Below, one piece after another: positions 1 to 64,000 of a stretch of DNA of 64,000 nt. The notes beneath the pieces were generated by a model. That model was not told the DNA's origin. It did no database searches and saw only the letters and a list, made by a program, of their open reading frames with translations. The translations under genes and the position numbers were made by a program. Every line of letters starts with the position of its first letter. Positions within the stretch are counted from its first letter, which is position 1. Source of the stretch: Nocardia bhagyanarayanae (GTDB taxonomy: Bacteria; Actinomycetota; Actinomycetes; Mycobacteriales; Mycobacteriaceae); contig NZ_VFPG01000001.1 of the NCBI RefSeq assembly GCF_006716565.1, positions 5,890,001 through 5,954,000 of the forward strand. The letters run 5' to 3'.

Positions 1-750
1 GGCGCCCTGTTCGCGTCGTTCCTCATCGGCGTGCAGTCCTACGCGCTCGGCTACATGACGCAGACGCCAGACCAGGCCACCGTCACCGCGGGCGTCCAGC
101 AGGCGACGCTGGCCCAGATCCAGCAGCAGACCGGACACCCGATGCCACCGGAGGCCGTGCAGGTGCTGCTCGATCCCGGCTACAGCTACGGAAACGGTTA
201 TACGCTACTGGAATTCGCGGTACGCATCGCGCTGCTGCAAGCCGTGCTCGCGATGCTGTGCGGCGCGCTGGCCGGTGTGCTGGCCCGCAAGATCGGCGCC
301 AGGATTCCGCTGATCGCCGCGCTCGCGCTGTTCGTCGGCGCGGGAGTCTGCTACGCCGTGCTGCCGCACACCTGGGTGGTGTTCCTCTGGGTGAGCGCCG
401 CGTTCGGCATCGGGTTCGGTTTCTACTACGCGGCCATGCCGATCCTCATGGTCGAGGCCGTCCCACAGGAACAGCAAGGCATCAGCCTCGGCATGCTCGG
501 TGTCATGCAGTCCATGGGCGTGGCGATCGGGTTGGCGATCGTCACCGCGTTCCTCCACGCCAGTCCGATGCGGGCGCTGGTCACCGTCGCCGGTCAACCC
601 GCGCCGCCGAACCCGATTCCCGGCATATTCGGCGACCGCGGGTACGAGCTGGGATTCTGGGTCGCGGCGGGCGCTTCCGCGCTCGCGCTGCTGATCGCGC
701 TGGTCATGCGGCACGGCCGCACACCGGCGACCGGCGGCACCGCGTACTGA
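1..750 (+). CDS. MFS transporter, C-terminal part (5' end outside window)
   Basis: The reading frame is open from base 1, so the first half of the protein is missing; 249 residues are visible. Several hydrophobic segments (for example around VLAMLCGALAGVLA, LIAALALFVGAGVCYAVL, WVSAAFGIGFGFYYAAMPIL and a last one near the C-terminus) are joined by short Arg-rich loops such as ARKIGARIP, which is the usual pattern of the C-terminal half of a major facilitator superfamily permease. An extracytoplasmic loop rich in Gln and Pro lies between two of the helices. The substrate cannot be read from this. It converges on the next gene, with a hairpin between them. Family call is firm, function open. Confidence 0.75.
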   Translation, partial: GALFASFLIGVQSYALGYMTQTPDQATVTAGVQQATLAQIQQQTGHPMPPEAVQVLLDPGYSYGNGYTLLEFAVRIALLQAVLAMLCGALAGVLARKIGARIPLIAALALFVGAGVCYAVLPHTWVVFLWVSAAFGIGFGFYYAAMPILMVEAVPQEQQGISLGMLGVMQSMGVAIGLAIVTAFLHASPMRALVTVAGQPAPPNPIPGIFGDRGYELGFWVAAGASALALLIALVMRHGRTPATGGTAY

Positions 751-755
751 GTCGC

Positions 756-787
756 GCGGCGGGGGCTGGCACACCGGCCCCCGCCGC
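756..787. terminator. Hairpin between convergent genes
   Basis: Perfect 11-bp inverted repeat GCGGCGGGGGC (756-766) / GCCCCCGCCGC (777-787) with a 10-nt loop. It lies directly after the MFS stop and just beyond the stop of the oppositely oriented gene ending at 794, so it can serve both as an intrinsic-type terminator. No T-run follows, which is common in high-GC actinobacteria. Confidence 0.6.
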
Positions 788-793
788 TCGCGA

Positions 794-1291
794 TCAGCCC
801 GGTTGGGTGTTGTCGAGGACGCGATACTCGGCGTCGGCGACGCTGCCGAAGTCAACCCCGGTGAGCCGGAGCATCAGCGCGAACAGATCGTCCTCCTGGT
901 GCAGTCCGAGACCGTCCTCTTCCGGAAGCGGCACGCCCTCCTGGGCGACCGGCTCTCCTTCGGCGACGAGGACGTCACGCACGAGTTCGCCGTCCACATA
1001 CCAGCCCACGCCGTACATATCCGTCGTGCCGTTCCCGAGGAACGTCAGCAGCCGACGCCCCTTCGCCAGTCGCGGGCCGACGGATTCGTCGTACAGAGCG
1101 CTGATCCACGGATCGGCGAGGACGGTCCACCCACCGACCGTCGCGACTGCGTAATCGCCCTGGAAGCTGTTGCTGAAAACCTCGTAGCCCGAGACGGTTT
1201 CACCGTTATCGTCCGGCGCTCCCGGTAGTGCGGCGAGTTCGTCCGTGCCGACCTCACCCTCCACCAGCAGACCGGCCACATTCCACCCCAT
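794..1291 (-). CDS. Hypothetical protein, 165 aa
   Basis: Start taken at the ATG at 1291 (protein begins MGWNVAGLLVEG); a longer frame upstream only shadows hemC on the other strand. The protein is acidic, without signal peptide or membrane segment, and has a regular alternation of hydrophobic strands (YAVATVGGWTVLADPW, LLTFLGNGTTDMYGVGWYVDGELVRDVLVAEG) typical of small beta-rich cytoplasmic proteins. It resembles uncharacterised actinobacterial proteins that look like immunity or SMI1-type folds, but no motif allows assignment. It is divergent from the hemC-like gene, with 55 bp between the two starts, so both may share a promoter region. Function unknown. Confidence 0.6.
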   Translation of the reverse strand: MGWNVAGLLVEGEVGTDELAALPGAPDDNGETVSGYEVFSNSFQGDYAVATVGGWTVLADPWISALYDESVGPRLAKGRRLLTFLGNGTTDMYGVGWYVDGELVRDVLVAEGEPVAQEGVPLPEEDGLGLHQEDDLFALMLRLTGVDFGSVADAEYRVLDNTQPG

Positions 1292-1346
1292 GCTCTTCTC
1301 CTGCCCTCGCCGTCGGGGCGCACACCCCCGGAGTAGTGTGCACGCC

Positions 1347-2276
1347 ATGTCGCGGACGCGCATCATTCGCATCGCTACCCGATCCAGCCCCATGGCGCTC
1401 GCGCAAGCCGAGCACGTGGCGGCGCTGCTGGCCGGGCTGGGGGTGGACAGCGAACTGGTGAAGGTGACCACCGCGGGCGACCGGTGGATGGGGGATCTGT
1501 CGAAACTCGGCGGCAAAGGCGCGTTCGTCAAGGAGATCGACCTCGCTTTGCAGTCGGACCAAGCCGATCTCGCGGTGCACTGCCTCAAGGACATCCCCGG
1601 CGACATCCCGGTGCCCGAGGGGCTGGCGTTCGCCGGATATCTCGCCCGCGAGGACGTGCACGACGCGGTGATCAGCGCGAGCGGGGCACGGCTGGCGGAC
1701 CTGCCGGAGGGCACCGTCGTCGGCACCAGCTCGGTGCGCCGGAAGGCGCAACTGAACCTGCACTTCCCGCACCTCACCGTGAAACCGTTGCGCGGCAACG
1801 TGAACACCCGTTTGGCGCGGCTCGAGGAGGGCCACGTCGACGTGCTCATCGCGGCGGTGGCCGGACTGCACCGGGTCGGCCAGGAGCACCGCATCACCGA
1901 GATCCTCGACCTCGACACCATGTGCCCGCCGGTCGGCGCGGGCGTCATCGCGCTGGAGTGCCGCGCCGACGACGCCTGGCTGCTCGACGTCGGCGGCGAA
2001 CTGGACCATCCGGAGACGCACCGGCACGCCGACGCCGAACGCGCCATGCTGCACGCGCTCCAGGGCCACTGCAACTCCCCCATCGCCGGCTACGCCACCA
2101 CCGACCCCGCGGGCCGACTCACCTTGCACGGCAAGGTCTTCTCCAGCGACGGCACCCGCTGGCTCGACGCCAAACACTGGGGCGTACCGGAAGACCCCCA
2201 GGCCCTCGGCTTCTTCGTCGGCGCCGACCTCCTCCGCCAAGGCGCCCGCGCCCTCATCGATTCCATCCCGCACTAG
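1347..2276 (+). CDS. hemC: Hydroxymethylbilane synthase-like protein (porphobilinogen deaminase)
   Basis: A 309-residue protein starting MSRTRIIRIATRSSPMALAQ, with the family landmarks in order: the RSSPMALAQ N-terminal motif, LGGKGAFVKEID, the HCLKDIPGD loop (usually HSLKD), GTSSVRRKAQL, RGNVNTRLARL and the cofactor loop GHCNSPIAGYA, whose Cys is the attachment site of the dipyrromethane cofactor. The family polymerises four porphobilinogen molecules into hydroxymethylbilane for tetrapyrrole synthesis in the cytoplasm. Neighbours here are not other hem genes, so this may be a second copy beside a canonical hemC elsewhere. All key residues seem present, so it is probably active. Confidence 0.85.
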   Translation: MSRTRIIRIATRSSPMALAQAEHVAALLAGLGVDSELVKVTTAGDRWMGDLSKLGGKGAFVKEIDLALQSDQADLAVHCLKDIPGDIPVPEGLAFAGYLAREDVHDAVISASGARLADLPEGTVVGTSSVRRKAQLNLHFPHLTVKPLRGNVNTRLARLEEGHVDVLIAAVAGLHRVGQEHRITEILDLDTMCPPVGAGVIALECRADDAWLLDVGGELDHPETHRHADAERAMLHALQGHCNSPIAGYATTDPAGRLTLHGKVFSSDGTRWLDAKHWGVPEDPQALGFFVGADLLRQGARALIDSIPH

Positions 2277-2403
2277 CGCCGCACGTCGACCCGCGACGCC
2301 GCGCAGGCGACGCCGGGCTGGCCCGAGCCTGCTCCGAACTGGTTGTCGCGGAACGACGAACGGGCAGGGTTACGCCGGACGGGGCGGCGCGATGCCGAAC
2401 GGG

Positions 2404-3243
2404 TCAGCGCCAGCGGGCGTGGCGCGGGAACAGGGCGCGGCCCGCTTCGTGGGCGACCTCGACGAGAACGCGGGCCAGGCGGGCGGTGTCGAGCGCGGGT
2501 CGCTCGCCGCTGACCTGACCGGACAGGGACAGGGCGGCGATCGCGGCGCCGCGCCCGCGCACCGGCACGGCCACGCACGCGATGCCGCCGACCGACTCCT
2601 CGTTGTCCACCGCGACACCCTGGCGGTGCCGGATGCGGTTCAGTTCGCGGTGCAATTCGCCTCTGTCGCAAACAGTTCGGGCAGTCAGCTGGGGCAGCCG
2701 ATCACGGAACGACGCCTCGACGATGCTGGGTTCCAGCGTCGCGAGCAGCGCCTTGCCCAACGCCGTGCTGTGCGCGGGCATGCGGCCGCCGAGCCGGGTG
2801 GGGATGGTCGCGGCCAGGCGTCCACCCGCCTTGTCGAGATAGAGCACCTCGCGTCCGTCGAGCACGCCGAGGTGTCCGACCATCCCGGTGCGCTGACACA
2901 GGTCGTGCAGCAGCGGGCTCACCACATCGCGAATCTCGTTGTGGTCGGCGGCGAGTCCGCCGAGTTCCAGGGTGCGCATACCGAGGCGGTAGCCGCCGGG
3001 AGCGTGCGCGAGCCAGCGCAGGCGGATCATCTGGTCCAGGATGCGATGCACGGTGGAGCGGGGCAGACCGGTGCGTTCGGCGAGGCCGAGCAGGGTCAAA
3101 GTCGGTGTCGCGCCGTCGAACGCATCTAGGATCAGCGTCATTCGTTCGATCATCGACACCGGCGGCTGGGCCGGCTTGGCGGTCGCACGACCCGTACCCG
3201 TCCACTCGCCGGACTCGGGATGGGTCAGCATCTCGACCGTCAT
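2404..3243 (-). CDS. IclR-family transcriptional regulator
   Basis: 279 aa. After a variable N-terminal tail, residues about 30-85 form a winged helix-turn-helix (LTLLGLAERTGLPRSTVHRI), followed by the IclR effector-binding domain with its typical segments (YRLGMRTLELGG, LLHDLCQRTGMVGHLGVLDG, PAHSTALGKALLA, DNEESVGGIACVAVPV). The start at 3243 has a good ribosome site (GGAGGTG) 7 nt upstream. It is divergent from the catabolic operon beginning at 3485. IclR proteins in such a position usually control the neighbouring aromatic or steroid degradation genes and themselves, so this is the likely local regulator. The effector is unknown. Confidence 0.9.
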   Translation of the reverse strand: MTVEMLTHPESGEWTGTGRATAKPAQPPVSMIERMTLILDAFDGATPTLTLLGLAERTGLPRSTVHRILDQMIRLRWLAHAPGGYRLGMRTLELGGLAADHNEIRDVVSPLLHDLCQRTGMVGHLGVLDGREVLYLDKAGGRLAATIPTRLGGRMPAHSTALGKALLATLEPSIVEASFRDRLPQLTARTVCDRGELHRELNRIRHRQGVAVDNEESVGGIACVAVPVRGRGAAIAALSLSGQVSGERPALDTARLARVLVEVAHEAGRALFPRHARWR

Positions 3244-3280
3244 GGCTCACCTCCATTGTGTAGCGCATCAAGCTTAGAAG

Positions 3281-3288
3281 TATTTCTA
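3281..3288. promoter_or_regulatory. Candidate IclR site, half 1 (TATTTCTA)
   Basis: The 8-mer TATTTCTA, preceded by GAAG, lies about 40 bp upstream of the IclR start codon. The same 8-mer, preceded by GAA, is found again at 3459-3466 just before the operon gene at 3485. Shared words on both flanks of a divergent regulator region are what an autoregulated operator would look like. Inference only. Confidence 0.3.
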
Positions 3289-3412
3289 TTAGGCATGTGC
3301 ATTTTCGGCACAAGTGTTTGTGTCTCCCATCACAGTGCCCGGCCCGCGTCGAGCCCGAATCCCGGAAACTACGGAGATCGGTACGGATCTTCTCGGTAGC
3401 CGGAACCCGTGC

Positions 3413-3443
3413 TTGACAGCCCCGGCACCCCGCCGCCTACGGT
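3413..3443 (+). promoter_or_regulatory. Candidate promoter of the catabolic operon
   Basis: A perfect -35 hexamer TTGACA (3413-3418) is followed after 19 bp by TACGGT (3438-3443), which keeps the TAnnnT pattern of a -10 box. It sits 41 bp before the flavin reductase start. The spacing is slightly long, so the assignment is tentative. Confidence 0.35.
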
Positions 3444-3458
3444 CATGACGAAACGGAA

Positions 3459-3477
3459 TATTTCTAGTCGAAACTAG
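3459..3477. promoter_or_regulatory. Candidate operator: repeated word plus inverted repeat before the ribosome site
   Basis: TATTTCTA (3459-3466) overlaps a small perfect inverted repeat CTAGT-cgaa-ACTAG (3464-3477). The right arm runs into the AGGAG ribosome site (3476-3480) of the gene at 3485. It could be a regulator binding site downstream of the promoter, or an RNA hairpin masking the ribosome site. Confidence 0.35.
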
Positions 3478-3484
3478 GAGCACC

Positions 3485-3961
3485 ATGGCCGTCGATCTCG
3501 ACTTCAAGGCCGTCCTGGGCCGGTTCTGCACCGGCATCACCGCGATCACGGCGCTCGCCGACGACCAGCCGCTGGGCTTCGCCTGTCAGTCGTTCTCTTC
3601 GCTGTCGCTGGATCCGCCCGCGGTCGCCCTCTTCCCGGCCCGCACATCCACCACTTGGCCGCGCATCCGCGAGGTCGGCCGGTTCTGCGTCAACATCCTG
3701 GCCCACGACCAGGAAGACGTGTGCAGGCAGCTCGGTCGCAGCGGCCAGGACAAGTTCGCCGACCTGCGCTGGCGCCGCTCCCCCAACGGCTCGCCGCTGC
3801 TGGAGGGCTCCATCGCCTGGATCGATTGCACCCTCGACCGGGAGGTCGACGGCGGCGACCACACCATCGTCGTCGCGCACGTCACCGAGCTGAGCGAGCA
3901 GCGCGACGCCGCGCCGCTGCTGTTCTACCGCTCCGGCTACGAGCGGCTCGCGGTGGTCTGA
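3485..3961 (+). CDS. Flavin reductase (HsaB-like small component)
   Basis: 158 aa, the usual size of the flavin reductase domain family that supplies reduced FMN or FAD to two-component monooxygenases. Typical segments are FCTGITAITAL near the N-terminus, the flavin-binding stretch GFACQSFSSLSLDPPAVALFP, FCVNILAHDQEDVC and GGDHTIVVAHV near the end. It opens the rightward catabolic run behind ribosome site AGGAG. In steroid degradation HsaB partners the hydroxylase HsaA; no HsaA is present here, but a luciferase-like monooxygenase at 7468 also needs reduced flavin and is the best candidate partner. Confidence 0.85.
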   Translation: MAVDLDFKAVLGRFCTGITAITALADDQPLGFACQSFSSLSLDPPAVALFPARTSTTWPRIREVGRFCVNILAHDQEDVCRQLGRSGQDKFADLRWRRSPNGSPLLEGSIAWIDCTLDREVDGGDHTIVVAHVTELSEQRDAAPLLFYRSGYERLAVV

Positions 3962-4075
3962 GGGTCCTCCCGATCAGTGAGACCACGCCTACCGGCGCCG
4001 CGAGCGCCGTCACAGCATCGAAATAGCCCGGAACGACATAGGCCTGAGCGAAATACCTCTGGAGGACCCGACATC

Positions 4076-5227
4076 ATGAGCACGGCGAACACCGACGATC
4101 AGGTGCGCGTGATCGACACCGGCGCCCCGCCCGCCCGCTACGCGCGCGGCTGGCACTGTCTCGGCCTCGCCGACAGCTTCCGCGACGGAAAGCCGCACAC
4201 CATCACCGCGTTCGGCACCGAACTGGTGGTCTTCGCGGGCACCGACGGCACGCTCAACGTGCTCGACGCCTACTGCAGGCACATGGGCGGCAACCTCGCC
4301 GACGGCACCATCAAGGGCGACACCATCGCCTGCCCATTCCACGACTGGCGCTGGAAGGGCAACGGCCGCTGTGCCGCGATCCCCTACGCGCGCCGAGTGC
4401 CGCCGCTGGCCCGCACCAAGGCGTGGACCACCCTCGAGCAGAACCGGCAGCTGTTCGTCTGGCACGATCCCGAGGGCAATCCGCCGCCGGAGGACATCAC
4501 CATCCCGCGCATCGAGGGCGCGTTCAGCGACGAGTGGAGCGACTGGACCTGGAACCAGATCGTCATCGACGGCGCGAACTGCCGCGAGGTCATCGACAAC
4601 GTGGTCGACATGGCGCACTTCTTCTACGTGCACTTCGCCTTCCCGACCTACTTCAAGAACGTCTTCGAGGGCCACATCGCCAGCCAGTACATGACCTCCA
4701 TCGGCCGCGAGGACGTGCAGGGCGAGCTGGCCAAGGAAGCGGGCGGCAAGAACGTGCTGCACTCCGAGGCGCACTACTACGGCCCCTCCTACATGATCGA
4801 CAACCTGGTCAACGAGTCGAACGGCCAGACGGTGGAGGCGGTGCTGATCAACTGCCACTACCCGGTGACCCCGACCAAGTTCGTGCTGCAGTACGGCGCG
4901 ATCGTCAAGAAGCTGCCCGGTCTCGCGCCCGAGGAGGCCGATGCGATGGCGGTCCGGTTCGCGGGCGGGCTCGGCCGCGGTTTCGAGCAGGACGTGGCGA
5001 TCTGGAAGCGCAAGACCCGCATCGACAACCCGCTGCTGTGCGAGGAGGACGGGCCGGTCTACCAGCTGCGCCGCTGGTACGAGCAGTTCTACCGGGATGT
5101 CGCGGAGGTGGACGAGAAGATGACCGCCCGTTTCGAATTCGAGGTCGACACCGCCCGCGCCGTCACCGCGTGGGAGGCCGAGGTCGCCGACAACCTGGCC
5201 GCCCAGCGCGCGAGCAGCGGGGCGTGA
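4076..5227 (+). CDS. kshA: Rieske oxygenase, KshA-like (3-ketosteroid 9-alpha-hydroxylase oxygenase)
   Basis: 383 aa; start at the ATG at 4076, which has GGAGG 10 nt upstream. The Rieske [2Fe-2S] motif is complete (YCRHMGG ... CPFHDWRW), and the mononuclear iron region follows with NVVDMAHFFYVHFAFPTYF, giving the two His ligands. Stretches such as PPARYARGWHCLGLA, VPPLARTKAW, FEGHIASQY, KTRIDNPLL and YQLRRWYEQFY are characteristic of KshA. In steroid catabolism KshA hydroxylates C9 of androstadienedione, opening ring B. The KshB-like reductase is encoded two genes downstream, which supports the role. Many Nocardia and Rhodococcus carry several KshA copies with different steroid preference, so the true substrate is open. 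Confidence 0.88.
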   Translation: MSTANTDDQVRVIDTGAPPARYARGWHCLGLADSFRDGKPHTITAFGTELVVFAGTDGTLNVLDAYCRHMGGNLADGTIKGDTIACPFHDWRWKGNGRCAAIPYARRVPPLARTKAWTTLEQNRQLFVWHDPEGNPPPEDITIPRIEGAFSDEWSDWTWNQIVIDGANCREVIDNVVDMAHFFYVHFAFPTYFKNVFEGHIASQYMTSIGREDVQGELAKEAGGKNVLHSEAHYYGPSYMIDNLVNESNGQTVEAVLINCHYPVTPTKFVLQYGAIVKKLPGLAPEEADAMAVRFAGGLGRGFEQDVAIWKRKTRIDNPLLCEEDGPVYQLRRWYEQFYRDVAEVDEKMTARFEFEVDTARAVTAWEAEVADNLAAQRASSGA

Positions 5228-5466
5228 GCGGGAGCGCCATGGATGCTGTCATGTGCCAGGCCTGCGGAAACCGGGTCGCCGTAGTCAAATTCAGCCCGGC
5301 GCACACGAGCGTGCAGTGGACCGCCGCCGCCGTCGGACAGTGCGCCGAACTCGGCCGCAACGGCGACGGACCCGTCTCTGGGTGCGCCGCCTTGCGCCGC
5401 AGCATCGATAACGCCGTCATCGCGGGCGCGCTGGGGCTCAGCACTCGGGAGGAGGATCTGCTGTGA
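5224..5466 (+). CDS. Small cysteine-containing protein between kshA and kshB
   Basis: 80 aa from a GTG at 5224 that overlaps the kshA stop (GTGA), implying translational coupling; an internal ATG at 5239 would give 75 aa. The protein has a CQACGN pair near the N-terminus and two further Cys (GQCAEL, SGCAAL), a spacing that could bind a metal or cluster but is not a standard ferredoxin pattern. The C-terminal half is helical (CAALRRSIDNAVIAGALGLS). The position between oxygenase and reductase suggests an accessory to the hydroxylase. I do not recognise a characterised family. Confidence 0.55.
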   Translation: MSGSAMDAVMCQACGNRVAVVKFSPAHTSVQWTAAAVGQCAELGRNGDGPVSGCAALRRSIDNAVIAGALGLSTREEDLL

Positions 5467-5530
5467 AGGAACGAACCCTACACGCGGCGGCTCTCCTCAC
5501 GGCCGGGTCGAGCGCAGGCGAGGTGCGGCC

Positions 5531-6538
5531 GTGAGTATCCGGTTGCGCGTGGCGCGCGTGATCGCCGAGACCGCGGACGCGGTGTCGCTGGAACTGGTCC
5601 CGGAGTCCGGCCCGCGGCCCGCGTACCGGCCCGGGCAGTTCCTCACCCTGCGGATCCCCAGCGATCGCACGGGTTCGGTGGCGCGCTCGTACTCGCTGTC
5701 GAGCGCGCCGCACGAGGACGGTCCGCTGAAGGTCACCGTCAAGCGGACAGCGGGTGGTTACGGCTCGAACTGGTTGTGCGACAACGCCACCGAGGGCATG
5801 GAGCTCGAAAGCCTGCCACCCGCAGGCGTGTTCACCCCGGACTCGCTCGACGACGATCTGCTGCTGCTCGCGGCGGGCAGCGGCATCACACCGGTGCTGT
5901 CCATCGCGAAATCCGCGCTGGCGCAGGGCAAAGCACGCTGCACACTCGTCTACGCCAATCGAGACGAGCGCTCGGTGATCTTCGCCGGTGAGCTGGCGGA
6001 ACTGGCCGCGGCGCATCCGGACCGGCTGACGGTGGTGCACTGGCTGGAGGCCGTGCAGGGCCTGCCCACCGCGGCTCAGCTGCGGACGCTGCTCGAGCCG
6101 TGGGCCGACCGTGCCGTCTTCGTGTGCGGGCCGGCGCCGTTCATGGACGCCGTCGAGTCGGCGGCGGCCGAACTCGGCGTCGACCGCGTGCACTCCGAGC
6201 GATTCGTCTCGATAACCGGCGACCCGTTCGCCGCCGTACCCGTCACCGGTGACGCGACGGAAGATGCCGCCGCGGTCACCGTCGACATCGACGGCGAGAC
6301 ACACGAACTCGGTTGGCCCCGCGAGACCGTGCTGCTGGATGTGCTGCTCGCCCGCGGCATCGAGGCGCCGTACTCGTGCCGGGAGGGCGCGTGCAGCGCG
6401 TGCGTGTGCCGCCTGCGCGACGGCGAGGTGAAGATGCTGCGCAACGACGTATTGGAGAAAGAAGACCTGGCCGACGGCTATGTGCTCGCCTGCCAGGCGA
6501 TTCCGGTCACCGACACGGTCCGGATCACCTATGACTGA
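5531..6538 (+). CDS. kshB: KshB-like ferredoxin reductase (FAD, NAD and [2Fe-2S] domains)
   Basis: 335 aa from a GTG start at 5531. Domain order is FAD binding (RPGQFLTLRI, RSYSLSSAP), NAD binding (LLLLAAGSGITPVLSI, VFVCGPAPFMDAV) and a C-terminal plant-type [2Fe-2S] ferredoxin with CREGACSACVCRL and a distant LACQA cysteine. This is the standard build of the reductase that passes electrons from NADH to KshA. The gene lies 64 bp after the small coupled ORF and 13 bp before the extradiol dioxygenase, so it is in the same operon. It could also serve another Rieske oxygenase. Confidence 0.88.
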   Translation: MSIRLRVARVIAETADAVSLELVPESGPRPAYRPGQFLTLRIPSDRTGSVARSYSLSSAPHEDGPLKVTVKRTAGGYGSNWLCDNATEGMELESLPPAGVFTPDSLDDDLLLLAAGSGITPVLSIAKSALAQGKARCTLVYANRDERSVIFAGELAELAAAHPDRLTVVHWLEAVQGLPTAAQLRTLLEPWADRAVFVCGPAPFMDAVESAAAELGVDRVHSERFVSITGDPFAAVPVTGDATEDAAAVTVDIDGETHELGWPRETVLLDVLLARGIEAPYSCREGACSACVCRLRDGEVKMLRNDVLEKEDLADGYVLACQAIPVTDTVRITYD

Positions 6539-6551
6539 GGAGAACCACCCC

Positions 6552-7436
6552 ATGCCTGTCATCAGCTCGCTCGGTTATGTGAAGGTCGCTGTCAGCGATC
6601 CGCACGCCTGGCGCACCTTCGCCTTCGACGTGATGGGCTTCGCCGAGGGCAGCGGCCCCGATCCGGACGCGATCTACCTGCGGATGGACGAGCGCGGCGC
6701 CCGCCTGGTGCTGGTGCCCGGCGACACCGACAAGGTGCTCGCCGTCGGCTGGGAGGTCCGCGATCATCGGGCGCTGGCCGCCGCGCGTGACGCGGTGCAG
6801 GCGGCGGGGATCGAGGTCACCACGCTCTCGGTCGAGGAGGCCGACGCGCGCCGGGTGGAAGAGGCGATCGCCTTCACCGATCCGGCGGGCACGCCCGTCG
6901 AGGTGTTCCACGGTCCGGTGCTGGACCACAGCCCGGTGGTCACCCAGCACGGAAACCGTTTCGTCACAGAGGGTCTGGGCCTCGGCCACGTGGTGCTGCC
7001 GGTGCCGGATCTGGACGTCGCGTTCCGCTTCTACACCGATGTGCTGGGCTTCCTGCCGCGCGGCGCGTTCCGGCTGCCGACCCCGCCGGAGTACGGCCCG
7101 ATGCGGGTGCGGTTCCTCGGCGTCAACCAGCGCCACCACAGTCTGGCGCTGATCCCCTCTGGCGGGAAGGAGGGCTCCGGCCTGGTGCACATCATGGTCG
7201 AGGTCGACGCGCTCGACGACGTAGGCCGCGCGCTGGACCGGGTCGGCAAGGCCGGTTACCACCTGTCCTCCACGCTCGGCAGGCACACCAACGACAAGAT
7301 GATCTCGTTCTACGTCCGCACTCCGGGCGGCTGGGATCTGGAATACGGCACCGAGGGGCTGCTGGTGGACGAATCCACCTACACCGCGGAGGAGATCACC
7401 GCGGACAGCTACTGGGGCCACGACTGGTCGCGCTGA
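6552..7436 (+). CDS. hsaC: Extradiol ring-cleavage dioxygenase, HsaC/BphC-like
   Basis: 294 aa; start at 6552 rather than the longer frame that runs into kshB. Two vicinal-oxygen-chelate halves are visible. The metal ligands fit the 2-His-1-Glu triad: His in LGLGHVVLPV, His in SGLVHIMVEV, and Glu in GWDLEYGTEG. Motifs FHGPVLDH, RHHSLAL and the C-terminal WGHDWS match the HsaC and BphC class, which opens catechol rings beside the hydroxyl groups (meta cleavage). In steroid degradation HsaC cleaves the catechol formed from ring A. Size and ligands suggest an active enzyme; the substrate could be another catechol. Confidence 0.85.
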   Translation: MPVISSLGYVKVAVSDPHAWRTFAFDVMGFAEGSGPDPDAIYLRMDERGARLVLVPGDTDKVLAVGWEVRDHRALAAARDAVQAAGIEVTTLSVEEADARRVEEAIAFTDPAGTPVEVFHGPVLDHSPVVTQHGNRFVTEGLGLGHVVLPVPDLDVAFRFYTDVLGFLPRGAFRLPTPPEYGPMRVRFLGVNQRHHSLALIPSGGKEGSGLVHIMVEVDALDDVGRALDRVGKAGYHLSSTLGRHTNDKMISFYVRTPGGWDLEYGTEGLLVDESTYTAEEITADSYWGHDWSR

Positions 7437-7467
7437 CCCGCGCGAACCCGAAGTCAGGACAACTGAA

Positions 7468-8679
7468 TTGAGCGACACCGCATCGTCCGGACCCACCCGG
7501 TTCGGCTTCTTCCTCGCCCCGTACCACCCGCTCACCGGCAATCCCACGCTGCAACTACAGCGGGATCTGGAGTTGGTGGAGCTGGCGGACCGGCTCGGTT
7601 ACGCGGAAGCCTGGGTCGGCGAACATCATTCGGCCGGGCTGGAGATCATCGCGGCCCCCGAGGTGTTCCTCGCGGCCGCGGCGCAGCGCACCAGCCGCAT
7701 CCGGCTCGGCACCGGCGTGAACTCGCTGCCCTATCACCAGCCGCTGATGCTCGCCGACCGGCTCTGCCTGCTCGACCACCTCACCATGGGCCGCACCATG
7801 ATGGGCGTCGGCCCCGGCCAGCTGGCCACCGACGCGGCCATGCTGGGGATCGATCCGGTGCGGCAGCGGGACATGATGCACGAATCCATGGCAGTGCTCG
7901 TGCGGCTGCTGCGCGGGGAGACGGTGACCGCCGAGACCGACTGGTATCGGTTGGGCGAGGCGCGGCTGCAACTGCTGCCCTACCAGCCGGGCGGCATGGA
8001 AATGGCTGTGGCGTCCACTATTTCGCCTTCCGGTGCGGTGCTGGCCGGTCGGCACGGCGCCGGGCTGCTTTCGCTGGCCGCCTCGGATCCCAGCGGCTAC
8101 GAGGCGCTGGTGCCGAACTGGAAGGTCTACGAGAAGACCCTGATCGAGCACGGGCACGCGGTGGACCGTTCACGGTGGCGGCTGGTCGCGCCGATGCATC
8201 TCGCGGAGACGCGGGAGCAGGCGATGCGGGACGCCGAGTGGGGCGTCGGTCATCTCGTCGACTACATCGAGAAGCTCAGCGGCCGGACCGCGCCGTGGGG
8301 ACAGTCACCGCGAGATGCCGTGCGGCAGTGGGTCGGTGAGGGCTTCCCGGCCTTCGGCCGCGCCACCATCGGCACACCGGACGACGCGATCGCCACCATC
8401 GAGAAGCTCACTGAACAGTCCGGCGGCTTCGGGACCTTCCTGCTGCTCGGGCTCAACGTGGCGGACTGGGAAGCCACCCAACGCTCGGCGCGGCTGTTCG
8501 CCGAGCATGTGATTCCGCACTTCACCGGAGCCAATCGGAACCGGATCGCGTCTTTGGAGTGGGCGAATGCCAACAGCGAGCGCATGATCGGCGGTTTGCA
8601 GGCGGGCATCCAGAGCGCCTTCGACAAGCACGGCAAGACGCTGGCCGCCGCGCTGGGCGCCGACGAGGAGGTCCGCTGA
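7468..8679 (+). CDS. Luciferase-like flavin-dependent monooxygenase
   Basis: 403 aa from a TTG start at 7468. The bacterial-luciferase fold is evident from RFGFFLAPYHP, DRLGYAEAWVGEHHS, TSRIRLGTGV, LPYHQPLMLADRLCLLDHLTMGR and GVGPGQ. The closest style is the limonene-monooxygenase or alkanal-monooxygenase branch. These enzymes use reduced FMN from a separate reductase, and the flavin reductase at 3485 in the same run could supply it. Within this operon it takes the place of the usual HsaA hydroxylase, so it may introduce the hydroxyl that creates the catechol, or perform a Baeyer-Villiger-type step. It shares one base with the next gene (TGATG). Confidence 0.85.
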   Translation: MSDTASSGPTRFGFFLAPYHPLTGNPTLQLQRDLELVELADRLGYAEAWVGEHHSAGLEIIAAPEVFLAAAAQRTSRIRLGTGVNSLPYHQPLMLADRLCLLDHLTMGRTMMGVGPGQLATDAAMLGIDPVRQRDMMHESMAVLVRLLRGETVTAETDWYRLGEARLQLLPYQPGGMEMAVASTISPSGAVLAGRHGAGLLSLAASDPSGYEALVPNWKVYEKTLIEHGHAVDRSRWRLVAPMHLAETREQAMRDAEWGVGHLVDYIEKLSGRTAPWGQSPRDAVRQWVGEGFPAFGRATIGTPDDAIATIEKLTEQSGGFGTFLLLGLNVADWEATQRSARLFAEHVIPHFTGANRNRIASLEWANANSERMIGGLQAGIQSAFDKHGKTLAAALGADEEVR

Positions 8680-9710
8680 TGCGCGCGGTGGTGATGCGGG
8701 ATCGCCGTCTGGTCGTCGACGAGGTGGCCGATCCGGTGCCCGGGCCCGGGCAGGTGCTGGTGGAGACGGTGGCCTGCGGGATCTGCGGATCCGACAAGCA
8801 GGCACTGGATTTCACCGACGAGTTCCTGCAAGCCTCGCGCGACAGCGGTGTGCCGACCTTCGAATTCGATCCGACCCGGGATGTGGTGCTCGGCCACGAG
8901 ATCGCCGCCCGCGTCGTCTCGGCCGGGCCGGACACACCGCACGAGCCCGGACAGCTCGTGGTCGCCCTGCCGTGGGCGGTGGACCACGCCGGGCAGATCC
9001 ACGGCGTCGGATTCTCCAACGAATTCCCCGGCGGTTACGGGGAACGCATGGTCTTGCAGGCCATGGCGCTGGAACCGATCCCGGAGCACGTGCCACCGCA
9101 GGTCGCCGCGCTGACCGAGCCGCTCGCGGTCGGCTTCGGCAACGTGGCGCGTACCGGGATCGGACCGTCCGGCTCGGGCATCGTGATCGGTTGCGGCCCG
9201 GTCGGTTTGGGCGCGGTCGCCGCGCTCGCCGAACGCGGCGTCGCACCCATCGTCGCCTCCGATCCGTCGAAACTGCGGCGCGACACGGCTTTACGACTCG
9301 GCGCGCACCGCGTCGTCGACCCGGCGGTGGCCGATCCGATCGAAGTGTGGCGCGAGGCCGCAGCACCCGGGCAGCTGCTGCACATCTGGGTGTGCGCCGC
9401 GGTGCCCGGCCTGATCAACGACCTGATGTACAAGGCGCCGCGCCAAACCACCATCCTGCAGATCGGCGCGGTGATGACCGACGACGTCATCCGCCCGATC
9501 GTCGGCATCTACAAAGACATCTCGCTACAGATGTGCATGGTCTACCCCCACGAGGAGTACGCGAGAACCCTCACCCGCATCGCCGACGGCACCATCGACG
9601 CCGCCTCCCTCATCACCGCCGAGGTAGGCCTCGACGGCGTACCCGCCGCCATCGACGCCCTCCGCAACCCGGACGCCCACATCCAAATCCTGGTCCGCCC
9701 GGATCTGTGA
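8679..9710 (+). CDS. Zinc-type alcohol dehydrogenase (MDR superfamily)
   Basis: 343 aa, start overlapping the preceding stop. N-terminal catalytic domain contains CGICGSDKQ and GHEIAARV, the catalytic zinc ligands of medium-chain dehydrogenases. The cysteine-rich structural zinc loop is replaced by a stretch with DTPHEPGQLVVALPW. The cofactor domain carries GIVIGCGPVGLGAVAAL, a normal GxGxxG-type NAD(P) site, and a following acidic residue (VASDPSKL) favours NAD. It most likely oxidises an alcohol or reduces a carbonyl produced by the upstream oxygenases. It is the last gene before a strong hairpin, so it probably ends the operon. Confidence 0.85.
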   Translation: MRAVVMRDRRLVVDEVADPVPGPGQVLVETVACGICGSDKQALDFTDEFLQASRDSGVPTFEFDPTRDVVLGHEIAARVVSAGPDTPHEPGQLVVALPWAVDHAGQIHGVGFSNEFPGGYGERMVLQAMALEPIPEHVPPQVAALTEPLAVGFGNVARTGIGPSGSGIVIGCGPVGLGAVAALAERGVAPIVASDPSKLRRDTALRLGAHRVVDPAVADPIEVWREAAAPGQLLHIWVCAAVPGLINDLMYKAPRQTTILQIGAVMTDDVIRPIVGIYKDISLQMCMVYPHEEYARTLTRIADGTIDAASLITAEVGLDGVPAAIDALRNPDAHIQILVRPDL

Positions 9711-9717
9711 GAGGGGT

Positions 9718-9761
9718 CGTGCGTCGGGCCCACCACCCCTCTGCCCCGGGCCCGACGCACG
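9718..9761 (+). terminator. Strong terminator hairpin after the catabolic operon
   Basis: Perfect 14-bp inverted repeat CGTGCGTCGGGCCC (9718-9731) / GGGCCCGACGCACG (9748-9761) with a 16-nt loop, starting 8 bp after the dehydrogenase stop. Position and stability make it the likely end of the operon transcript. Confidence 0.75.
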
Positions 9762-9855
9762 CACGCACGCCCTGACGGCGAAAACCTGTTGGCGGACCAT
9801 GACGATCACTGCTACTTTTCCGGAAGCCGTGCCAGAGAACGAGGAGGTGGTACCC

Positions 9856-9909
9856 GTGAACGCAGTATCGACATGGGTGCTCCCCTCTGGGGTCACGGTC
9901 GGGCGATAG
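9856..9909 (+). CDS. Possible leader peptide, 17 aa
   Basis: A GTG at 9856 lies 7 nt after an excellent ribosome site, GAGGAGGT (9841-9848), and opens a 17-codon frame (MNAVSTWVLPSGVTVGR) closed by TAG at 9907. A CCCC-TCT-GGGG mini-hairpin (9882-9892) lies inside it, and the hydrolase starts 45 bp further on. The ribosome site is far stronger than that of the hydrolase itself, which suggests a translated leader with a regulatory role. Without comparative data this remains a candidate. Confidence 0.35.
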   Translation: MNAVSTWVLPSGVTVGR

Positions 9910-9954
9910 GTCGTCCGGGAGCGCCGCTCGAGAGCACTCCCGAAAGGCACGACC

Positions 9955-10680
9955 ATGCAATTCACTTCCGAACAGCGCCTCGGCGACGGCGTCCTCGAAC
10001 GCGCATTCACTCTCGGCGAGATCCCCGGCATCCTGTGGACGCCCGGATCCGCACCGGCGCCGCTGATCCTGCTCGGCCACCCCGGCGGACTGCACATGAT
10101 GCACCCCCGGCTGGTGGCCCGGGCCCGGCAAGCAGCGGCGGAGGGCTTCGCGGCGGCCACCATCGAGCTCCCCGGAAGCGGTGACCGGCCCCGTTCCGCC
10201 GCCGCCGAGGAGGCCCGCGCCGACCTGCGCCGGGCGGTGGAGGCCGGCGGGCCGGTCGACGACGAGATCGTCGACCGGCTCGTCCTCCCCCTGGTCGAAA
10301 AGGCGGTCCCGGAATGGCGGGCCGCCCTGGACGCCCTGCTCGCGCTGCCCGAGATCGGCGGCCGGGTCGGGTATTCGGGAGGGGTTATCTCCATCGGCGT
10401 CCGGCTGGCGGTGGTCGAGCCGCGCATCTCGGCCGCCGTCCTGTTCGCCGGGAGTTTCGTTCCCCGGGCCATCCTCGAGGAGGCCCGGCAGGTCACCATT
10501 CCGCTACACGTCCTGCTGCAGTGGGACGACGAGGGAAACGACCGGCAAATGGCGCTGGACCTGTTCGACGCGTTCGGCTCCAAGGAGAAGACGTTGCACG
10601 CCAATATGGGCGGGCACACCGGCGTCCCCCAGTTCGCGGGGGAAGAGGCGAACCGGTTCTTCGCCCGGCACCTGAAGTGA
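9955..10680 (+). CDS. Alpha/beta hydrolase, dienelactone-hydrolase-like
   Basis: 241 aa. The fold is shown by LILLGHPGG near residue 40 (oxyanion region), the nucleophile elbow GYSGG around residue 140, an acidic segment LQWDDEGND in the place of the catalytic Asp, and a late GGHTG with the catalytic His. There is no signal peptide. The family hydrolyses esters, lactones or related bonds in the cytoplasm, and the substrate is not predictable here. The gene is isolated: it follows the leader candidate and is closed by two hairpins downstream. A weak AAAGG lies 8 nt before the ATG. Confidence 0.75.
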   Translation: MQFTSEQRLGDGVLERAFTLGEIPGILWTPGSAPAPLILLGHPGGLHMMHPRLVARARQAAAEGFAAATIELPGSGDRPRSAAAEEARADLRRAVEAGGPVDDEIVDRLVLPLVEKAVPEWRAALDALLALPEIGGRVGYSGGVISIGVRLAVVEPRISAAVLFAGSFVPRAILEEARQVTIPLHVLLQWDDEGNDRQMALDLFDAFGSKEKTLHANMGGHTGVPQFAGEEANRFFARHLK

Positions 10681-10685
10681 GGTCG

Positions 10686-10724
10686 GGCCGTCAGGCCGGC
10701 AGCAGACGATAAGACCTGACGGCC
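10686..10724 (+). terminator. Terminator hairpin 1 after the hydrolase
   Basis: Perfect 10-bp inverted repeat GGCCGTCAGG (10686-10695) / CCTGACGGCC (10715-10724), 19-nt loop, beginning 5 bp after the hydrolase stop codon. Confidence 0.65.
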
Positions 10725-10730
10725 AGGACG

Positions 10731-10771
10731 CCGCTCATCGAGGACAGGTCCCGGCCTTCCTCGATGAGCGG
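10731..10771. terminator. Terminator hairpin 2, in tandem
   Basis: Perfect 14-bp inverted repeat CCGCTCATCGAGGA (10731-10744) / TCCTCGATGAGCGG (10758-10771) with a 13-nt loop, only 6 bp after the preceding hairpin. Two unrelated stems in series suggest a reinforced transcription stop, or that the second belongs to leftward transcripts from the gene ending at 11109. Confidence 0.55.
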
Positions 10772-11108
10772 TGACCAGCAGATGCATGCTCCGATGGTCA
10801 TCGGATCTCACGGGGAAGGATGGATGTGTAGTCGTCGATTTCGTGTCCGGTCCGCCAGGGTCGCGCCGCACCCGAGGTCCACCAACGCCACCACAAGTGA
10901 AGGATGTTCGACGACCTTGCCGACTTCCCGAGCGGCCTCGATGCCCCGCATCGGTGCGGCCAGCGGCTGAGTCGACTCGATGTCGGGATGCAGGATCTCC
11001 GGTATCGGCTGCATGGACGGATTGCTTCTCGCAGAGCAGTTGGCCGGCGGCGACTCGACCTACGCCACGGTCGCATGCAGCAGGTCGTCTCGCGAACGAG
11101 TGTGTCGC
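10772..11108. other. Gene-poor stretch, no supported gene
   Basis: Between the tandem hairpins and the beta-propeller gene no frame has a start, ribosome site and recognisable product together. A minus-strand frame at 10808-11014 has a protein-like composition (LHPDIESTQPLAAPMRG ...) and could be a remnant of a lost gene, but it has no upstream continuation and I cannot assign it. Confidence 0.4.
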
Positions 11109-12020
11109 TCAGAACCCTTGAACCGGTGTGAGATCCACGTCGGGGGGCGGGCGCAGGCGTCGGAGGGTGCCGTCGAAGGAAGTGATGTACAGCGCCGAAT
11201 CCTCACCGTCAGGCCCGACGCGTACCGAACTCGGACCGGTCCAACCACTAGGTAAGGCCGTGGTGATCGCGCACGTTGCTCCCGATTCCGGGTCGATGCG
11301 GTGGATCGCACCCGCCAGGTGGGCGGCCAGATAGAGGTGGCCGTCGCTGGTTGTGGTCACGTCATCCGGGCCTGCCAGGAGACCGGGGACAGTTGTCACC
11401 ACCGTCCACCGCTCCGGGGCATCCAGCGGAATCCGGTAGACCTGACCGGTGAACAGATCATCGGTGTACACGACCCGGTGATCCGGGCTCAGCGCGAGCC
11501 CTTCTCCGCGTGGCACCGGCGCCCAATTCGCGACGACCACACCGGATTCCGTGTCGTAGCGCGAGACTCCCCTCGACGGGCCGCCCTCGGTCCCGACCCA
11601 GGTCGTCAAGAAATCACCATCGGGCAACCGCAGCAGCCCGTGTCCCGGGAAGTCGGCTATCGGTGAGAGCTGACCTGTGGTGGTGTCCAGCCGCCACAAC
11701 TTGCCATCCTGACGCGTGAGGACGTACAGGGCCGTCCCATCGAGCTGCAAGCCGCCCGGAGCGGCCAGGTTTTCGAGCACAGTTCGCACCTGCCCGGAAC
11801 CATCGACGTGATAGACCTTCGTGCCCCCGGACAGATAGAAGCCGCCCTGCCCGTCGGGTTCGAGGTTCTCCAACTGCTCGAGACCCGAAGCTATGGTGCC
11901 GAGTTGCCAACCGGCGCAACCAGTTCGCGAATAACCGAACGCCGGAGCCGCAAAACTGGAACTCGCCGCAACCACCACCGCAAGGCACAGCGTCCGAATA
12001 CACGTACCGGCGACCCCCAT
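11109..12020 (-). CDS. Secreted beta-propeller protein (SMP-30/NHL-like)
   Basis: 303 aa with the start placed at the ATG at 12020, because it gives a clean signal peptide (TLCLAVVVAASSSFAAPAFG, cleavage near residue 29); a longer frame adds 20 Cys-rich residues that would hide it. The mature part is a string of short beta blades with repeated motifs such as GGFYLSGGTKVYHV, PGGLQLDGTALYVLTR, GEGLALSPDHRVVYTDD and DDVTTTSDGHLYLAAH, the pattern of SMP-30, gluconolactonase or strictosidine-synthase-like propellers. Probable location is the cell envelope or outside. No enzymatic residues can be confirmed, and the role is unknown. Confidence 0.7.
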   Translation of the reverse strand: MGVAGTCIRTLCLAVVVAASSSFAAPAFGYSRTGCAGWQLGTIASGLEQLENLEPDGQGGFYLSGGTKVYHVDGSGQVRTVLENLAAPGGLQLDGTALYVLTRQDGKLWRLDTTTGQLSPIADFPGHGLLRLPDGDFLTTWVGTEGGPSRGVSRYDTESGVVVANWAPVPRGEGLALSPDHRVVYTDDLFTGQVYRIPLDAPERWTVVTTVPGLLAGPDDVTTTSDGHLYLAAHLAGAIHRIDPESGATCAITTALPSGWTGPSSVRVGPDGEDSALYITSFDGTLRRLRPPPDVDLTPVQGF

Positions 12021-12151
12021 GCTGGAGAGCCTACGACATCCGACACAGCGATGCGGTTCTCGAACCGACGCACAGGGCATCCCGGTGCAGAATCGCGAGT
12101 CGCGGGCTCAACTGCCAGCCGCCGAATGCGCACGGCCCCAAGCCACTCGGC

Positions 12152-12784
12152 TCAAGCCGAGGTCGCCTCCCACTCGAACCCGTCCGGGTCGGCGAACGAC
12201 CCGAAACCGCTGCCGATGACGATTCGGTGGGACCCGGTGCCCTCCGGCGCGACGCCGGCATCCTTGGCGGCCGCGCGGCGCCCGTAGAGCGCCAGCTTGA
12301 CCGAAGACGGCGGGGTGGCGAACTCTACGTACTTGCTGCCGAAGCTCTTTCCCACGGCCAGGCCTCGGTCGATGTAGAACTGCTTGGTCGCCTTGACGTT
12401 GTCGACCCCGAAAAGCACGACGAAATCGTCGATCTCCCGGGTGGCAGGCCCGGTGTCCTTCTTCGCCGACGTCGCGATCTTCCAAATCGCCCCGTCCGGC
12501 GCCTGAACGACGCCGCCATACCCCCAGAAGCTCTTCTTGGCCGGCTTCAGCGTCGTCGCGCCCGCTCCGAGGGCGGTGCCGATGAGGCTGTCGACGGTAC
12601 TCGGCTGCGACACCACGAGCGACAGGATGAAGCCACGGAAGCCGGTCGTCAGCGTCTCCGAGGCGCGGACTCGTAGCTTGTCGCCGAGACCGAACGCGGC
12701 GTCGTAGAAGTTGGCGGCAGCCGCCGGGTCGGTCACCTCGAGGACGACGGCGTCGATGGTGGTCTGATCAATGGTGCTGTTCAT
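12152..12784 (-). CDS. VOC (glyoxalase/bleomycin-resistance) superfamily protein
   Basis: 210 aa starting MNSTIDQTTIDAVVLEV at 12784; the longer frame upstream has no ribosome site. Two vicinal-oxygen-chelate modules are visible: residues about 8-110 (VVLEVTDPAAAANFYDAAFGLG, GGVVQAPDGAIWKIA) and about 120-205 (DDFVVLFGVDNVKATKQFYIDRGLAVG, GSFADPDGFEWEA). The end of each module carries the DPDG or APDG signature usual in this superfamily. Members include dioxygenases, isomerases and drug-binding resistance proteins. The canonical metal-ligand set is not obvious, so a binding role is as likely as catalysis. Confidence 0.75.
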   Translation of the reverse strand: MNSTIDQTTIDAVVLEVTDPAAAANFYDAAFGLGDKLRVRASETLTTGFRGFILSLVVSQPSTVDSLIGTALGAGATTLKPAKKSFWGYGGVVQAPDGAIWKIATSAKKDTGPATREIDDFVVLFGVDNVKATKQFYIDRGLAVGKSFGSKYVEFATPPSSVKLALYGRRAAAKDAGVAPEGTGSHRIVIGSGFGSFADPDGFEWEATSA

Positions 12785-13003
12785 GGCGATAACGCTAGTT
12801 CCGGCCCGATGACCGGCGCTTCTCGATTCCTGACCGATAAAGTCCGTATCACCGCCGACCTGGGCATTTTCCGGGTACACCCCTGCTTTCTACGATTTGC
12901 ACACGACCCACAGCCCGAGTGCCGCTGCCGAATATTTCCGATGCTGACCGGAAACCCGGATCGGGGAGGCATGCGGGCTCTAGTTCGGCCGCCATCCGGC
13001 AAT

Positions 13004-13040
13004 GGCCCGGGTTCGCGTCGTTCGACGTCGAACCCGGGCC
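13004..13040 (-). terminator. Terminator of the PapA5-like gene
   Basis: Perfect 12-bp inverted repeat GGCCCGGGTTCG (13004-13015) / CGAACCCGGGCC (13029-13040), 13-nt loop, located 18 bp beyond the stop codon of the minus-strand gene ending at 13058. Confidence 0.65.
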
Positions 13041-13057
13041 GCGTTACTCGCGCGGAG

Positions 13058-14314
13058 TCACTGCGGGGAGCGGGTTTCGACCGCGGAATGCAGTGTCGCC
13101 GTGAGCAGTTCGATGCGACGCTGCTCCTGTTCGGCGGTCTGCGGCTGATGGTGGATTTCGATGCTCAACCGGCCGTCGTAGGTGCTGATGACGCAGGTGT
13201 TGGCCGCGGGCCTGCGCCCGGTTCGGTCCGGCTTCGCGATGAAGATCGAGCGGAAGTCGTCGATACGCAGATCCTTCTGCGAGGGCAGTTGCGGCACCCT
13301 GCCCCAGTTCGTCGCCACCACCATCCCCGGAATCTTGGGTGGACCCGCCGCCGCCACATCGGGGATCTGCAGGGGCGTCTGCTGCACGAACCCCGAGGCC
13401 ACGGCGCCCCGCAAGGTATCGCAGACACCGCGGGCCAGGCCGATCAGGGTTGTCCCCGCTTCCGCACTCGGGACATAGTTCGCGAATCCCAGCACGTCGG
13501 TGCCGTCGGTCAAGCCGATCGGCGGGCTGACCCTGGCGCGGAGATCGACGGAGTACAAGTACATGAGCTCGGTCAGCGGCAGTGCCCGAACCTCTGCCTC
13601 CATCAGCAGGATCGCCGCGGACACCAGCCCGTGCATCGTCACCTGTTCGCGGTGCCCGAGATCGACCAGCCGCGCCGTCGCCTCCTCACTCAGACGGCAT
13701 CGCGTCGTCTGGGGCATCGGATATCCCGGGGCGATGTCGTCCGGTGCGGGCGCGGCGGGGATTGCCGCGGACTGCGGCGCCGGTGCGGCCGCAGCCGGAG
13801 TCGGGAACTTCTCGATGCCACGGGCGGCCAGCAGCACCTCGACCGGATCCGGATAGGGATGGACCTCCGCCACCAGTGGACCGCCTTCTGCGGCAGCACG
13901 ATAGAACGACCACAGATCGCCGAGGATGGCGAGGGAGTGGTACGCATCTGCCACACTGTGATGGATCACCAGCGTGACGCTCGCGGTGTCGCCGTCGCGG
14001 ACCACGCACAGCGCACCGACCGCTACGCTCTGATCGAACTTCGCGCCTGCGAGCAGCTGCTCCGGATCACCGTCGACCACCGAGATTTCCGGCGCAGCCC
14101 CCGGCGAAGCCACCAGGACATGCCCGCCGGTCCCGGTGGCTTCGAGACGAGCGCCCAGAATGGGATAGGCGCGAACGACGGCGTCGAATGCCGTCGACAA
14201 CGCGCTCAGGTCCAATCGGCCGGACACTCGAGTCGAGTAGCCGACGAAGACCTCACCGAAGGCGAACATCTGTTCGCTCGGCGCCAGCGGGCGTATGACG
14301 CTTGCTGTGGACAT
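13058..14314 (-). CDS. PapA5-like polyketide-associated acyltransferase
   Basis: 418 aa, start at the ATG at 14314 (MSTASVIRPLAPSEQMFAFG). The protein follows PapA5 of Mycobacterium along its length: N-terminal SVIR.L..SE..FA, RAYPILGARLE, the catalytic HHSVADAYHS (HHxxxD motif with the active His), ATARLVDLGHREQVTMHGLVSAAILL, and the solvent-channel region with VDLRARVSPPIGLTDGTDVLGFANY. PapA5 transfers acyl groups from a PKS-bound or CoA thioester onto alcohols of a polyketide (phthiocerol). By analogy this enzyme may esterify a hydroxyl of the polyketide or its sugar made by the genes to the right. It is divergent from the fadD gene. Confidence 0.82.
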   Translation of the reverse strand: MSTASVIRPLAPSEQMFAFGEVFVGYSTRVSGRLDLSALSTAFDAVVRAYPILGARLEATGTGGHVLVASPGAAPEISVVDGDPEQLLAGAKFDQSVAVGALCVVRDGDTASVTLVIHHSVADAYHSLAILGDLWSFYRAAAEGGPLVAEVHPYPDPVEVLLAARGIEKFPTPAAAAPAPQSAAIPAAPAPDDIAPGYPMPQTTRCRLSEEATARLVDLGHREQVTMHGLVSAAILLMEAEVRALPLTELMYLYSVDLRARVSPPIGLTDGTDVLGFANYVPSAEAGTTLIGLARGVCDTLRGAVASGFVQQTPLQIPDVAAAGPPKIPGMVVATNWGRVPQLPSQKDLRIDDFRSIFIAKPDRTGRRPAANTCVISTYDGRLSIEIHHQPQTAEQEQRRIELLTATLHSAVETRSPQ

Positions 14315-14868
14315 GTAGTTCCCTTCAGATATTGCGTATCGCCCCCGGAGAACCGAGCCACCATCCACATGTCCGAGCCTGTGGTCGCCCCCGACGTCGC
14401 TACCCCGAATCCCCGGGTGCTGCCGAGTCTTTCAGGTCTCGAGGCTCGCCGTTGCGGCAATTCCCACATCCGCGGTAAGCGCAACCCGTCGGCGACAACG
14501 GCGCCACGCGCCGCGCCGCTGTCCCGGACGCCACTGTGTCGCAGTGGTTCTCGCGATGGCTGGTCGGACGCTCGCGATGGCCGGGCGGCGGCTGCGATCA
14601 CGACGGCACTGGTCTACAGGTCGCGGTGGTCGGCGTTGGTGCGGATGCGTGAAGCCCGAGCTGCCCAGCGAGCCGAAATGGGTTCACATGTAAGACACCT
14701 CACCAACCGTGGATCTGGCTACCATGAGTGAGCCGCGCCACTCTTGGCGCGCAGACTCGTGAGAAGCAGGCAGAGGCACCACCGCATTCTGTCGGCATCG
14801 AGTCTCGGACCGGACGTGTACGAACGCCGCGACGTTCGGTTCATGCCAGAGATATCGGGAACAGGGAT
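14315..14868. other. Long divergent intergenic region between papA-like and fadD-like genes
   Basis: 554 bp without a convincing gene. Short frames on both strands have Arg-rich shadow composition and no ribosome site. The region must hold the promoters of the two divergent genes, but I see no clear -35/-10 pair or strong palindrome. The sequence next to the fadD start carries AGGG 4 nt before the ATG. Confidence 0.5.
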
Positions 14869-16701
14869 ATGACGACAACAGAAATCGGATACACGCATGA
14901 ATCGGGCAAAACGGTCTACACCGTGCCCGAGGCGTTTCAGGAGACCCTGACGTTGCGGCCCGAGCAGGTCGCGTTGCGGACGGTCGGCGGCACCCAGCAG
15001 ATCACCTGGCGCGAGTACGGCGAACGCGTGAAGTCGATCGCCGCGGGCCTGGCCCGGCTCGGTGTCGGACACGGTGACACCGTCGGCATCATGCTCACCA
15101 ACCGCCCCGAGTTCAATCTGGTCGACACCGCCGCACTGCATCTGGGCGCAACCCCGTTCTCGGTCTACAACACCAGTTCATCCGACCAGATCGCGCACGT
15201 GTTCACCAACGCGGCCAACAAAGTCGTTGTGACAGAACAGATGTTCCTCGGTGCGGTAACCGGCGCAGGCGTGGACCTCGCGCACACCGTCGTCGTCGAC
15301 GGCCCGGCCACCGGCGCCATCACGCTCGAGGAGGTCGAGGCGAACCCGCTCGACGACTTCGATTTCGACGCGGCCTGGCGCGCGGTCACCGCCGACGACC
15401 TGGCCACCCTTATCTACACTTCGGGCACCACCGGTCCCTCCAAGGGCGTGGAGATCACCCACCGCAATGTGCTCGCCCAGATCATCGCGCTGGTCAAGGG
15501 TCCGCTGCCGGTCGGGTTCGCCGACCGTACGGTGTCCTACCTACCCGCCGCGCACGTTGCCGACCGCATCTCCGCACATGGCCTCAACCTGACCACCGGC
15601 ATCCAGATCACCACCGTCACCGACCCGCGCGAGGTGGCCGCCGCACTGCCCGACGCCCGCCCGACCACGTTCTTCGGCGTGCCACGGGTGTGGCAGAAGA
15701 TCAAGACGGGCATCGAGAACAAGCTCGCCACCGAGCCGAGCACGGCCAAGAAGGCGCTCGCCAACTGGGCCATCGGCACCGGAATCGCCGCTGCCCGAGC
15801 CGATCTCGCGGGGAAGGGCCCCGGCGCGCTACTGGCCGTCCAGCACAAGGTGGCCGAGACACTGGTGTTGTCGAAGCTGCGGCACGCACTCGGCCTGGAC
15901 GCGCTGGAGGTCGCGGCCTCCGGCGCCGCACCGGTGCCTCCGGAGACCCTCGAGTATTTCCTCGGCCTCGGCTTCAAGATGACCGAAGTGTGGGGCATGT
16001 CCGAGACCACCGGCGTCGGCACCTACACCGAGTTGGCCAAGCCGCGCCCCGGCTCGGTCGGCCGCACCGTCGACGGTTTGGAACTGCGCCTGGACACCGA
16101 CGGCGAAGTCCTGGTGCGCGGCCCCATCATCACCCGCGGCTATCGCAATATGCCGGAGAAGACGGCCGAAGCGATCGATGCGGACGGCTGGCTGCACAGC
16201 GGTGACATCGGCACCATCGACGCCGACGGCTACCTGCGCATCGTCGACCGCAAGAAGGAACTGATCATCAACGAGGGGGGCAAGAACATCGCCCCGAGCA
16301 ATATCGAGAACGCGATGAAGGCCGCCTCCTCACTGATCGGCCAGGCCGTCGCGATCGGCGATGCCAAGCCCTACATCGCCGCGCTGATCGTGCTCGACCC
16401 CGACGTCGCCGCCCTGCGCGCCAAGGAACTCGGCGCCACCGACGCCGACCTCGCCACACTCGCCGCCCGCCCGGAGATCGTGGAAGAAGTGCGCGCCGCG
16501 GTGCAGGCGGGCAACAGCAAGCTGTCGCGAGTGGAGCAGATCAAGCGCTTCACCATCCTCGGCGCGGTATGGGAGCCGGGCGGCGACGAACTGACCCCGA
16601 AGATGTCGCTCAAGCGCGCCCCGGTCGCGATCAAGTATGCGGAGGAAATCGCGTCGCTGTACGCGAAGGAGCCCTCGGACAAGGTCATCAGCGTCGCGTA
16701 A
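14869..16701 (+). CDS. Long-chain fatty acyl-CoA synthetase (FadD15-like)
   Basis: 610 aa; start at the ATG at 14869, shortly before the AMP-binding domain. Motifs run in order: the phosphate loop IYTSGTTGPSKGVEI (about residue 185), LPAAHVADR, FGVPRVWQKI, GAAPVPPETLEYF, VWGMSETTGVGTY, the ATP-binding GWLHSGDIG, the hinge RIVDRKKELIINEGGKNIAP and a C-terminal Lys-containing segment (LTPKMSLKRAPV). Size and motif wording match FadD15-type acyl-CoA ligases rather than FAAL enzymes. It could supply acyl-CoA for the neighbouring PapA5-like transferase or a starter for the PKS. Confidence 0.85.
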   Translation: MTTTEIGYTHESGKTVYTVPEAFQETLTLRPEQVALRTVGGTQQITWREYGERVKSIAAGLARLGVGHGDTVGIMLTNRPEFNLVDTAALHLGATPFSVYNTSSSDQIAHVFTNAANKVVVTEQMFLGAVTGAGVDLAHTVVVDGPATGAITLEEVEANPLDDFDFDAAWRAVTADDLATLIYTSGTTGPSKGVEITHRNVLAQIIALVKGPLPVGFADRTVSYLPAAHVADRISAHGLNLTTGIQITTVTDPREVAAALPDARPTTFFGVPRVWQKIKTGIENKLATEPSTAKKALANWAIGTGIAAARADLAGKGPGALLAVQHKVAETLVLSKLRHALGLDALEVAASGAAPVPPETLEYFLGLGFKMTEVWGMSETTGVGTYTELAKPRPGSVGRTVDGLELRLDTDGEVLVRGPIITRGYRNMPEKTAEAIDADGWLHSGDIGTIDADGYLRIVDRKKELIINEGGKNIAPSNIENAMKAASSLIGQAVAIGDAKPYIAALIVLDPDVAALRAKELGATDADLATLAARPEIVEEVRAAVQAGNSKLSRVEQIKRFTILGAVWEPGGDELTPKMSLKRAPVAIKYAEEIASLYAKEPSDKVISVA

Positions 16702-16707
16702 CCACGA

Positions 16708-16758
16708 GCGTCGACCGGAGGCGACCCCTCGTACACAGAGGTCGCCTCCGGTCGACGC
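16708..16758 (+). terminator. Very strong hairpin after fadD
   Basis: Perfect 18-bp inverted repeat GCGTCGACCGGAGGCGAC (16708-16725) / GTCGCCTCCGGTCGACGC (16741-16758) with a 15-nt loop, starting 6 bp after the fadD stop. It probably ends the fadD transcript and so insulates it from the SDR gene at 16792. Confidence 0.75.
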
Positions 16759-16791
16759 GGGGACGAGCACAGAAGCGGGAGCACGACGACC

Positions 16792-17649
16792 ATGACGAAA
16801 CCGGAATCCCCGTCGCTGGCGGGCAAGACCATGATCGTGACGGGCGGCAGCCGCGGCATCGGCCGGGCCATCGCGCTGCGCGCCGCCGCCGACGGCGCGA
16901 ACATCACGCTGCTCGCCAGAACCGATCAGCCGCACCCGAAACTGCCCGGCACCATTCACACCGCGGCAGCCGAAATCGAAGCCGCAGGCGCCCGGGTTCT
17001 CCCGTTCGTCGGCGATGTCCGCGACGACGACACCATGGCGGCGGTTGTGCGGCAGACGGTCGACCGGTTCGGCGGCATCGACATCGTGGTGAACAACGCC
17101 TCGGCGATCGACCTGACGCCCACCGACGCCATGACGATGAAGATGTACGACCAGATGCAAGGCGTGAACGCCCGCGCCGCGTACCTGCTGTCCAAACTCG
17201 CCATTCCGCACCTGCGGGCGTCGGCGGCCGCAGGGCGCAACCCGCACATCCTCACGCTCTCCCCGCCGCTCAACCTCAACCCGGCATGGACGGGCTCGTC
17301 GTTGGCCTACCTGGTCTCCAAGTACGGGATGAGCCTGACGACACTGGGGCTCGCCGAGGAATTGCGTGACGATGGCATCGCCGTCAACTCGCTGTGGCCG
17401 CGGACCACCGTCGCCACCGCGGCCGTGCGTAATCTGCTCGGCGGCGAGGCGGCGATCGCGAAGTCTCGCACCCCCGAAATCTGTGCCGACGCAGCGCATC
17501 TCGTGCTCTGTTCGGGAGCGGCCGAGATGACGGGCAATTTGTTCCTCGACGACGAGGTGCTCACCGCGCACGGCGTCACCGAACTGGACCGTTACCGCGT
17601 TGTCCCGGGCGACGGCCCGCTCGAACTCGATATCTTCGTCGACGCCTGA
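16792..17649 (+). CDS. Short-chain dehydrogenase/reductase, HSDL2-like
   Basis: 285 aa. Cofactor site TGGSRGIG near residue 20, the segment HPKLPGTIHTAAAEIEAAG that is characteristic of HSDL2 and citronellol/citronellal dehydrogenase-type SDRs, DIVVNNASAI, and the catalytic pair YLVSK around residue 170. The catalytic Ser lies in ILTLSPPL. C-terminal extension ends acidic. The family oxidises or reduces terpenoid, fatty or steroid alcohols with NAD(P). It stands alone between the fadD terminator and a convergent GtrA gene whose stop is adjacent (17649/17650). The role in the gene cluster is unclear. Confidence 0.82.
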   Translation: MTKPESPSLAGKTMIVTGGSRGIGRAIALRAAADGANITLLARTDQPHPKLPGTIHTAAAEIEAAGARVLPFVGDVRDDDTMAAVVRQTVDRFGGIDIVVNNASAIDLTPTDAMTMKMYDQMQGVNARAAYLLSKLAIPHLRASAAAGRNPHILTLSPPLNLNPAWTGSSLAYLVSKYGMSLTTLGLAEELRDDGIAVNSLWPRTTVATAAVRNLLGGEAAIAKSRTPEICADAAHLVLCSGAAEMTGNLFLDDEVLTAHGVTELDRYRVVPGDGPLELDIFVDA

Positions 17650-18168
17650 CTACTCGGGTGCGCGTTCCACCTGATTCGGGAACACCACCCGTACGAAGGC
17701 CCAGAACCGGAACACCATACCGAGCGCGGTACCGATCAGCTGCGCGGCCACGAAATCGGCGACGTTCTGGGTGAACCGGGAGACCTCGGGCACCTCGAGG
17801 TGGAGCATGTAGCGCGACACCCACAGTGGCGCGGTGTTGACAGCGATGGCGAGGAAGCTGACCAGATAGAACAGCGCTGCCTCGTGGTGGCCGCGCCGCC
17901 CGCCGCGCGCGGCGAAGGACCATTGCTTGTTCAGGATGTAGGACAGCGTGATCGCCGCGAGCACCGCCAGCACCTTCGCGATGATCGGCTGCGCCTCGAG
18001 CACAGTGCTTTTGAGGGTCAGAAAAACGGCGGTGTCGAGCGTGAACGCGGCGGCACCCACGGAAGCGAAGCGAATCAGTTCACGACGTCGTGCCTCGCCT
18101 CCCAGTGCGGCGGCCACCCGAGCGAAAACGGGGCGTTTGGAAAACAGCACAGGTAGAGTTTCGTCCAT
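17650..18168 (-). CDS. GtrA-like membrane protein
   Basis: 172 aa with four predicted membrane helices (FASVGAAAFTLDTAVFLTL, IIAKVLAVLAAITLSYIL, LFYLVSFLAIAVNTAPLWV, FVAAQLIGTALGMVFRFWAF) and the GtrA signatures SYILNKQWSF and FRFWAFVRVVF. GtrA proteins are thought to flip or hold polyprenyl-phosphate-linked sugars for glycosylation on the outer face of the membrane. In this cluster it fits with the polyprenol-phosphate mannosyltransferase-like gene (30657) and the GT87 glycosyltransferase (23290). It shares a 95-bp divergent region with the KS-ACP gene, so the two may be co-regulated. Confidence 0.85.
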   Translation of the reverse strand: MDETLPVLFSKRPVFARVAAALGGEARRRELIRFASVGAAAFTLDTAVFLTLKSTVLEAQPIIAKVLAVLAAITLSYILNKQWSFAARGGRRGHHEAALFYLVSFLAIAVNTAPLWVSRYMLHLEVPEVSRFTQNVADFVAAQLIGTALGMVFRFWAFVRVVFPNQVERAPE

Positions 18169-18263
18169 ATCCCTTTACCCCACAACAAGATCGGCGGATT
18201 CACCGAAGGGACATGTCCGCGGGACACCTGATCGGGCGGAATCCGGGCGGGTGAGTAGGTAAC

Positions 18264-20630
18264 GTGAAACGGAAGAAGCCGCGGCGGCGCGCCGACCTCG
18301 AGCAGGCGACGGGCGCGCCGAGCGTGCAATCGATCGCCGTGGTAGGCATGAGCTGCCGATTCGCCGGCGGCGCGGATTCACCGGAAGCCCTGTGGCGCTT
18401 GCTGATCGGCGAGGTAGACGCAGTGGCGGACGCGCCACCGGCAGGCCGGTGGCCGGCCGGGAATTACCACGACACCGAGCGCGGCGCCCCGGGCAAAACC
18501 GTCTCGATCGCGGGCGCCTACCTGCCCGATGTCGAGTTGTTCGATGCCGAGTTCTTCGGGATCACCCCGCGCGAGGCCGCCGATATGGACCCGCAGCAGC
18601 GGCTCGCGTTGGAATTGTCATGGGAGGCATTCGAGGACGCGGGAATTCGACCCGACACCGTTCCCGACACCGGCGTGTATTTCGCCAACAAGTTCAACGA
18701 CTATCGGGCGGTGAAGTTGAGCCGCGGCCCCGCCGCCACGACACCCTTCACCAGCACCGGCGACGTGGAGGGCGTCATCGCGAACCGCGTGTCGTATTTC
18801 CTCGGTTTCGACGGGCCGAGCATGACGGTCAACGCCTCCTGTGCGGGTTCGCTGGTCGCGGTTCACCTGGCCTGCCAGGCGCTGCGCGCGGGCGAAAGCA
18901 CGGTCGCGATAGCAGGCGGTGTCCAGCTGAATCTCATCCCGGACACCGCGATCGGCCTGTCCAAGCTCGGTGTGCTCTCCCCGGGCGGCCGCTCTCGCGC
19001 CTTCGATGCCACGGCCGACGGTTATGTGCGCGGCGAAGGCGGCGCGGTGGTCGTGCTGAAACCGCTGCCCGCGGCATTGCGCGACGGCGACCGCATCTAC
19101 TGCACCGTGCTCGGCAGCGCCACCAACAACAACGGCCACCACCACAAGGGGATGGCAGCCGGCGCAGCCGGTGGTGGGGTGGGTAAGTACAGCATGCCCG
19201 CCAGCAGCGCCGCCGGGCAGGAACAATTGCTGCGGCGCGCCTGTGCCCGTGCGGGCGTGGACCCGTCGACCGTCGACTATGTCGAAGCCCACGGCACCGG
19301 CACCGCCGTTGGCGACCGCGCCGAGTTGACCGCTCTGGGTACCGTCTACGGTGCGGCCAAGAGCGGTGGGACCCCACTGACCGTCGGTTCCGTCAAGACG
19401 AATATCGGGCACACCGAGGCGGCCGCCGGGATGGCCGGACTGCTCAAGGTCGCACTCGCGCTGCGGCATCGTCAGATCCCGCGCAGCCTGCATTTCGACC
19501 GTGCCGCACCGGATCTCGACCTCGCTGGGGCGGGCGTGCAGGTCGCGAACACCCTGCTGCCGTGGCCCGAACGGGACGTACCGGCCCGCGCCGGGGTGAG
19601 CGCCTTCGGTTTCGGCGGCTCCAACGCGCACGCGATCGTAGAAGAAGCCCCGCCCGAGATCGCGGATGGCCCGGAGCCGAATAATGGCGCGACCCCGACC
19701 GATACGGAGACACGCTCCGCAGAGCGTTTGATCGTATTGTCCGCACGCACCGAACCCGCACTGCGCGAGCAGGTTCGCCGCCTCCACGACCACCTCTCCA
19801 GCCATCCCGGCATCACGCTCGACGATCTCGCGCACACGCTCTGCCGCACGAGAACTCCTTTCGCGCATCGTCTTTCGCTGGTGGCGAGCACGGTGGCAGA
19901 GGTGAGGAGCTTCCTGCACGAGACGCTTCGCGACACCGCGCCGACCGAGATGGAGTACCCATCCCAAGCTTCGGCCTTGATGGTTGCCGCAGCCCTGCGA
20001 CCGGGTACGGTGCCGCGCCGCGGACTGCTGCAAGCGGTCGGCGCGCTGTTCGAACGCGGTGTCGACCCGGATTGGTCCGCGGTCAACCCACCCGGCCGGG
20101 TGGTGTCGCTGCCAACGTATCCGTTTCAGCGGCAACGCCATTGGGCCATCCCCGCGGAGACCGAGCCGGTGCGCGACGATCACTCCGAAAACACTGCGGT
20201 AGCGGGCGATTCGACGCACGTGTGGAGTCATCCGGTCGGCGTCGTCGCGCTGAGGGATACGGTGGCGGGGGAACTGGCCGAGGTCATCGGAGTCGAGTCC
20301 GACGGCATCCACCACACCCGGAACTTCGATCAGTTGGGTGTCGGTTCGGTACACGCCGTCGAACTCAGCTCCCGTCTCAGCGCCCGCCTCGGCATCACCG
20401 TCCCCGCGGCGATCATCTGGGGCCACCCCACCGTCGAACTGCTCACCGCCGAACTGTCCGCCCGTCTCGAGGCGACGAACCATCCCGCGGCGCCACCGGC
20501 AACCGGGGCGCACGAGCTCCCGGACAGTACCGAGCCTGCGCTCCTCGCCCGCCCGCCGCACATATCGGCGGACGAGGAGGTTCTCTCCACGGCCGAACTG
20601 CTGACGCTCGGCCGCGAGCTGCTCGGCTGA
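18264..20630 (+). CDS. Free-standing AT-less PKS module: ketosynthase-ACP
   Basis: 788 aa from a GTG. Residues about 20-440 are a ketosynthase; the Cys (codon 18840-18842) lies in VNASCAGSLVAVH, where DTACSSS is normal, while EAHGTGT and VKTNIGHTEAA keep both catalytic His. About 190 residues of KS-to-AT linker and the post-AT motif LPTYPFQRQRHW follow directly, so no AT is present. Residues about 650-735 form an ACP whose phosphopantetheine Ser (20346-20348) sits in LGVGSVHAVEL, lacking the usual Asp before Ser. The only PKS gene on the plus strand, convergent with the P450. It may be an early module, a starter unit maker or an inactive relic. Confidence 0.85.
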   Translation: MKRKKPRRRADLEQATGAPSVQSIAVVGMSCRFAGGADSPEALWRLLIGEVDAVADAPPAGRWPAGNYHDTERGAPGKTVSIAGAYLPDVELFDAEFFGITPREAADMDPQQRLALELSWEAFEDAGIRPDTVPDTGVYFANKFNDYRAVKLSRGPAATTPFTSTGDVEGVIANRVSYFLGFDGPSMTVNASCAGSLVAVHLACQALRAGESTVAIAGGVQLNLIPDTAIGLSKLGVLSPGGRSRAFDATADGYVRGEGGAVVVLKPLPAALRDGDRIYCTVLGSATNNNGHHHKGMAAGAAGGGVGKYSMPASSAAGQEQLLRRACARAGVDPSTVDYVEAHGTGTAVGDRAELTALGTVYGAAKSGGTPLTVGSVKTNIGHTEAAAGMAGLLKVALALRHRQIPRSLHFDRAAPDLDLAGAGVQVANTLLPWPERDVPARAGVSAFGFGGSNAHAIVEEAPPEIADGPEPNNGATPTDTETRSAERLIVLSARTEPALREQVRRLHDHLSSHPGITLDDLAHTLCRTRTPFAHRLSLVASTVAEVRSFLHETLRDTAPTEMEYPSQASALMVAAALRPGTVPRRGLLQAVGALFERGVDPDWSAVNPPGRVVSLPTYPFQRQRHWAIPAETEPVRDDHSENTAVAGDSTHVWSHPVGVVALRDTVAGELAEVIGVESDGIHHTRNFDQLGVGSVHAVELSSRLSARLGITVPAAIIWGHPTVELLTAELSARLEATNHPAAPPATGAHELPDSTEPALLARPPHISADEEVLSTAELLTLGRELLG

Positions 20631-20642
20631 CCGCGACCGCCG

Positions 20643-21992
20643 TCAGGCCAGTGCCGGCTGGGTAGCCCTGCGCACGGGTCGGATCCTGATGCCGAACTCC
20701 GGGCGCAGGTTCACCGACGCCAGCGGCACCACCGGGTGCGCGCTGTCCAGCTCGAGCCGGAAGCGTTGCACGGTCATGGCCAGGATCAGCACCATCTCGG
20801 TCATGGACATGTCCTTGCCGAGGCAGATGCGCGGCCCGCCGGAGAACGGAAAGAACGCGAACTTGTGACGTTCGGCCACTTCCTTGTCGGCGAAGCGCTC
20901 GGGCCGGAACTCCGCCGGGTCGTCCCACAACCGCTTGTCGCGGTGAATGTAGTACATGCACAACGTGACCCGGGCGCCCGCCGGTACGTGATACCCGCCG
21001 ATCTCGTCGTCGGCGATCGGCGTGCGTTCGACGATCCACGCGGGCGGGTACAGCCGCATCGTCTCCTCGATGACCATCCGGCAGTAGCTGAGCTGTCCGA
21101 GGTCGGCGAAGGTCGGGGCACGGTCGCCGAGCACGTCGCGGACCTCGCCCGCGAGGCGTTCCTGAATCTCCGGGTGCGCGGCCAGCAGATAGCACGCCCA
21201 TGACAGCGCATTGGCCGGTGACTCGTGCCCCGCCACGAGCAGCGTCTTGATCTCGTTGAGCAGGTCTTCCTCCCGCATGCCCAGCCCGCCCTCGTCGCGG
21301 GCGCGGACCAGCGCGGTGAGCACGTCCGAGGTGTCGCCGCCGCTCCTGCGTTCCGCGATGAGGTGCCGCACGACGTCGTCGAGTTCGCCTACCTTGTGGG
21401 CGACCCGCCGCGCTTCCGGCGTCGGGAACGATTGTGGCAGCTTCACCGGGGCGTTGACCCGCTTCATGATGAACGCGAAGGCGGCCCGCATCGCATCGGT
21501 GACCTGTGTTGTGTCCGTGGACAAGTCGATGCTGAACAGGATGCGTCCGGTGACCGCGAGCAGCAGCTTGACGTAGTCGTCGTAGATGTCGCGGTATTCG
21601 CCCGCCGCGGCATCCCAGCGATCCAGCATGGCCGCCGCGCTGTCGGTGATATCGTCGGCGAATCCCTTGACGTGCGTATGGGAGAACGCCGGGCTGATCA
21701 ACTTGCGCTGCTTGCGCCAATAGTCCAGGTTGTTGGTGGTCAGCTGGCCCTCGCCGAGCAGGATACTGAACTCGTCGTAGATGGGGCTCTTGCGATAGTT
21801 GATGTAGTTTTCCTTGAGCACGTATTCGGTCATCGCCGGGTCCGCGACCAGATAGACCAGCATCGGCCCGGCCTTCACCCGGACCACGTCGCCGTAGCCG
21901 TCGAGCAGACTGCCCACCGTCGCCAGTGGGTTCTTCGCCAGTTTCGGCAGCATGCGGCCGGTTTCGACCAGTCCTGGACCGGGTGCTTTCAT
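20643..21992 (-). CDS. Cytochrome P450
   Basis: 449 aa, a soluble bacterial-type P450 without membrane anchor. The I-helix has VAGHESPANALSW (oxygen-activating AGxES), the K-helix has EETMRLYPPAW (ExxR), and the heme loop is FPFSGGPRICLGKDMSM with the axial Cys at about residue 390. Wording of the N-terminus and of the RKQRKLISPAFSH segment is closer to CYP102/CYP4-like fatty-acid hydroxylases than to macrolide P450s. It is the last gene of the leftward tailoring run, 11 bp after the FMO. A likely job is hydroxylation or oxidation of the polyketide tail or ring. Redox partners are not encoded alongside. Confidence 0.88.
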   Translation of the reverse strand: MKAPGPGLVETGRMLPKLAKNPLATVGSLLDGYGDVVRVKAGPMLVYLVADPAMTEYVLKENYINYRKSPIYDEFSILLGEGQLTTNNLDYWRKQRKLISPAFSHTHVKGFADDITDSAAAMLDRWDAAAGEYRDIYDDYVKLLLAVTGRILFSIDLSTDTTQVTDAMRAAFAFIMKRVNAPVKLPQSFPTPEARRVAHKVGELDDVVRHLIAERRSGGDTSDVLTALVRARDEGGLGMREEDLLNEIKTLLVAGHESPANALSWACYLLAAHPEIQERLAGEVRDVLGDRAPTFADLGQLSYCRMVIEETMRLYPPAWIVERTPIADDEIGGYHVPAGARVTLCMYYIHRDKRLWDDPAEFRPERFADKEVAERHKFAFFPFSGGPRICLGKDMSMTEMVLILAMTVQRFRLELDSAHPVVPLASVNLRPEFGIRIRPVRRATQPALA

Positions 21993-22003
21993 GGAAGGCC
22001 CTT

Positions 22004-23293
22004 TCACTTCAACAGCTTCGCGTGCTTGCGCAGCTGGTTCACGTAATCCTGTTTCTCCACCACGAGCGGGTACTGCTCCGCGTGGTAGAGACGCAGTCCG
22101 GCATACAGATCGGGTTGCGCACCGTGGGTAGCGCGGACGAAGCGCTCGATCCGTTGCGCCCCAGCCGCTTTCGCCCGCACATACTCGGCGACGAGTTCGG
22201 CCTGGTGCGCGTAGACGTCCCAATGGGAGCCGATCGGCCGCACCATCCCGACAACGAACAGGCCGGGTGCGCCAGGCGGAAAGATGTTGAGGTACAGCCC
22301 CGGCCGCAGCGACCCCTCGTCCCAGTTGAGGTGGGCTCGGTCGACAACTGGATAGTTCGGCACGAAACCCGTTGCCAGGATGACCATGTCGACCTTTTCC
22401 TCGCTGCCGTCGGCAAAGGTCACTCGGTCGTCCTCGATCGAGGCGATATCGGGTTTCGGCGTGATGTCGCCGTGCGTGTAGTAGTGGTGCAGCTGATCGC
22501 CCAGCACCGGAATGACGATGCCGTTGTCGAAATCGGGCACCGGCAGCCCGAACGACCGGGATCGCCGGCGCAGGTAGGAGAACAGCGTTTGGAAGGCCCG
22601 CTTGCGCATGGGCCGCCACATGCGTCCCTGCAGCATGCTGTCCGTGGGCCGCCCGAGCAGATACTTCGGCATGCAGTAGAACCCACGCCGACTGCTGTGC
22701 AGGGTCAGCGCCGCGTTCACCGCGCAGTCGGACAGGATGTCGGCCGCCGACTGCCCCGCGCCCACCACCAGGACGCGTTTGCCGATGATCTGCTCCGGAT
22801 GCCGGTATTCGCTCGAATGCAGCACGGGCACTGTGCTGTTGCCCGGGAAGTCGATACGACGCGGCGTCCGGTCGTGCCCGGTGGCGATGACCACGCCCGC
22901 GTACGACTTCCGGGTGCCGTCGCCGAGGGTCACCTCCCATCCGGCGTCCGGTCCGTCCGCGGCGGGCTCGACCCGCCGCACCTCGGTGTTCAATCGGATA
23001 TGCGGTGCGAGTTCAGCGGCGTCGGCGTAGTTCTGCAGATAGCGCAGAACCAGCTCATGTCCGGGATAGTCCGGATAGTCCTCCGGCATCGGAAAGCCCG
23101 GAAATGCCTGCACCCCTTTGGAAGCGATCACATGGGTATTGCGGGTGACCGGCGAATCCGAGCGGCGCGCGTCCCAGATCCCGCCGATCCCGTCCGTCGC
23201 CTCCAGCACCTCGAACGCGATTCCGCACGCGGCGAACACCCGAGCCGTCGCCAATCCGGCCGCACCGGCGCCGATCACACAATAGGTTTTCAT
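22004..23293 (-). CDS. Flavin-containing monooxygenase (FMO/Baeyer-Villiger type)
   Basis: 429 aa. N-terminal FAD site MKTYCVIGAGAAGLATAR, the GIGGIWD segment, an FMO-like fingerprint FPGNSTVPVLHSSEY, the second NADPH site VLVVGAGQSAADIL and the late ATGFVPNYP motif are all present. The family adds oxygen to soft nucleophiles or inserts it next to ketones or aldehydes. Given an aldehyde or ketone-bearing polyketide, a Baeyer-Villiger or Dakin-like step is conceivable, but N- or S-oxygenation is the more common family role. The start codon overlaps the stop of the GT87 gene (ATGA), so the two are translationally coupled. Confidence 0.85.
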   Translation of the reverse strand: MKTYCVIGAGAAGLATARVFAACGIAFEVLEATDGIGGIWDARRSDSPVTRNTHVIASKGVQAFPGFPMPEDYPDYPGHELVLRYLQNYADAAELAPHIRLNTEVRRVEPAADGPDAGWEVTLGDGTRKSYAGVVIATGHDRTPRRIDFPGNSTVPVLHSSEYRHPEQIIGKRVLVVGAGQSAADILSDCAVNAALTLHSSRRGFYCMPKYLLGRPTDSMLQGRMWRPMRKRAFQTLFSYLRRRSRSFGLPVPDFDNGIVIPVLGDQLHHYYTHGDITPKPDIASIEDDRVTFADGSEEKVDMVILATGFVPNYPVVDRAHLNWDEGSLRPGLYLNIFPPGAPGLFVVGMVRPIGSHWDVYAHQAELVAEYVRAKAAGAQRIERFVRATHGAQPDLYAGLRLYHAEQYPLVVEKQDYVNQLRKHAKLLK

Positions 23294-24855
23294 GCCGCAC
23301 CAACCGGTTCAGGCTTCGACGCGTCGACGCCGGGGGTTTCCTCGGCCTCGGTGCCGCCGCTCGCCCGCCAGGCCACCGCGAAGCAAGCGACGTAGATGAT
23401 CGTCTGCGCGACCAGCGTGAAGTACACATTCTCGTTGTAAACCGCGACAACGAGCCAGGCCACGGTGAGCAGCGTGATGTTGCGTTTGCTCCCCCGCATC
23501 AAGCCGGCGTATACCGCGAACATCCACACCGCGCCGACCGCGATGTACACCCACGGCCCGAACGGCGCCCGGAACGAGGCCAGCGTGAGCACCGCCAGCC
23601 AGATGGCGAGGTTCTCGGCCCGGAACCTCGCACCCTCCGCTCCGGCGCGCAGCCGCCGGTGGATCCGCACCGCGGTGACCGCGACCAGGATCACCAGCAG
23701 CAGCGTATAGATGTTGGTGACAAGCCGGGCGGGTCCGGTGGGATCGCCGATATCCCAGCCCATGATGTTCGTCTTGTACGGCAGCCCGTAGGGCGAGTAG
23801 TTGACCAGCTGATTAGCCCGTTCTACGAGGACGAACTCGTGGAACTCGCCGCTGGCCAGCTTCTGCCAGGTGCCGTCGGACAGGAAGTGCCGCCACGGCT
23901 CACGTCCGAAGATGAGTAGTGTCGCGAGCGAATAGATTCCGCCGAACGCCGCGGTCCACACCGCGGGTCGCCAGCGTCGTTGTACGAGCAGATACACCAG
24001 AAGGATCGCCGGTGACACCTTGGCGATGATCGCGAAAGCCAGCGCCGCGCCGCCGAATACGTTGCGCCGCAGATGGAACAGCACCATGGCGCCCGCACCG
24101 CCGACATACAGGATCAGCACGTGGATATTGCCGATCTGCAAGGTCGCCAGGGTCGGCAGGCTGAGCCACACGACCGGCGTCAACGCGGCGAGCACGCCGC
24201 CCTGCTTACCGCCCACCCAGCGGGCGATTCCCAGCATGCCGATCAGCACGATGGCGACGTACAACGAGTAATACAGCGCCCGCAGCGTGCCGAAATCGTG
24301 GCTGAACACGAGCAGCAGCCGCGGTAGCAGCAAGAACGGCGGCGGGTACAGATAAGCGTCGCGATCCTGCGGGAGCACGCTCGGCAGCACCGAATCCGCC
24401 TGCGGGGACTCGTACCGATGCCGGTTGTACAGGTTGGCCGGGTCGTCCTCGGCGACAAGAGCGCCGCTGATATAGCCGGTCAGATGGGACTTCTTCACCA
24501 GGAAGTCGTCCTCGGCCGACAGCGAACTGTCCACATTGTCCGCGTCGAGAATGAACTGCGTCAGCCGGGCGAGCACGAGCACAACTGCGAGGATGGCCAC
24601 GCTCCACAGCACCCGCACGACGATCGGCTTGCTGCGCATCACGTCCCGCCATTCGACGGGCACCGACGGCACGAACAGAACGAACAGCACTGCCGCGCAG
24701 ACGATTCCGAGCAGTGCGGTGGCCGCGCCCGATAATCCGGTGAGCGACAGCGTGATCATCGCGACGGGGACGAGAATGCCAACGACGAACACCGCGTACA
24801 TCGCGGCGTAGTAGTCGAGTGCGCCACGGAACCTGGTCCATGTCCTGGATATCAT
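23290..24855 (-). CDS. GT87-type integral-membrane glycosyltransferase
   Basis: 521 aa with about ten or more hydrophobic segments and large loops rich in aromatic residues (LYPPPFLLLPRLLLVF, NQLVNYSPYG), the arrangement of the DUF2029/GT87 family, which in mycobacteria includes polyprenyl-phosphate-mannose and -arabinose using enzymes. An acidic stretch DADNVDSSLSAEDDF after the third helix lies where GT-C enzymes carry their catalytic Asp. It should act on the outer side of the membrane with a polyprenyl-phosphate sugar as donor. The donor could come from the GT2 enzyme at 30657. Coupled to the FMO gene by a 4-bp overlap. Acceptor unknown, possibly the glycosylated polyketide. Confidence 0.8.
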   Translation of the reverse strand: MISRTWTRFRGALDYYAAMYAVFVVGILVPVAMITLSLTGLSGAATALLGIVCAAVLFVLFVPSVPVEWRDVMRSKPIVVRVLWSVAILAVVLVLARLTQFILDADNVDSSLSAEDDFLVKKSHLTGYISGALVAEDDPANLYNRHRYESPQADSVLPSVLPQDRDAYLYPPPFLLLPRLLLVFSHDFGTLRALYYSLYVAIVLIGMLGIARWVGGKQGGVLAALTPVVWLSLPTLATLQIGNIHVLILYVGGAGAMVLFHLRRNVFGGAALAFAIIAKVSPAILLVYLLVQRRWRPAVWTAAFGGIYSLATLLIFGREPWRHFLSDGTWQKLASGEFHEFVLVERANQLVNYSPYGLPYKTNIMGWDIGDPTGPARLVTNIYTLLLVILVAVTAVRIHRRLRAGAEGARFRAENLAIWLAVLTLASFRAPFGPWVYIAVGAVWMFAVYAGLMRGSKRNITLLTVAWLVVAVYNENVYFTLVAQTIIYVACFAVAWRASGGTEAEETPGVDASKPEPVGAA

Positions 24856-24912
24856 CTACAACCTGCGGCTTTCCAACATCAGCGAGGTCCTGCCCGAGGA
24901 GTCGCGGTGGTC

Positions 24913-26091
24913 TTATCTGGTCCGCGCGCCGACGCGATCGGCGAGCTGCGGAACGACCTGCGCCACCACCTCGTTCGGCGGCGGCGCGTCACGGATATCG
25001 GCCCCTACCTGTTCGGCCGCGGCGCGGAACCCGGGTTCACGCAGCAGCGTCGCGATGGACTCGGCTAGGCCGTTCGTATCGGCTTGCGCGGCCGGGTCTT
25101 CGGCCGCCGAGCCCGCGCCTGCGCGCACGATGCCGCGGGCGTAATCGAATTGGTCGAACATCTGCGGCAGCACCAGTTGTGGCAGCCCATACCAACCGGC
25201 CGTGAGGCCCGTCGTCGAACCACCATGGTGCACAAGGAGATCGCACCCGGGCAGGAACAATTGCAATGGCACCTCTTCGACGACGCGGACGCGCTCGGGC
25301 AACTCACCGACCAGCGCGCGATCGGTGGCGGAGAGCGCGACCACGATCTCGGCGTCCGCGACCTCGGACAGCGACTCGACGATCGCCCGCAGTGGGCGCG
25401 GCCCGGTCAGGCTCAGTGTGCTACCGCCGAGACAGACGGCGACCCGCCTGCGCCCCTGATCGTTTCGATGCCAGTGCGGCAGCGAGCCGGTTCCGTTGAA
25501 CGGAATGAACCGGATCGGCGTGCCGGGTGGCGCGTCCGGCGCCTGCACCCTCGCCGGGCAGATGTCGAGGACCGCAACGGGATCGGCCAGCGCACCACCG
25601 GACTCCGCGACCAATGCCGCGGTGTGTTCGGTGAACGGCCCGCCCGTCGGATCGATACCCCAACGGTGCACCAGCACAGGCAGATCCAGTGCGGCACCGA
25701 GTGCCCTCCCGACGGTCGCCAGCGGGTCGGTGAGGACGACGTCGGCGCCCCAGTCCCTGGCGACGTCGGCGAACACGTCGAGGTACGCGGTCGCGTGGTT
25801 GTGCCAGTTCTGCGCGGCGATATGCCACAGACCTTCACCCGATGCCTGGTCCCGGTCGGCGAACAGCGGTAGCGGGAACATGTTGGGGTTCACCTTGGTA
25901 CGCAGTTCGTCCATCGGCACGTTCAGCGCGGGCAACTCGACGGCGTTCAACCCGGAACGCCGCGCGGTGGCCGTGACGTCGCCGCGCGTGGCGACCAGCA
26001 CGTCGTGACCGGCCAGCCGCAACGCCCAGCAGAACGGCACCATCGCCAGCAGGTGCCCGGACGACGGTACCGGGACGACGAGGAATTTCAT
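24913..26091 (-). CDS. GT1 family glycosyltransferase (EryCIII/DesVII-like)
   Basis: 392 aa; ATG at 26091 (MKFLVVPVPSSGHLLAMVPF) fits the GT-B fold start. The C-terminal half holds the nucleotide-sugar motif PLQLFLPGCDLLVHHGGSTTGLTAGWYGLPQLVLPQMFDQ in segments, with the family HHGG. The N-terminal part has the acceptor-side PSSGHLL. These enzymes attach activated deoxysugars to polyketides in the cytoplasm. The deoxysugar is most likely made by the genes just upstream (27283-30571), since the methyltransferase gene starts only 5 bp before it. No separate P450-like activator gene is present, so it is probably an activator-independent enzyme. Confidence 0.87.
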   Translation of the reverse strand: MKFLVVPVPSSGHLLAMVPFCWALRLAGHDVLVATRGDVTATARRSGLNAVELPALNVPMDELRTKVNPNMFPLPLFADRDQASGEGLWHIAAQNWHNHATAYLDVFADVARDWGADVVLTDPLATVGRALGAALDLPVLVHRWGIDPTGGPFTEHTAALVAESGGALADPVAVLDICPARVQAPDAPPGTPIRFIPFNGTGSLPHWHRNDQGRRRVAVCLGGSTLSLTGPRPLRAIVESLSEVADAEIVVALSATDRALVGELPERVRVVEEVPLQLFLPGCDLLVHHGGSTTGLTAGWYGLPQLVLPQMFDQFDYARGIVRAGAGSAAEDPAAQADTNGLAESIATLLREPGFRAAAEQVGADIRDAPPPNEVVAQVVPQLADRVGARTR

Positions 26092-26096
26092 GCCCT

Positions 26097-27290
26097 TCAC
26101 TCCTTCGGCTTCATCCACTCCATCGGATTGGTATGCCGGGGCACCCATGATGGAGCGGATTGCTCACTGTTGCGGCGCTTTTCGATGACGACGATGTTGT
26201 GGTAAAAGTGCACCGCGCCGATCCACTCGTCGTGCGGGCGGTTCTGCCGCCCCGCATCCTTCTCGAATTCCTGGTGATGCAGCGCGTCGACAAGTGTTTT
26301 GAGGTAGCCGACCGTGGTCGCCGGAGTGTCGAGTTCGGTGCTGCTGCCGCCCCAGCCGGTCCAGTACGAAGTCTGAGTGTCCTCCACCACGTACAACCCG
26401 CCGGGGCGCACGTGGGCGAACAGTGCCTCGAACGAGGCGATCACATCGCCGCTGATATGGCTGCCGTCGTCGATGATGATGTCGAACGGACCGAGCGAAC
26501 CACCGAGTTCCGCGAGGAACGCCGGATCACCCTGGTCGCCTTGCAGGGGCTGCAACCGCGGTTCGGCGATGCCGGACTTGTCGAAGTAGTCCAGCCCGTA
26601 CACCATGCCGCGGCGGAAGTACTGCTTCCACATGCGCAACGAGGCGCCGCCCACGTTCGGCGCTTGGTAGCCGCCGATGCCGAGCTCCAGCACCCGCACG
26701 CGACTGTTGCGCAGCGGCGCGAAATGCCGCTCGTAGTGCTGGGTGTACCAGTGGCCGCCCCACTTGTCCGAACCGAATCGCAGCGACAGCGCGCCGAGGT
26801 CGTAATGGCGTGTGGCGCAGGCGGTCACAATGCCATCGGCGGCACGCGCGGCGGCATCGCGGGCCATCCGCCACGGGTCGTCCGGTGCGAAACTGCCCGG
26901 TCCCGGCTCGTCCTTCAACGCGATCGCGCGGGTGCCGATCTCGGCGTCCGGCGGCCCGTACACCGCGCGCAGCAACTCCACCAGGTCCTGCCGCACCACC
27001 AGCCACGGATCCTCCTGGGTGCCGGGGGTGATGGCGGGGTCCTCGGCGCCGAAGGTGACCAGATAATCCAGTTGCTTACCCTCGTTGGTCAACTCGAACA
27101 CCGCCGTGACCGGCTGACTCGGCGGCACGCCCTCGCGGGCCCGCCACGCGATTTCCTTCAGCACCGCGTCGATCACGGTTTCGGTGCCGATCTCGCCGAG
27201 TCGCGCCGCCGTCTCCTCGTAGACCCCGTCCGCGATAGAGATCAATTGCGCGGCAAGGAGATTCTCGTCGTTCAGGTTCACGTCATCCAT
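26097..27290 (-). CDS. Sugar O-methyltransferase, MycE-like
   Basis: 397 aa with the start at 27290 (MDDVNLNDENLLAA). An N-terminal helical domain of about 180 residues is followed by the SAM domain: YDLGALSLRFGSDKWGGHWYTQHYE, VRVLELGIGGYQAPNVGG, SLRMWKQYF, GLDYFDKS, FDIIIDDGSHIS, GGLYVVEDTQTSYW. These are the hallmarks of the MycE, OleY and ElmM family, metal-dependent methyltransferases acting on deoxysugar hydroxyls already attached to a polyketide. The paired Asp in IIDDGSH is the expected metal site. It overlaps the epimerase/reductase gene by 8 bp and precedes the GT1 gene, fitting methylation of the cluster's sugar. Confidence 0.85.
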   Translation of the reverse strand: MDDVNLNDENLLAAQLISIADGVYEETAARLGEIGTETVIDAVLKEIAWRAREGVPPSQPVTAVFELTNEGKQLDYLVTFGAEDPAITPGTQEDPWLVVRQDLVELLRAVYGPPDAEIGTRAIALKDEPGPGSFAPDDPWRMARDAAARAADGIVTACATRHYDLGALSLRFGSDKWGGHWYTQHYERHFAPLRNSRVRVLELGIGGYQAPNVGGASLRMWKQYFRRGMVYGLDYFDKSGIAEPRLQPLQGDQGDPAFLAELGGSLGPFDIIIDDGSHISGDVIASFEALFAHVRPGGLYVVEDTQTSYWTGWGGSSTELDTPATTVGYLKTLVDALHHQEFEKDAGRQNRPHDEWIGAVHFYHNIVVIEKRRNSEQSAPSWVPRHTNPMEWMKPKE

Positions 27291-28230
27291 CCGTTCCGCC
27301 GGTGGCCACCGGCCTCGCTTCATCGATCAGGCGCACCCCTTCGGCCACGAGCATGGCTCGAACCATGCCGCGGAAATCCACCGAAGGCCGCCATCCCGTC
27401 CGCTCGCGCAACCGCCCCGCGTCGCCGACCAGCGGCTGCCGGTGGCGGGTCAGCACGGAAGGGCGTTCGCGGACGTGTTCTCGCCAATCCAGTCCGGCCA
27501 TGCCGAACGCGGCCGCGCAGAATTCCGCGACCGTGTGATACTCACCGGTCGCGACCACGAAGTCGTCCGGTTCGTCGAGCGCGAGGATCCGGATCATCGC
27601 CTCGACGTAGTCCGGCGCGTATCCCCAGTCCGCGCCCGCGTCGAGCCGGCCGAGCACCAGCTCGTCCGCCGCGCCCCGCTGAATCCGGGCGACCGCTCGC
27701 ACGATCTTGCGGGTGACGAATTTCTCGGCCCGCAAGGGTGATTCGTGGTTGAACATGATCCCGGTCGACACGAACACACCGCGCGCTCGATAGACCTGGC
27801 AGGCCAATAGCCCCGCGGCCTTGCTCACCCCGTAGATCGAATGCGGCCGCAACCCGCTGTCCTCGTCCCGGACCGTGCCGTCGCCGGGTCCGAACACATG
27901 TGAGGAGGCCGCGTAGAAGAGCCGGGTGCCGGTCTCATAGCGTTCGATCGCCTCCGCGAAGTGCTGCACCGAAAGCGTGTTCACTCGGTGTGAGTCGCGG
28001 GCCAGCTCACGCGAATCCACCGGCGGATCCTCCGAGGAATGCTGGACAGCCGCGAGCAAGTACACCTGCCGCGGTCGCTCGTCCGCGATCAGCCGCGCGA
28101 CCGATTGCGCGTCGGTGATGTCGACCGGCCCCGCGCGGCTGAGCGGGAAGACCTCGTGGCCACGCGCGCCGAGCAGATTTGTCAGCAGTGTGCCGTCCTG
28201 CCCCGACGCGCCCGTGACGACGACGGTCAT
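27283..28230 (-). CDS. NAD-dependent sugar epimerase/reductase, paralogue of GDP-mannose dehydratase
   Basis: 315 aa beginning MTVVVTGASGQDGTLL. It is clearly related to the GMD encoded at 29549 (GIMFNHESPLRAEKFVTRKIVRA, GADWGYAPDYVEAM, FVVATGEYHTVAEF) but shorter at the start. The YxxxK pair is kept (YGVSKAAG), while the GMD segment SSSELYG reads ASSHVFG, so the Glu that drives dehydration is missing. That argues against a second dehydratase and for reduction or epimerisation of the 4-keto sugar, as in RMD or GDP-fucose synthase-type steps. It overlaps the O-methyltransferase by 8 bp and follows the C-methyltransferase by 1 bp. Confidence 0.8.
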   Translation of the reverse strand: MTVVVTGASGQDGTLLTNLLGARGHEVFPLSRAGPVDITDAQSVARLIADERPRQVYLLAAVQHSSEDPPVDSRELARDSHRVNTLSVQHFAEAIERYETGTRLFYAASSHVFGPGDGTVRDEDSGLRPHSIYGVSKAAGLLACQVYRARGVFVSTGIMFNHESPLRAEKFVTRKIVRAVARIQRGAADELVLGRLDAGADWGYAPDYVEAMIRILALDEPDDFVVATGEYHTVAEFCAAAFGMAGLDWREHVRERPSVLTRHRQPLVGDAGRLRERTGWRPSVDFRGMVRAMLVAEGVRLIDEARPVATGGTDG

Positions 28231-28231
28231 C

Positions 28232-29500
28232 TCACACCACCTCGAGCTCCGGCAGTGGGAATACGAGATGCCCACCGGCGGAGCGGAACTCGCGTTCCCG
28301 CTCGACCATCATCGAGCGGAAATGCCAGGGCAGAACGAAGTACTGGTCCGGCGCCTGCTCGCGCGCCCGCGCCTCGGAAACGATCGGGATGCCGGTGCCC
28401 GGGGTGAACTTGTCGAACTTGTCGTCGTTGACCTCCGCGATGCACGGCAGGTCCGACGGCCCGATCCCGCAGTGCTGCAACAGCACATTGCCCTTGGTGG
28501 ATGCGCCGTAGCCGAGCGTGCGTAGCCCGGCGTGCTTGGACCGGTCGAAGAACTCCCTGACCCGTTCCCGATGCTGGTCGACCCGCTTCGCGAAGTCGGC
28601 GTAGATCTCCGGTGTGTGCAGGCCGAGACCGGCCTCCTCGGTGCGCATCCGCGCCAACTCGCCCGCGTCGGCGACGGTCGGGGCGCCCTGCTTGCCCAGC
28701 GTCAGCGCGAAACTGCCGCCGTTGATGGTGTTGCGTTCCACCTCCAACACCACGAAGCCACACCTGCGCGCCATCCACTCGATCTGATCGAGGGTGTAGT
28801 ACTCGAGGTGCTCGTGGCAGATGGTGTCGTAGGACGTGGTGGCCAGCATGGCGGGCAGATAGCTCTGTTCCAGCACCCAGATGCCGTCATCGGTCAGGGT
28901 GGCGTGCACGTCGCGCATGAACTCCAGCGGGCTCGGCACGTCGTAGAACATGGCGATCGAGGTGATCACCTTGGCGCGCCTGCCGTTCAAGAGCGAAGCG
29001 GCCAGCTCGCGGGAGAAGTAGCCGGTCGACAACCGCACATGCGGGGGGTAGAACTCCCGGAACTTCTCCCCCAGCGGATCGATGCCCACCACGGTCATGG
29101 CGTCGGCCGGGTACCACTTCAGCAGCGTCGCATCGTTGCTGCCGATATCGATCACCACATCGTCGGGTCCGAGGTCGACCCGCTCTTGGATCCGCGACAC
29201 CCGACGACCGAGATGATCGATCATCGAGCGATTCAAGCCCGAGCGGTATCCATAACCGGCGGAATACATTTCGTCGAAGTTCGCGGTGTGCCGCAACTGC
29301 ACGAGTCCGCATTCCTCGGCTCCGGTGCGCACACAGCGCACCAGCTCCAACGGATACCGCGGCACCCCGCCCGGGTCCGTGGCCGGAAACACCCCGGTCA
29401 AGGCCATCGTGCCGAGATCGACTACCGTTTCCAGCCGGGTGTTCTCACACACCCGGCAGCGTTCGATTCGGCATGATCGGGGCCCTGCGTGGTTACGCAC
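28232..29500 (-). CDS. Sugar C-methyltransferase (NovU/TylCIII/TcaB9 family)
   Basis: 422 aa from a GTG with AGGAGG 5 nt upstream. N-terminal zinc-binding domain with CRVCEN and a downstream Cys pair region (VRCVRTGAEECGLVQL), central SAM domain with VVIDIGSNDATLL, catalytic block ICHEHLEYYTLDQIEW (His-Glu-His-x2-Tyr as in TcaB9), then the C-terminal domain with GYGASTKGNVLLQHCGI. The family adds a methyl branch to C3 of 4-keto-deoxy nucleotide sugars. Together with GMD it predicts a branched 6-deoxysugar derived from GDP-mannose. This would be a less common use of the family, which is best known on dTDP sugars. Confidence 0.88.
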   Translation of the reverse strand: MRNHAGPRSCRIERCRVCENTRLETVVDLGTMALTGVFPATDPGGVPRYPLELVRCVRTGAEECGLVQLRHTANFDEMYSAGYGYRSGLNRSMIDHLGRRVSRIQERVDLGPDDVVIDIGSNDATLLKWYPADAMTVVGIDPLGEKFREFYPPHVRLSTGYFSRELAASLLNGRRAKVITSIAMFYDVPSPLEFMRDVHATLTDDGIWVLEQSYLPAMLATTSYDTICHEHLEYYTLDQIEWMARRCGFVVLEVERNTINGGSFALTLGKQGAPTVADAGELARMRTEEAGLGLHTPEIYADFAKRVDQHRERVREFFDRSKHAGLRTLGYGASTKGNVLLQHCGIGPSDLPCIAEVNDDKFDKFTPGTGIPIVSEARAREQAPDQYFVLPWHFRSMMVEREREFRSAGGHLVFPLPELEVV

Positions 29501-29548
29501 GCTGCCTCCTCCGGGCCTGACCTCTCATGCCGTGTTCAATCTCTTCCG

Positions 29549-30571
29549 TCACGCGTTCTCCCAATCGTGGGCGACCATCAACTGCACCAACTCCGCGAAA
29601 CTCGTCTTCGGCTCCCACCCGAGCTTCTCCTTGGCCTTGCGTGGATCGCCGGTCAAGTGGTGTACCTCGGCGGGCCGGAAGTAGGTGGGATCCACTTCGA
29701 CGAGCACCCGCGAGGTGCGCCGGTCGATCCCCTTCTCGTCGAGTCCTGTTCCCTCCCAAATCAATTCGACACCGGTTGCCGAGAACGCCACCTCGCACAG
29801 CTCCCGGACACTGTGCGTTTCCCCGGTCGCGATGACGTAGTCGTCGGGCTCCGGCTGCTGGAGCATCAGCCACATCGCCTCGACGTACTCCTTGGCATAA
29901 CCCCAGTCCCGTCGCGCGTCCAGGTTGCCGACGAAGAGCCGATCCTGTTTCCCCTGGGCGATCCGCACCGCACCGCGAGTCACCTTCCTGGTAACGAACA
30001 CCTCTCCGCGCCTCGGGGATTCATGGTTGAACAAGGTCCCGTTGACCGTGTACATCCCGTAGGCCTCACGATGGTTCACGGTGATCCAGTACGCGTAGAG
30101 CTTCGCGACCGCATACGGCGAGCGCGGATGGAACGGCGTGTCCTCACTGAGTGCGACATCGTGCAAGCCGCCGTACAACTCCGACGACGATGCCTGGTAG
30201 AACTTGGTCGCGATGCCGGTCTTGCGGATCGCGTCCAGGATCCGCAGGGTGCCGATCGCATTGGTCTCCGCGGTGAATTCCGGTATCTGGAACGAGATGT
30301 GCACATGCGACTGCGCACCGAGGTTGTAGATCTCGCTCGGCCGCACACCCTCCAGAATCCGGTTGAGACTGCTGGAATCCATGAGATCGCCGTAGTGGAG
30401 AAACAACCGGCGTTGCGAATGCCTTTCGGAATAAAGGTGGTCGATACGATCGGTATTGAAATTCGACGCACGCCTGACTATTCCGTGAACCTCATACCCT
30501 TGCTGCAACAGGAATTCGGTCAGATATGACCCGTCCTGGCCGGTGATGCCGGTTATCAAAGCTTTCCTCAT
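29549..30571 (-). CDS. gmd: GDP-mannose 4,6-dehydratase
   Basis: 340 aa. All family hallmarks are present: [63 protein letters not shown], catalytic ASSSELYG and [32 protein letters not shown] and [12 protein letters not shown]. It converts GDP-D-mannose to GDP-4-keto-6-deoxymannose in the cytoplasm, the first step to GDP-linked 6-deoxysugars. ATG at 30571 chosen over a TTG one codon earlier. It starts the leftward sugar operon and is divergent from the GT2 gene, with 85 bp between the starts. Confidence 0.93.
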
Positions 30572-30656
30572 CAAACCTCCAACCAGAGACTAGCGGTTCT
30601 CGAAATCACGGGCAATACCTATGTTTCGGTCGCCGAACGTACTAAAATTTGGTCGC

Positions 30657-31415
30657 ATGAGTACGGCCTCCGTGAGAACTCTGATAATAATTCCGACGTA
30701 CAACGAGCGTCGCAACGTCGGGCCGTTGCTCGCTCAAATACTCGACCAGGGCACCGATTTCGATGTGCTCTTCGTCGACGACAACTCCCCCGACGGCACC
30801 GGTGATCTGCTGGAAGAGCTGGCCGAGGAGAACGCCCCGCGCATTCATGTGCTGCACAGGCCGGGTCGTCAGGGCGTCGGCTCCGCGCACCAAGCCGGCA
30901 TTCGATGGGCCTATTCCGAGGGATACGACGACATCATCACGATGGATTCGGATTTCGCGCATCCGCCGTCGTATCTGCCCGCCCTGCGCGCCGCCGCGGC
31001 CGGTTTCGACATCGTGATCGGATCGCGGTATCTCAAAGAGGACAGCCTGGCCGACTGGACTCCCTTCCGTAAGCTCCTCACCCGGGTCGGGCATTTCCTC
31101 ACAGTGACACTGTTGCGGATGCCCTACGATGCCACGGGTGCTTTCCGATACTACCGGCTCGGCACCGTTCCGGTCGGCGCTTTCGACCGCGTGCGGTCCA
31201 CCGGATACTCGTTCTTCTTCGAAAGCCTCTACATCATGAATGCCAACGGTTTCCGTATCCAGCAGATACCGATTCACGTGCTCAACCGCACGGCGGGTGC
31301 GTCGAAGATGCGCACCCGCGACGTGGCGACCAGTGTTCGATTCCTGCTCGTGCTGTGTGCGGAGAAGTACCTCCGGCCGAGCAAACATCGCATCAGTTCG
31401 CCTGCCCGCCATTGA
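30657..31415 (+). CDS. Polyprenol-phosphate mannosyltransferase-like GT2
   Basis: 252 aa from the ATG at 30657. GT-A fold motifs: LIIIPTYNERRNVGPLL, VLFVDDNSPDGTGDLLEEL, GVGSAHQAGIRWAYSEGYDDIITMDSDFAHPP in segments (the DSD holds the metal), and IVIGSRYLKED. It matches the soluble DPM1/Ppm1 catalytic domain and lacks C-terminal membrane helices. Such enzymes load mannose from GDP-mannose onto polyprenyl phosphate at the inner membrane face. The product would feed GT-C enzymes like the GT87 protein here, perhaps after flipping by the GtrA-like protein. It is the only plus-strand gene inside the leftward block, and its 3' end overlaps the next gene's end by 23 bp. Confidence 0.85.
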   Translation: MSTASVRTLIIIPTYNERRNVGPLLAQILDQGTDFDVLFVDDNSPDGTGDLLEELAEENAPRIHVLHRPGRQGVGSAHQAGIRWAYSEGYDDIITMDSDFAHPPSYLPALRAAAAGFDIVIGSRYLKEDSLADWTPFRKLLTRVGHFLTVTLLRMPYDATGAFRYYRLGTVPVGAFDRVRSTGYSFFFESLYIMNANGFRIQQIPIHVLNRTAGASKMRTRDVATSVRFLLVLCAEKYLRPSKHRISSPARH

Positions 31416-32118
31416 TCCGCCTCCTCGAAAGCCAGTCGATCACCGCCGCCGCGTCCGGCCAATCGGACTCGGTGGCGGTGGCCGGGAATTGGTCGTCGAC
31501 GTAGTCCTTGGCGAACTCCGACCGCGACCCCACCGCGTCCCGCACCTCGGCCAGCGTCACGGCGGTTCGCGCGCCCACCTCGCGCAGACCGGTGCCGTTC
31601 GCGTGGCCGGCGATCCATTCGGCGCACCATTCCACGGGGGCGAAGCTCTGCCGGGATCGCCCGCTGGCGAAGACCGGACGATCGGCCGCCATATCCGCCA
31701 GCACACCCTTGCGGTAGTCGCCGCCGTACATCGGGCCGAGCCGGACGATGAAAGTGTCTGCGCCGGTACACAACTGCTCGGCGGCGGCGCGATTGCGGCC
31801 GTACACGGTGTCGAGCTGGGTCCGGGCCGAGATGCTGCTGATCTGGACGAACCTGTCCCACGTCCACTCATCGCGCAGCCGCTCGGTCCCGGCGACGGTC
31901 CGATCCCGGTCGGCTGCCGGATTATGTTCTGCCCAAAAGCGTTTCGACGGGCACGCGGCATTGACAAGCACGTCGTAGCCGCCCGCGGTGCGCAGCCGCT
32001 CGTGATTCGCGCGGACCACGGGCACCACCTCGTAGTCGCGGTGCCTGCCGAATGCCTCGACCAGCACCGCGCCCACATAGCCGGCGGCGCCGACGACGGC
32101 CACCCTCAGCCGGGACAT
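31393..32118 (-). CDS. NAD-dependent epimerase/reductase-like protein
   Basis: 241 aa starting MSRLRVAVVGAAGYVGAVLVEAFG, a clear Rossmann GxxGxxG of extended SDRs. The catalytic region reads QISSISARTQLDTVYGRNRAAAEQL: the Ser block and Tyr are there but Lys of YxxxK is Arg. It is short for the family, with a reduced C-terminal substrate domain. Such sequences occur as 4-ketoreductases or as non-catalytic relatives. Its start shares one base with the cupin stop (TGATG), so it is translated with it and probably works on the same sugar. Function tentative. Confidence 0.7.
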   Translation of the reverse strand: MSRLRVAVVGAAGYVGAVLVEAFGRHRDYEVVPVVRANHERLRTAGGYDVLVNAACPSKRFWAEHNPAADRDRTVAGTERLRDEWTWDRFVQISSISARTQLDTVYGRNRAAAEQLCTGADTFIVRLGPMYGGDYRKGVLADMAADRPVFASGRSRQSFAPVEWCAEWIAGHANGTGLREVGARTAVTLAEVRDAVGSRSEFAKDYVDDQFPATATESDWPDAAAVIDWLSRRRINGGQAN

Positions 32119-32531
32119 CACCCCTTGACCTCCAGAGTGTGTGGCAGCGGCGCCACCTGGACGATCGGCGGATCGCACTCGTCCCACGGCTTGGTCAACA
32201 TCGCGATGAACGTCAGCGGCGTGATCGAGTACACCGTGTGCATCACACCGATCGGCGTGCGCGTGCAGATCCCTTTGGACACGTGGATGAATTCCTCGGG
32301 GCAGTTCGGATCCTCGTGGTCGTCCTTGGTGACCAGCACACCATTGCCCTCGACGAACAGCAGATACTCGACGAAGTGCGGGTGATAGTGCAGGCCGCGC
32401 ACCTTGCCCGGATGCATGTAGATCAGGTTGAACTCCAGCAGCGGTTCTGGTGGCACCCAGGTGAAGATGCCGCCGCGGCCGTCGCGGACCGTGTCGAGAT
32501 TGCAGGACGGAGTGAGGACTTCGACCTTCAT
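32118..32531 (-). CDS. Cupin, sugar epimerase/isomerase-like
   Basis: 137 aa, one RmlC-like cupin fold. Conserved His/Glu residues occur in GLHYHPHFVEYLLFVEGNG, where the metal-binding HxH...E pattern of cupins is visible, and in the second half IGVMHTVYSITP. The wording is near dTDP-4-dehydrorhamnose 3,5-epimerase relatives and WxcM-type isomerases, but the protein is shorter than RmlC. It is the gene between AT-TE fusion and the epimerase-like gene and probably epimerises or isomerises the 4-keto sugar from GMD. A polyketide cyclase-like cupin role cannot be excluded. Confidence 0.7.
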   Translation of the reverse strand: MKVEVLTPSCNLDTVRDGRGGIFTWVPPEPLLEFNLIYMHPGKVRGLHYHPHFVEYLLFVEGNGVLVTKDDHEDPNCPEEFIHVSKGICTRTPIGVMHTVYSITPLTFIAMLTKPWDECDPPIVQVAPLPHTLEVKG

Positions 32532-32546
32532 GGAATGATCCCTTCA

Positions 32547-34373
32547 TCAGGCGGGTACCGCGTTGGGACGGACGGCGTGCAGCTTGTCCGCGATCGAGTC
32601 GACCAGCGCGTCGCGCTGGTCGACGAGGAAGAAGTGGCCGCCGGGCAGCAGCTCGGTGGAGCGAGTCCCGGGCAGCACATCGCGCCACGCCTCGAGTTGC
32701 GTGGCCGCCACCTGGCGATCGTCGCGTCCGCCGTAGAGGTGGACCGGACAGGCGGGCGGTGGGTGCGGAACGAACCGGTAGTCGTCGAAGATCTCGAAGT
32801 CGCTCCGCAATGCGGGCAGGAACAGTGCCATCACCTCCGGGGTATCCATGACCTCGGGCGGGATCCCGCCGTAATGCCCTACCGCGGAGAGGAATTGATC
32901 ATCCGACAAGCTCGACAGACGTCCCGGCCGCGGTAGGTGCGGCGCCACCGCCGCGGCGAGGAACAACACCTCAGGAGCGACCCCGGCGGGGAGTCGACGC
33001 GCGACCTCGAAGGCGGTCAACGCTCCGAGGCTGTGGCCGAAGAAGGCGAACGGCAAGTCGGTGAGCGGAACTACCTGCGCCACCGCGGCATCCACCAATT
33101 CCCCGAACCCGCGTATCGGTGTGTGCCCGAGATGCCGGTGCCTGGCGGGCAATTCGACGGCGCACAACTCCACCCAATCGGGCAACCGGGTACGCCACTG
33201 CGTGTAGGCCGCGGCCTTGCCGCCCGCGAACGGCCAGCAGAACAGGCGCAATAGCGCGGGCGCGGCCTGCCGCTGGTGCAGCACCAACCGATCCGCGGTG
33301 TCGCCTCCGGTGAATGTGGCTGGTACGACCGGTCGTTCAGGTGGTGCGGGCCGCACGCCCGGCGTGGTCGGCATGCTCGCCACCGGCGGCGCGGGCCGAG
33401 CGTCGGGCGTTCGTGCCGGGGTCGGCTCCGTGCGAGCAGCCAGATGCGGTGGCTCGGACCGGAACAGTGCGAGATCACCGACTGTCACCAGTCGCGAAAC
33501 CTCGACCCCGACCGACTCGAAGAATTTCGACAGGGGCGCCGAAGGGCCGATCTCGACGATCGCCGTTCCGGTGCGACCGAGCGCCCGCATATTGTCCTGC
33601 CACCGGACCGGGGCGCTGATCTGGCGGACGAGATGGTCGGTGAGTGTCTCGGGCCGGTGGAACTCGCCGGTGAAGTTCGAGGTCACCGCGGCCGCACGGT
33701 CCACGCGCAGCCGCGGCGCACAGTCGGCCACGTACCCGGCGAATTCCGATTCGATCGACCGCATCAACCGGGAGTGGAAGGGCGCACTCACCCGCAGCGG
33801 AACGAACCGCAGCTCCGGAAGACGCTCGGCGAGTACCACTCTGGCGGCCGCGACGGCCTCGGTGGCGCCGCTGATGACGAGTTGCTCCGGTGAATTGTCG
33901 TTGGCGACCTCGGCGCCGACGCCCGCGACGAGTTCGGCCACTCCGTGCGAGGCGATGTCGGGCAGGATGAGCGCGGCCATCGAACCACGGCCTTCCGGCA
34001 CCGCCCGCTGCATGAGCGCACCACGGGCCCGCACCAACCGGACACCGTCGGCGAGCCCGACGACACCGGCCGCGACCAACGCGCTGTACTCGCCGAGGCT
34101 GTGCCCACCGAATGCGACCGGGCGCACGCCGCATTCGGCCGTCAGTACCCGGTGCACCGCGATCTCCATGGTGAGCACGCACGGCTGGGTGTACTCCGTG
34201 CGATGCAGCCGCTGATCCCGTTCGACGCAGATCCGCAGCAGGTCCTCCCCTAGCGCCTCGGCGGCCTCGTCGAAAGCCGCTCGCGCGAGCGGGAATTCGG
34301 CGCAAAAGTCGGCGCCCATCCCGACCCGCTGCGCGCCTTGCCCAGGAAAGACGAGGGTGCGTTCGGCATTCAT
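32547..34373 (-). CDS. Fusion of trans-acting malonyl transferase and type II thioesterase
   Basis: 608 aa. Residues about 5-300 are a discrete acyltransferase: LVFPGQGAQRVGMG, active Ser92 in GHSLGEYSAL, substrate motif APFHS (malonyl type in trans-AT enzymes). A proline-rich linker (about 305-360) leads to an alpha/beta-hydrolase thioesterase of type II: LFCWPFAGGKAAAYTQW, Ser448 in FFGHSLGAL, Asp in GGRDDRQ and His in GGHFFLVDQ. The AT would load malonyl groups on the AT-less modules of the adjacent PKS, and the thioesterase would remove stalled or wrong acyl groups. Good ribosome site GGAGG before the ATG. 51 bp after the PKS stop, same operon. Confidence 0.9.
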   Translation of the reverse strand: MNAERTLVFPGQGAQRVGMGADFCAEFPLARAAFDEAAEALGEDLLRICVERDQRLHRTEYTQPCVLTMEIAVHRVLTAECGVRPVAFGGHSLGEYSALVAAGVVGLADGVRLVRARGALMQRAVPEGRGSMAALILPDIASHGVAELVAGVGAEVANDNSPEQLVISGATEAVAAARVVLAERLPELRFVPLRVSAPFHSRLMRSIESEFAGYVADCAPRLRVDRAAAVTSNFTGEFHRPETLTDHLVRQISAPVRWQDNMRALGRTGTAIVEIGPSAPLSKFFESVGVEVSRLVTVGDLALFRSEPPHLAARTEPTPARTPDARPAPPVASMPTTPGVRPAPPERPVVPATFTGGDTADRLVLHQRQAAPALLRLFCWPFAGGKAAAYTQWRTRLPDWVELCAVELPARHRHLGHTPIRGFGELVDAAVAQVVPLTDLPFAFFGHSLGALTAFEVARRLPAGVAPEVLFLAAAVAPHLPRPGRLSSLSDDQFLSAVGHYGGIPPEVMDTPEVMALFLPALRSDFEIFDDYRFVPHPPPACPVHLYGGRDDRQVAATQLEAWRDVLPGTRSTELLPGGHFFLVDQRDALVDSIADKLHAVRPNAVPA

Positions 34374-34424
34374 CGCACTACCTCCGCGGACCCGTGGGCG
34401 ACACGAACGCCGAACATATGTCTC

Positions 34425-37400
34425 TCATCGCGCCGCCTCGACGGTCGATTCGGCCGCCTTCGGCGCCGGGATGTAGCCGACCTCCGCACAGTGGGCCAAA
34501 TAGACCTGGACCAGTTGCTCGATCGGCGGACAGTCGATGCCCGCCGCGCCGAGTACCCGCCGGGTATACGCGCAATCGGCGTAGGAGCTCTCCTCGTAGT
34601 GGATGTAGCCGAAGAGCTCGATGCCGTACTTGAACATCTCCAGGGTCTGGCTGTCGTAGACCTCGTCGGTGCCGCGGCGATAGATCTCCCGTTCGGTGAC
34701 CCGGCGATGGAATTCCTCGAGCGGCACGAGATCTACCTGGTACCCCGCCTGTTGGACGTTGCGCACGACGTCGTAGTAGCGCCGGATATCCGGGTTGGTC
34801 AGGTGGTAGGTCTCCCGATAGGTCGGTCTGCGCAACCCGATGTGCACGATGGCCGCGCTGACATAGTCGACCGGGGAGATGTCCCAGTACACCGGCGTCA
34901 GCATGGTCTCGCCGCTCTCGATCATCGTCTTGAGGATGTCGTAGTAGGCGCCCTTGACGCTCACCTCCGAGAATGGGTACCGCCCGGTGACGCTGTCGCC
35001 CATGATGTTTCCCGGCCGTACGATGTCCCACAGCAGGCCACGCTCGCTCGCCGCCCTGATGAGTTTCTCGGACTCGTACTTCGTCTGCTGGTACGGCAGA
35101 TGGTCGTAGCCCTGGCCCAATTCGAGGTCGCGCTCGGTGAACGGCGGGTTGTTGAAGTTGAGCCGGTCACCCAGTGCACTGAAGCTGGAGACGTACACGA
35201 GATACCTGCCCCGTGACTGGAGCGCGAAATCGATGGCGCGCCTGGTGCCTTCGACGTTGATCGGGGCCAGTGCGTCGTAGAAGGTGACGAGCGTGGTCCG
35301 GCCCGCGGCGTGAATGGTCAGATCGACCTCTTGCGCGATTCTGTGCCAGGTCGTCTCGTCCAGGCCGAACCGGTCCTTCGATACGTCACCGAGCAATGGC
35401 GTGACCCTGGCCGCGAAGGCGGCGTCGAGGGCGCCCTCCGGGTCGTAGGTGGCAAGGAAGTGCTTGATCCGTTTCTCGGCCCCGGCCAAGGAGGTGCCAC
35501 GCACCAGGCAGGTCACCCGAACGTCGGTGTGCGCCAGCAGATCGTGCAGCACCTTGCCGCCGAGCACACCGGTGACGCCGGTGATGAAGACCGATTCCAC
35601 CGCGATCGGTGCCTCCATGGTGACGACGGGGATGTCGTCCTGCACATCGACCGCGCGTGCGTCGGCCGTGCCCTGCGGAGCGCCGATCGACGGGGTCGCG
35701 GCCGCGATGATCCCTTCGGCGACGAGGTAGTCGGCGAGCGAGCTGATAGTCGGGTACAGCTCGATCGACTCCGCCGGAATCTTGACCTCGTGCAGCTTCA
35801 TGAGCCGGTTCAGCATCCGCACCGTGGCCACGGAGTCGAATCCGAAGTCGACGAAATCCGCGTCCAGCTCGAGTTCCGCCGGATCCGTCTTGGTGAGATC
35901 GGCGAAGATATCGCGGATCTGCTCCCGCAGTAGGGCGCGCAGCTCATCGTCGGATTCCGCGGGCGCAGCGGGTTCCGGCTCGGCCGCGATCGGGAAAGCG
36001 GCCACCATGGCGCCGTCTCCGTCCCCGGTTTCGGTGGTGTTCGCCTCGCCCCCCTCCGAGATACTCTGCGCGGTCGCACCATTCGACCGGTGGCCATTAC
36101 GCGGACCGGAACCGGTCAGCTGCGGGCTCTGCGCGACAACCGTCTTGGCGACGAGTTGCGAGGTCCCGGTGTCGTTTCGATCGACCTGCGAGGAATCGCG
36201 AGCGGTGGACTCGGTGCGGCGTCGGTAGTCCTCGGGCACGATCCAATGCCTGCGCCGCGCGAAGGCGTACGTGGGCAGGCTGACAATACGACCGAAGGGG
36301 CGCTCGTAAACCCGTTCCCACTCCACGGTCCACCCGCCGGCCCACAATTCGGCCGCGCGCGGCAGGTTGCCGGAGCGCAGCAGGCCGCGCATCTCGGTCC
36401 GGTCCGCCTCGGATTCACCGGGTAGCTCGTCGAGCTCGCGATGGGTGCGGGCCACGCCTCGGAACACCAGCAGCCCCGCCGCGGGCACGCGCGCGGCGGG
36501 ATCGGCCGCACTCTCCAGCAGCTCGACCAGTTGCGCGGTCGAGGTGGCCACCACGGCAAGCCGATGCTCGAACGACACCCGGCCGACGGCCAGTGTCCAG
36601 GCCACGTCCGCGAGCGGCAGCGGGTTCTCCCGCAGCTGCCGAGCCAATCGGCCGACCGCCTCGGTCAGGCGATCGGCGTCGCGCGCCGACAGCATCACAA
36701 GCCGCGGCTGGTCATCCGCCTCCGACGGTGGGAGCTGGCCGGCGTCGGCGAGAATCACATGGGCATTCGACCCGCCCGCGCCGAACGAGCTGACAGCGGT
36801 GATTCGCGGTGTGCCGTCGTCGGGCCGCGGCCACGCGGTGGGTGTGTCGATGATCCGGAACGGGGTCGCGCCGAAGTCGATCGCCGGGTTCGACGGGTCG
36901 CTGTGCAGGTTCGGCGCCATCGTGTCGTGCCGCAGTTGCAGCAGCGCTTTCACCACGCCCGCCGCGCCCGCGGCCGCCTCCAGGTGCCCGACACTCGATT
37001 TCGCCGAGCCGATGCCGCAGTAGCCCCGCTCCGCCGTAGACCGGCGGTAGGCCCTGGTCAGCGCCGCTATCTCGATCGGATCACCCAGTGCGGTACCGGT
37101 GCCGTGTGCCTCGACGTAGCCGATGTCGCGGGCATCCACCCCGGCCGTGGTCAGGGCACGGCCGATGAGATCGGCCTGTGCCGTCGGATTCGGCACCGTG
37201 AACCCGTTGGTGCGGCCGCCGTGGTTGACGGCGCTGCCCCGGATCACGCCGTAGACCCGGTCTCCATCGGCGCGGGCATGCCGTAAAGGCTTGAGCACCA
37301 GGGTGACCACGCCCTCGCCAGGCACGTAGCCGTCACCGCCTGCGCCGAACGAGCGGCAGCGGCCATCGGTGGAGGCCCATCGCCCGTAGCCGAGCAACAA

Positions 37401-40400
37401 ATACTTCCCGGGGTGAATCGACACATTCACGCCGCCCGCGAGGGCATAGGCGGATTCACCGCGGCGAAGACTCTCGCATGCGAGATGCAGGGCGGTCAGC
37501 GAGGCGGAACAGGCCGTGTCCACCGCCAGGCTCGGGCCGCTGAAGCCGAGGTGATACGAAACCCGGTTGGGGATGGCGAAATAGCCGGAGATCGGCACAC
37601 CGACAAAGGCTTGGTACTCGGCGTACCCGACACCGGCGAAGACACCGGCGTCGACCAGTCCGCGCGCCCGCGCGCCCGCCCGCACTCGGTCCGGCGTGTA
37701 GCCTGCGTCTTCCAGAGCAGCCCAGGATGTTTCGAGGAACAGCCGCTGCTGCGGGTCCATCTCCTCGGCATCCTTGGGGGTGATACCGAAGAACCGTGCG
37801 TCGAACTTGTCGACGTCATCGATGAAGCCGCCCCAGCGCGCATAGGTGGTGCCGGGCTCGTCGGGGTCGTCGGAGTGCAAGGCGCGGTGGTCCCAGCGGT
37901 CCGGCGGCACCTCGATGATGCAGTCGCGGCCGGAAACCAGGTTGGCCCAGAACTCTTCGATATCCTGCGCCATCGGGAACCGGCCCGCCATACCGATGAC
38001 GGCGATGTCGTCGTCCCGGTCGGGTGCGGGGCGAGCGGCCGGGCTGTCGACGGCGACCGTGGGGGTGGGGTTCGCCGGTGCGGTGGCGGAGGCCGGGGCA
38101 TCGGGCGTGGACGGCCGGGTGGCCTCGGTGTGCAGTGCCACCAGCCGTTCCGGGTGCTCCTCGGCGAGGTAGCCCGCGAGATCCCGGACGGTTTGGTACT
38201 CGAAGAACAGGGTGCTCGGCAGTGCGCCGAAGTCCGTCTCGAGTCGATCGTTCATCCTGCTGATGAGTACCGAATCGATCCCGTAGTCCTGCAACGGAAT
38301 ACGTGTGCGAATCCGGTCCGCATCCAGTCGGCAGTACGCGGCGAGCAGGCCCTTCAGATACTCCTCCGCGATCTGCCCGAGGGGAGTCTCGTCGGCGGAG
38401 CGTGAACTGCCCGCTTCGGCGACGGGCGCCGACCGCGGCGCAGGTGTGGGTCGAAGTACCGGTTCGGCGACTGTTGTCGCTTCGGCGGCGATCTCGGGTG
38501 CGGTGCCCTCGGGCACCCAGCATCGTTCTCGCTCGAACTGGTATCCCGGTAGGTGTACCCGCTGCGCGAATCCCGCTGACCAGCCCGTGAACTCGACTCG
38601 CTCTCCCGCGACCCATCGCCGCGCGGTCTCGATCGGATCAGCGAGCACCGTCGCGGAAGGTTCGGGCACGGCGGTGTCGTGGACCAGCCCGGTGACAACA
38701 CTTGCCGGAGTGTCGCCTTCGACGAAGTCGGCCAGCCGAGCTGCGAGGCCGTCGACAGAATCCGCGACGATCGCGAGGCGGTGCTCGAAGTGGGCTCGGC
38801 CGAAGGCGAAGGTACGCGCGATATCCGGGAGCATGACCTCCGGATGCGCGGCCAGATGCCTGCGCAATGCCCGCGCCGCGCGGCCGAGGCTGCCCGCCGT
38901 GCGAGCCGAGAGCACCACCACTTGCGGTCCATCGCTTCCGGTGGACCGATGCGGTGCCCGGACCGACGGGTAGTCGTCTACGACGAGATGGGCATTGGTG
39001 CCGCTGAATCCGAAGGAGCTCACCGCGGCGCGGCGCGGCCCCTCCGGCCACGCACGCAGGTCGGTATTGACGAAGAACGGCGAATTCGCCAGATCCAGTA
39101 GTGGATTGACCGACTCGACGTGCAATGAGGGTGGAATCTGCCCGGCACGCATGGCCAACAGCACCTTGAACAGGCTCGCCATCCCGGCCGCGTGCGAGGC
39201 GTGACCGATATTCGACTTCACCGAGCCGATCGGGATGGTGCCCACCGTGTCGGTGTAGCGGCGGAATGCCGACGTGAGCGCCGATACTTCGATCGGGTCG
39301 CCCAATCGTGTTCCGGTGCCATGCGTTTCGATATAGCCGATACTCGACGGATCGATACCGTTGGTCCGATAGACGTCGAGTTCCAGCTCGGCTTGGGAGC
39401 GTGTGCTCGGCGCGGTGATGCCGTTGGTGCGACCGTCGTGGTTCACCCCGATGCCGCGGATCACTCCCCGGATCGGGTCGCCGTCGCGTTCGGCCGCGGC
39501 CAGCGGCTTCAATACCACCACGCCGACGCCTTCGGCGATCACGAACCCGTCCGCGGCCGCGTCGAAGCTCGCGCAGCGGCCGTGTGGCGACAGCATCCCC
39601 ATCGACGAGGCCAGCAGGTGGTACTCGGGCGTCACGAAGACGGCAACCCCACCCGCCAGCGCGAGATCGGATTCACCGGTGGCGAGGCTGCGGCAGGCCT
39701 GGTGCACCGCGACCAACGCCGACGAGCAGGCGGTATCCAGCCCGAGACACGGTCCGGTGAGATCGAGGTGGTAGGCCACTCTGGCGGGCAGGATGGCCGG
39801 GCTGTTCCCGGTGAACATATGGTGCGAGCCGAACCCGGCGCGGTCGCGCAGCAGCGTCGCGTAGTCGGATCCGGGCGAGCCCGCGAATACACCACACCGG
39901 CTGCGCCGCAATGATTTCGGATCGATCGCCGCGTCTTCCAGCGCCAGCCAGCTGTGTTCGAGGAACAACCGCTGCTGCGGGTCCATATAGTCGGCCTCGG
40001 CGGGCACCATATCGAAGAACGTCGGATCGAAGCGGTCGATATCGTCGAGGAATCCGCCCCATTTCGAGTAGGTCCTGCCGGGCGTCACCGGTCCCGGCCG
40101 GAAATGGTCGGCGATCGGCCACCGCGACGGCGGCACCTCGGTCACCGCGTCCCGTCCCTCGGCGAGGTTTCGCCAGAATTCGTCGAGATTCGCGGCGCCG
40201 GGGAACCGGCCCGACATTCCGATGACAGCGATATCCATCGACTGCGTCGCCGTCCTTTCAGAAGGGATCGACGGTGCGATCGCGGGGCGGACGGATGCTG
40301 CCGTGGCGGCCGGTGTGGTGGTGCCGGGCGCCGAGATGGCTGCTGATGGCGCGTCGGTGGGGGCCGCGGCGGGGATCGCGCCCTCGTCTGCGATCCGGCG

Positions 40401-43400
40401 GCTCAGTTGCCGCACCGACGGGTGATCGAAGACCACCGTCGGCCGCAGTGACAACCCGTAGCGGGCATTGACCCGGTCGATGATCTTGACAGCGAGAATC
40501 GAGTCGACGCCGTATTCGGACAGCGGCAGCCCCGGGTGCACTTCGGCGCCCGATACCCCCAGCCCCTCCGCGACCATGCCGGTGACCTCGGCCTCCAGGC
40601 GCGAAATATCCACCGCGTCCACATGATCGGGCGATGTGGACGGGGTCGCGATGCCAACCGCATCCTGCTGCGGCAGTTCGGCCACGAGCGCGGGCACGGA
40701 GTCGCTCACCCCCGCCAGCAGGCGGAAACTCGGCTCCGTGTCGGCGGACAGCCCGGGACCCCAAGCCCGCACGCCGGTGTAGCCCGCGTTCGCCAGCGCG
40801 ACACGCCACTGGTCCTCGGAAAGCAACGGCGAGTGCGCGATTCGCAGTTCGGGATCCCGATACCCGTGCCAGCCGTCGAGCAGTCCGAAGGTCAGCGCGA
40901 GCACCTCGAGATCGGTGGTCGCCTCGGTGAACGCCAGCACACCCGACGGCGCGAGCAGACGGCGGACATGATGCAGTGCGGGTCCGATCGCCCGCACCGC
41001 GTGTAAGACGTTGGCACACACCACGAGGTCGGCGCTCTCGACCGGGAAGCCCTGCGTCACCGGATCGGCCTCGATATCCAGCACCCCGAAACGCATTTCG
41101 GCTCGGTCGGGGAAGGTGCGCCTGCCGTGCGCGACGAAGCTCTGCGACACGTCGGTGTAGTGGTATTCGAACGACGCACCGGAGGCGACCAGTGCGGATA
41201 CCACGGCGTGCGTCGAGCCGCCGGTGCCCGCGCCGACCTCCACCACCCGCAGCGGCGCGGCATTGCCGGTCCGCTCCTGCGCGAGGGCCGCCACCAGATC
41301 GGCGAGCAGGCCGTTGGCGAAGTCATAGGCCGCGTTCCCCCGGTAGATCGCACCGACCAAATCGAGTTCGCCGCGCGGGAACAGCACCTCGGTCGCCGCC
41401 AGCTCGCCGCGCAGCACCCGTGGGTAGGCGGCCAGGCAGGCGTCGACCAGCGTCACATACGGTTCGGTCTGGGGGAATCGGGCGAGCAGGTCCGCGCGCA
41501 TCCACGTCGTTCCCGGTGGTGGCCCGGTAACCACGATGGCGTCGCCCTCGCCGCGCACCAATCCGTGCCGGAGCAGGATGTCGAGGCAGCTGGTGAGCAG
41601 TCGCCGGAAGCTTGGCAGCGCACCGATTCGACCGAGCACCGATTCGACCGACCACTCCCCCGTCGTAAGTCCAAGGTCGGCCAGTACGCCGAACAGTCGC
41701 ATCGCCGCGTAGCGCCCCAGCTCCGTTTGTCCGGGCTCGACGATCCCGCCCTGGCGCGGGGTGGACTCGAATCGTGCCACCGCCGCGGCGAATCCCGACT
41801 TCGGTGGCGCGATGATCCAGTAATCCCGTTGCTCGAACGGGTAGCCGGGCAGCGGTATCCGTCGGGCTGGTTCGGTCCAGTCGATCGCGGCTCCCGCGAC
41901 CCACTGTCGTGCCACCTGTTCGGGGGACGTCGCCGACCCGAGTTCCGCCGACCGCGTGGAAGCGCCCAGCGCTCCGGTCACCACGGGGCTCGCCTGGTCG
42001 CCGAGGTATTGCTCGAGCGCGGTTGCCACCGCATGGGGGCTGGTCGCGACGACCGCGAGCCGATACCCGAGCGCGGGCCTGCCGACCTGCAGCGTGCGCA
42101 CCGCATCGGCGAAATCGGCGGGATCCAGCGCGCGGAAATGCCGCGCCATCGTCTCGGCATAGCGCCGGAGCTGACCGGCCGACCGCGCCGAAAGAACGAA
42201 GACCTCCGGTTCGCCCGTCGCCGCGGGCCGCGCCCGCTGGTCGATGAACTCCGAGAGCACCACATGGGCATTCGCACCGCCCGCGCCGAATGCGCTGATC
42301 CCCGCACGACGCGGCGCCGCGATGCCGTCGACGGTTGCGCGCGGCCAGTCTTCGAGCTGCTGCGGCAGGTGGAACGGCACCGTGTCGAACGCGACCGCGG
42401 GATTGAGCTGTGCCGCATGCAAGGTCGGCGCGATGCGGCCGTGCCGGAATTGCAGCAGCACCCTGGTGAGGCCCGCGATACCCGCGGCCGCCTCCAGATG
42501 CCCGATATTCGATTTGGTCGAGCCGAGCGCACGCTGCCGCCCCTCGCCGCCGGGTTGCCCGAATACCGTTGCCAGGCCAGCGATTTCGATCGGATCGCCG
42601 AGGGCGGTGCCGGTGCCGTGCGCCTCGAGGTAGCCGATCGTCCCTGGTTCGACTCCGGCCGCGCGTAGCGCCTCGCTGATCACCTCGGCCTGCGCCCCGG
42701 GATGGGGCACGCTGTACCCGGCGGTCTGCCCCCCGTGATTCACCGCGCTGCCCAGCACCAAGCCGTGGATGGTGTCGCCGTCGGCGAGGGCGGTGCGCAG
42801 CGGTTTGAGATAGACCGCGCCAACCCCTTCGCCGGGCACGTAACCGTCGGCCCCCGCGCCGAACGGCCTGCACCTGCCGGTGTCCGACACCATTCCCAAA
42901 CTGCTCAGCAGCAGAAACTTGTCCTGGTGCAGCAGCAGGTTCACACCGCCGACGATCGCCGCGTCGCACTCGCCGTCCAGCAGACTGCGCCGGGCCAGAT
43001 GCAGCGCGGTGAGGGACGCCGAACACGCCGTGTCCACGGTGAGGCTCGGCCCGCGCAGGCCGAGAGAGTACGACGTCCGGTTGGCAATGGACGACGGAAT
43101 CGATGCCACTGCGACCGGATCGCCGTGACGCGTGGCCTCCACGCCGAGCAGTCGGTAGTCGCTCCACGTCGCGCCGACGAACACGCCGACCCGCCGATCC
43201 CGGACGGCAGGATCCTCGTGGTGGTAGCCCGCGTGTTCGAGCGCCGCGTACGCCTGCTGGAGGAACAGCCGCTCCTGCGGATCCATGAGCGGGGCGTGTG
43301 CGGGCGGAATTCGAAAGAACTGCGGATCGAAACCGGCCACATCCCGCAGGAATCCACCCGTCATCGGCGGGGCGCCCGCCGAGTGCTCGGCGGCGGTGAG

Positions 43401-46253
43401 CCACCACCGTTGCGCCGGAACGGGTCCGACCGCGTCGTGTCCGTCGCGCAGGTTGCGCCAGAACTCGTCGAGGGTGTCGGCATCCGGGTAGCGGCCGCTG
43501 AAACCGACGATGGCGAGGGTGGTTTCGTCCTCTGCTCGGCTACTCTGCGGTACGGGATCGGCGGGTGTGCCGGAATTCCCCGAGGGTATCTCGGTCGGTC
43601 TCGCCGCGGGGGTTGTCGGATCCGTACGCAGTCGTGCACGCACGGTGTCCGCGTCGCCCCAGATACAGGCCACTTGGGCGCGATCGGCCGACGCGGACGA
43701 CATCAGCAGATCCAGCCCGATGTCGGTAGGCAGCAGACCGATTCCGGCTCGGCGCAGCGCCTCGATCTGCTCGGTGGGCGGGCGCATCCCGCCCTCGGCC
43801 CACAGCGGCCAATTGATGCTGATCACCCGGGGTGATCCCGCGGTGTGATCGCGCAGTTCGGCGAAGGCATCGAGATACCGGTTCGCCGCCGCGTAATCCG
43901 CTTGGCCCGGATTGCCCAGGACTGCGGAGACCGACGAGAACAGCATCATCAGGCGAGCCTCCGGGACAGCCCTGATCAGCCACTCGGCACCGCAGAGTTT
44001 CGGCGCGAGAACGGATCTCGCCGCTTCACCGGGGGTGCTGGCGACCAAACCGTCGCGCAACTCTCCGGCGCCGTGGTACACGGCGTCGATACGTCCGAAG
44101 GTGGCGCGTGCGATCGCAACGGCGCGCTCGACGTCGGCGGCGTCGGAGATGTCGGCCCGTACGTGAACGGCTTCGCCGCCGAGGCCGGCGATCTCGGCGA
44201 GCAGCCTTGCCCCGGACTCGTCGAGCGGACCGCGCGATACCAATACCAGCCTGGCTCGGTACTCGCGGGCGAGCCTGCGGGCGAGCTGTTTGCCGATGCC
44301 ACCGAAGCCGCCGGTGACCATCGCCACCAGGCGTTGTTCGAGCTGTGGGGCGGTCGTTCCCGTCGCGGCGACGGAGAATTCGCGTGGCGTCCGGACCTCG
44401 CGGCGGCCCGCGCGGTAGCGGATCTCGGTCGCCGAGTCGTGATCTATGGCGAGCTCGGTAGCGATCACGGCGTCGAAATCGGCTGCCTTATCACACAGTA
44501 CGGCCCGGACAATCGGCCGGGGCAGTTCGAGCTGGACGGTGCGCGCGAATCCACCGATCAGTGCGCTGCTGAGCGTTCCCGGGGTGGACGCTGCCGAAAG
44601 GGCCAGTACACGGTGCACAGGTGCGTCCGGCGCATCCGCCATGGCTCGCACCAACTCGCGCAGCGGGAGGTACACCTGCTCCGTGATCCGGTGCGGGTCG
44701 ATCTCGGCTCCGGCGAGGCGTTCGCCCCACAGGTACACCGCCGCGTCGAAGGAGAGGCGTCGGGTGGACAGCTCGGTGAGCAGTGACCGCAGGTGCTGTG
44801 GGTCGGCGGGATCGACAACGAATTCGGAGGTTCCGGAGACGAATTCATCACCGGGCCGAACCCGGATGACCGTTGCCCGTCCCCGGTGCCGATACGGCCG
44901 GTCCGCGGTGTCGAAGACGAGCAGGCTGCCGGGTTCCCGCCGCGGATGTGGCGAATCCGCAGGCTGCCACTCGAATCCGAAGGTGATCAGGCTGTCGCGG
45001 TGCGGTTCGGTCGGTTGCACTGCCACCGGCTCCGTCGTGGCCGCACGGTATCGCGAGCCGACGGTGTCGGCCAGATGCCCCGCGAGCGCATCGATGGTCT
45101 GGTACTCGAACAGCAGAGTCGGGTAGAGCGGTTCACCGACCCGCGCCTCCAACTCCGAGGTCAACCGCAGTAGTCGGCTCGAATCGAGTCCCAGTTCATA
45201 GAAACCCACGTCGGTCGCGATGCCGGTGGAGTCGACGGCCATCTCGGCGGCGACGAGCGCCGCCAGATCCGCGGTGATCACCGCGAGCGGATCCCGCGTA
45301 TCCGCCCGATGGCTCGGCGCGGATTCGGTGTGGGCCGATGCCGGTCCGATCGGACCGGTCGAAGCCGCGACCGGTGACATCGTCGCCGTCGGCTGTGCCG
45401 CGTCGGACTCGGTCAGCAACCGATGGATATCCGCGCTGCCTCGAACGCGTTTGGAGGTCAGCCGGTACTCCGCGATCGCGCGGCCGGCATCGTCGTACAG
45501 CTGCACATCCGCCCGCAACAGATCCTGTGCGTGGCCGCGGACCGCGGCACGCACGAATACCCGCTCCGGCGTCGGGCGCCACGCCCGGACCTCGCTGAAG
45601 TGGATCGGAATGAACGCGCTGTCGTCATCGATGCCCAGTCGACGCGGATCGACGAACGGCACGATCGTCGACGCGTCCAAGAACGTCGGATGCAGCAGGA
45701 ATCCGGGCAGGGACGCCGCCCCTTCCGCACCGAGCGTCAGCTCCGCGGTCACCACATCCTCATGGCGACCGAAAATGCCTGCGGCGCGCATGAAATCGCG
45801 ATGCTCGATGCCACGACTACCGCTCTGCCGATACATCTCGTCCAGGCCACGGGCCGCGACCAGCGCGGCCCGGAGCGCACCCGGCTCCGCGGGTTCCGGA
45901 TCGGAGAATGAATCAGGATGCGCGACGACGCATTCGGCGATCAACTCGATCGGACCGGTCGGCACGCCCGAGTCGAGCCGCTGCACATCGATGCGAACGC
46001 GACCGCTACTCGCCTCCACCCGGAACGCGATGCGGACCGCGCCGCCGGTGTCCAACGCGACCGGCCGATGGAAGAACGCCTCCCGGATCACCAGGTCCGC
46101 AGGTGCGTGGCCGGCCGCCATCGCGGCACGCATGATCATGTCGAGATATACCACGCCGGGCAGGATCCGCACGCCGTGCACCCGATGGTCGCGCACCACG
46201 GGATCGTCCGCGAGGACGGTGGTGGCAAAGCTGTTCAGCTCGATCCCACTCAT
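34425..46253 (-). CDS. Trans-AT PKS, terminal protein: DH-ACP-KR, KS-MT-ACP, KS-ACP, KS-ACP-TR
   Basis: 3942 aa. Starts with a dehydratase that completes the split module begun on the upstream protein, followed by an ACP and then a KR (a KR after the ACP is common in trans-AT lines). Three modules without KR, DH or AT follow; the first has a C-methyltransferase. All three KS have Cys-His-His and wording such as VNHGGRTNGFTVPNP, which is typical of trans-AT ketosynthases. The protein ends with a thioester reductase, so the chain leaves as an aldehyde or alcohol. The start overlaps the upstream PKS stop (46250-46253). Separate module entries give positions. Confidence 0.95.
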   Translation of the reverse strand: MSGIELNSFATTVLADDPVVRDHRVHGVRILPGVVYLDMIMRAAMAAGHAPADLVIREAFFHRPVALDTGGAVRIAFRVEASSGRVRIDVQRLDSGVPTGPIELIAECVVAHPDSFSDPEPAEPGALRAALVAARGLDEMYRQSGSRGIEHRDFMRAAGIFGRHEDVVTAELTLGAEGAASLPGFLLHPTFLDASTIVPFVDPRRLGIDDDSAFIPIHFSEVRAWRPTPERVFVRAAVRGHAQDLLRADVQLYDDAGRAIAEYRLTSKRVRGSADIHRLLTESDAAQPTATMSPVAASTGPIGPASAHTESAPSHRADTRDPLAVITADLAALVAAEMAVDSTGIATDVGFYELGLDSSRLLRLTSELEARVGEPLYPTLLFEYQTIDALAGHLADTVGSRYRAATTEPVAVQPTEPHRDSLITFGFEWQPADSPHPRREPGSLLVFDTADRPYRHRGRATVIRVRPGDEFVSGTSEFVVDPADPQHLRSLLTELSTRRLSFDAAVYLWGERLAGAEIDPHRITEQVYLPLRELVRAMADAPDAPVHRVLALSAASTPGTLSSALIGGFARTVQLELPRPIVRAVLCDKAADFDAVIATELAIDHDSATEIRYRAGRREVRTPREFSVAATGTTAPQLEQRLVAMVTGGFGGIGKQLARRLAREYRARLVLVSRGPLDESGARLLAEIAGLGGEAVHVRADISDAADVERAVAIARATFGRIDAVYHGAGELRDGLVASTPGEAARSVLAPKLCGAEWLIRAVPEARLMMLFSSVSAVLGNPGQADYAAANRYLDAFAELRDHTAGSPRVISINWPLWAEGGMRPPTEQIEALRRAGIGLLPTDIGLDLLMSSASADRAQVACIWGDADTVRARLRTDPTTPAARPTEIPSGNSGTPADPVPQSSRAEDETTLAIVGFSGRYPDADTLDEFWRNLRDGHDAVGPVPAQRWWLTAAEHSAGAPPMTGGFLRDVAGFDPQFFRIPPAHAPLMDPQERLFLQQAYAALEHAGYHHEDPAVRDRRVGVFVGATWSDYRLLGVEATRHGDPVAVASIPSSIANRTSYSLGLRGPSLTVDTACSASLTALHLARRSLLDGECDAAIVGGVNLLLHQDKFLLLSSLGMVSDTGRCRPFGAGADGYVPGEGVGAVYLKPLRTALADGDTIHGLVLGSAVNHGGQTAGYSVPHPGAQAEVISEALRAAGVEPGTIGYLEAHGTGTALGDPIEIAGLATVFGQPGGEGRQRALGSTKSNIGHLEAAAGIAGLTRVLLQFRHGRIAPTLHAAQLNPAVAFDTVPFHLPQQLEDWPRATVDGIAAPRRAGISAFGAGGANAHVVLSEFIDQRARPAATGEPEVFVLSARSAGQLRRYAETMARHFRALDPADFADAVRTLQVGRPALGYRLAVVATSPHAVATALEQYLGDQASPVVTGALGASTRSAELGSATSPEQVARQWVAGAAIDWTEPARRIPLPGYPFEQRDYWIIAPPKSGFAAAVARFESTPRQGGIVEPGQTELGRYAAMRLFGVLADLGLTTGEWSVESVLGRIGALPSFRRLLTSCLDILLRHGLVRGEGDAIVVTGPPPGTTWMRADLLARFPQTEPYVTLVDACLAAYPRVLRGELAATEVLFPRGELDLVGAIYRGNAAYDFANGLLADLVAALAQERTGNAAPLRVVEVGAGTGGSTHAVVSALVASGASFEYHYTDVSQSFVAHGRRTFPDRAEMRFGVLDIEADPVTQGFPVESADLVVCANVLHAVRAIGPALHHVRRLLAPSGVLAFTEATTDLEVLALTFGLLDGWHGYRDPELRIAHSPLLSEDQWRVALANAGYTGVRAWGPGLSADTEPSFRLLAGVSDSVPALVAELPQQDAVGIATPSTSPDHVDAVDISRLEAEVTGMVAEGLGVSGAEVHPGLPLSEYGVDSILAVKIIDRVNARYGLSLRPTVVFDHPSVRQLSRRIADEGAIPAAAPTDAPSAAISAPGTTTPAATAASVRPAIAPSIPSERTATQSMDIAVIGMSGRFPGAANLDEFWRNLAEGRDAVTEVPPSRWPIADHFRPGPVTPGRTYSKWGGFLDDIDRFDPTFFDMVPAEADYMDPQQRLFLEHSWLALEDAAIDPKSLRRSRCGVFAGSPGSDYATLLRDRAGFGSHHMFTGNSPAILPARVAYHLDLTGPCLGLDTACSSALVAVHQACRSLATGESDLALAGGVAVFVTPEYHLLASSMGMLSPHGRCASFDAAADGFVIAEGVGVVVLKPLAAAERDGDPIRGVIRGIGVNHDGRTNGITAPSTRSQAELELDVYRTNGIDPSSIGYIETHGTGTRLGDPIEVSALTSAFRRYTDTVGTIPIGSVKSNIGHASHAAGMASLFKVLLAMRAGQIPPSLHVESVNPLLDLANSPFFVNTDLRAWPEGPRRAAVSSFGFSGTNAHLVVDDYPSVRAPHRSTGSDGPQVVVLSARTAGSLGRAARALRRHLAAHPEVMLPDIARTFAFGRAHFEHRLAIVADSVDGLAARLADFVEGDTPASVVTGLVHDTAVPEPSATVLADPIETARRWVAGERVEFTGWSAGFAQRVHLPGYQFERERCWVPEGTAPEIAAEATTVAEPVLRPTPAPRSAPVAEAGSSRSADETPLGQIAEEYLKGLLAAYCRLDADRIRTRIPLQDYGIDSVLISRMNDRLETDFGALPSTLFFEYQTVRDLAGYLAEEHPERLVALHTEATRPSTPDAPASATAPANPTPTVAVDSPAARPAPDRDDDIAVIGMAGRFPMAQDIEEFWANLVSGRDCIIEVPPDRWDHRALHSDDPDEPGTTYARWGGFIDDVDKFDARFFGITPKDAEEMDPQQRLFLETSWAALEDAGYTPDRVRAGARARGLVDAGVFAGVGYAEYQAFVGVPISGYFAIPNRVSYHLGFSGPSLAVDTACSASLTALHLACESLRRGESAYALAGGVNVSIHPGKYLLLGYGRWASTDGRCRSFGAGGDGYVPGEGVVTLVLKPLRHARADGDRVYGVIRGSAVNHGGRTNGFTVPNPTAQADLIGRALTTAGVDARDIGYVEAHGTGTALGDPIEIAALTRAYRRSTAERGYCGIGSAKSSVGHLEAAAGAAGVVKALLQLRHDTMAPNLHSDPSNPAIDFGATPFRIIDTPTAWPRPDDGTPRITAVSSFGAGGSNAHVILADAGQLPPSEADDQPRLVMLSARDADRLTEAVGRLARQLRENPLPLADVAWTLAVGRVSFEHRLAVVATSTAQLVELLESAADPAARVPAAGLLVFRGVARTHRELDELPGESEADRTEMRGLLRSGNLPRAAELWAGGWTVEWERVYERPFGRIVSLPTYAFARRRHWIVPEDYRRRTESTARDSSQVDRNDTGTSQLVAKTVVAQSPQLTGSGPRNGHRSNGATAQSISEGGEANTTETGDGDGAMVAAFPIAAEPEPAAPAESDDELRALLREQIRDIFADLTKTDPAELELDADFVDFGFDSVATVRMLNRLMKLHEVKIPAESIELYPTISSLADYLVAEGIIAAATPSIGAPQGTADARAVDVQDDIPVVTMEAPIAVESVFITGVTGVLGGKVLHDLLAHTDVRVTCLVRGTSLAGAEKRIKHFLATYDPEGALDAAFAARVTPLLGDVSKDRFGLDETTWHRIAQEVDLTIHAAGRTTLVTFYDALAPINVEGTRRAIDFALQSRGRYLVYVSSFSALGDRLNFNNPPFTERDLELGQGYDHLPYQQTKYESEKLIRAASERGLLWDIVRPGNIMGDSVTGRYPFSEVSVKGAYYDILKTMIESGETMLTPVYWDISPVDYVSAAIVHIGLRRPTYRETYHLTNPDIRRYYDVVRNVQQAGYQVDLVPLEEFHRRVTEREIYRRGTDEVYDSQTLEMFKYGIELFGYIHYEESSYADCAYTRRVLGAAGIDCPPIEQLVQVYLAHCAEVGYIPAPKAAESTVEAAR
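34440..38015 (-). other. Terminal module KS-ACP plus thioester reductase
   Basis: KS about 38013-36745 (active Cys codon 37509-37511 in VDTACSAS; second His in AKSSVGHLEAA). After a linker with LPTYAFARRRHW, the ACP is at about 35945-35715 with FGFDSVA. The thioester reductase is at about 35620-34440: FITGVTGVLGGK for NAD(P)H, YQQTKYE as the catalytic Tyr-Lys. No ketoreduction domain, so the last beta-keto is kept before release. Confidence 0.9.
38150..40245 (-). other. Non-reducing module KS-ACP
   Basis: KS about 40240-38975, Cys codon 39726-39728 in LDTACSSAL, ETHGTGT and KSNIGHASHAA intact, wording VNHDGRTNGITAPS. A post-AT linker LPGYQFERERCW sits where an AT would end, and the ACP is at about 38385-38150 with YGIDSVL. 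No reducing domain and no AT, so one unreduced C2 unit is added with malonyl from the trans AT. Confidence 0.88.
40380..43530 (-). other. Non-reducing module KS-MT-ACP with C-methyltransferase
   Basis: KS about 43525-42240, Cys codon 43023-43025 in VDTACSAS. The methyltransferase domain spans about 41740-40720, with SAM motif VVEVGAGTGGST near 41211-41246 and LVVCANVLHAV. ACP about 40610-40380 with YGVDSIL. It would add a C2 unit, methylate its alpha carbon and leave the beta-keto in place. Confidence 0.88.
43650..46253 (-). other. Second half of a split module: DH-ACP-KR
   Basis: DH about 46253-45420 with the intact HRVHGVRILP (HxxxGxxxxP) and HPTFLDAST for the Asp. ACP about 45310-45070, Ser codon near 45180 in LGLDSSRLL. 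KR about 44960-43650 with AMVTGGFGGIGK and QADYAAANRYLDAF. Its KS is the last domain of the upstream protein, 46410-47690. Confidence 0.88.
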
Positions 46254-49200
46254 ACCAGCGGCTCCACACGCAGAAAGGACGTGGTGGGCGCCGAAGGTAG
46301 CACGATCCGGGACCCGGGATCAGTCGATCTGCTCGGAACCGTTTTCGGCAGCATGAAGCTCCTCTTGCGGAAGACGGGAGGCGACAGCGGGTTACGCACC
46401 GGACGGTGCGCCGCAGGCGCCTCTTCGACGATCAGGTGTGCGTTGGTGCCGCCGAACCCGAACGAGCTGACGCCCGCGGCACGGGGCCTGCCGTCGGCGC
46501 TGCGCCACGGGCGCAGCTCGCGGTTGATGTACAGCGGTGACCCGGTGAACGCGAAACGCGGATTGAGGTTCTCGCAATGCAGCGAAGGCGGCAGCGCGCC
46601 ATGGTGCACCGCGAGAATCGTTTTCACCGCGCCGGCGATCCCGGCGGCCGAAAGCAGATGGCCGATATTGGTTTTCACACTGCCGACCGCGCACGGCTCC
46701 GGACCGCGGGAACGGTCGCCGAGCACGGTCGCCAAGGCCTTCAGTTCGATCGGATCACCGATCATGGTGCCGGTGCCATGTGCTTCGACGTAGCTCAGTG
46801 CGTCGGGCGACATGCCCGCCGCGTCGAGGGCGGCGGTGATGACCTCGATCTGCGCGTGCATATTGGGGGTGGTGATGCCCATCGTGTGCCCGTCGTTGCC
46901 GATCGCCGAGCCGCGCAGCACCGCGTAGATCCGGTCCCCGTCGCGGACCGCGTCGTCGAGTCGCTTGAGCAGCAGCAGTGCCGCGCCCTCGCCCGGCACG
47001 AAACCGTCGGCGTGCTCGGAGAAGGTGGCGCAACGACCGTTCGGGGACAGCACGCCTGCCGCGGCCAGCGTCAGGAACGGCGTCTCGTCCAACAGCACCT
47101 CGACGCCACCCGCCAATGCCGCGTCGAGTTCGCCCGCGCGCAGCGCCTGACAGGCCAGGTGCACCGATACCAGCGACGACGAGCAGGCGCTGTCCAGTAT
47201 CAGATTGCCCGCGTGCCAATCGAAGTAGTCGGAGATGCGGGCGGCGATGAAGTTCTGCCCGATGCCGACGATAGTGTGCCGGTCGGCGACCGGGATGCGG
47301 TTGAAGTAGTTGGCCGTGCGGCTGCCCGCGTACACCCCGATCCGGCGGCCCGCGAGTTCGTCGCGGCGATATCCGGCATCCGCGGTGGCCAGGACGGACG
47401 CTTCCAATAGCAACCGCTGCAGGGGATCCATTTGCCAGGCGAGCGCGTCACTGATCCCGAAGAACTCGGGGTCGAACAGATCGACGCCGTCGACGAAGCC
47501 GCCCCACTTACTATTGGTCAGTCCCTGACCACCGGTCGGGCGGTAGTACCTCGCCGGATCCCAGCGCGCCGGATCGACCTCGCGGATGCCGGATTCGCCG
47601 GTGGCGAGCATGCGCCAGAACGCGTTCGGGTCGTCCCCGCCCGGCAAGCGGCAGCCGATGCCGACGACGGCGATCGGTGCCACCGACCCACCGCGCCCCT
47701 GGTCCGATGCCGGAAGCCCGCCGGTGCGGTGCGCGCCGTCGCCATTGGTCGCGGCATGGCCGACTGTGCGCGCTGGACCTCGAGCAGCCTGGGGTGCGGT
47801 CGGATTCGAATGCGATGTCGCGGCGAACAGTTCCGGATGCTGTTCGGTCAGCAAGTCGGCCAGTGCGTCCAGTGTCGGGTACTCCAGCACGAGTGCGGGG
47901 TCGAAGGGCTGTCCGGTCACCTTTTCGATGCGGCGTACCGCGGAGGCGATGAGCACGGAGTCCGCGCCGTACTCCTCGAAGCGCTTGTGCCCCTCGAAGC
48001 GGGCGGGAGCCAGCTTCAGCTCGTCGGAGAAGATTTCCAGCAACTCTTGATATGCCCGGCCCCGCTCGCCGCGTGGAGCGGCGTCGACGGCAGGCGGGGC
48101 CGCGGCCGATGTCGACGCCACGGCGTGCTTCGACGGGTGGAGCGAGAGTTGCAGTGGTGCACCGTGATAGGGCAACACGACCGGTGTGTCGACCATGCCG
48201 AGGATGCCGTCGAGGAGATCGAAACCCGCCGCGGCCGTCATCGTCGGCAGCCTGGTCGACCGGTACGCCGACGTCGTCACCTCACCGAACCCGGTGCCGC
48301 GGAAGGACGGCCACTGGATCGAACGGAACCATGTCCTTCCATTGGCGTGCTGGGCCTCGGCGAACCGGTCCAGGTGTGCGTTGGCCATGGCATAGTCCGA
48401 CAACCCGACCGCGAGGCCGGGCAGGACGGCCGAGACAGAGGAGAACAGCACGAAGAAGTCCGGTCGATCCACGGCGAGCACCTCCGCCAGCACCTCCGTT
48501 CCGGAGATCTTCGGCGCCAGTACGTCCGCGACCGCAGGCGCGGTCTTGCGGACGAACGCGGGACTCTCCGCGGAAACACTTCCCGCGCAATGCAATACCC
48601 CGCCGATCGGGCCCAGCTCGCGCCGGACCTCCGCGAAGAATCGGGCCAGTGCCGCCTCGTCGGTGAGGCTGCCGAAGTAGGTGCGTATCGCGACGCCCCG
48701 GTCGCGCAGCGCGGCCAGCCGCCGCACCTTGGCCGCCTGCGGGCCGTCGGTGCCGGCCAGCCGAGACCATTCGGATTCGGGTGGCAGCGGCTCCCGTCCG
48801 AGGACGACCAGCCGCCGGGCGCCGCGTTCTACGAGCATGGCCGCGAACTCCGCGCCCAAGCCGCGGGTTCCGCCGGTCACGACATAGGTGCGTGCGGGAT
48901 CGACGACGAGTCCGGGGCGCGGCGTCACCGAATCGAGCCCGATGGTCTCGCGCCGGCCCGCCCGGTACCGCACGCGCGGGGCACCATCACCGACGGACTC
49001 GCATTCCGCACCCAGGATCTCGATCAGCGACTTCGGATCCGCACAGACAGTGGCACGGTGGTCCACCAGATGCACAGTTCGGGTGTGCACGTCACCGATC
49101 TCGTCGGCGAGTGCCGCGACCAATCCGGCGAGCGGCGTGCACTCCGGACCGTCGACGCCCGGGTGGCCCGCTGCCATGTGCAGCAGGATCAGGGCGCCCG

Positions 49201-52200
49201 CTCGGGCGTCGATCACTGCCTGGTAAAAGCCCATTCGGCCGAGATCCGTCGTCGGTCGGTGTCCCGAAGGCAGCGGGGCGAGGTCGCAGAGATCGATCAC
49301 GCTGTCGGTGTCCGGGTATCGCGCCACCAGCGCACGGCCGAGCTGGGCGCCCGCGGCGAAGTCGGCGCGGGCGAGGCCATCGCCGTGTGGGGCATCGGTG
49401 ACCCGGATCAGACGCTGCGGATCGCCGAACGTCGCCATGAGCGTCTCGATCAGGGATGCGGGTGTCTCGGCGTCGTACAGGACCAATGGCCGACGGTCGC
49501 GTACATCACCGCGGTCGGGTTCTGCGGGCCGCCACACAGGCGCCAGTGCGCGCTGTTGCTCGCGAGGGGTGCCCGTTTCCGGGACCGCGGCCGAACCCTC
49601 GTCTGCGGCCGCTACGTCGGGGATCCAGTAGCGTTCGCGGGCGAACGGGTAGGTCGGCAGGGAGATGCGGCGATGGGGTCCGTTCTCGCGCACGGTCTCC
49701 CAATCGATCTCGCGGCCATTGAGCCAGCCCGCGACGCGGTCGTCCGCGGCCGCACGCGCCGTACCGCGTGCGCCGGGCGCGTCCTCGACCCAGGCGCGGA
49801 CCGCCGCGCGGAGCTCGTCGAGATCGCGGGCTGTGAACGCGGTCCGTGCGGTGCCCGTCAGCCTGCCGACCTGCATGGTGTACGCCAGGTCGGCCAGGTT
49901 CGGTTGCCGGGTGGAGAGGAAACGATCGAGTGCGGCAACGTATTCGGTGAGGCGCTCGGTGTCCCTTGCCGACACGGGCACGACTTGATCGCCGGACCAC
50001 CGGGTGGCGGGCCGCTGATCCACATACTCCTCGAGCACGACATTCGCATTGGATCCCCCGGCGCCGAATGAGCTGATCGTCGCCCGTCGCGGCTGCCCGG
50101 GACCACCGGACGGCCACGGCAGAGGTCGCTCGGGAATCCGGAACGAAGTGCTCGCGAAGTCGATGTTCGGGTTGGGTGGGGTCGCGTGCAGTGAGGGCAC
50201 GATGGTCTCGTGGCGCAGCTGGAGCAGCACCTTGGTCAATGCCGCCACGCCTGCCGCGGCTTCCAGGTGCCCGACGTTGGACTTCACCGAGCCGATGGGC
50301 AGCTCGGCCCGCCCGGTACCACCGAATACCTTTGTCAGGCCCGCAATTTCGATCGGGTCGCCGAGGGCGGTCCCGGTGCCGTGCGCCTCGATGTAGGACA
50401 CGGACTCCGGATCGACGCCGCCGTTACGCAACGCCGAACGGATCACCGCCGCCTGCACCGTCGGATTGGGCACGGTGAAGCCGTTCACCCGGCCGCCATG
50501 GTTTACCGCGGTGCCCTTGATGACCGCGTGGATGGTGTCGCCGTCGGCCTCGGCGTCGGCCAGCGGCCGCAGCACCAGCGCGCCGACACCCTCACCGGCC
50601 ACATACCCGTCGCCGCCCGCCCCGAAGGAACGGCAGCGCCCGTCGGTCGAGGCGAACTGCCCCTGGCTCAACGCCACGAACTTGTACGGGTGCAGCGACA
50701 GGTTCACCCCGCCGACCACGGCCAACCGGCACTCCCCGGTCCGAAGACTCTGGCAGGCCAGGTGCAGCGCGGTCAGCGACGACGAACAGGCGGTGTCCAC
50801 CGCCATGCTCGGCCCCTGGAAATCGAGCGCGTGTGACACCCGGTTGGCGACACTCCAGAAGGTCGACGCGGGCAAGGTCCCGCGTCCCAGCCGCGATTCC
50901 TCCGCGCCGAACATCTGGTACGTGCCCCACATGATGCCGACGAACACCCCGGCCTCCTCGGGACGCAACCCGCCCCGCGCCAGATCGGCCCTCGAATGCC
51001 CCGCGTCTTCCAAAGCGGCCCAAGCAGTTTGCAGGAACAGCCGCTCCTGCGGATCCATCACCTCCGCCTCGCGCGGCGAGATCGCGAAGAAGAGCGGATC
51101 GAAACAATCGACATCGTCGAGGAACCCGCCCCACTTGGTGTAAGAGGTATGCGGGTTGTGCCGATCGGGGACGAAGTACCGCGAATGATCCCACCGCTGC
51201 CGCGGAATCTCGGTAATGCAGTCGCGTCCCTCGAGCAGCACCCGCCAGTACTCGTCCAACCCGTCCGCCCCCGGATACCGGCCGCTCACACCCACGATGG
51301 CGATGTCCCCGACGCCATCGCTCGGGTGCTCCCCCCGAGACGGCGCCGAGAACGAGAGACCGCCTACCCGAACCGTTTCCGAATCCACGTCACTCCTCGC
51401 GGCCGCATACGCACCGTTCTCGTTGTGTGCGGGACCCGCCGCCCGAACTTCCCCATGCCGGACACCGTTCGCCGATGCGGGCGCGCCGGGGCTGAAAGTC
51501 TCCGCGGGAACGTCGCGCTGTGGTGGTCGCGAAACCGCATCCCGGGCCTGCCCTGCCTGCGAACTCGCCGTGGACATGTCGTGGTGCCGCGAATCCGGCT
51601 GTCGGCCCGCGGGGCCCAATTGCACGAGCAAATCGATGACCGCACGCGGGGTCGGGTATTCGAAAGCCAGTGTGGCGGGCAGGCGATGCCCGACGGAGCG
51701 GGACAGCTCGTCCCGGATCTCGATGGCCGCGACGGAATCCAGGCCGAGTTCGTGCAGTGGACGATCGAGGTCGGCATCGGGGGCAAGGCCGACACAGCGC
51801 CGGACCAGTGCCGCCATCTCGGTGTGGAAATCGGTTCGATCCTGGGTGGGCGGGCGCTGCACCGCGACGGAAGACGGGTCGGGCGGCAGTGTGTCGCCAC
51901 CGGCGAGACCCGCCAGCACGTCGGGCGTCTCGACGCCGGACCGGTGCAGGGTGGACAGGTCGAGCGGCAGCACCGTGAGCGCACCGCTGTCCGAAACTAT
52001 GGTGTGTGAGAGGATTTCGAGCGCACGTCGATCGGAAAGCAGCTGGTAGCCACGGCGAGACAGGCGTTGCACGTCGCCATCGCCGAGCCGGTCGACCATG
52101 CCGGTTCCGGCCCAAGGGCCCCAGGCGATCGACAGCGCGGGTAGGCCTGCGGCGCGGCGCAGCTCGGCCAACCCGTCCAGGAACGCGTTGGCCGCACTGT

Positions 52201-55200
52201 AACTCGATTGGCCGGGCAGGCCGACCACCGCGGACGCCGAGGAGAACAGCAGGAAGAACCGCAGTGCGCGCGGTGCGGTCAGCTCGTGCAGATGCCAGGC
52301 GCCGTGCAGTTTCGGCGCGAACACCCGGCCCAGTCGCGTCGCGGTCTGCTCGGCGATCACCCCGTCATCGAGCACACCCGCCAGGTGAACCACGCCGGCC
52401 AGCGGTGGGAGTTCACGGTCGATCCAGTCCAGTGTGGCCGCTACCGCAGCACGGTCGGCCACGTCGAGGGCGCGGACTTCGACACGCGCGCCACGTGCCC
52501 TGAGTTCGGTGATCAGCTGGATTGCCGTGGCGTCCGGTGCGCCCCGACCGGCCAGGACCAGGCTGCGGGTGCCGCGGTCGACCAGCCAGCGGGCCAGTGC
52601 CCGGCCGATTCCGCCCAGTCCCCCGGTGATCAGCACCGTCTGCGCGGTGGCCGCGTCGAGGAAACCGTCCTGTCCCGGTCGGTGTTGCTGTGCCGGAACA
52701 AGCCGCGGCAGCAGCCGTCTTCCGCCACGCAGCGCGAGCTGCCGGTGCGGTGCGGTCGCGAGTATTTCGGCGACGACGGCGTCCGCGTCCGCTGCCGATT
52801 GTTCGTCGAGATCGATGATCCGGCAGCCGATTTCATGCTGCTCTAGTTGCGCGCTCCGGGCAAAGCCCCAGACTGCGGCTTGGTCCGGCGCGACCCGATC
52901 GGACGTGTCCACTCGCTGCCCGTTGCGGGTGAGCAACCACACCGCGGGTTCGCCGGTGAGGGCCGCGGCCTGCACGAGGTGCAGTGCGCCGACGACCGCC
53001 TGCTGAGCCCGATCCGGCGTCGCGGCATCGGTCTCGACCACCGGTGTCGTGTAGACGATGCCGCGCAGCGGCGTCCGCCCGTCCCCTGCCGCACCGAGCA
53101 AGGCCCGCACCGCCGCCGGTACCCCGAGGTCGACGTCGAACTCGTCGTCCGCGCGGAACCCGAACCCGCTGCCGGGCCGCGCCACCGCGCATTGCGCGCC
53201 CGAGGCCCGCAGGCGAGCCGCGATAGCGTCGCCCGGTCCGTCCGCGGCGCCGACGACGAGCCAGCGGCCCACCGCGGCGCCGGATGCGACCGGCCCGGCG
53301 TCCTGCCAGGCCATCCGGTAGACATCCCGGAGCGCCGCGTCGCCGCGCGTACGTTCGGTGGCCATCCGCATCACTCGCAGACCGTCCGCGATCAGCACCG
53401 GAGCACCCTCCTCGTCGAGCAGTCGAACCTCGGCGACACACAGCTGTGGCGTCTGCTCGAGGACGCGCACATGGCCGAATCGGACTCGCCCACCCACGGC
53501 TCCAACGCTCACCCGATCGATGGCAAGGGGCACCCAGGTGTGCCGCTCCCCGGTCTGCGGCGCCATCGCGGCATAGGTCGCCTGGAAGGCCGCATCGAGC
53601 ACGGCAGGATGCACCATGTCGGCGCCGGGATCGGTATCGGGATCCGACAGCCTGACCACGGCTTCTCGATCACCGGTCCGGACCTCGACGACGCGCCGGA
53701 ACGCGGGACCGTAGTGCAGACCGGCCGCGGCGAGCATCTGATAGAAGTCGTCGGCGGATTGCCATGCGGCGCAACGATTCAGCAGATCGGCGAGGGTGAC
53801 TTCGGCGGCGGTTCGGATGGCGGCGGTGCTGACCTGCGCACGGGCGTGGGTGCGCCAGCCGTCCGCCGTTCGGCTCGCGACCTCCACGGCGAGACCATCG
53901 GGTTCGGGCGCGAACCGCACCTGAACGGGATGGTCCTTCGTGATCGTCAGACCGCTGGCGATCACGAGATCCTCGATCGCGACGACCTCGGCGCCGGTCA
54001 CCTCCCGCGCCGTCGCCACGATGGTGGCGACGAACCAAGCGGCGGGAACCACCACATCGCGATCGACCACGTGATCGGCCAGATAGTGCGGTGCGGCCGG
54101 GGCGAGGGTCAGGGCGAAATGCGTGGAATCCCCCGGCAGATCGAGGCGACGCGGGACGTACGGAAGCGGCGCGTTCACTCCCGTTGCCTGCGCGGTAGCG
54201 GTCGATCGACGACCGGCATCTCCGGGGCGGTGCGTGGTCGCGTCGTGTTCGTCCGAGCCGAGCGCCCGCGTCCTCTGCGGCTGATCGGCCCAGTAGCGCT
54301 GCCGTTGGAAAGGGTAGGTCGGAGCGAGTACCCGTCGCCGTGCGTGCGGCCGGTGCACGCGTTCCCAATCGATGGTCACGCCGCCGACATAGAGCTGCGC
54401 CAGCGCATTCGCCGTCATCTCCCGGTCGTCGCGGCCGCGACGCAGTGCCGCGACAAACCTCGCGGTGGTCTCGATCGCACGACCGCCCAGCGTGGAAAGT
54501 GTCGGCTGCGGCCCTATTTCGAGGAATGCGCCGATACCGAGTTCCGCGAGGGCCCGCATCCCCTCGGCGAAGCGAACCGGCTGCCGAGCATGTGTCGCCC
54601 AGTACTCTGCGGTGAGCTCTCCGGCGCACAAAGGTGCGCCGGTGACATTCGAGATCAGCGGGATCGCGGGGTCCCGCCACACGACGCGCCGGGCGGCATC
54701 GGCCAGATCGTCGAGAATCGGGTCCATCAGCGGTGAATGGAACGCATGCGACACATCGAGGGTGCTCGCGCGAATTCCCGCTGCTGCCACATCATCGCGC
54801 AGCAGTTCGAGTGAGCGGCGCGGTCCGGCGACGACGATCTGAGCCGGGCTGTTGAATCCGGCGATCGCCACCGCGGGCTCGTAGCGTTCGAGCAGCCGGG
54901 CGATCGTCGCCGGATCGGCCTCGACCGCCAGCATCGCGCCGCCATCCGGCAGGCTCTGCATCAGTCTGCCGCGGACGGCGATCAACCGCAGCGCATCGTC
55001 TACCTGCATCGCGCCTGCCGCGCACGCGGCCACATATTCGCCGACACTGTGGCCGAGCACCGCGGCGGGCGTAATCCCCCAGTCACGCCACATCTCCCAC
55101 AGTGCCCACTCCACCGCGAACAGCACCGGCTGGGTGAACACAGTCCGGCTGAGGACCTCCGCGGACCCACGGTCGGCGTACAAGGCATCGAGAAGTCCGA

Positions 55201-58200
55201 TACCGTCCGCGATCGGACCCAGGACATCATCGCAGTGCCGCAGCGCCCGCCGGAACACCGGTTCGGACTCGAACAACCCCCGGGCCATACCCGGATATTG
55301 CGATCCCTGCCCGGTGAACAGCAGTGCGACCTTCGGTGCGGCCGAGGTCCGCTCGACCCGGCCGCGCACTGCGGACCGCATATCCGCTGCCGCAGCGCGC
55401 AATCGAGCGGCGGCGGCGTCCGCCGTCTCGGCGACCACCGCCAGGCGCTCCTCGAAGTGGGTGCGCGCGCTCGCGGCGGTGTAGGCGAAATCGGCGAGCT
55501 CGCCACCACTCCCACCCAACCGGTCCGCCCAGCGCTTCGCCGACTCGACCAGTGCGACGTCGTCACGTGCCGACAGCACCAGTACCTGCGGTGCCGAATC
55601 AGACGGGGTGCGAGCCGGTTCCGGTGCGGGCTGCCGCAGAATGAGGTGTGCATTGGTACCGCTCATTCCGAAGGAGCTGATACCGACCGTGCGGCTATGA
55701 CCGGTCTCCGGCCACGCACGCGGCTCCCGCACAACCTCCAGCGGCAGCGCCGACCAGTCGATCAGTGGATTCGGCGTGTGGAAATGCAGGCTCGGCGGGA
55801 TCTTCGCGTGCTGCATCATCAGCACGGCCTTGATCACACCGGCGACACCGGCCGCCGCTTCGGTGTGCCCGATGTTGGTCTTGACCGAACCGATCAGCAA
55901 TGGCGCGGCGCGGTTCTCGCCGTAGACCTCGGCAAGCGCCGTCGCCTCGATCGGATCACCCAACGGTGTGCCGGTGCCGTGAGCTTCCACGTAGTCGACC
56001 TCATCGGGTCGAATTCCGCCCTGTGCCAAAGCATCGCGGATGACCCGCTGCTGGGCCGGTCCGTTGGGCGCGGTGAGCCCATTGGACCGGCCGTCATGAT
56101 TCACCCCGATGCCATGAACAACCGCGAGCACCCGGTCGCCGTGCCTGCGGGCCGCGGACAGCCGCGTCAGCACCAGGACACCGCAACCGTCCGCGCGGAC
56201 ATAGCCATTGGCATCGGCGTCGAATGCCCGCGAACGGCCGTCGGGCGACAACGACGCGAGACGGCAGAACCCAATCGTGGTCTCCGGGGCCAGCTGCAGA
56301 TTGACGCCGCCCACCAGTGCCAGATCGCAGCGCCCCGCCCGCAGGCCGTCCCACGCCGACTGCACGGCGACCAGCGACGAGGAGCACGCCGTGTCGAGGG
56401 TGATCGCCGGACCCTGCAACCCGAGCGCGTAGGCCACCCGCCCGGCTGCGACGCTCGGCGCCGAACCGATCACCGAGTAGGCGCCGATCGAAACCGGATC
56501 CGTTGCCTGTGTCGGTGTTCCGGCGTACTCACTGAAGCACAAGCCGACGAACACCCCGGTCCGGCTGCCCGCCAAACTGCCCGGCGCCCGTCCGGACCGC
56601 TCCAGCGCCTCCCAGCTCGTCTCCAGGAGCAGCCGCTGCTGTGGATCCATGGCCTTGGCCTCGGCCGCGCCGATGCCGAAGAAGGCGGGATCGAATTCGT
56701 CGGCGCCGTCGACGAATCCACCCCACCGCGTGTACATCGTGCCGAGGGCGGCGGGGTCCGGGTCGTAGAAGGCGTCGACGTCCCACCGCTGCGGCGGCAC
56801 CTCGGTGATCGCGTCCCGGCCCGCCCACAGCATGTCCCAGAACTCCTCCGGGGTACGGACGCCACCCGGGAACCGGCAGGCCATGCCGACGATAACGATC
56901 GGGTCGTCGTCCTCCTCGCCGATGCGCGCGGCGGCAGGGGCGTCTCGGTCGTGACGGACGGCGCTCGCGACCCGGTAACCGCTCTTCGGGCGTTCGGGGT
57001 GACCTGCACGGTCCGAATGATCGACCTGACCTGCACCGTTCGAGTCGTTGAGCCGGTATTCGCTCTTCGGGCGGTCGAGATGATCCGCACGGTCCGAATG
57101 GTCGACCTGACCCGCACCGTTGGAGTGATTGATCCGGTAGTCAGTATCCTTGTGCTGCAACAACTTCGCGATATCGCGCACGGTCGGATAGTCGAAGACG
57201 AGTCCGACGGGTAGAGGTGCGCCGATCTCAGCTGCCAACGCGGCGCGCAACTCCATCCCGGTGAGCGAGTCGACACCGATGTCGTGCAACGGCATATCGG
57301 GATCGATTTCGGTGGTCCGATCGAGTACGCGCATCACGACTCGCTGCACAACCGCTATCCAGGGAGCCGTATCGCTCTGAGTATCAGTGCTTCCCGAAGG
57401 ATTCCGCCCCGCCGTCTGCCGCGAAGTGGTATCAGCACCGGTAGGTTGCGTGTCTCGCATCGACTCCCGTTTCGCTTCCATGGCTGTACCGCGGCCCGGA
57501 TAAGCGCGGTACCAACGATCGGCCGCGAAATCGAAGACGCCGGGACAAGGACTGTCGACCGTCAGCAATCGGTCCAACGCCGCGGTGGCGTCCGTCGCAC
57601 GCAGCGGCGGCAGCCCCCGCCGATCGAGTCGCCGCGTGAGCTCGGGTCGCCCCGCGGCCATCCCGACATCGGCAAAGGGTCCCCACGCGATGCTCAGCGC
57701 GGGCAGCCCGTCGGCGCGCCGCCGCCACGCCAATGCGTCCAGTGCCGCGTTGGCGGCGGCATAGTTCGCCTGCCCCGGAGTGCCGAGCCAACCCGCGACC
57801 GACGAATAGGTGATGAACAGGTCCAGTTCCATGCCGCGTGTCAACTCGTCCAGGTGTCGGGCCGCACGGTATTTCGGTCCGAGGACGGCCTGGAAGCGAG
57901 GCCAGGACAAGTCGGTGACGACACCGTCGTCGAGCACGCCCGCGCAATGGATAACGCCACGCAGCGGTGGCAACCCCGATTCGTCGATCTCGGCCAGCAG
58001 CTCCGCCACCGCTTCCCGGTGCGCGACGTCGACTCGACGGGACACCACGCGTACGCCGTCGGCACGCAGCGAAGCCATGAGCCGTTCACCCGCGTCGTCC
58101 GGTCCGCGCCTGCCGACCAGCAGCAGCGTGCGCGCCCCGTGTGCGGCGAGCCACCGTGCCGCTGCCGCGCCGAGTCCGCCGAATCCCCCCGTGACCAGGT

Positions 58201-61200
58201 AGGTGCCGGTGCCCACGACGGTTCGGGCGCCGTCGGTAGCCTCATGGGTGGTCTTGCCTCGCACCACAATCGGGCTCGCGTGATGACGCTGCCACAAGGC
58301 ACTGAACGCGGTCTCCGCGTCGTCCGCCTCGTGCACCGCCGGTTGCCAGGCGGCCAACGTACCGTTGCCGAGCAGTTCCAGCACCGTGCGCAAGATCGTG
58401 CCCAGACGTTCCGGACCGGCCGAAGCCGGGTCGACCACTCGGTAATCGATGCCGTGCCCGGCCGGTCCGCCGTGCTCTCGCCGAGACTGACCTGGATCAT
58501 CGATGTCGATGAATCGGCCGCGCGGGCCGACGATTTCCGCGGCACGCGTGGTGAACTCACCGGCGATCGCGTTGAGGACGATATCGGCTCCCCGGCCGTC
58601 GGTGAGCGCGTGGAGTTGGTCGGCGAGGCCGTGCACGCGCCAGGTGTCGACCTGCGGGATATCGAGTCCGACGCCCGCCGCCCATCGACCGAGGGCGCGG
58701 GTGCCGAGCACGTGCGCCCCCGCCCACGCGGCCAACCGCACCGCCGCCATGCCGATTCCGTCCGCGGGAGCGTGCACCAGCACGTGTTCGCCCGCGCGCA
58801 GACCCGCCACCTCGAACAGTCCGTACCACGCGGTAACGAACGCGGCCGGGATGCTCGCGCCTTCGGTGAACGTCATCCCCTCGGGCAGCGGAGCCACCAG
58901 CAGGTGGTCCACCGTGACGTAGCGCGCGAAACTACCACTCGCCAATGCCACCACGCGATCACCGACGCGGAATTCGGTGACGCCGTCGCCCAGCGCGGTG
59001 ACATAGCCCGAGCATTCCAGACCGAGCGGCGCGGGGGCGTCCGGGTGAGTGCCCAACGCCAGCCATAGGTCACGGGCGTTCAGACCGGTGGCTTCGACCG
59101 CGATTTCCACTTCGCCCGCCTCAGGCGCGGGACGGGCGGTCGAATCCCAGTGCAGTCGGCCGAGATCACCGGATCGGTGGGCCCCCAGGCGGTAGTTGGC
59201 CGCCACATCCGAATCCACCACTCCGTCCGCCAGACGGGCGGCGAGCCACCGACCATCCCGGACGGCGAGTTCACGGTCTTCGATCCCGGTGACCAAGCCA
59301 TCGATGACCAGCGCCACGTCGACGGCACGGTCCGCCTCCAGATCGACCAACCGACAACCGAATTCGGGACGCTCCGTGGCGAGGGCGCGCCCCAGCCCCC
59401 ACATCAATGCCTGCTCGGGGTCGGGGCGGTCGAAGTTCGAGACTCGTTGGGCACCCACGGTGAACAAACACAGCGTGGACGGCACGCGACCGACACCGTC
59501 CAGTGAGCGAGCGAGCCGCAGCACAGTGCCGACCCGGACCGCCGCGGAACCGGTGGTCCACGCGTAGGCGATGCCACCCAACGGTGCTCCGGCGAGGAAC
59601 TCCTCGAGGTCCGCCTCGGCGGGATCGACCGACAGCCCTCGGCCGAGAACATCTTCCGGGCGAACCACGCGTGTCCGGATATTCCGCGCCGACAGCCCGG
59701 CGGCGACGGCATCCCCCGCCGGTCCGTCGCTGAACACCAGCCATCGACCTGCCGAGTCCTGGCCTGTGGAGAACTGTTCACCGATCGGTGTCCACTCGAG
59801 ATGATGGAGCAGCCGATCGACCTGGGCTGCCGCCTGCTCGGGACCAACGGACTCCACGTGCACGCCCGAGGTTCGCCTCACCCGTGGGGTGTCGGTACCC
59901 CCGGCCGCAATGAGGCACGCGCCGCCGATCGTCGCGATCGTGCGTCCGGCACTGTCGATCAGCATCGCGTCACCAGCGATCACTCGCTCGCTGCGATCGG
60001 TCACCCTAACGTGGCAGCGGAGACTGTCGCCGACGGCAACCGCACTGCTGGACACCGTGATTCGATCAATCGAAGCAGGCAGAAACAGCCCGTCCGGATC
60101 GGCGGTCAACACGATGCTGTGCAAACAGGCATCGAGCAGAACCGGATCGAGCGAACCCGACTCGCTCGTAGCGAACGACCGCAGCGAGGTCTCGGATTCG
60201 GTGGCGCTGATCCGCCGGAACTCGGCGGCGCACCGGTAGTCCTCGCCCAACCACAGACCCAGCTCCGACACCCTGTCGTAGTAGGAAGGCCAGACCGCGA
60301 GAGCCTCCGCGCTGTCGACGTAGTCGCCGCCGCGATACGGAACAGACCCCGCATCGCCGCCGATCGCCCGCAACGCCGCCCGAGCGAAGGTGGTCGGTTC
60401 ACCGCCGCCGGAGTCACTGAGGAACCGCACTTCGTATCCGCTCGCCGCAGGCTCCATCTGCACCTCGATCGCACTGGCGGACCGGACCGCGAGCGGCGAG
60501 GTCAGCCTCAGCCGGGTGACCTCCCACCGATCGGCACCGGGCAGTTCAGCCGCGATCCCGGCGAGTTGCGCGCCCATCCAAGCGGCGGGAACCGTTGGCA
60601 CACCGTGCAACCGATGGCCACTGAACATCCCGGGCTCGACCACCAACACGCTGGTCGACAACCCGCCGACCGGCGGTTCAGGCGCAACGTCATCGGCCGA
60701 CCCTTGGCGCGTCGGATTGTCGACCTGGCGCGAAGGGGCGCGGTCATGGACCGACCGCGGCAATGACAGATCACCGGGCGCGAGGTCATCGACTGGCCGC
60801 GAGGCCCCGAGGTCGAGCCAATGCCGCTTCCGCTGGAACGGATACGTCGGCAGTTCGATTCGCCGCCATGGTCGTTCGGAATACAATGTGTGCCAATCGA
60901 TATCGGCTCCTTCGACGTACCGGTGAGCTGTCGCCGCCGACTCGCCGGGGCCGGTGGACAGTTCCGCGACCGTGCCTGCGGCGCTGCTCCCGGTCGCCAC
61001 CGACTCGAGGGCCGCGCGCAGTTGTGCTGCGGTGTCGACGACGATCGCCACTCGGGCGGCGAAATGCGTGCGGCCGGTATTCGCCGAGGCGCAGAGGTCA
61101 CGAAGTCCGATGTCAGGGTGTTCGGTCAGGAAATCCAGGTATCGAGCGGCCAGGCCACGCAATGCGTCCGCACTCTTCGCGGACAGGGCCAGCAGGTGCT

Positions 61201-64000
61201 CGCCCGCATCGTCCGGAGTGTCGGCGTGCGAAATAGCAGGGGGTTCTTCGAGTACCACGTGCGCATTCGTCCCGCTGATACCGAACGCGCTCACCCCCGC
61301 CCGGCGCGGCCGTGACGAGCGCGGCCAGGCCCGTTCCTCGGCCACGACACGCACACCGATGTCGTCCCAATCGATGTGCGGATTCCCGGACCGGAAATGC
61401 AGGGACGGTGGAATCCGGTCGTGTCGCATGGACTCGACCACCTTGATGATGTTGGCGATCCCGGCCGCGGCCTGGGTGTGCCCGATATTCGATTTCACCG
61501 AGCCGATCAATAGCGGTGCGCTGCCGGGCCGTTCGCCGGTCAGCGCCGAGGCGAGCGCGTTCACTTCGATCGGATCGCCGAGCGCCGTTCCCGTGCCGTG
61601 CGTCTCGACATAGTCGATATCCGCCGCCGTCAGCGTCGCGTCCGCCAGCGCCGCCCGGATAACCCTTTCCTGCGCGGGCCCATTCGGCGCGCTCAAGCCC
61701 TGGCTGCGGCCATCGGAGTTGACCGCCGAGCCCCGCACCAAGGCAAGTACCCGATCCCCATCGCGGCGCGCGTCCGACAACCGTTTGAGCACAAGCGTTC
61801 CCGCGCCGTCGCTCCACACCACACCGTCGGCGCGTGCATCGAAACTCTTACACCGCCCGTCCGCGGCCAGCCCGCGCGCCCGCGCGAAATAGATGTCGAG
61901 CGAGGGTGTCAGCACCACGGACGCACCGCACGCCAGCGCCAGATCGCTTTCCCCGCGCCGGAGGCTCTGCACCGCCAGATGCACGGTCACCAGCGACGAG
62001 GAACACGCGGTATCAATGGTCAGACTCGGACCGTTGGCGCCGAAGAAATACGACAGCCGCCCCGAAGCGACACTCGCCAGATTCCCCGTGCCGAACCAAG
62101 CATTCGGCGCCACATCGGCCCGCGCCATCCGCTCCGCATAGTCGGTCGACATCAAACCGACGAACACTCCGGTACGACTGCCTGCCAGCCGGTCGGCTGG
62201 ATACCCCGCGTGCTCCAACGCTTCCCAGGAGGTTTCGAGCAACAACCGCTGCTGCGGATCGAGCATCCGCGCCTCGCCGACCGAAATATCGAAAAACCCC
62301 GCATCGAACTCTTCGACGCCATCGACAAACCCGCCCCACCGGGTATATGTCTTCCCCTCGGCATCCGGATCCGCATCGAAGTACGCCTCGACATCCCACC
62401 GATCCGCGGGAACCTCGGTCACCGCGTCGACTTCCTCCGACACCAGCCGCCATAGGTCCCAGGGCCCCCGGACCCCGCCCGGATACCGGCATCCCATCCC
62501 GATAATCGCGATCGCGTCGTCGTACTCACTCGATCCGACGACATCCTGCTCCCGCGGGACCGCAACCTCGGGCCGCCCGCCCGGTTCCGGCTGCGCAAAG
62601 GCGGTGCGCCGATCGGCTCCGAGGGGCGCGGTCGTGGTGCGGTCCTCGGGTTCATCCGTCGCCGTGGCGGACTCAGCTTCTTCGGCTGCGGCGAACGTCG
62701 CGGTGCGGTCGAGGTTGTGCACTGCCACGGCGGTTGCGCGTGACGGGTGCTGTTCGGCGGCGAGCCGGGCGATTTCGTCCGCGACGGCGGCAACAGTCGG
62801 GTGGTCGAAGAGCAGCGTGGCGGGCAGCCGGACCCCGAGTTCGGAGGACAAGGCGTTCCGAAGTTCCACTGCCATCATCGAATCCAGGCCGAACTCGCGC
62901 AGTGGGGTGCGGTCGGCGACCGGTGTCTTGCGGCCCAGCGCGGTGGTGGCATGGGCGCGAACCACCGTCAGGAAGTCCGGCATCGGGGGCTGCGCGGTTT
63001 GCGTGGCCGCCATCGGTCGGGTGGCCGCGGCCGGCTGGGTCGCGGCGGGCTCCGAGCTCGGGGTGGAGGACGGGTAGACCGCTACGACGCCGTCAACGGC
63101 CAACAGCGACTTCAGGGTTCGGGCTCCGTCCTCGACATCGAGCTGTGCCACGCCGTGGCGCTCCCAGGCGCGGCGGGCCGCCGCGTTCAGGCCCTGTGCC
63201 ATGCCGGTGCCTGCCCACGGCCCCCATTGAATGCTCAGGGCGGGCTGGCCACTGGCAATCCGGACCCGGGCGAGTGCGTCGAGATAGGCGTTGGCGGCCG
63301 CGTAGTTCCCTTGTCCGGCGATGCCAACGGTGGCGCTGACCGAGGAGAACAGCACGAAAAGGTCGAGCGAATGGGCAGCGGTGAGCTCGTGCAGATTCCA
63401 GGCACCCAGCGCCTTGCCCATGAATACCCGGCGCACCCGCTCGGGCGACTGCTCGATCAACAGCGCGTCGTCAAGCGCCCCGGCACAGTGCACGACCCCG
63501 GCAAGCCGAGGAAGCTCGTCACCGAATCGGGAAATCAAGGCAGACAGCGCTTCTCGATCAGCGACATCGACCAGCACCGTTTCGACCCGCGTGCCGAGCG
63601 CCGCGATATCCGCGATCACCGCCGCGGCCTGCGCATTCGGACTATGCCTGCCCGCCAGCACGACTGTTCCGGCGCCTGCCTCGGCAAGTACGCGGCCCGC
63701 GAGCAGACCCAACGCACCGAGCCCGCCGGTGATCAAATATGCTGCGGTCCTGTGAAGTTCCGTATCGCCGCGGAACTCCGGGAGACGCGGCGCATAAAAC
63801 CCGTTGCCGCGCTCCGCGGCGCCAGGACCGTCCAGGCCTGTTACGTCGGCGGGCGCCACCACGCGTGGCGAATAACGATCCCGTCCCCGCAGCGCGATCG
63901 CGGGATCGGCGGCAGCGGCGAGGAGTTCCGCGACGAGCCGGCGGTCATCGGATCGAGCGCGATCCGGCAGATCGATCGAACGGCAGCGCAGCTCCGGAAG
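46250..64000 (-). CDS. Hybrid cis/trans-AT PKS, N-terminus outside window
   Basis: At least 5916 aa are visible; the frame is open to the window edge, so earlier modules lie beyond 64000. Visible order from the edge: KR-ACP (end of a module), KS-DH-ER-KR-ACP, KS-AT-DH-KR-ACP, KS-KR-ACP, KS. All four KS keep Cys and both His. Only one module has its own AT. The first two complete modules resemble cis-AT ketosynthases, while the last two have trans-AT wording, so the gene looks chimeric. An 81-bp tandem repeat lies in one linker (56972-57133). The C-terminal KS pairs with the DH-ACP-KR of the next protein, with a 4-bp ATGA overlap. Module entries give positions. Confidence 0.95.
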   Translation of the reverse strand, partial: LPELRCRSIDLPDRARSDDRRLVAELLAAAADPAIALRGRDRYSPRVVAPADVTGLDGPGAAERGNGFYAPRLPEFRGDTELHRTAAYLITGGLGALGLLAGRVLAEAGAGTVVLAGRHSPNAQAAAVIADIAALGTRVETVLVDVADREALSALISRFGDELPRLAGVVHCAGALDDALLIEQSPERVRRVFMGKALGAWNLHELTAAHSLDLFVLFSSVSATVGIAGQGNYAAANAYLDALARVRIASGQPALSIQWGPWAGTGMAQGLNAAARRAWERHGVAQLDVEDGARTLKSLLAVDGVVAVYPSSTPSSEPAATQPAAATRPMAATQTAQPPMPDFLTVVRAHATTALGRKTPVADRTPLREFGLDSMMAVELRNALSSELGVRLPATLLFDHPTVAAVADEIARLAAEQHPSRATAVAVHNLDRTATFAAAEEAESATATDEPEDRTTTAPLGADRRTAFAQPEPGGRPEVAVPREQDVVGSSEYDDAIAIIGMGCRYPGGVRGPWDLWRLVSEEVDAVTEVPADRWDVEAYFDADPDAEGKTYTRWGGFVDGVEEFDAGFFDISVGEARMLDPQQRLLLETSWEALEHAGYPADRLAGSRTGVFVGLMSTDYAERMARADVAPNAWFGTGNLASVASGRLSYFFGANGPSLTIDTACSSSLVTVHLAVQSLRRGESDLALACGASVVLTPSLDIYFARARGLAADGRCKSFDARADGVVWSDGAGTLVLKRLSDARRDGDRVLALVRGSAVNSDGRSQGLSAPNGPAQERVIRAALADATLTAADIDYVETHGTGTALGDPIEVNALASALTGERPGSAPLLIGSVKSNIGHTQAAAGIANIIKVVESMRHDRIPPSLHFRSGNPHIDWDDIGVRVVAEERAWPRSSRPRRAGVSAFGISGTNAHVVLEEPPAISHADTPDDAGEHLLALSAKSADALRGLAARYLDFLTEHPDIGLRDLCASANTGRTHFAARVAIVVDTAAQLRAALESVATGSSAAGTVAELSTGPGESAATAHRYVEGADIDWHTLYSERPWRRIELPTYPFQRKRHWLDLGASRPVDDLAPGDLSLPRSVHDRAPSRQVDNPTRQGSADDVAPEPPVGGLSTSVLVVEPGMFSGHRLHGVPTVPAAWMGAQLAGIAAELPGADRWEVTRLRLTSPLAVRSASAIEVQMEPAASGYEVRFLSDSGGGEPTTFARAALRAIGGDAGSVPYRGGDYVDSAEALAVWPSYYDRVSELGLWLGEDYRCAAEFRRISATESETSLRSFATSESGSLDPVLLDACLHSIVLTADPDGLFLPASIDRITVSSSAVAVGDSLRCHVRVTDRSERVIAGDAMLIDSAGRTIATIGGACLIAAGGTDTPRVRRTSGVHVESVGPEQAAAQVDRLLHHLEWTPIGEQFSTGQDSAGRWLVFSDGPAGDAVAAGLSARNIRTRVVRPEDVLGRGLSVDPAEADLEEFLAGAPLGGIAYAWTTGSAAVRVGTVLRLARSLDGVGRVPSTLCLFTVGAQRVSNFDRPDPEQALMWGLGRALATERPEFGCRLVDLEADRAVDVALVIDGLVTGIEDRELAVRDGRWLAARLADGVVDSDVAANYRLGAHRSGDLGRLHWDSTARPAPEAGEVEIAVEATGLNARDLWLALGTHPDAPAPLGLECSGYVTALGDGVTEFRVGDRVVALASGSFARYVTVDHLLVAPLPEGMTFTEGASIPAAFVTAWYGLFEVAGLRAGEHVLVHAPADGIGMAAVRLAAWAGAHVLGTRALGRWAAGVGLDIPQVDTWRVHGLADQLHALTDGRGADIVLNAIAGEFTTRAAEIVGPRGRFIDIDDPGQSRREHGGPAGHGIDYRVVDPASAGPERLGTILRTVLELLGNGTLAAWQPAVHEADDAETAFSALWQRHHASPIVVRGKTTHEATDGARTVVGTGTYLVTGGFGGLGAAAARWLAAHGARTLLLVGRRGPDDAGERLMASLRADGVRVVSRRVDVAHREAVAELLAEIDESGLPPLRGVIHCAGVLDDGVVTDLSWPRFQAVLGPKYRAARHLDELTRGMELDLFITYSSVAGWLGTPGQANYAAANAALDALAWRRRADGLPALSIAWGPFADVGMAAGRPELTRRLDRRGLPPLRATDATAALDRLLTVDSPCPGVFDFAADRWYRAYPGRGTAMEAKRESMRDTQPTGADTTSRQTAGRNPSGSTDTQSDTAPWIAVVQRVVMRVLDRTTEIDPDMPLHDIGVDSLTGMELRAALAAEIGAPLPVGLVFDYPTVRDIAKLLQHKDTDYRINHSNGAGQVDHSDRADHLDRPKSEYRLNDSNGAGQVDHSDRAGHPERPKSGYRVASAVRHDRDAPAAARIGEEDDDPIVIVGMACRFPGGVRTPEEFWDMLWAGRDAITEVPPQRWDVDAFYDPDPAALGTMYTRWGGFVDGADEFDPAFFGIGAAEAKAMDPQQRLLLETSWEALERSGRAPGSLAGSRTGVFVGLCFSEYAGTPTQATDPVSIGAYSVIGSAPSVAAGRVAYALGLQGPAITLDTACSSSLVAVQSAWDGLRAGRCDLALVGGVNLQLAPETTIGFCRLASLSPDGRSRAFDADANGYVRADGCGVLVLTRLSAARRHGDRVLAVVHGIGVNHDGRSNGLTAPNGPAQQRVIRDALAQGGIRPDEVDYVEAHGTGTPLGDPIEATALAEVYGENRAAPLLIGSVKTNIGHTEAAAGVAGVIKAVLMMQHAKIPPSLHFHTPNPLIDWSALPLEVVREPRAWPETGHSRTVGISSFGMSGTNAHLILRQPAPEPARTPSDSAPQVLVLSARDDVALVESAKRWADRLGGSGGELADFAYTAASARTHFEERLAVVAETADAAAARLRAAAADMRSAVRGRVERTSAAPKVALLFTGQGSQYPGMARGLFESEPVFRRALRHCDDVLGPIADGIGLLDALYADRGSAEVLSRTVFTQPVLFAVEWALWEMWRDWGITPAAVLGHSVGEYVAACAAGAMQVDDALRLIAVRGRLMQSLPDGGAMLAVEADPATIARLLERYEPAVAIAGFNSPAQIVVAGPRRSLELLRDDVAAAGIRASTLDVSHAFHSPLMDPILDDLADAARRVVWRDPAIPLISNVTGAPLCAGELTAEYWATHARQPVRFAEGMRALAELGIGAFLEIGPQPTLSTLGGRAIETTARFVAALRRGRDDREMTANALAQLYVGGVTIDWERVHRPHARRRVLAPTYPFQRQRYWADQPQRTRALGSDEHDATTHRPGDAGRRSTATAQATGVNAPLPYVPRRLDLPGDSTHFALTLAPAAPHYLADHVVDRDVVVPAAWFVATIVATAREVTGAEVVAIEDLVIASGLTITKDHPVQVRFAPEPDGLAVEVASRTADGWRTHARAQVSTAAIRTAAEVTLADLLNRCAAWQSADDFYQMLAAAGLHYGPAFRRVVEVRTGDREAVVRLSDPDTDPGADMVHPAVLDAAFQATYAAMAPQTGERHTWVPLAIDRVSVGAVGGRVRFGHVRVLEQTPQLCVAEVRLLDEEGAPVLIADGLRVMRMATERTRGDAALRDVYRMAWQDAGPVASGAAVGRWLVVGAADGPGDAIAARLRASGAQCAVARPGSGFGFRADDEFDVDLGVPAAVRALLGAAGDGRTPLRGIVYTTPVVETDAATPDRAQQAVVGALHLVQAAALTGEPAVWLLTRNGQRVDTSDRVAPDQAAVWGFARSAQLEQHEIGCRIIDLDEQSAADADAVVAEILATAPHRQLALRGGRRLLPRLVPAQQHRPGQDGFLDAATAQTVLITGGLGGIGRALARWLVDRGTRSLVLAGRGAPDATAIQLITELRARGARVEVRALDVADRAAVAATLDWIDRELPPLAGVVHLAGVLDDGVIAEQTATRLGRVFAPKLHGAWHLHELTAPRALRFFLLFSSASAVVGLPGQSSYSAANAFLDGLAELRRAAGLPALSIAWGPWAGTGMVDRLGDGDVQRLSRRGYQLLSDRRALEILSHTIVSDSGALTVLPLDLSTLHRSGVETPDVLAGLAGGDTLPPDPSSVAVQRPPTQDRTDFHTEMAALVRRCVGLAPDADLDRPLHELGLDSVAAIEIRDELSRSVGHRLPATLAFEYPTPRAVIDLLVQLGPAGRQPDSRHHDMSTASSQAGQARDAVSRPPQRDVPAETFSPGAPASANGVRHGEVRAAGPAHNENGAYAAARSDVDSETVRVGGLSFSAPSRGEHPSDGVGDIAIVGVSGRYPGADGLDEYWRVLLEGRDCITEIPRQRWDHSRYFVPDRHNPHTSYTKWGGFLDDVDCFDPLFFAISPREAEVMDPQERLFLQTAWAALEDAGHSRADLARGGLRPEEAGVFVGIMWGTYQMFGAEESRLGRGTLPASTFWSVANRVSHALDFQGPSMAVDTACSSSLTALHLACQSLRTGECRLAVVGGVNLSLHPYKFVALSQGQFASTDGRCRSFGAGGDGYVAGEGVGALVLRPLADAEADGDTIHAVIKGTAVNHGGRVNGFTVPNPTVQAAVIRSALRNGGVDPESVSYIEAHGTGTALGDPIEIAGLTKVFGGTGRAELPIGSVKSNVGHLEAAAGVAALTKVLLQLRHETIVPSLHATPPNPNIDFASTSFRIPERPLPWPSGGPGQPRRATISSFGAGGSNANVVLEEYVDQRPATRWSGDQVVPVSARDTERLTEYVAALDRFLSTRQPNLADLAYTMQVGRLTGTARTAFTARDLDELRAAVRAWVEDAPGARGTARAAADDRVAGWLNGREIDWETVRENGPHRRISLPTYPFARERYWIPDVAAADEGSAAVPETGTPREQQRALAPVWRPAEPDRGDVRDRRPLVLYDAETPASLIETLMATFGDPQRLIRVTDAPHGDGLARADFAAGAQLGRALVARYPDTDSVIDLCDLAPLPSGHRPTTDLGRMGFYQAVIDARAGALILLHMAAGHPGVDGPECTPLAGLVAALADEIGDVHTRTVHLVDHRATVCADPKSLIEILGAECESVGDGAPRVRYRAGRRETIGLDSVTPRPGLVVDPARTYVVTGGTRGLGAEFAAMLVERGARRLVVLGREPLPPESEWSRLAGTDGPQAAKVRRLAALRDRGVAIRTYFGSLTDEAALARFFAEVRRELGPIGGVLHCAGSVSAESPAFVRKTAPAVADVLAPKISGTEVLAEVLAVDRPDFFVLFSSVSAVLPGLAVGLSDYAMANAHLDRFAEAQHANGRTWFRSIQWPSFRGTGFGEVTTSAYRSTRLPTMTAAAGFDLLDGILGMVDTPVVLPYHGAPLQLSLHPSKHAVASTSAAAPPAVDAAPRGERGRAYQELLEIFSDELKLAPARFEGHKRFEEYGADSVLIASAVRRIEKVTGQPFDPALVLEYPTLDALADLLTEQHPELFAATSHSNPTAPQAARGPARTVGHAATNGDGAHRTGGLPASDQGRGGSVAPIAVVGIGCRLPGGDDPNAFWRMLATGESGIREVDPARWDPARYYRPTGGQGLTNSKWGGFVDGVDLFDPEFFGISDALAWQMDPLQRLLLEASVLATADAGYRRDELAGRRIGVYAGSRTANYFNRIPVADRHTIVGIGQNFIAARISDYFDWHAGNLILDSACSSSLVSVHLACQALRAGELDAALAGGVEVLLDETPFLTLAAAGVLSPNGRCATFSEHADGFVPGEGAALLLLKRLDDAVRDGDRIYAVLRGSAIGNDGHTMGITTPNMHAQIEVITAALDAAGMSPDALSYVEAHGTGTMIGDPIELKALATVLGDRSRGPEPCAVGSVKTNIGHLLSAAGIAGAVKTILAVHHGALPPSLHCENLNPRFAFTGSPLYINRELRPWRSADGRPRAAGVSSFGFGGTNAHLIVEEAPAAHRPVRNPLSPPVFRKRSFMLPKTVPSRSTDPGSRIVLPSAPTTSFLRVEPLV
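46410..47690 (-). other. First half of a split module: C-terminal KS
   Basis: KS with Cys codon 47185-47187 in LDSACSSSLVSVH, EAHGTGTMIGDP and KTNIGHLLSAAG, so all three catalytic residues are there and elongation is expected. About 55 residues follow, rich in Arg, Pro and Ser, and the protein ends. Extension requires the DH-ACP-KR on the next protein, perhaps through docking by this tail. Confidence 0.88.
47830..51320 (-). other. AT-less module KS-KR-ACP
   Basis: KS about 51315-50020, Cys codon 50786-50788 in VDTACSSSL, wording VNHGGRVNGFTVPNP. Post-AT linker LPTYPFARERYW near 49650. KR about 49480-48120 with VVTGGTRGLGAEFA and LSDYAMANAHLD; the LDD motif of B-type KRs is replaced (AGSVSAESP). 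ACP about 48055-47830 with YGADSVL. No DH, so a beta-hydroxyl is expected unless a later DH removes it. Confidence 0.88.
51600..56910 (-). other. Cis-AT module KS-AT-DH-KR-ACP
   Basis: KS about 56905-55650 (Cys codon 56384-56386). AT about 55330-54400 with FTGQGSQYPGMA, Ser codon 55046-55048 in LGHSVGEY and HAFHS, the malonyl-type signature. DH about 54130-53300, where HVVDRDVVVP has Arg in place of the Gly of HxxxGxxxxP, with the second motif HPAVLDAAFQ normal. KR about 53290-51950 with LITGGLGGIGRA, the LDD motif (AGVLDDGV) and QSSYSAANAFLD. ACP about 51835-51605 with LGLDSVA. Confidence 0.9.
56972..57133. repeat. Two tandem 81-bp units in a PKS linker
   Basis: Units 56972-57052 and 57053-57133, each 27 codons, followed by the start of a third (CCGGTAGTC). 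In protein they read YRINHSNGAGQVDHSDRADH... and YRLNDSNGAGQVDHSDRAGH..., Asp/His/Ser-rich and probably disordered. They lie between the ACP of one module and the KS of the next, keep the frame and lengthen the linker. Confidence 0.9.
57155..62525 (-). other. AT-less module KS-DH-ER-KR-ACP
   Basis: KS about 62520-61240 (Cys codon 62003-62005 in IDTACSSSL). Only about 400 bp separate it from the post-AT motif LPTYPFQRKRHW, so the AT is missing. DH about 60660-59880 with HRLHGVPTVP and LLDACLH intact. ER about 59160-58240; its cofactor loop reads HAPADGIGMAA where HAATGGVGMAA is usual. KR about 58210-57480 with LVTGGFGGLGAA, LDD and QANYAAANAALD. ACP about 57365-57155 with IGVDSLT. Confidence 0.88.
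62750..64000 (-). other. End of an upstream module: KR-ACP
   Basis: KR with LITGGLGALGLLAG near 63700-63745, LDD motif (AGALDDALL) and GNYAAANAYLDAL near 63270-63310, preceded by part of the structural KR half up to the edge. ACP about 63000-62750 with FGLDSMM. Further domains of this module lie outside. Confidence 0.88.

Follow-up and report, generated by a model that had tools for sequence, protein, structure and literature searches.

The window analysed here, a 64,000-nucleotide stretch of Nocardia bhagyanarayanae DNA (positions 5890001–5954000 of a contig of 6,116,456 bases; flanking stretches on both sides were also examined), probably carries a NOCAP-family cluster whose assembly line mixes cis- and trans-acting ATs and whose plan would give a triene-hydroxyl-triene tail and a resorcylaldehyde head. 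Its product is very probably an aromatic aldehyde that bears a methyl group and a long polyene chain, of the same kind as the nocardiosis-associated polyketide (NOCAP). The features on which this reading rests are collected in Table 1.

Table 1. Features of the cluster, with positions counted from the first letter of the window
Feature	Position	Strand	Remarks
First PKS protein, KS1-AT-DH-KR-ACP / KS2-DH-(ER, judged dead)-KR-ACP / KS3-AT-DH-KR-ACP / KS4-KR-ACP / KS5	46250..64000 in window	-	7199 aa
ER domain of module 2, judged inactive	58253..59140	-	GGVG Gly and conserved Lys replaced
cis-AT of module 3	54383..55342	-	GHSVG, HAFH
KR of module 4	48305..48880	-	module 4 is the sole module of the reducing half without DH; no LDD motif
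KS5, first half of split module 5	46577..47674	-	C terminus of first PKS protein
Second PKS protein, DH-ACP-KR (split module 5) / KS6-MT-ACP / KS7-ACP / KS8-ACP-TR	34425..46253	-	3942 aa
ACP flanked by the DH and KR of split module 5	45045..45284	-	GLDS motif
C-methyltransferase domain of module 6	40770..41315	-	
Terminal thioester reductase domain (predicted aldehyde release)	34848..35585	-	
AT-TE fusion, predicted trans-acting malonyltransferase-type AT plus RifR-type (type II) thioesterase	32547..34373	-	
Small cupin-like protein, candidate ring cyclase or sugar enzyme	32118..32531	-	all Pfam matches below cut-offs
GT2 glycosyltransferase	30621..31415	+	nearest solved structure is dolichol monophosphate mannose synthase
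GDP-mannose 4,6-dehydratase	29549..30574	-	above NCBIfam equivalog cut-off
C-methyltransferase (Methyltransf_13/14), probably acting on sugar	28232..29500	-	
Nucleotide-sugar epimerase/reductase family protein	27283..28275	-	
MycE-type methyltransferase	26097..27323	-	MycE_N domain
EryCIII-like glycosyltransferase	24913..26148	-	Pfam domains pass their cut-offs, the NCBIfam activator-dependent subfamily does not
GT87 membrane glycosyltransferase	23290..24855	-	11 hydrophobic segments; weak NCBIfam mannosyltransferase match, below cut-off
Flavin-containing monooxygenase (FMO)	22004..23293	-	
Cytochrome P450	20643..21992	-	heme-cysteine motif; start ATG 21992 or 21953, searches used frame from 21980
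Separate KS-ACP protein, possibly ninth module	18264..20630	+	outside the interval of the sequence-only reading
GtrA/DPMS membrane protein, possible flippase for polyprenyl-phosphate sugar	17650..18168	-	

The second PKS protein ends in three non-reducing modules and a reductase

The second PKS protein is encoded by a single open frame whose start shares 4 bases with the stop of the first PKS gene. Pfam identified in it three KS domains, four ACP stretches, a methyltransferase, a KR, a DH (aa 14–263) and a terminal reductase of the NAD_binding_4 type (PF07993, E 2e-47). In a scan seeded with the protein's own domains, the boundaries were placed at aa 645–820 for the KR, 913–1280 for KS6, 1647–1828 for the MT, 2007–2378 for KS7, 2635–2696 for the following ACP, 2749–3118 for KS8, 3444–3510 for the last ACP and 3557–3802 for the TR. 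No KR, DH or ER was found in the stretch from KS6 to the reductase. The motifs looked at are all kept, namely the KS Cys and His, the ACP Ser, the SAM motif of the MT, and GxTGxxG and YxxxK of the TR; the ACP that follows the MT carries GVDSI. The sequence-only reading had described three consecutive modules devoid of reducing domains, with a C-methyltransferase in the first of them and a thioester reductase behind the last, and this description was borne out with motifs intact. The NOCAP synthase likewise ends in three non-reducing modules, a methyltransferase and a reductase, and the arrangement found here, with the MT in the first of the three, is that of the NOCAP family. The same genome also contains, about 8 kb to the left of the window and outside the cluster, another NAD_binding_4 reductase ORF, with an open frame of 701 aa.

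The N-terminal part of this protein starts within a module. As read from the sequence, KS5 at the end of the first protein and the DH-ACP-KR of the second are one module split over two proteins, with the ACP lying between its DH and KR.

The first PKS protein carries two built-in ATs

The whole first PKS gene extends from 46250 to 67849 (minus strand; 7199 aa), so that the line begins at 67849, past the window end. Two cis-AT domains are present in its product, at aa 542–857 and 4170–4489. The former belongs to module 1 and sits past the window end; it has TAFH at the place where the AT of module 3 has HAFH, a motif that goes with malonate. Of the eight KS modules on the two PKS proteins, the other six have no AT. 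Next to them stands the separate AT-TE gene, whose product matches Acyl_transf_1 and Thioesterase in Pfam, has GHSLG in both domains and resembles FabD-type malonyltransferases and the RifR thioesterase. The line had been called trans-AT: the AT-TE gene and the six AT-less modules agree with this, but modules 1 and 3 bring their own AT. A purely trans-AT reading was thus dropped, and because the first PKS protein holds two cis-AT domains we consider the line to be mixed cis/trans-AT.

A separate KS-ACP protein is encoded further left. Its active-site stretch is atypical, NASCAGS instead of DTACSSS, and is shared by the window's protein and those of the five relatives with which it was compared; the protein is possibly a ninth module or a starter module.

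The cluster is conserved in a subset of Nocardia genomes

When named genomes were scanned with the reductase, 15 loci came out, every one from Nocardia and at 77–85% identity. Among 150 Nocardia genomes, 21 (that of the window included) had the reductase at an identity of at least 77%, and the next best match by score was at 32%; this gap separates Nocardia genomes with the cluster sharply from those without it. When 296 genomes were drawn from the Actinomycetota and searched at E <= 1e-90, a match was found in only one of them, the window's own.

Six relatives were compared as 60-kb stretches: N. araoensis, N. beijingensis, N. puris, N. paucivorans and Nocardia G132 and G032. The domain order of both PKS proteins is common to all six, except that KR1 is missing in N. 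paucivorans. The N. puris stretch starts inside module 1, and its KS1 thus lies outside the data; the ER of N. puris, the DH2 of G132 and the split-module-5 DH of all seven loci fell below the scan threshold but are present in the alignments. The GLDS motif of the split-module ACP was seen in all seven. Identity to the six relatives was 54–80% for the first PKS protein and 55–87% for the second, several alignments covering only part of the protein; because of these values we regard the locus as a relative within the NOCAP family. The sequence-only reading had offered the NOCAP cluster itself or a close relative, and it is the relationship within the family that stands, identity with the cluster itself not being demonstrable. 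In their aligned parts both PKS proteins are 63–70% identical to those of N. araoensis and N. beijingensis; among the matches listed, entries named N. araoensis and N. beijingensis align with the whole of the second protein at 70% identity, and four entries named Nocardia sp. reach 86–89%.

Outside the PKS genes, the order of the tailoring genes from the cupin to the P450 is kept in all six relatives. The KS-ACP and GtrA genes, which lie next to each other, were present in five of the 60-kb stretches and, after extension, also in N. araoensis, that is in six of six. By contrast, the SDR and AMP-ligase genes at the left edge of the window were not found in all stretches. At 12809–16701 (plus strand) a FadD11-like acyl-CoA ligase, below the model cut-off, lies beside a 640-aa ORF that had no match in Pfam or NCBIfam; the ligase is common to G132, G032 and N. 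beijingensis and is partly visible at the end of the N. araoensis stretch.

The ER of module 2 has lost key residues in all loci

Looking at the reducing half of the line, we found one ER domain in the first PKS protein (aa 2904–3199), which was absent from the sequence-only reading. The three best solved ERs all have GGVG and a Lys, whereas the window's domain reads DGIG and Arg. The first Gly of GGVG is replaced by Asp in six and by Asn in one of the seven loci, and the conserved Lys, which matters for catalysis, by Arg in six and Asp in one. From these replacements the ER of module 2 is judged dead, and the possibility of an active ER leaving a saturated bond in the tail was dropped after the comparison of motifs with the solved ERs and the seven loci. 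The NOCAP aglycone has 22 carbons and consists of a substituted resorcylaldehyde and a 15-carbon tail with two trienes separated by a hydroxyl, so that an ER would be superfluous for it; the loss of key residues in all seven loci thus removes the main misfit with that structure.

The evolutionary rate of ER2 (dN/dS of 0.25, 0.38 and 0.41 in three comparisons) lies at the upper end of the rates obtained for 22 domain segments, and its values indicate that purifying selection still acts on the domain. Since DH domains reach similar values, nothing on ER2 can be concluded from the rate by itself: that of DH2 is 0.31–0.39, and given this likeness to the dead ER, DH2 may also be weak. The catalytic motifs of the other domains were inspected as well. 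DH1, DH2, DH3 and DH5 have kept their His and Asp in all seven loci, and DH2 has kept both HxxxGxxxxP and DxxxH in all of them; in N. bhagyanarayanae the Gly of HxxxGxxxxP is lost from DH1 and DH3. The LDD motif is present in KR1 to KR3 and absent from KR4 of this genome, with departures of one residue in KR1 of N. puris and in KR3 of G032, N. paucivorans and N. puris.

Probable membership in the NOCAP family

The NOCAP synthase, studied in Kuo 2016 and Yuet 2020 (cited in PMC10921412, PMC10394414 and PMC11762266), is described in a passage of PMC10394414 as nonamodular and as coming from patient-derived Nocardia; an excerpt of PMC10921412 lists it among the trans-AT PKSs with proposed programmed module iteration, and a published title gives it as 3 MDa. 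The present cluster is likewise from Nocardia, and its KS domains, eight on the two PKS proteins and one in the KS-ACP gene, are nine in number. The four proteins sum to 1332 kDa, or 2.66 MDa as homodimers, as compared with the published 3 MDa. No NOCAP-labelled sequence was present among the best 120 of the 1561 protein matches, nor was one found by name in the papers searched, and a PDB search for named NOCAP domains gave none in the best 60 of 78 matches to the second PKS protein or the best 60 of 114 to the AT-TE protein. Placed by genus, KS count, size and the descriptions of NOCAP, the cluster is very likely a member of the NOCAP family. Both the resorcylaldehyde head chemistry and the family assignment, which had been proposed from the letters of the DNA, have good support: published statements on NOCAP agree with the cluster in domain order, genus, number of KS domains and size.

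Tailoring and sugar genes

Left of the AT-TE gene lies a group of tailoring genes (Table 1). The small cupin-like protein, encoded beside AT-TE, is 92–98% identical in all six relatives; cupins occur among polyketide cyclases, which makes this protein a candidate enzyme of the ring closure. The GDP-mannose dehydratase, the C-methyltransferase, the epimerase family protein, the MycE-type methyltransferase and the EryCIII-like glycosyltransferase suggest by their family matches a branched, O-methylated 6-deoxy sugar. The GT2, GtrA and GT87 proteins look like a polyprenyl-phosphate-mannose route, a predicted two-compartment scheme. The conserved sugar genes predict the form of the natural glycosylated product. 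The FMO, which has the flavin-dependent monooxygenases 8z12 and 8z16 as its closest structures (E below 5e-65), is encoded beside the P450 (20643–23293, minus strand), and the two are 72–95% conserved in all six relatives.

Proposed assembly and alternatives

In the plan that we favour, modules 1 to 3 (KR and DH, with ER2 dead) would build the outer triene from an acetate-type starter and module 4, with a KR and no DH, would leave the hydroxyl. The split module 5 would then run three times to give the inner triene, and modules 6 to 8 would add three units with their ketones retained, module 6 setting the C-methyl. The reductase would free the aldehyde, and aldol closure from C2 to C7 would yield a 2,4-dihydroxy-5-methyl-6-alkyl-benzaldehyde. 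Along the line, AT-TE would load malonate onto the AT-less modules and edit, and the sugar, FMO and P450 genes would decorate the product. The sum is a backbone of 22 carbons (7 + 15), matching the NOCAP aglycone. Eight single rounds from a two-carbon starter amount to 18 carbons, so that an aglycone of 22 needs two more rounds, that is ten extensions. The sequence itself bears no sign of an iteration of module 5; we infer it from the structure, since three rounds at this module would put the inner triene exactly where NOCAP has one. N. paucivorans has kept the line except for the KR of module 1; this naturally occurring loss may alter the tail, and the tail plan cannot hold unchanged there.

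The same 22 carbons would be reached within the same family if module 1 ran three times for the outer triene, module 2 acted with its KR only (DH2 and ER2 both dead) to leave the hydroxyl, and modules 3 to 5 acted once each for the inner triene, module 4 borrowing the DH of a neighbour. DH2 indeed evolves about as fast as ER2, and trans-AT lines are known in which modules without a DH are dehydrated in trans. However, no DH of module 4 was found in the seven loci scanned, and the intact motifs of DH2 in all seven, together with an N. paucivorans line that lacks KR1 and is hard to reconcile with three reducing rounds at module 1, make this plan less likely than iteration of module 5; we hold it to be distinctly unlikely. 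A NOCAP-related sister pathway with a different tail or decoration, and hence another compound, could account for the limited identity of 63–70% to the aligned parts of the N. araoensis and N. beijingensis PKS proteins, and the KR1 loss shows that the line can vary. Active sites are nonetheless conserved, and the six relatives agree with the window in domain order, N. paucivorans KR1 excepted, and in the arrangement of the tailoring genes between cupin and GtrA, which leaves a sister pathway unlikely.

The fate of the chain end could also differ, if the reductase acted twice to give an alcohol or if a pyrone or alkylresorcinol was released in place of the resorcylaldehyde. Terminal reductases that transfer four electrons are known, the number of reductions cannot be read from the sequence, and none of the ORFs scanned was named a ring cyclase by Pfam, the cupin-like protein being a possible one. 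The aldehyde head of NOCAP agrees with three kept ketones, a C-methyl and release by an NAD(P)-dependent enzyme, and we regard such an alternative release as very improbable.

Comparison with known systems

Beyond Nocardia, the end of the line has counterparts in other bacteria. The search with the second PKS protein gave 1561 matches, of which the best 120 were listed, and 12 non-Nocardia proteins among those listed were examined for domain order. Six of the 12, including two from Pyxidicoccus and one from a Myxococcales MAG, have the DH motif, KR, KS-MT, KS and KS-TR; the KR is absent from five, including those of Kitasatospora, Micromonospora and Dactylosporangium, and the last one (Leptospirales MAG) begins with a KR and has no DH motif. 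By best local alignment, the 12 are 42–58% identical to the second PKS protein over 33–77%, and for at least 10 of them the longest aligned piece is 45–54% identical. The myxobacterial and actinomycete terminal proteins share with the window's protein the end KS-MT-ACP / KS-ACP / KS-ACP-TR, at 45–58% identity over part of its length, and the myxobacterial ones also the split-module DH and KR with an identical HRVHGVRILP motif. We know of no product of these proteins; a literature search on resorcylaldehyde-forming lines in myxobacteria gave no paper with the word resorcylaldehyde among the best 12 of 14 matches, and no paper on these non-Nocardia terminal proteins was listed. In two related terminal proteins (P0053 and P0062) Pfam places an AT fused behind the reductase, and for P0062 the scan also finds an AT after the TR, as if the trans-AT had been joined to the line. 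These non-Nocardia relatives point towards resorcylaldehyde polyketides that are yet to be explored.

Lipid-linked mannose is known from teicoplanin and mannopeptimycin. The ramoplanin mannosyltransferase Ram29 is another such case in natural products (PMC4635501). With the sugar genes and the terminal proteins in mind, we tentatively propose, as a serious possibility short of a firm expectation, that the product is a glycolipid finished outside the membrane: a C- and O-methylated, GDP-mannose-derived 6-deoxy sugar would be transferred in the cytoplasm by the EryCIII-type enzyme, and a second sugar, probably mannose and borne on polyprenyl phosphate, would be loaded by GT2, flipped by GtrA and attached by GT87. 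In the same proposal the terminal resorcylaldehyde protein would be a portable cassette, found also in myxobacteria and several actinomycetes, so that NOCAP-like aldehydes would occur beyond Nocardia.

The iteration of module 5 has a parallel in the etnangien and gladiolin trans-AT PKSs: according to PMC10921412, module 5 of gladiolin (KS, DH, KR, ACP) has been shown to be intrinsically iterative, and that of etnangien builds a triene over three rounds. A KS-DH-KR-ACP module 5 in these two lines is a precedent for an iterating module 5 here. The two systems differ from that of the window in their products and release, and neither is known to give a resorcylaldehyde.

With NOCAP itself the cluster has in common its occurrence in Nocardia, a similar size, a KS count of nine if the KS-ACP protein is included, and the reductase end; the trans-AT character is shared in part, and the iteration proposed for NOCAP is predicted here too. 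The window and the relatives examined have two cis-ATs and an ER judged dead. Altogether, the cluster stands as a sequence branch of its own within the probable NOCAP family. Its odd programming is made testable: an apparently dead ER that is kept, two cis-ATs where the remainder of the line is trans-AT, and a split module with three rounds to perform under the proposed plan.
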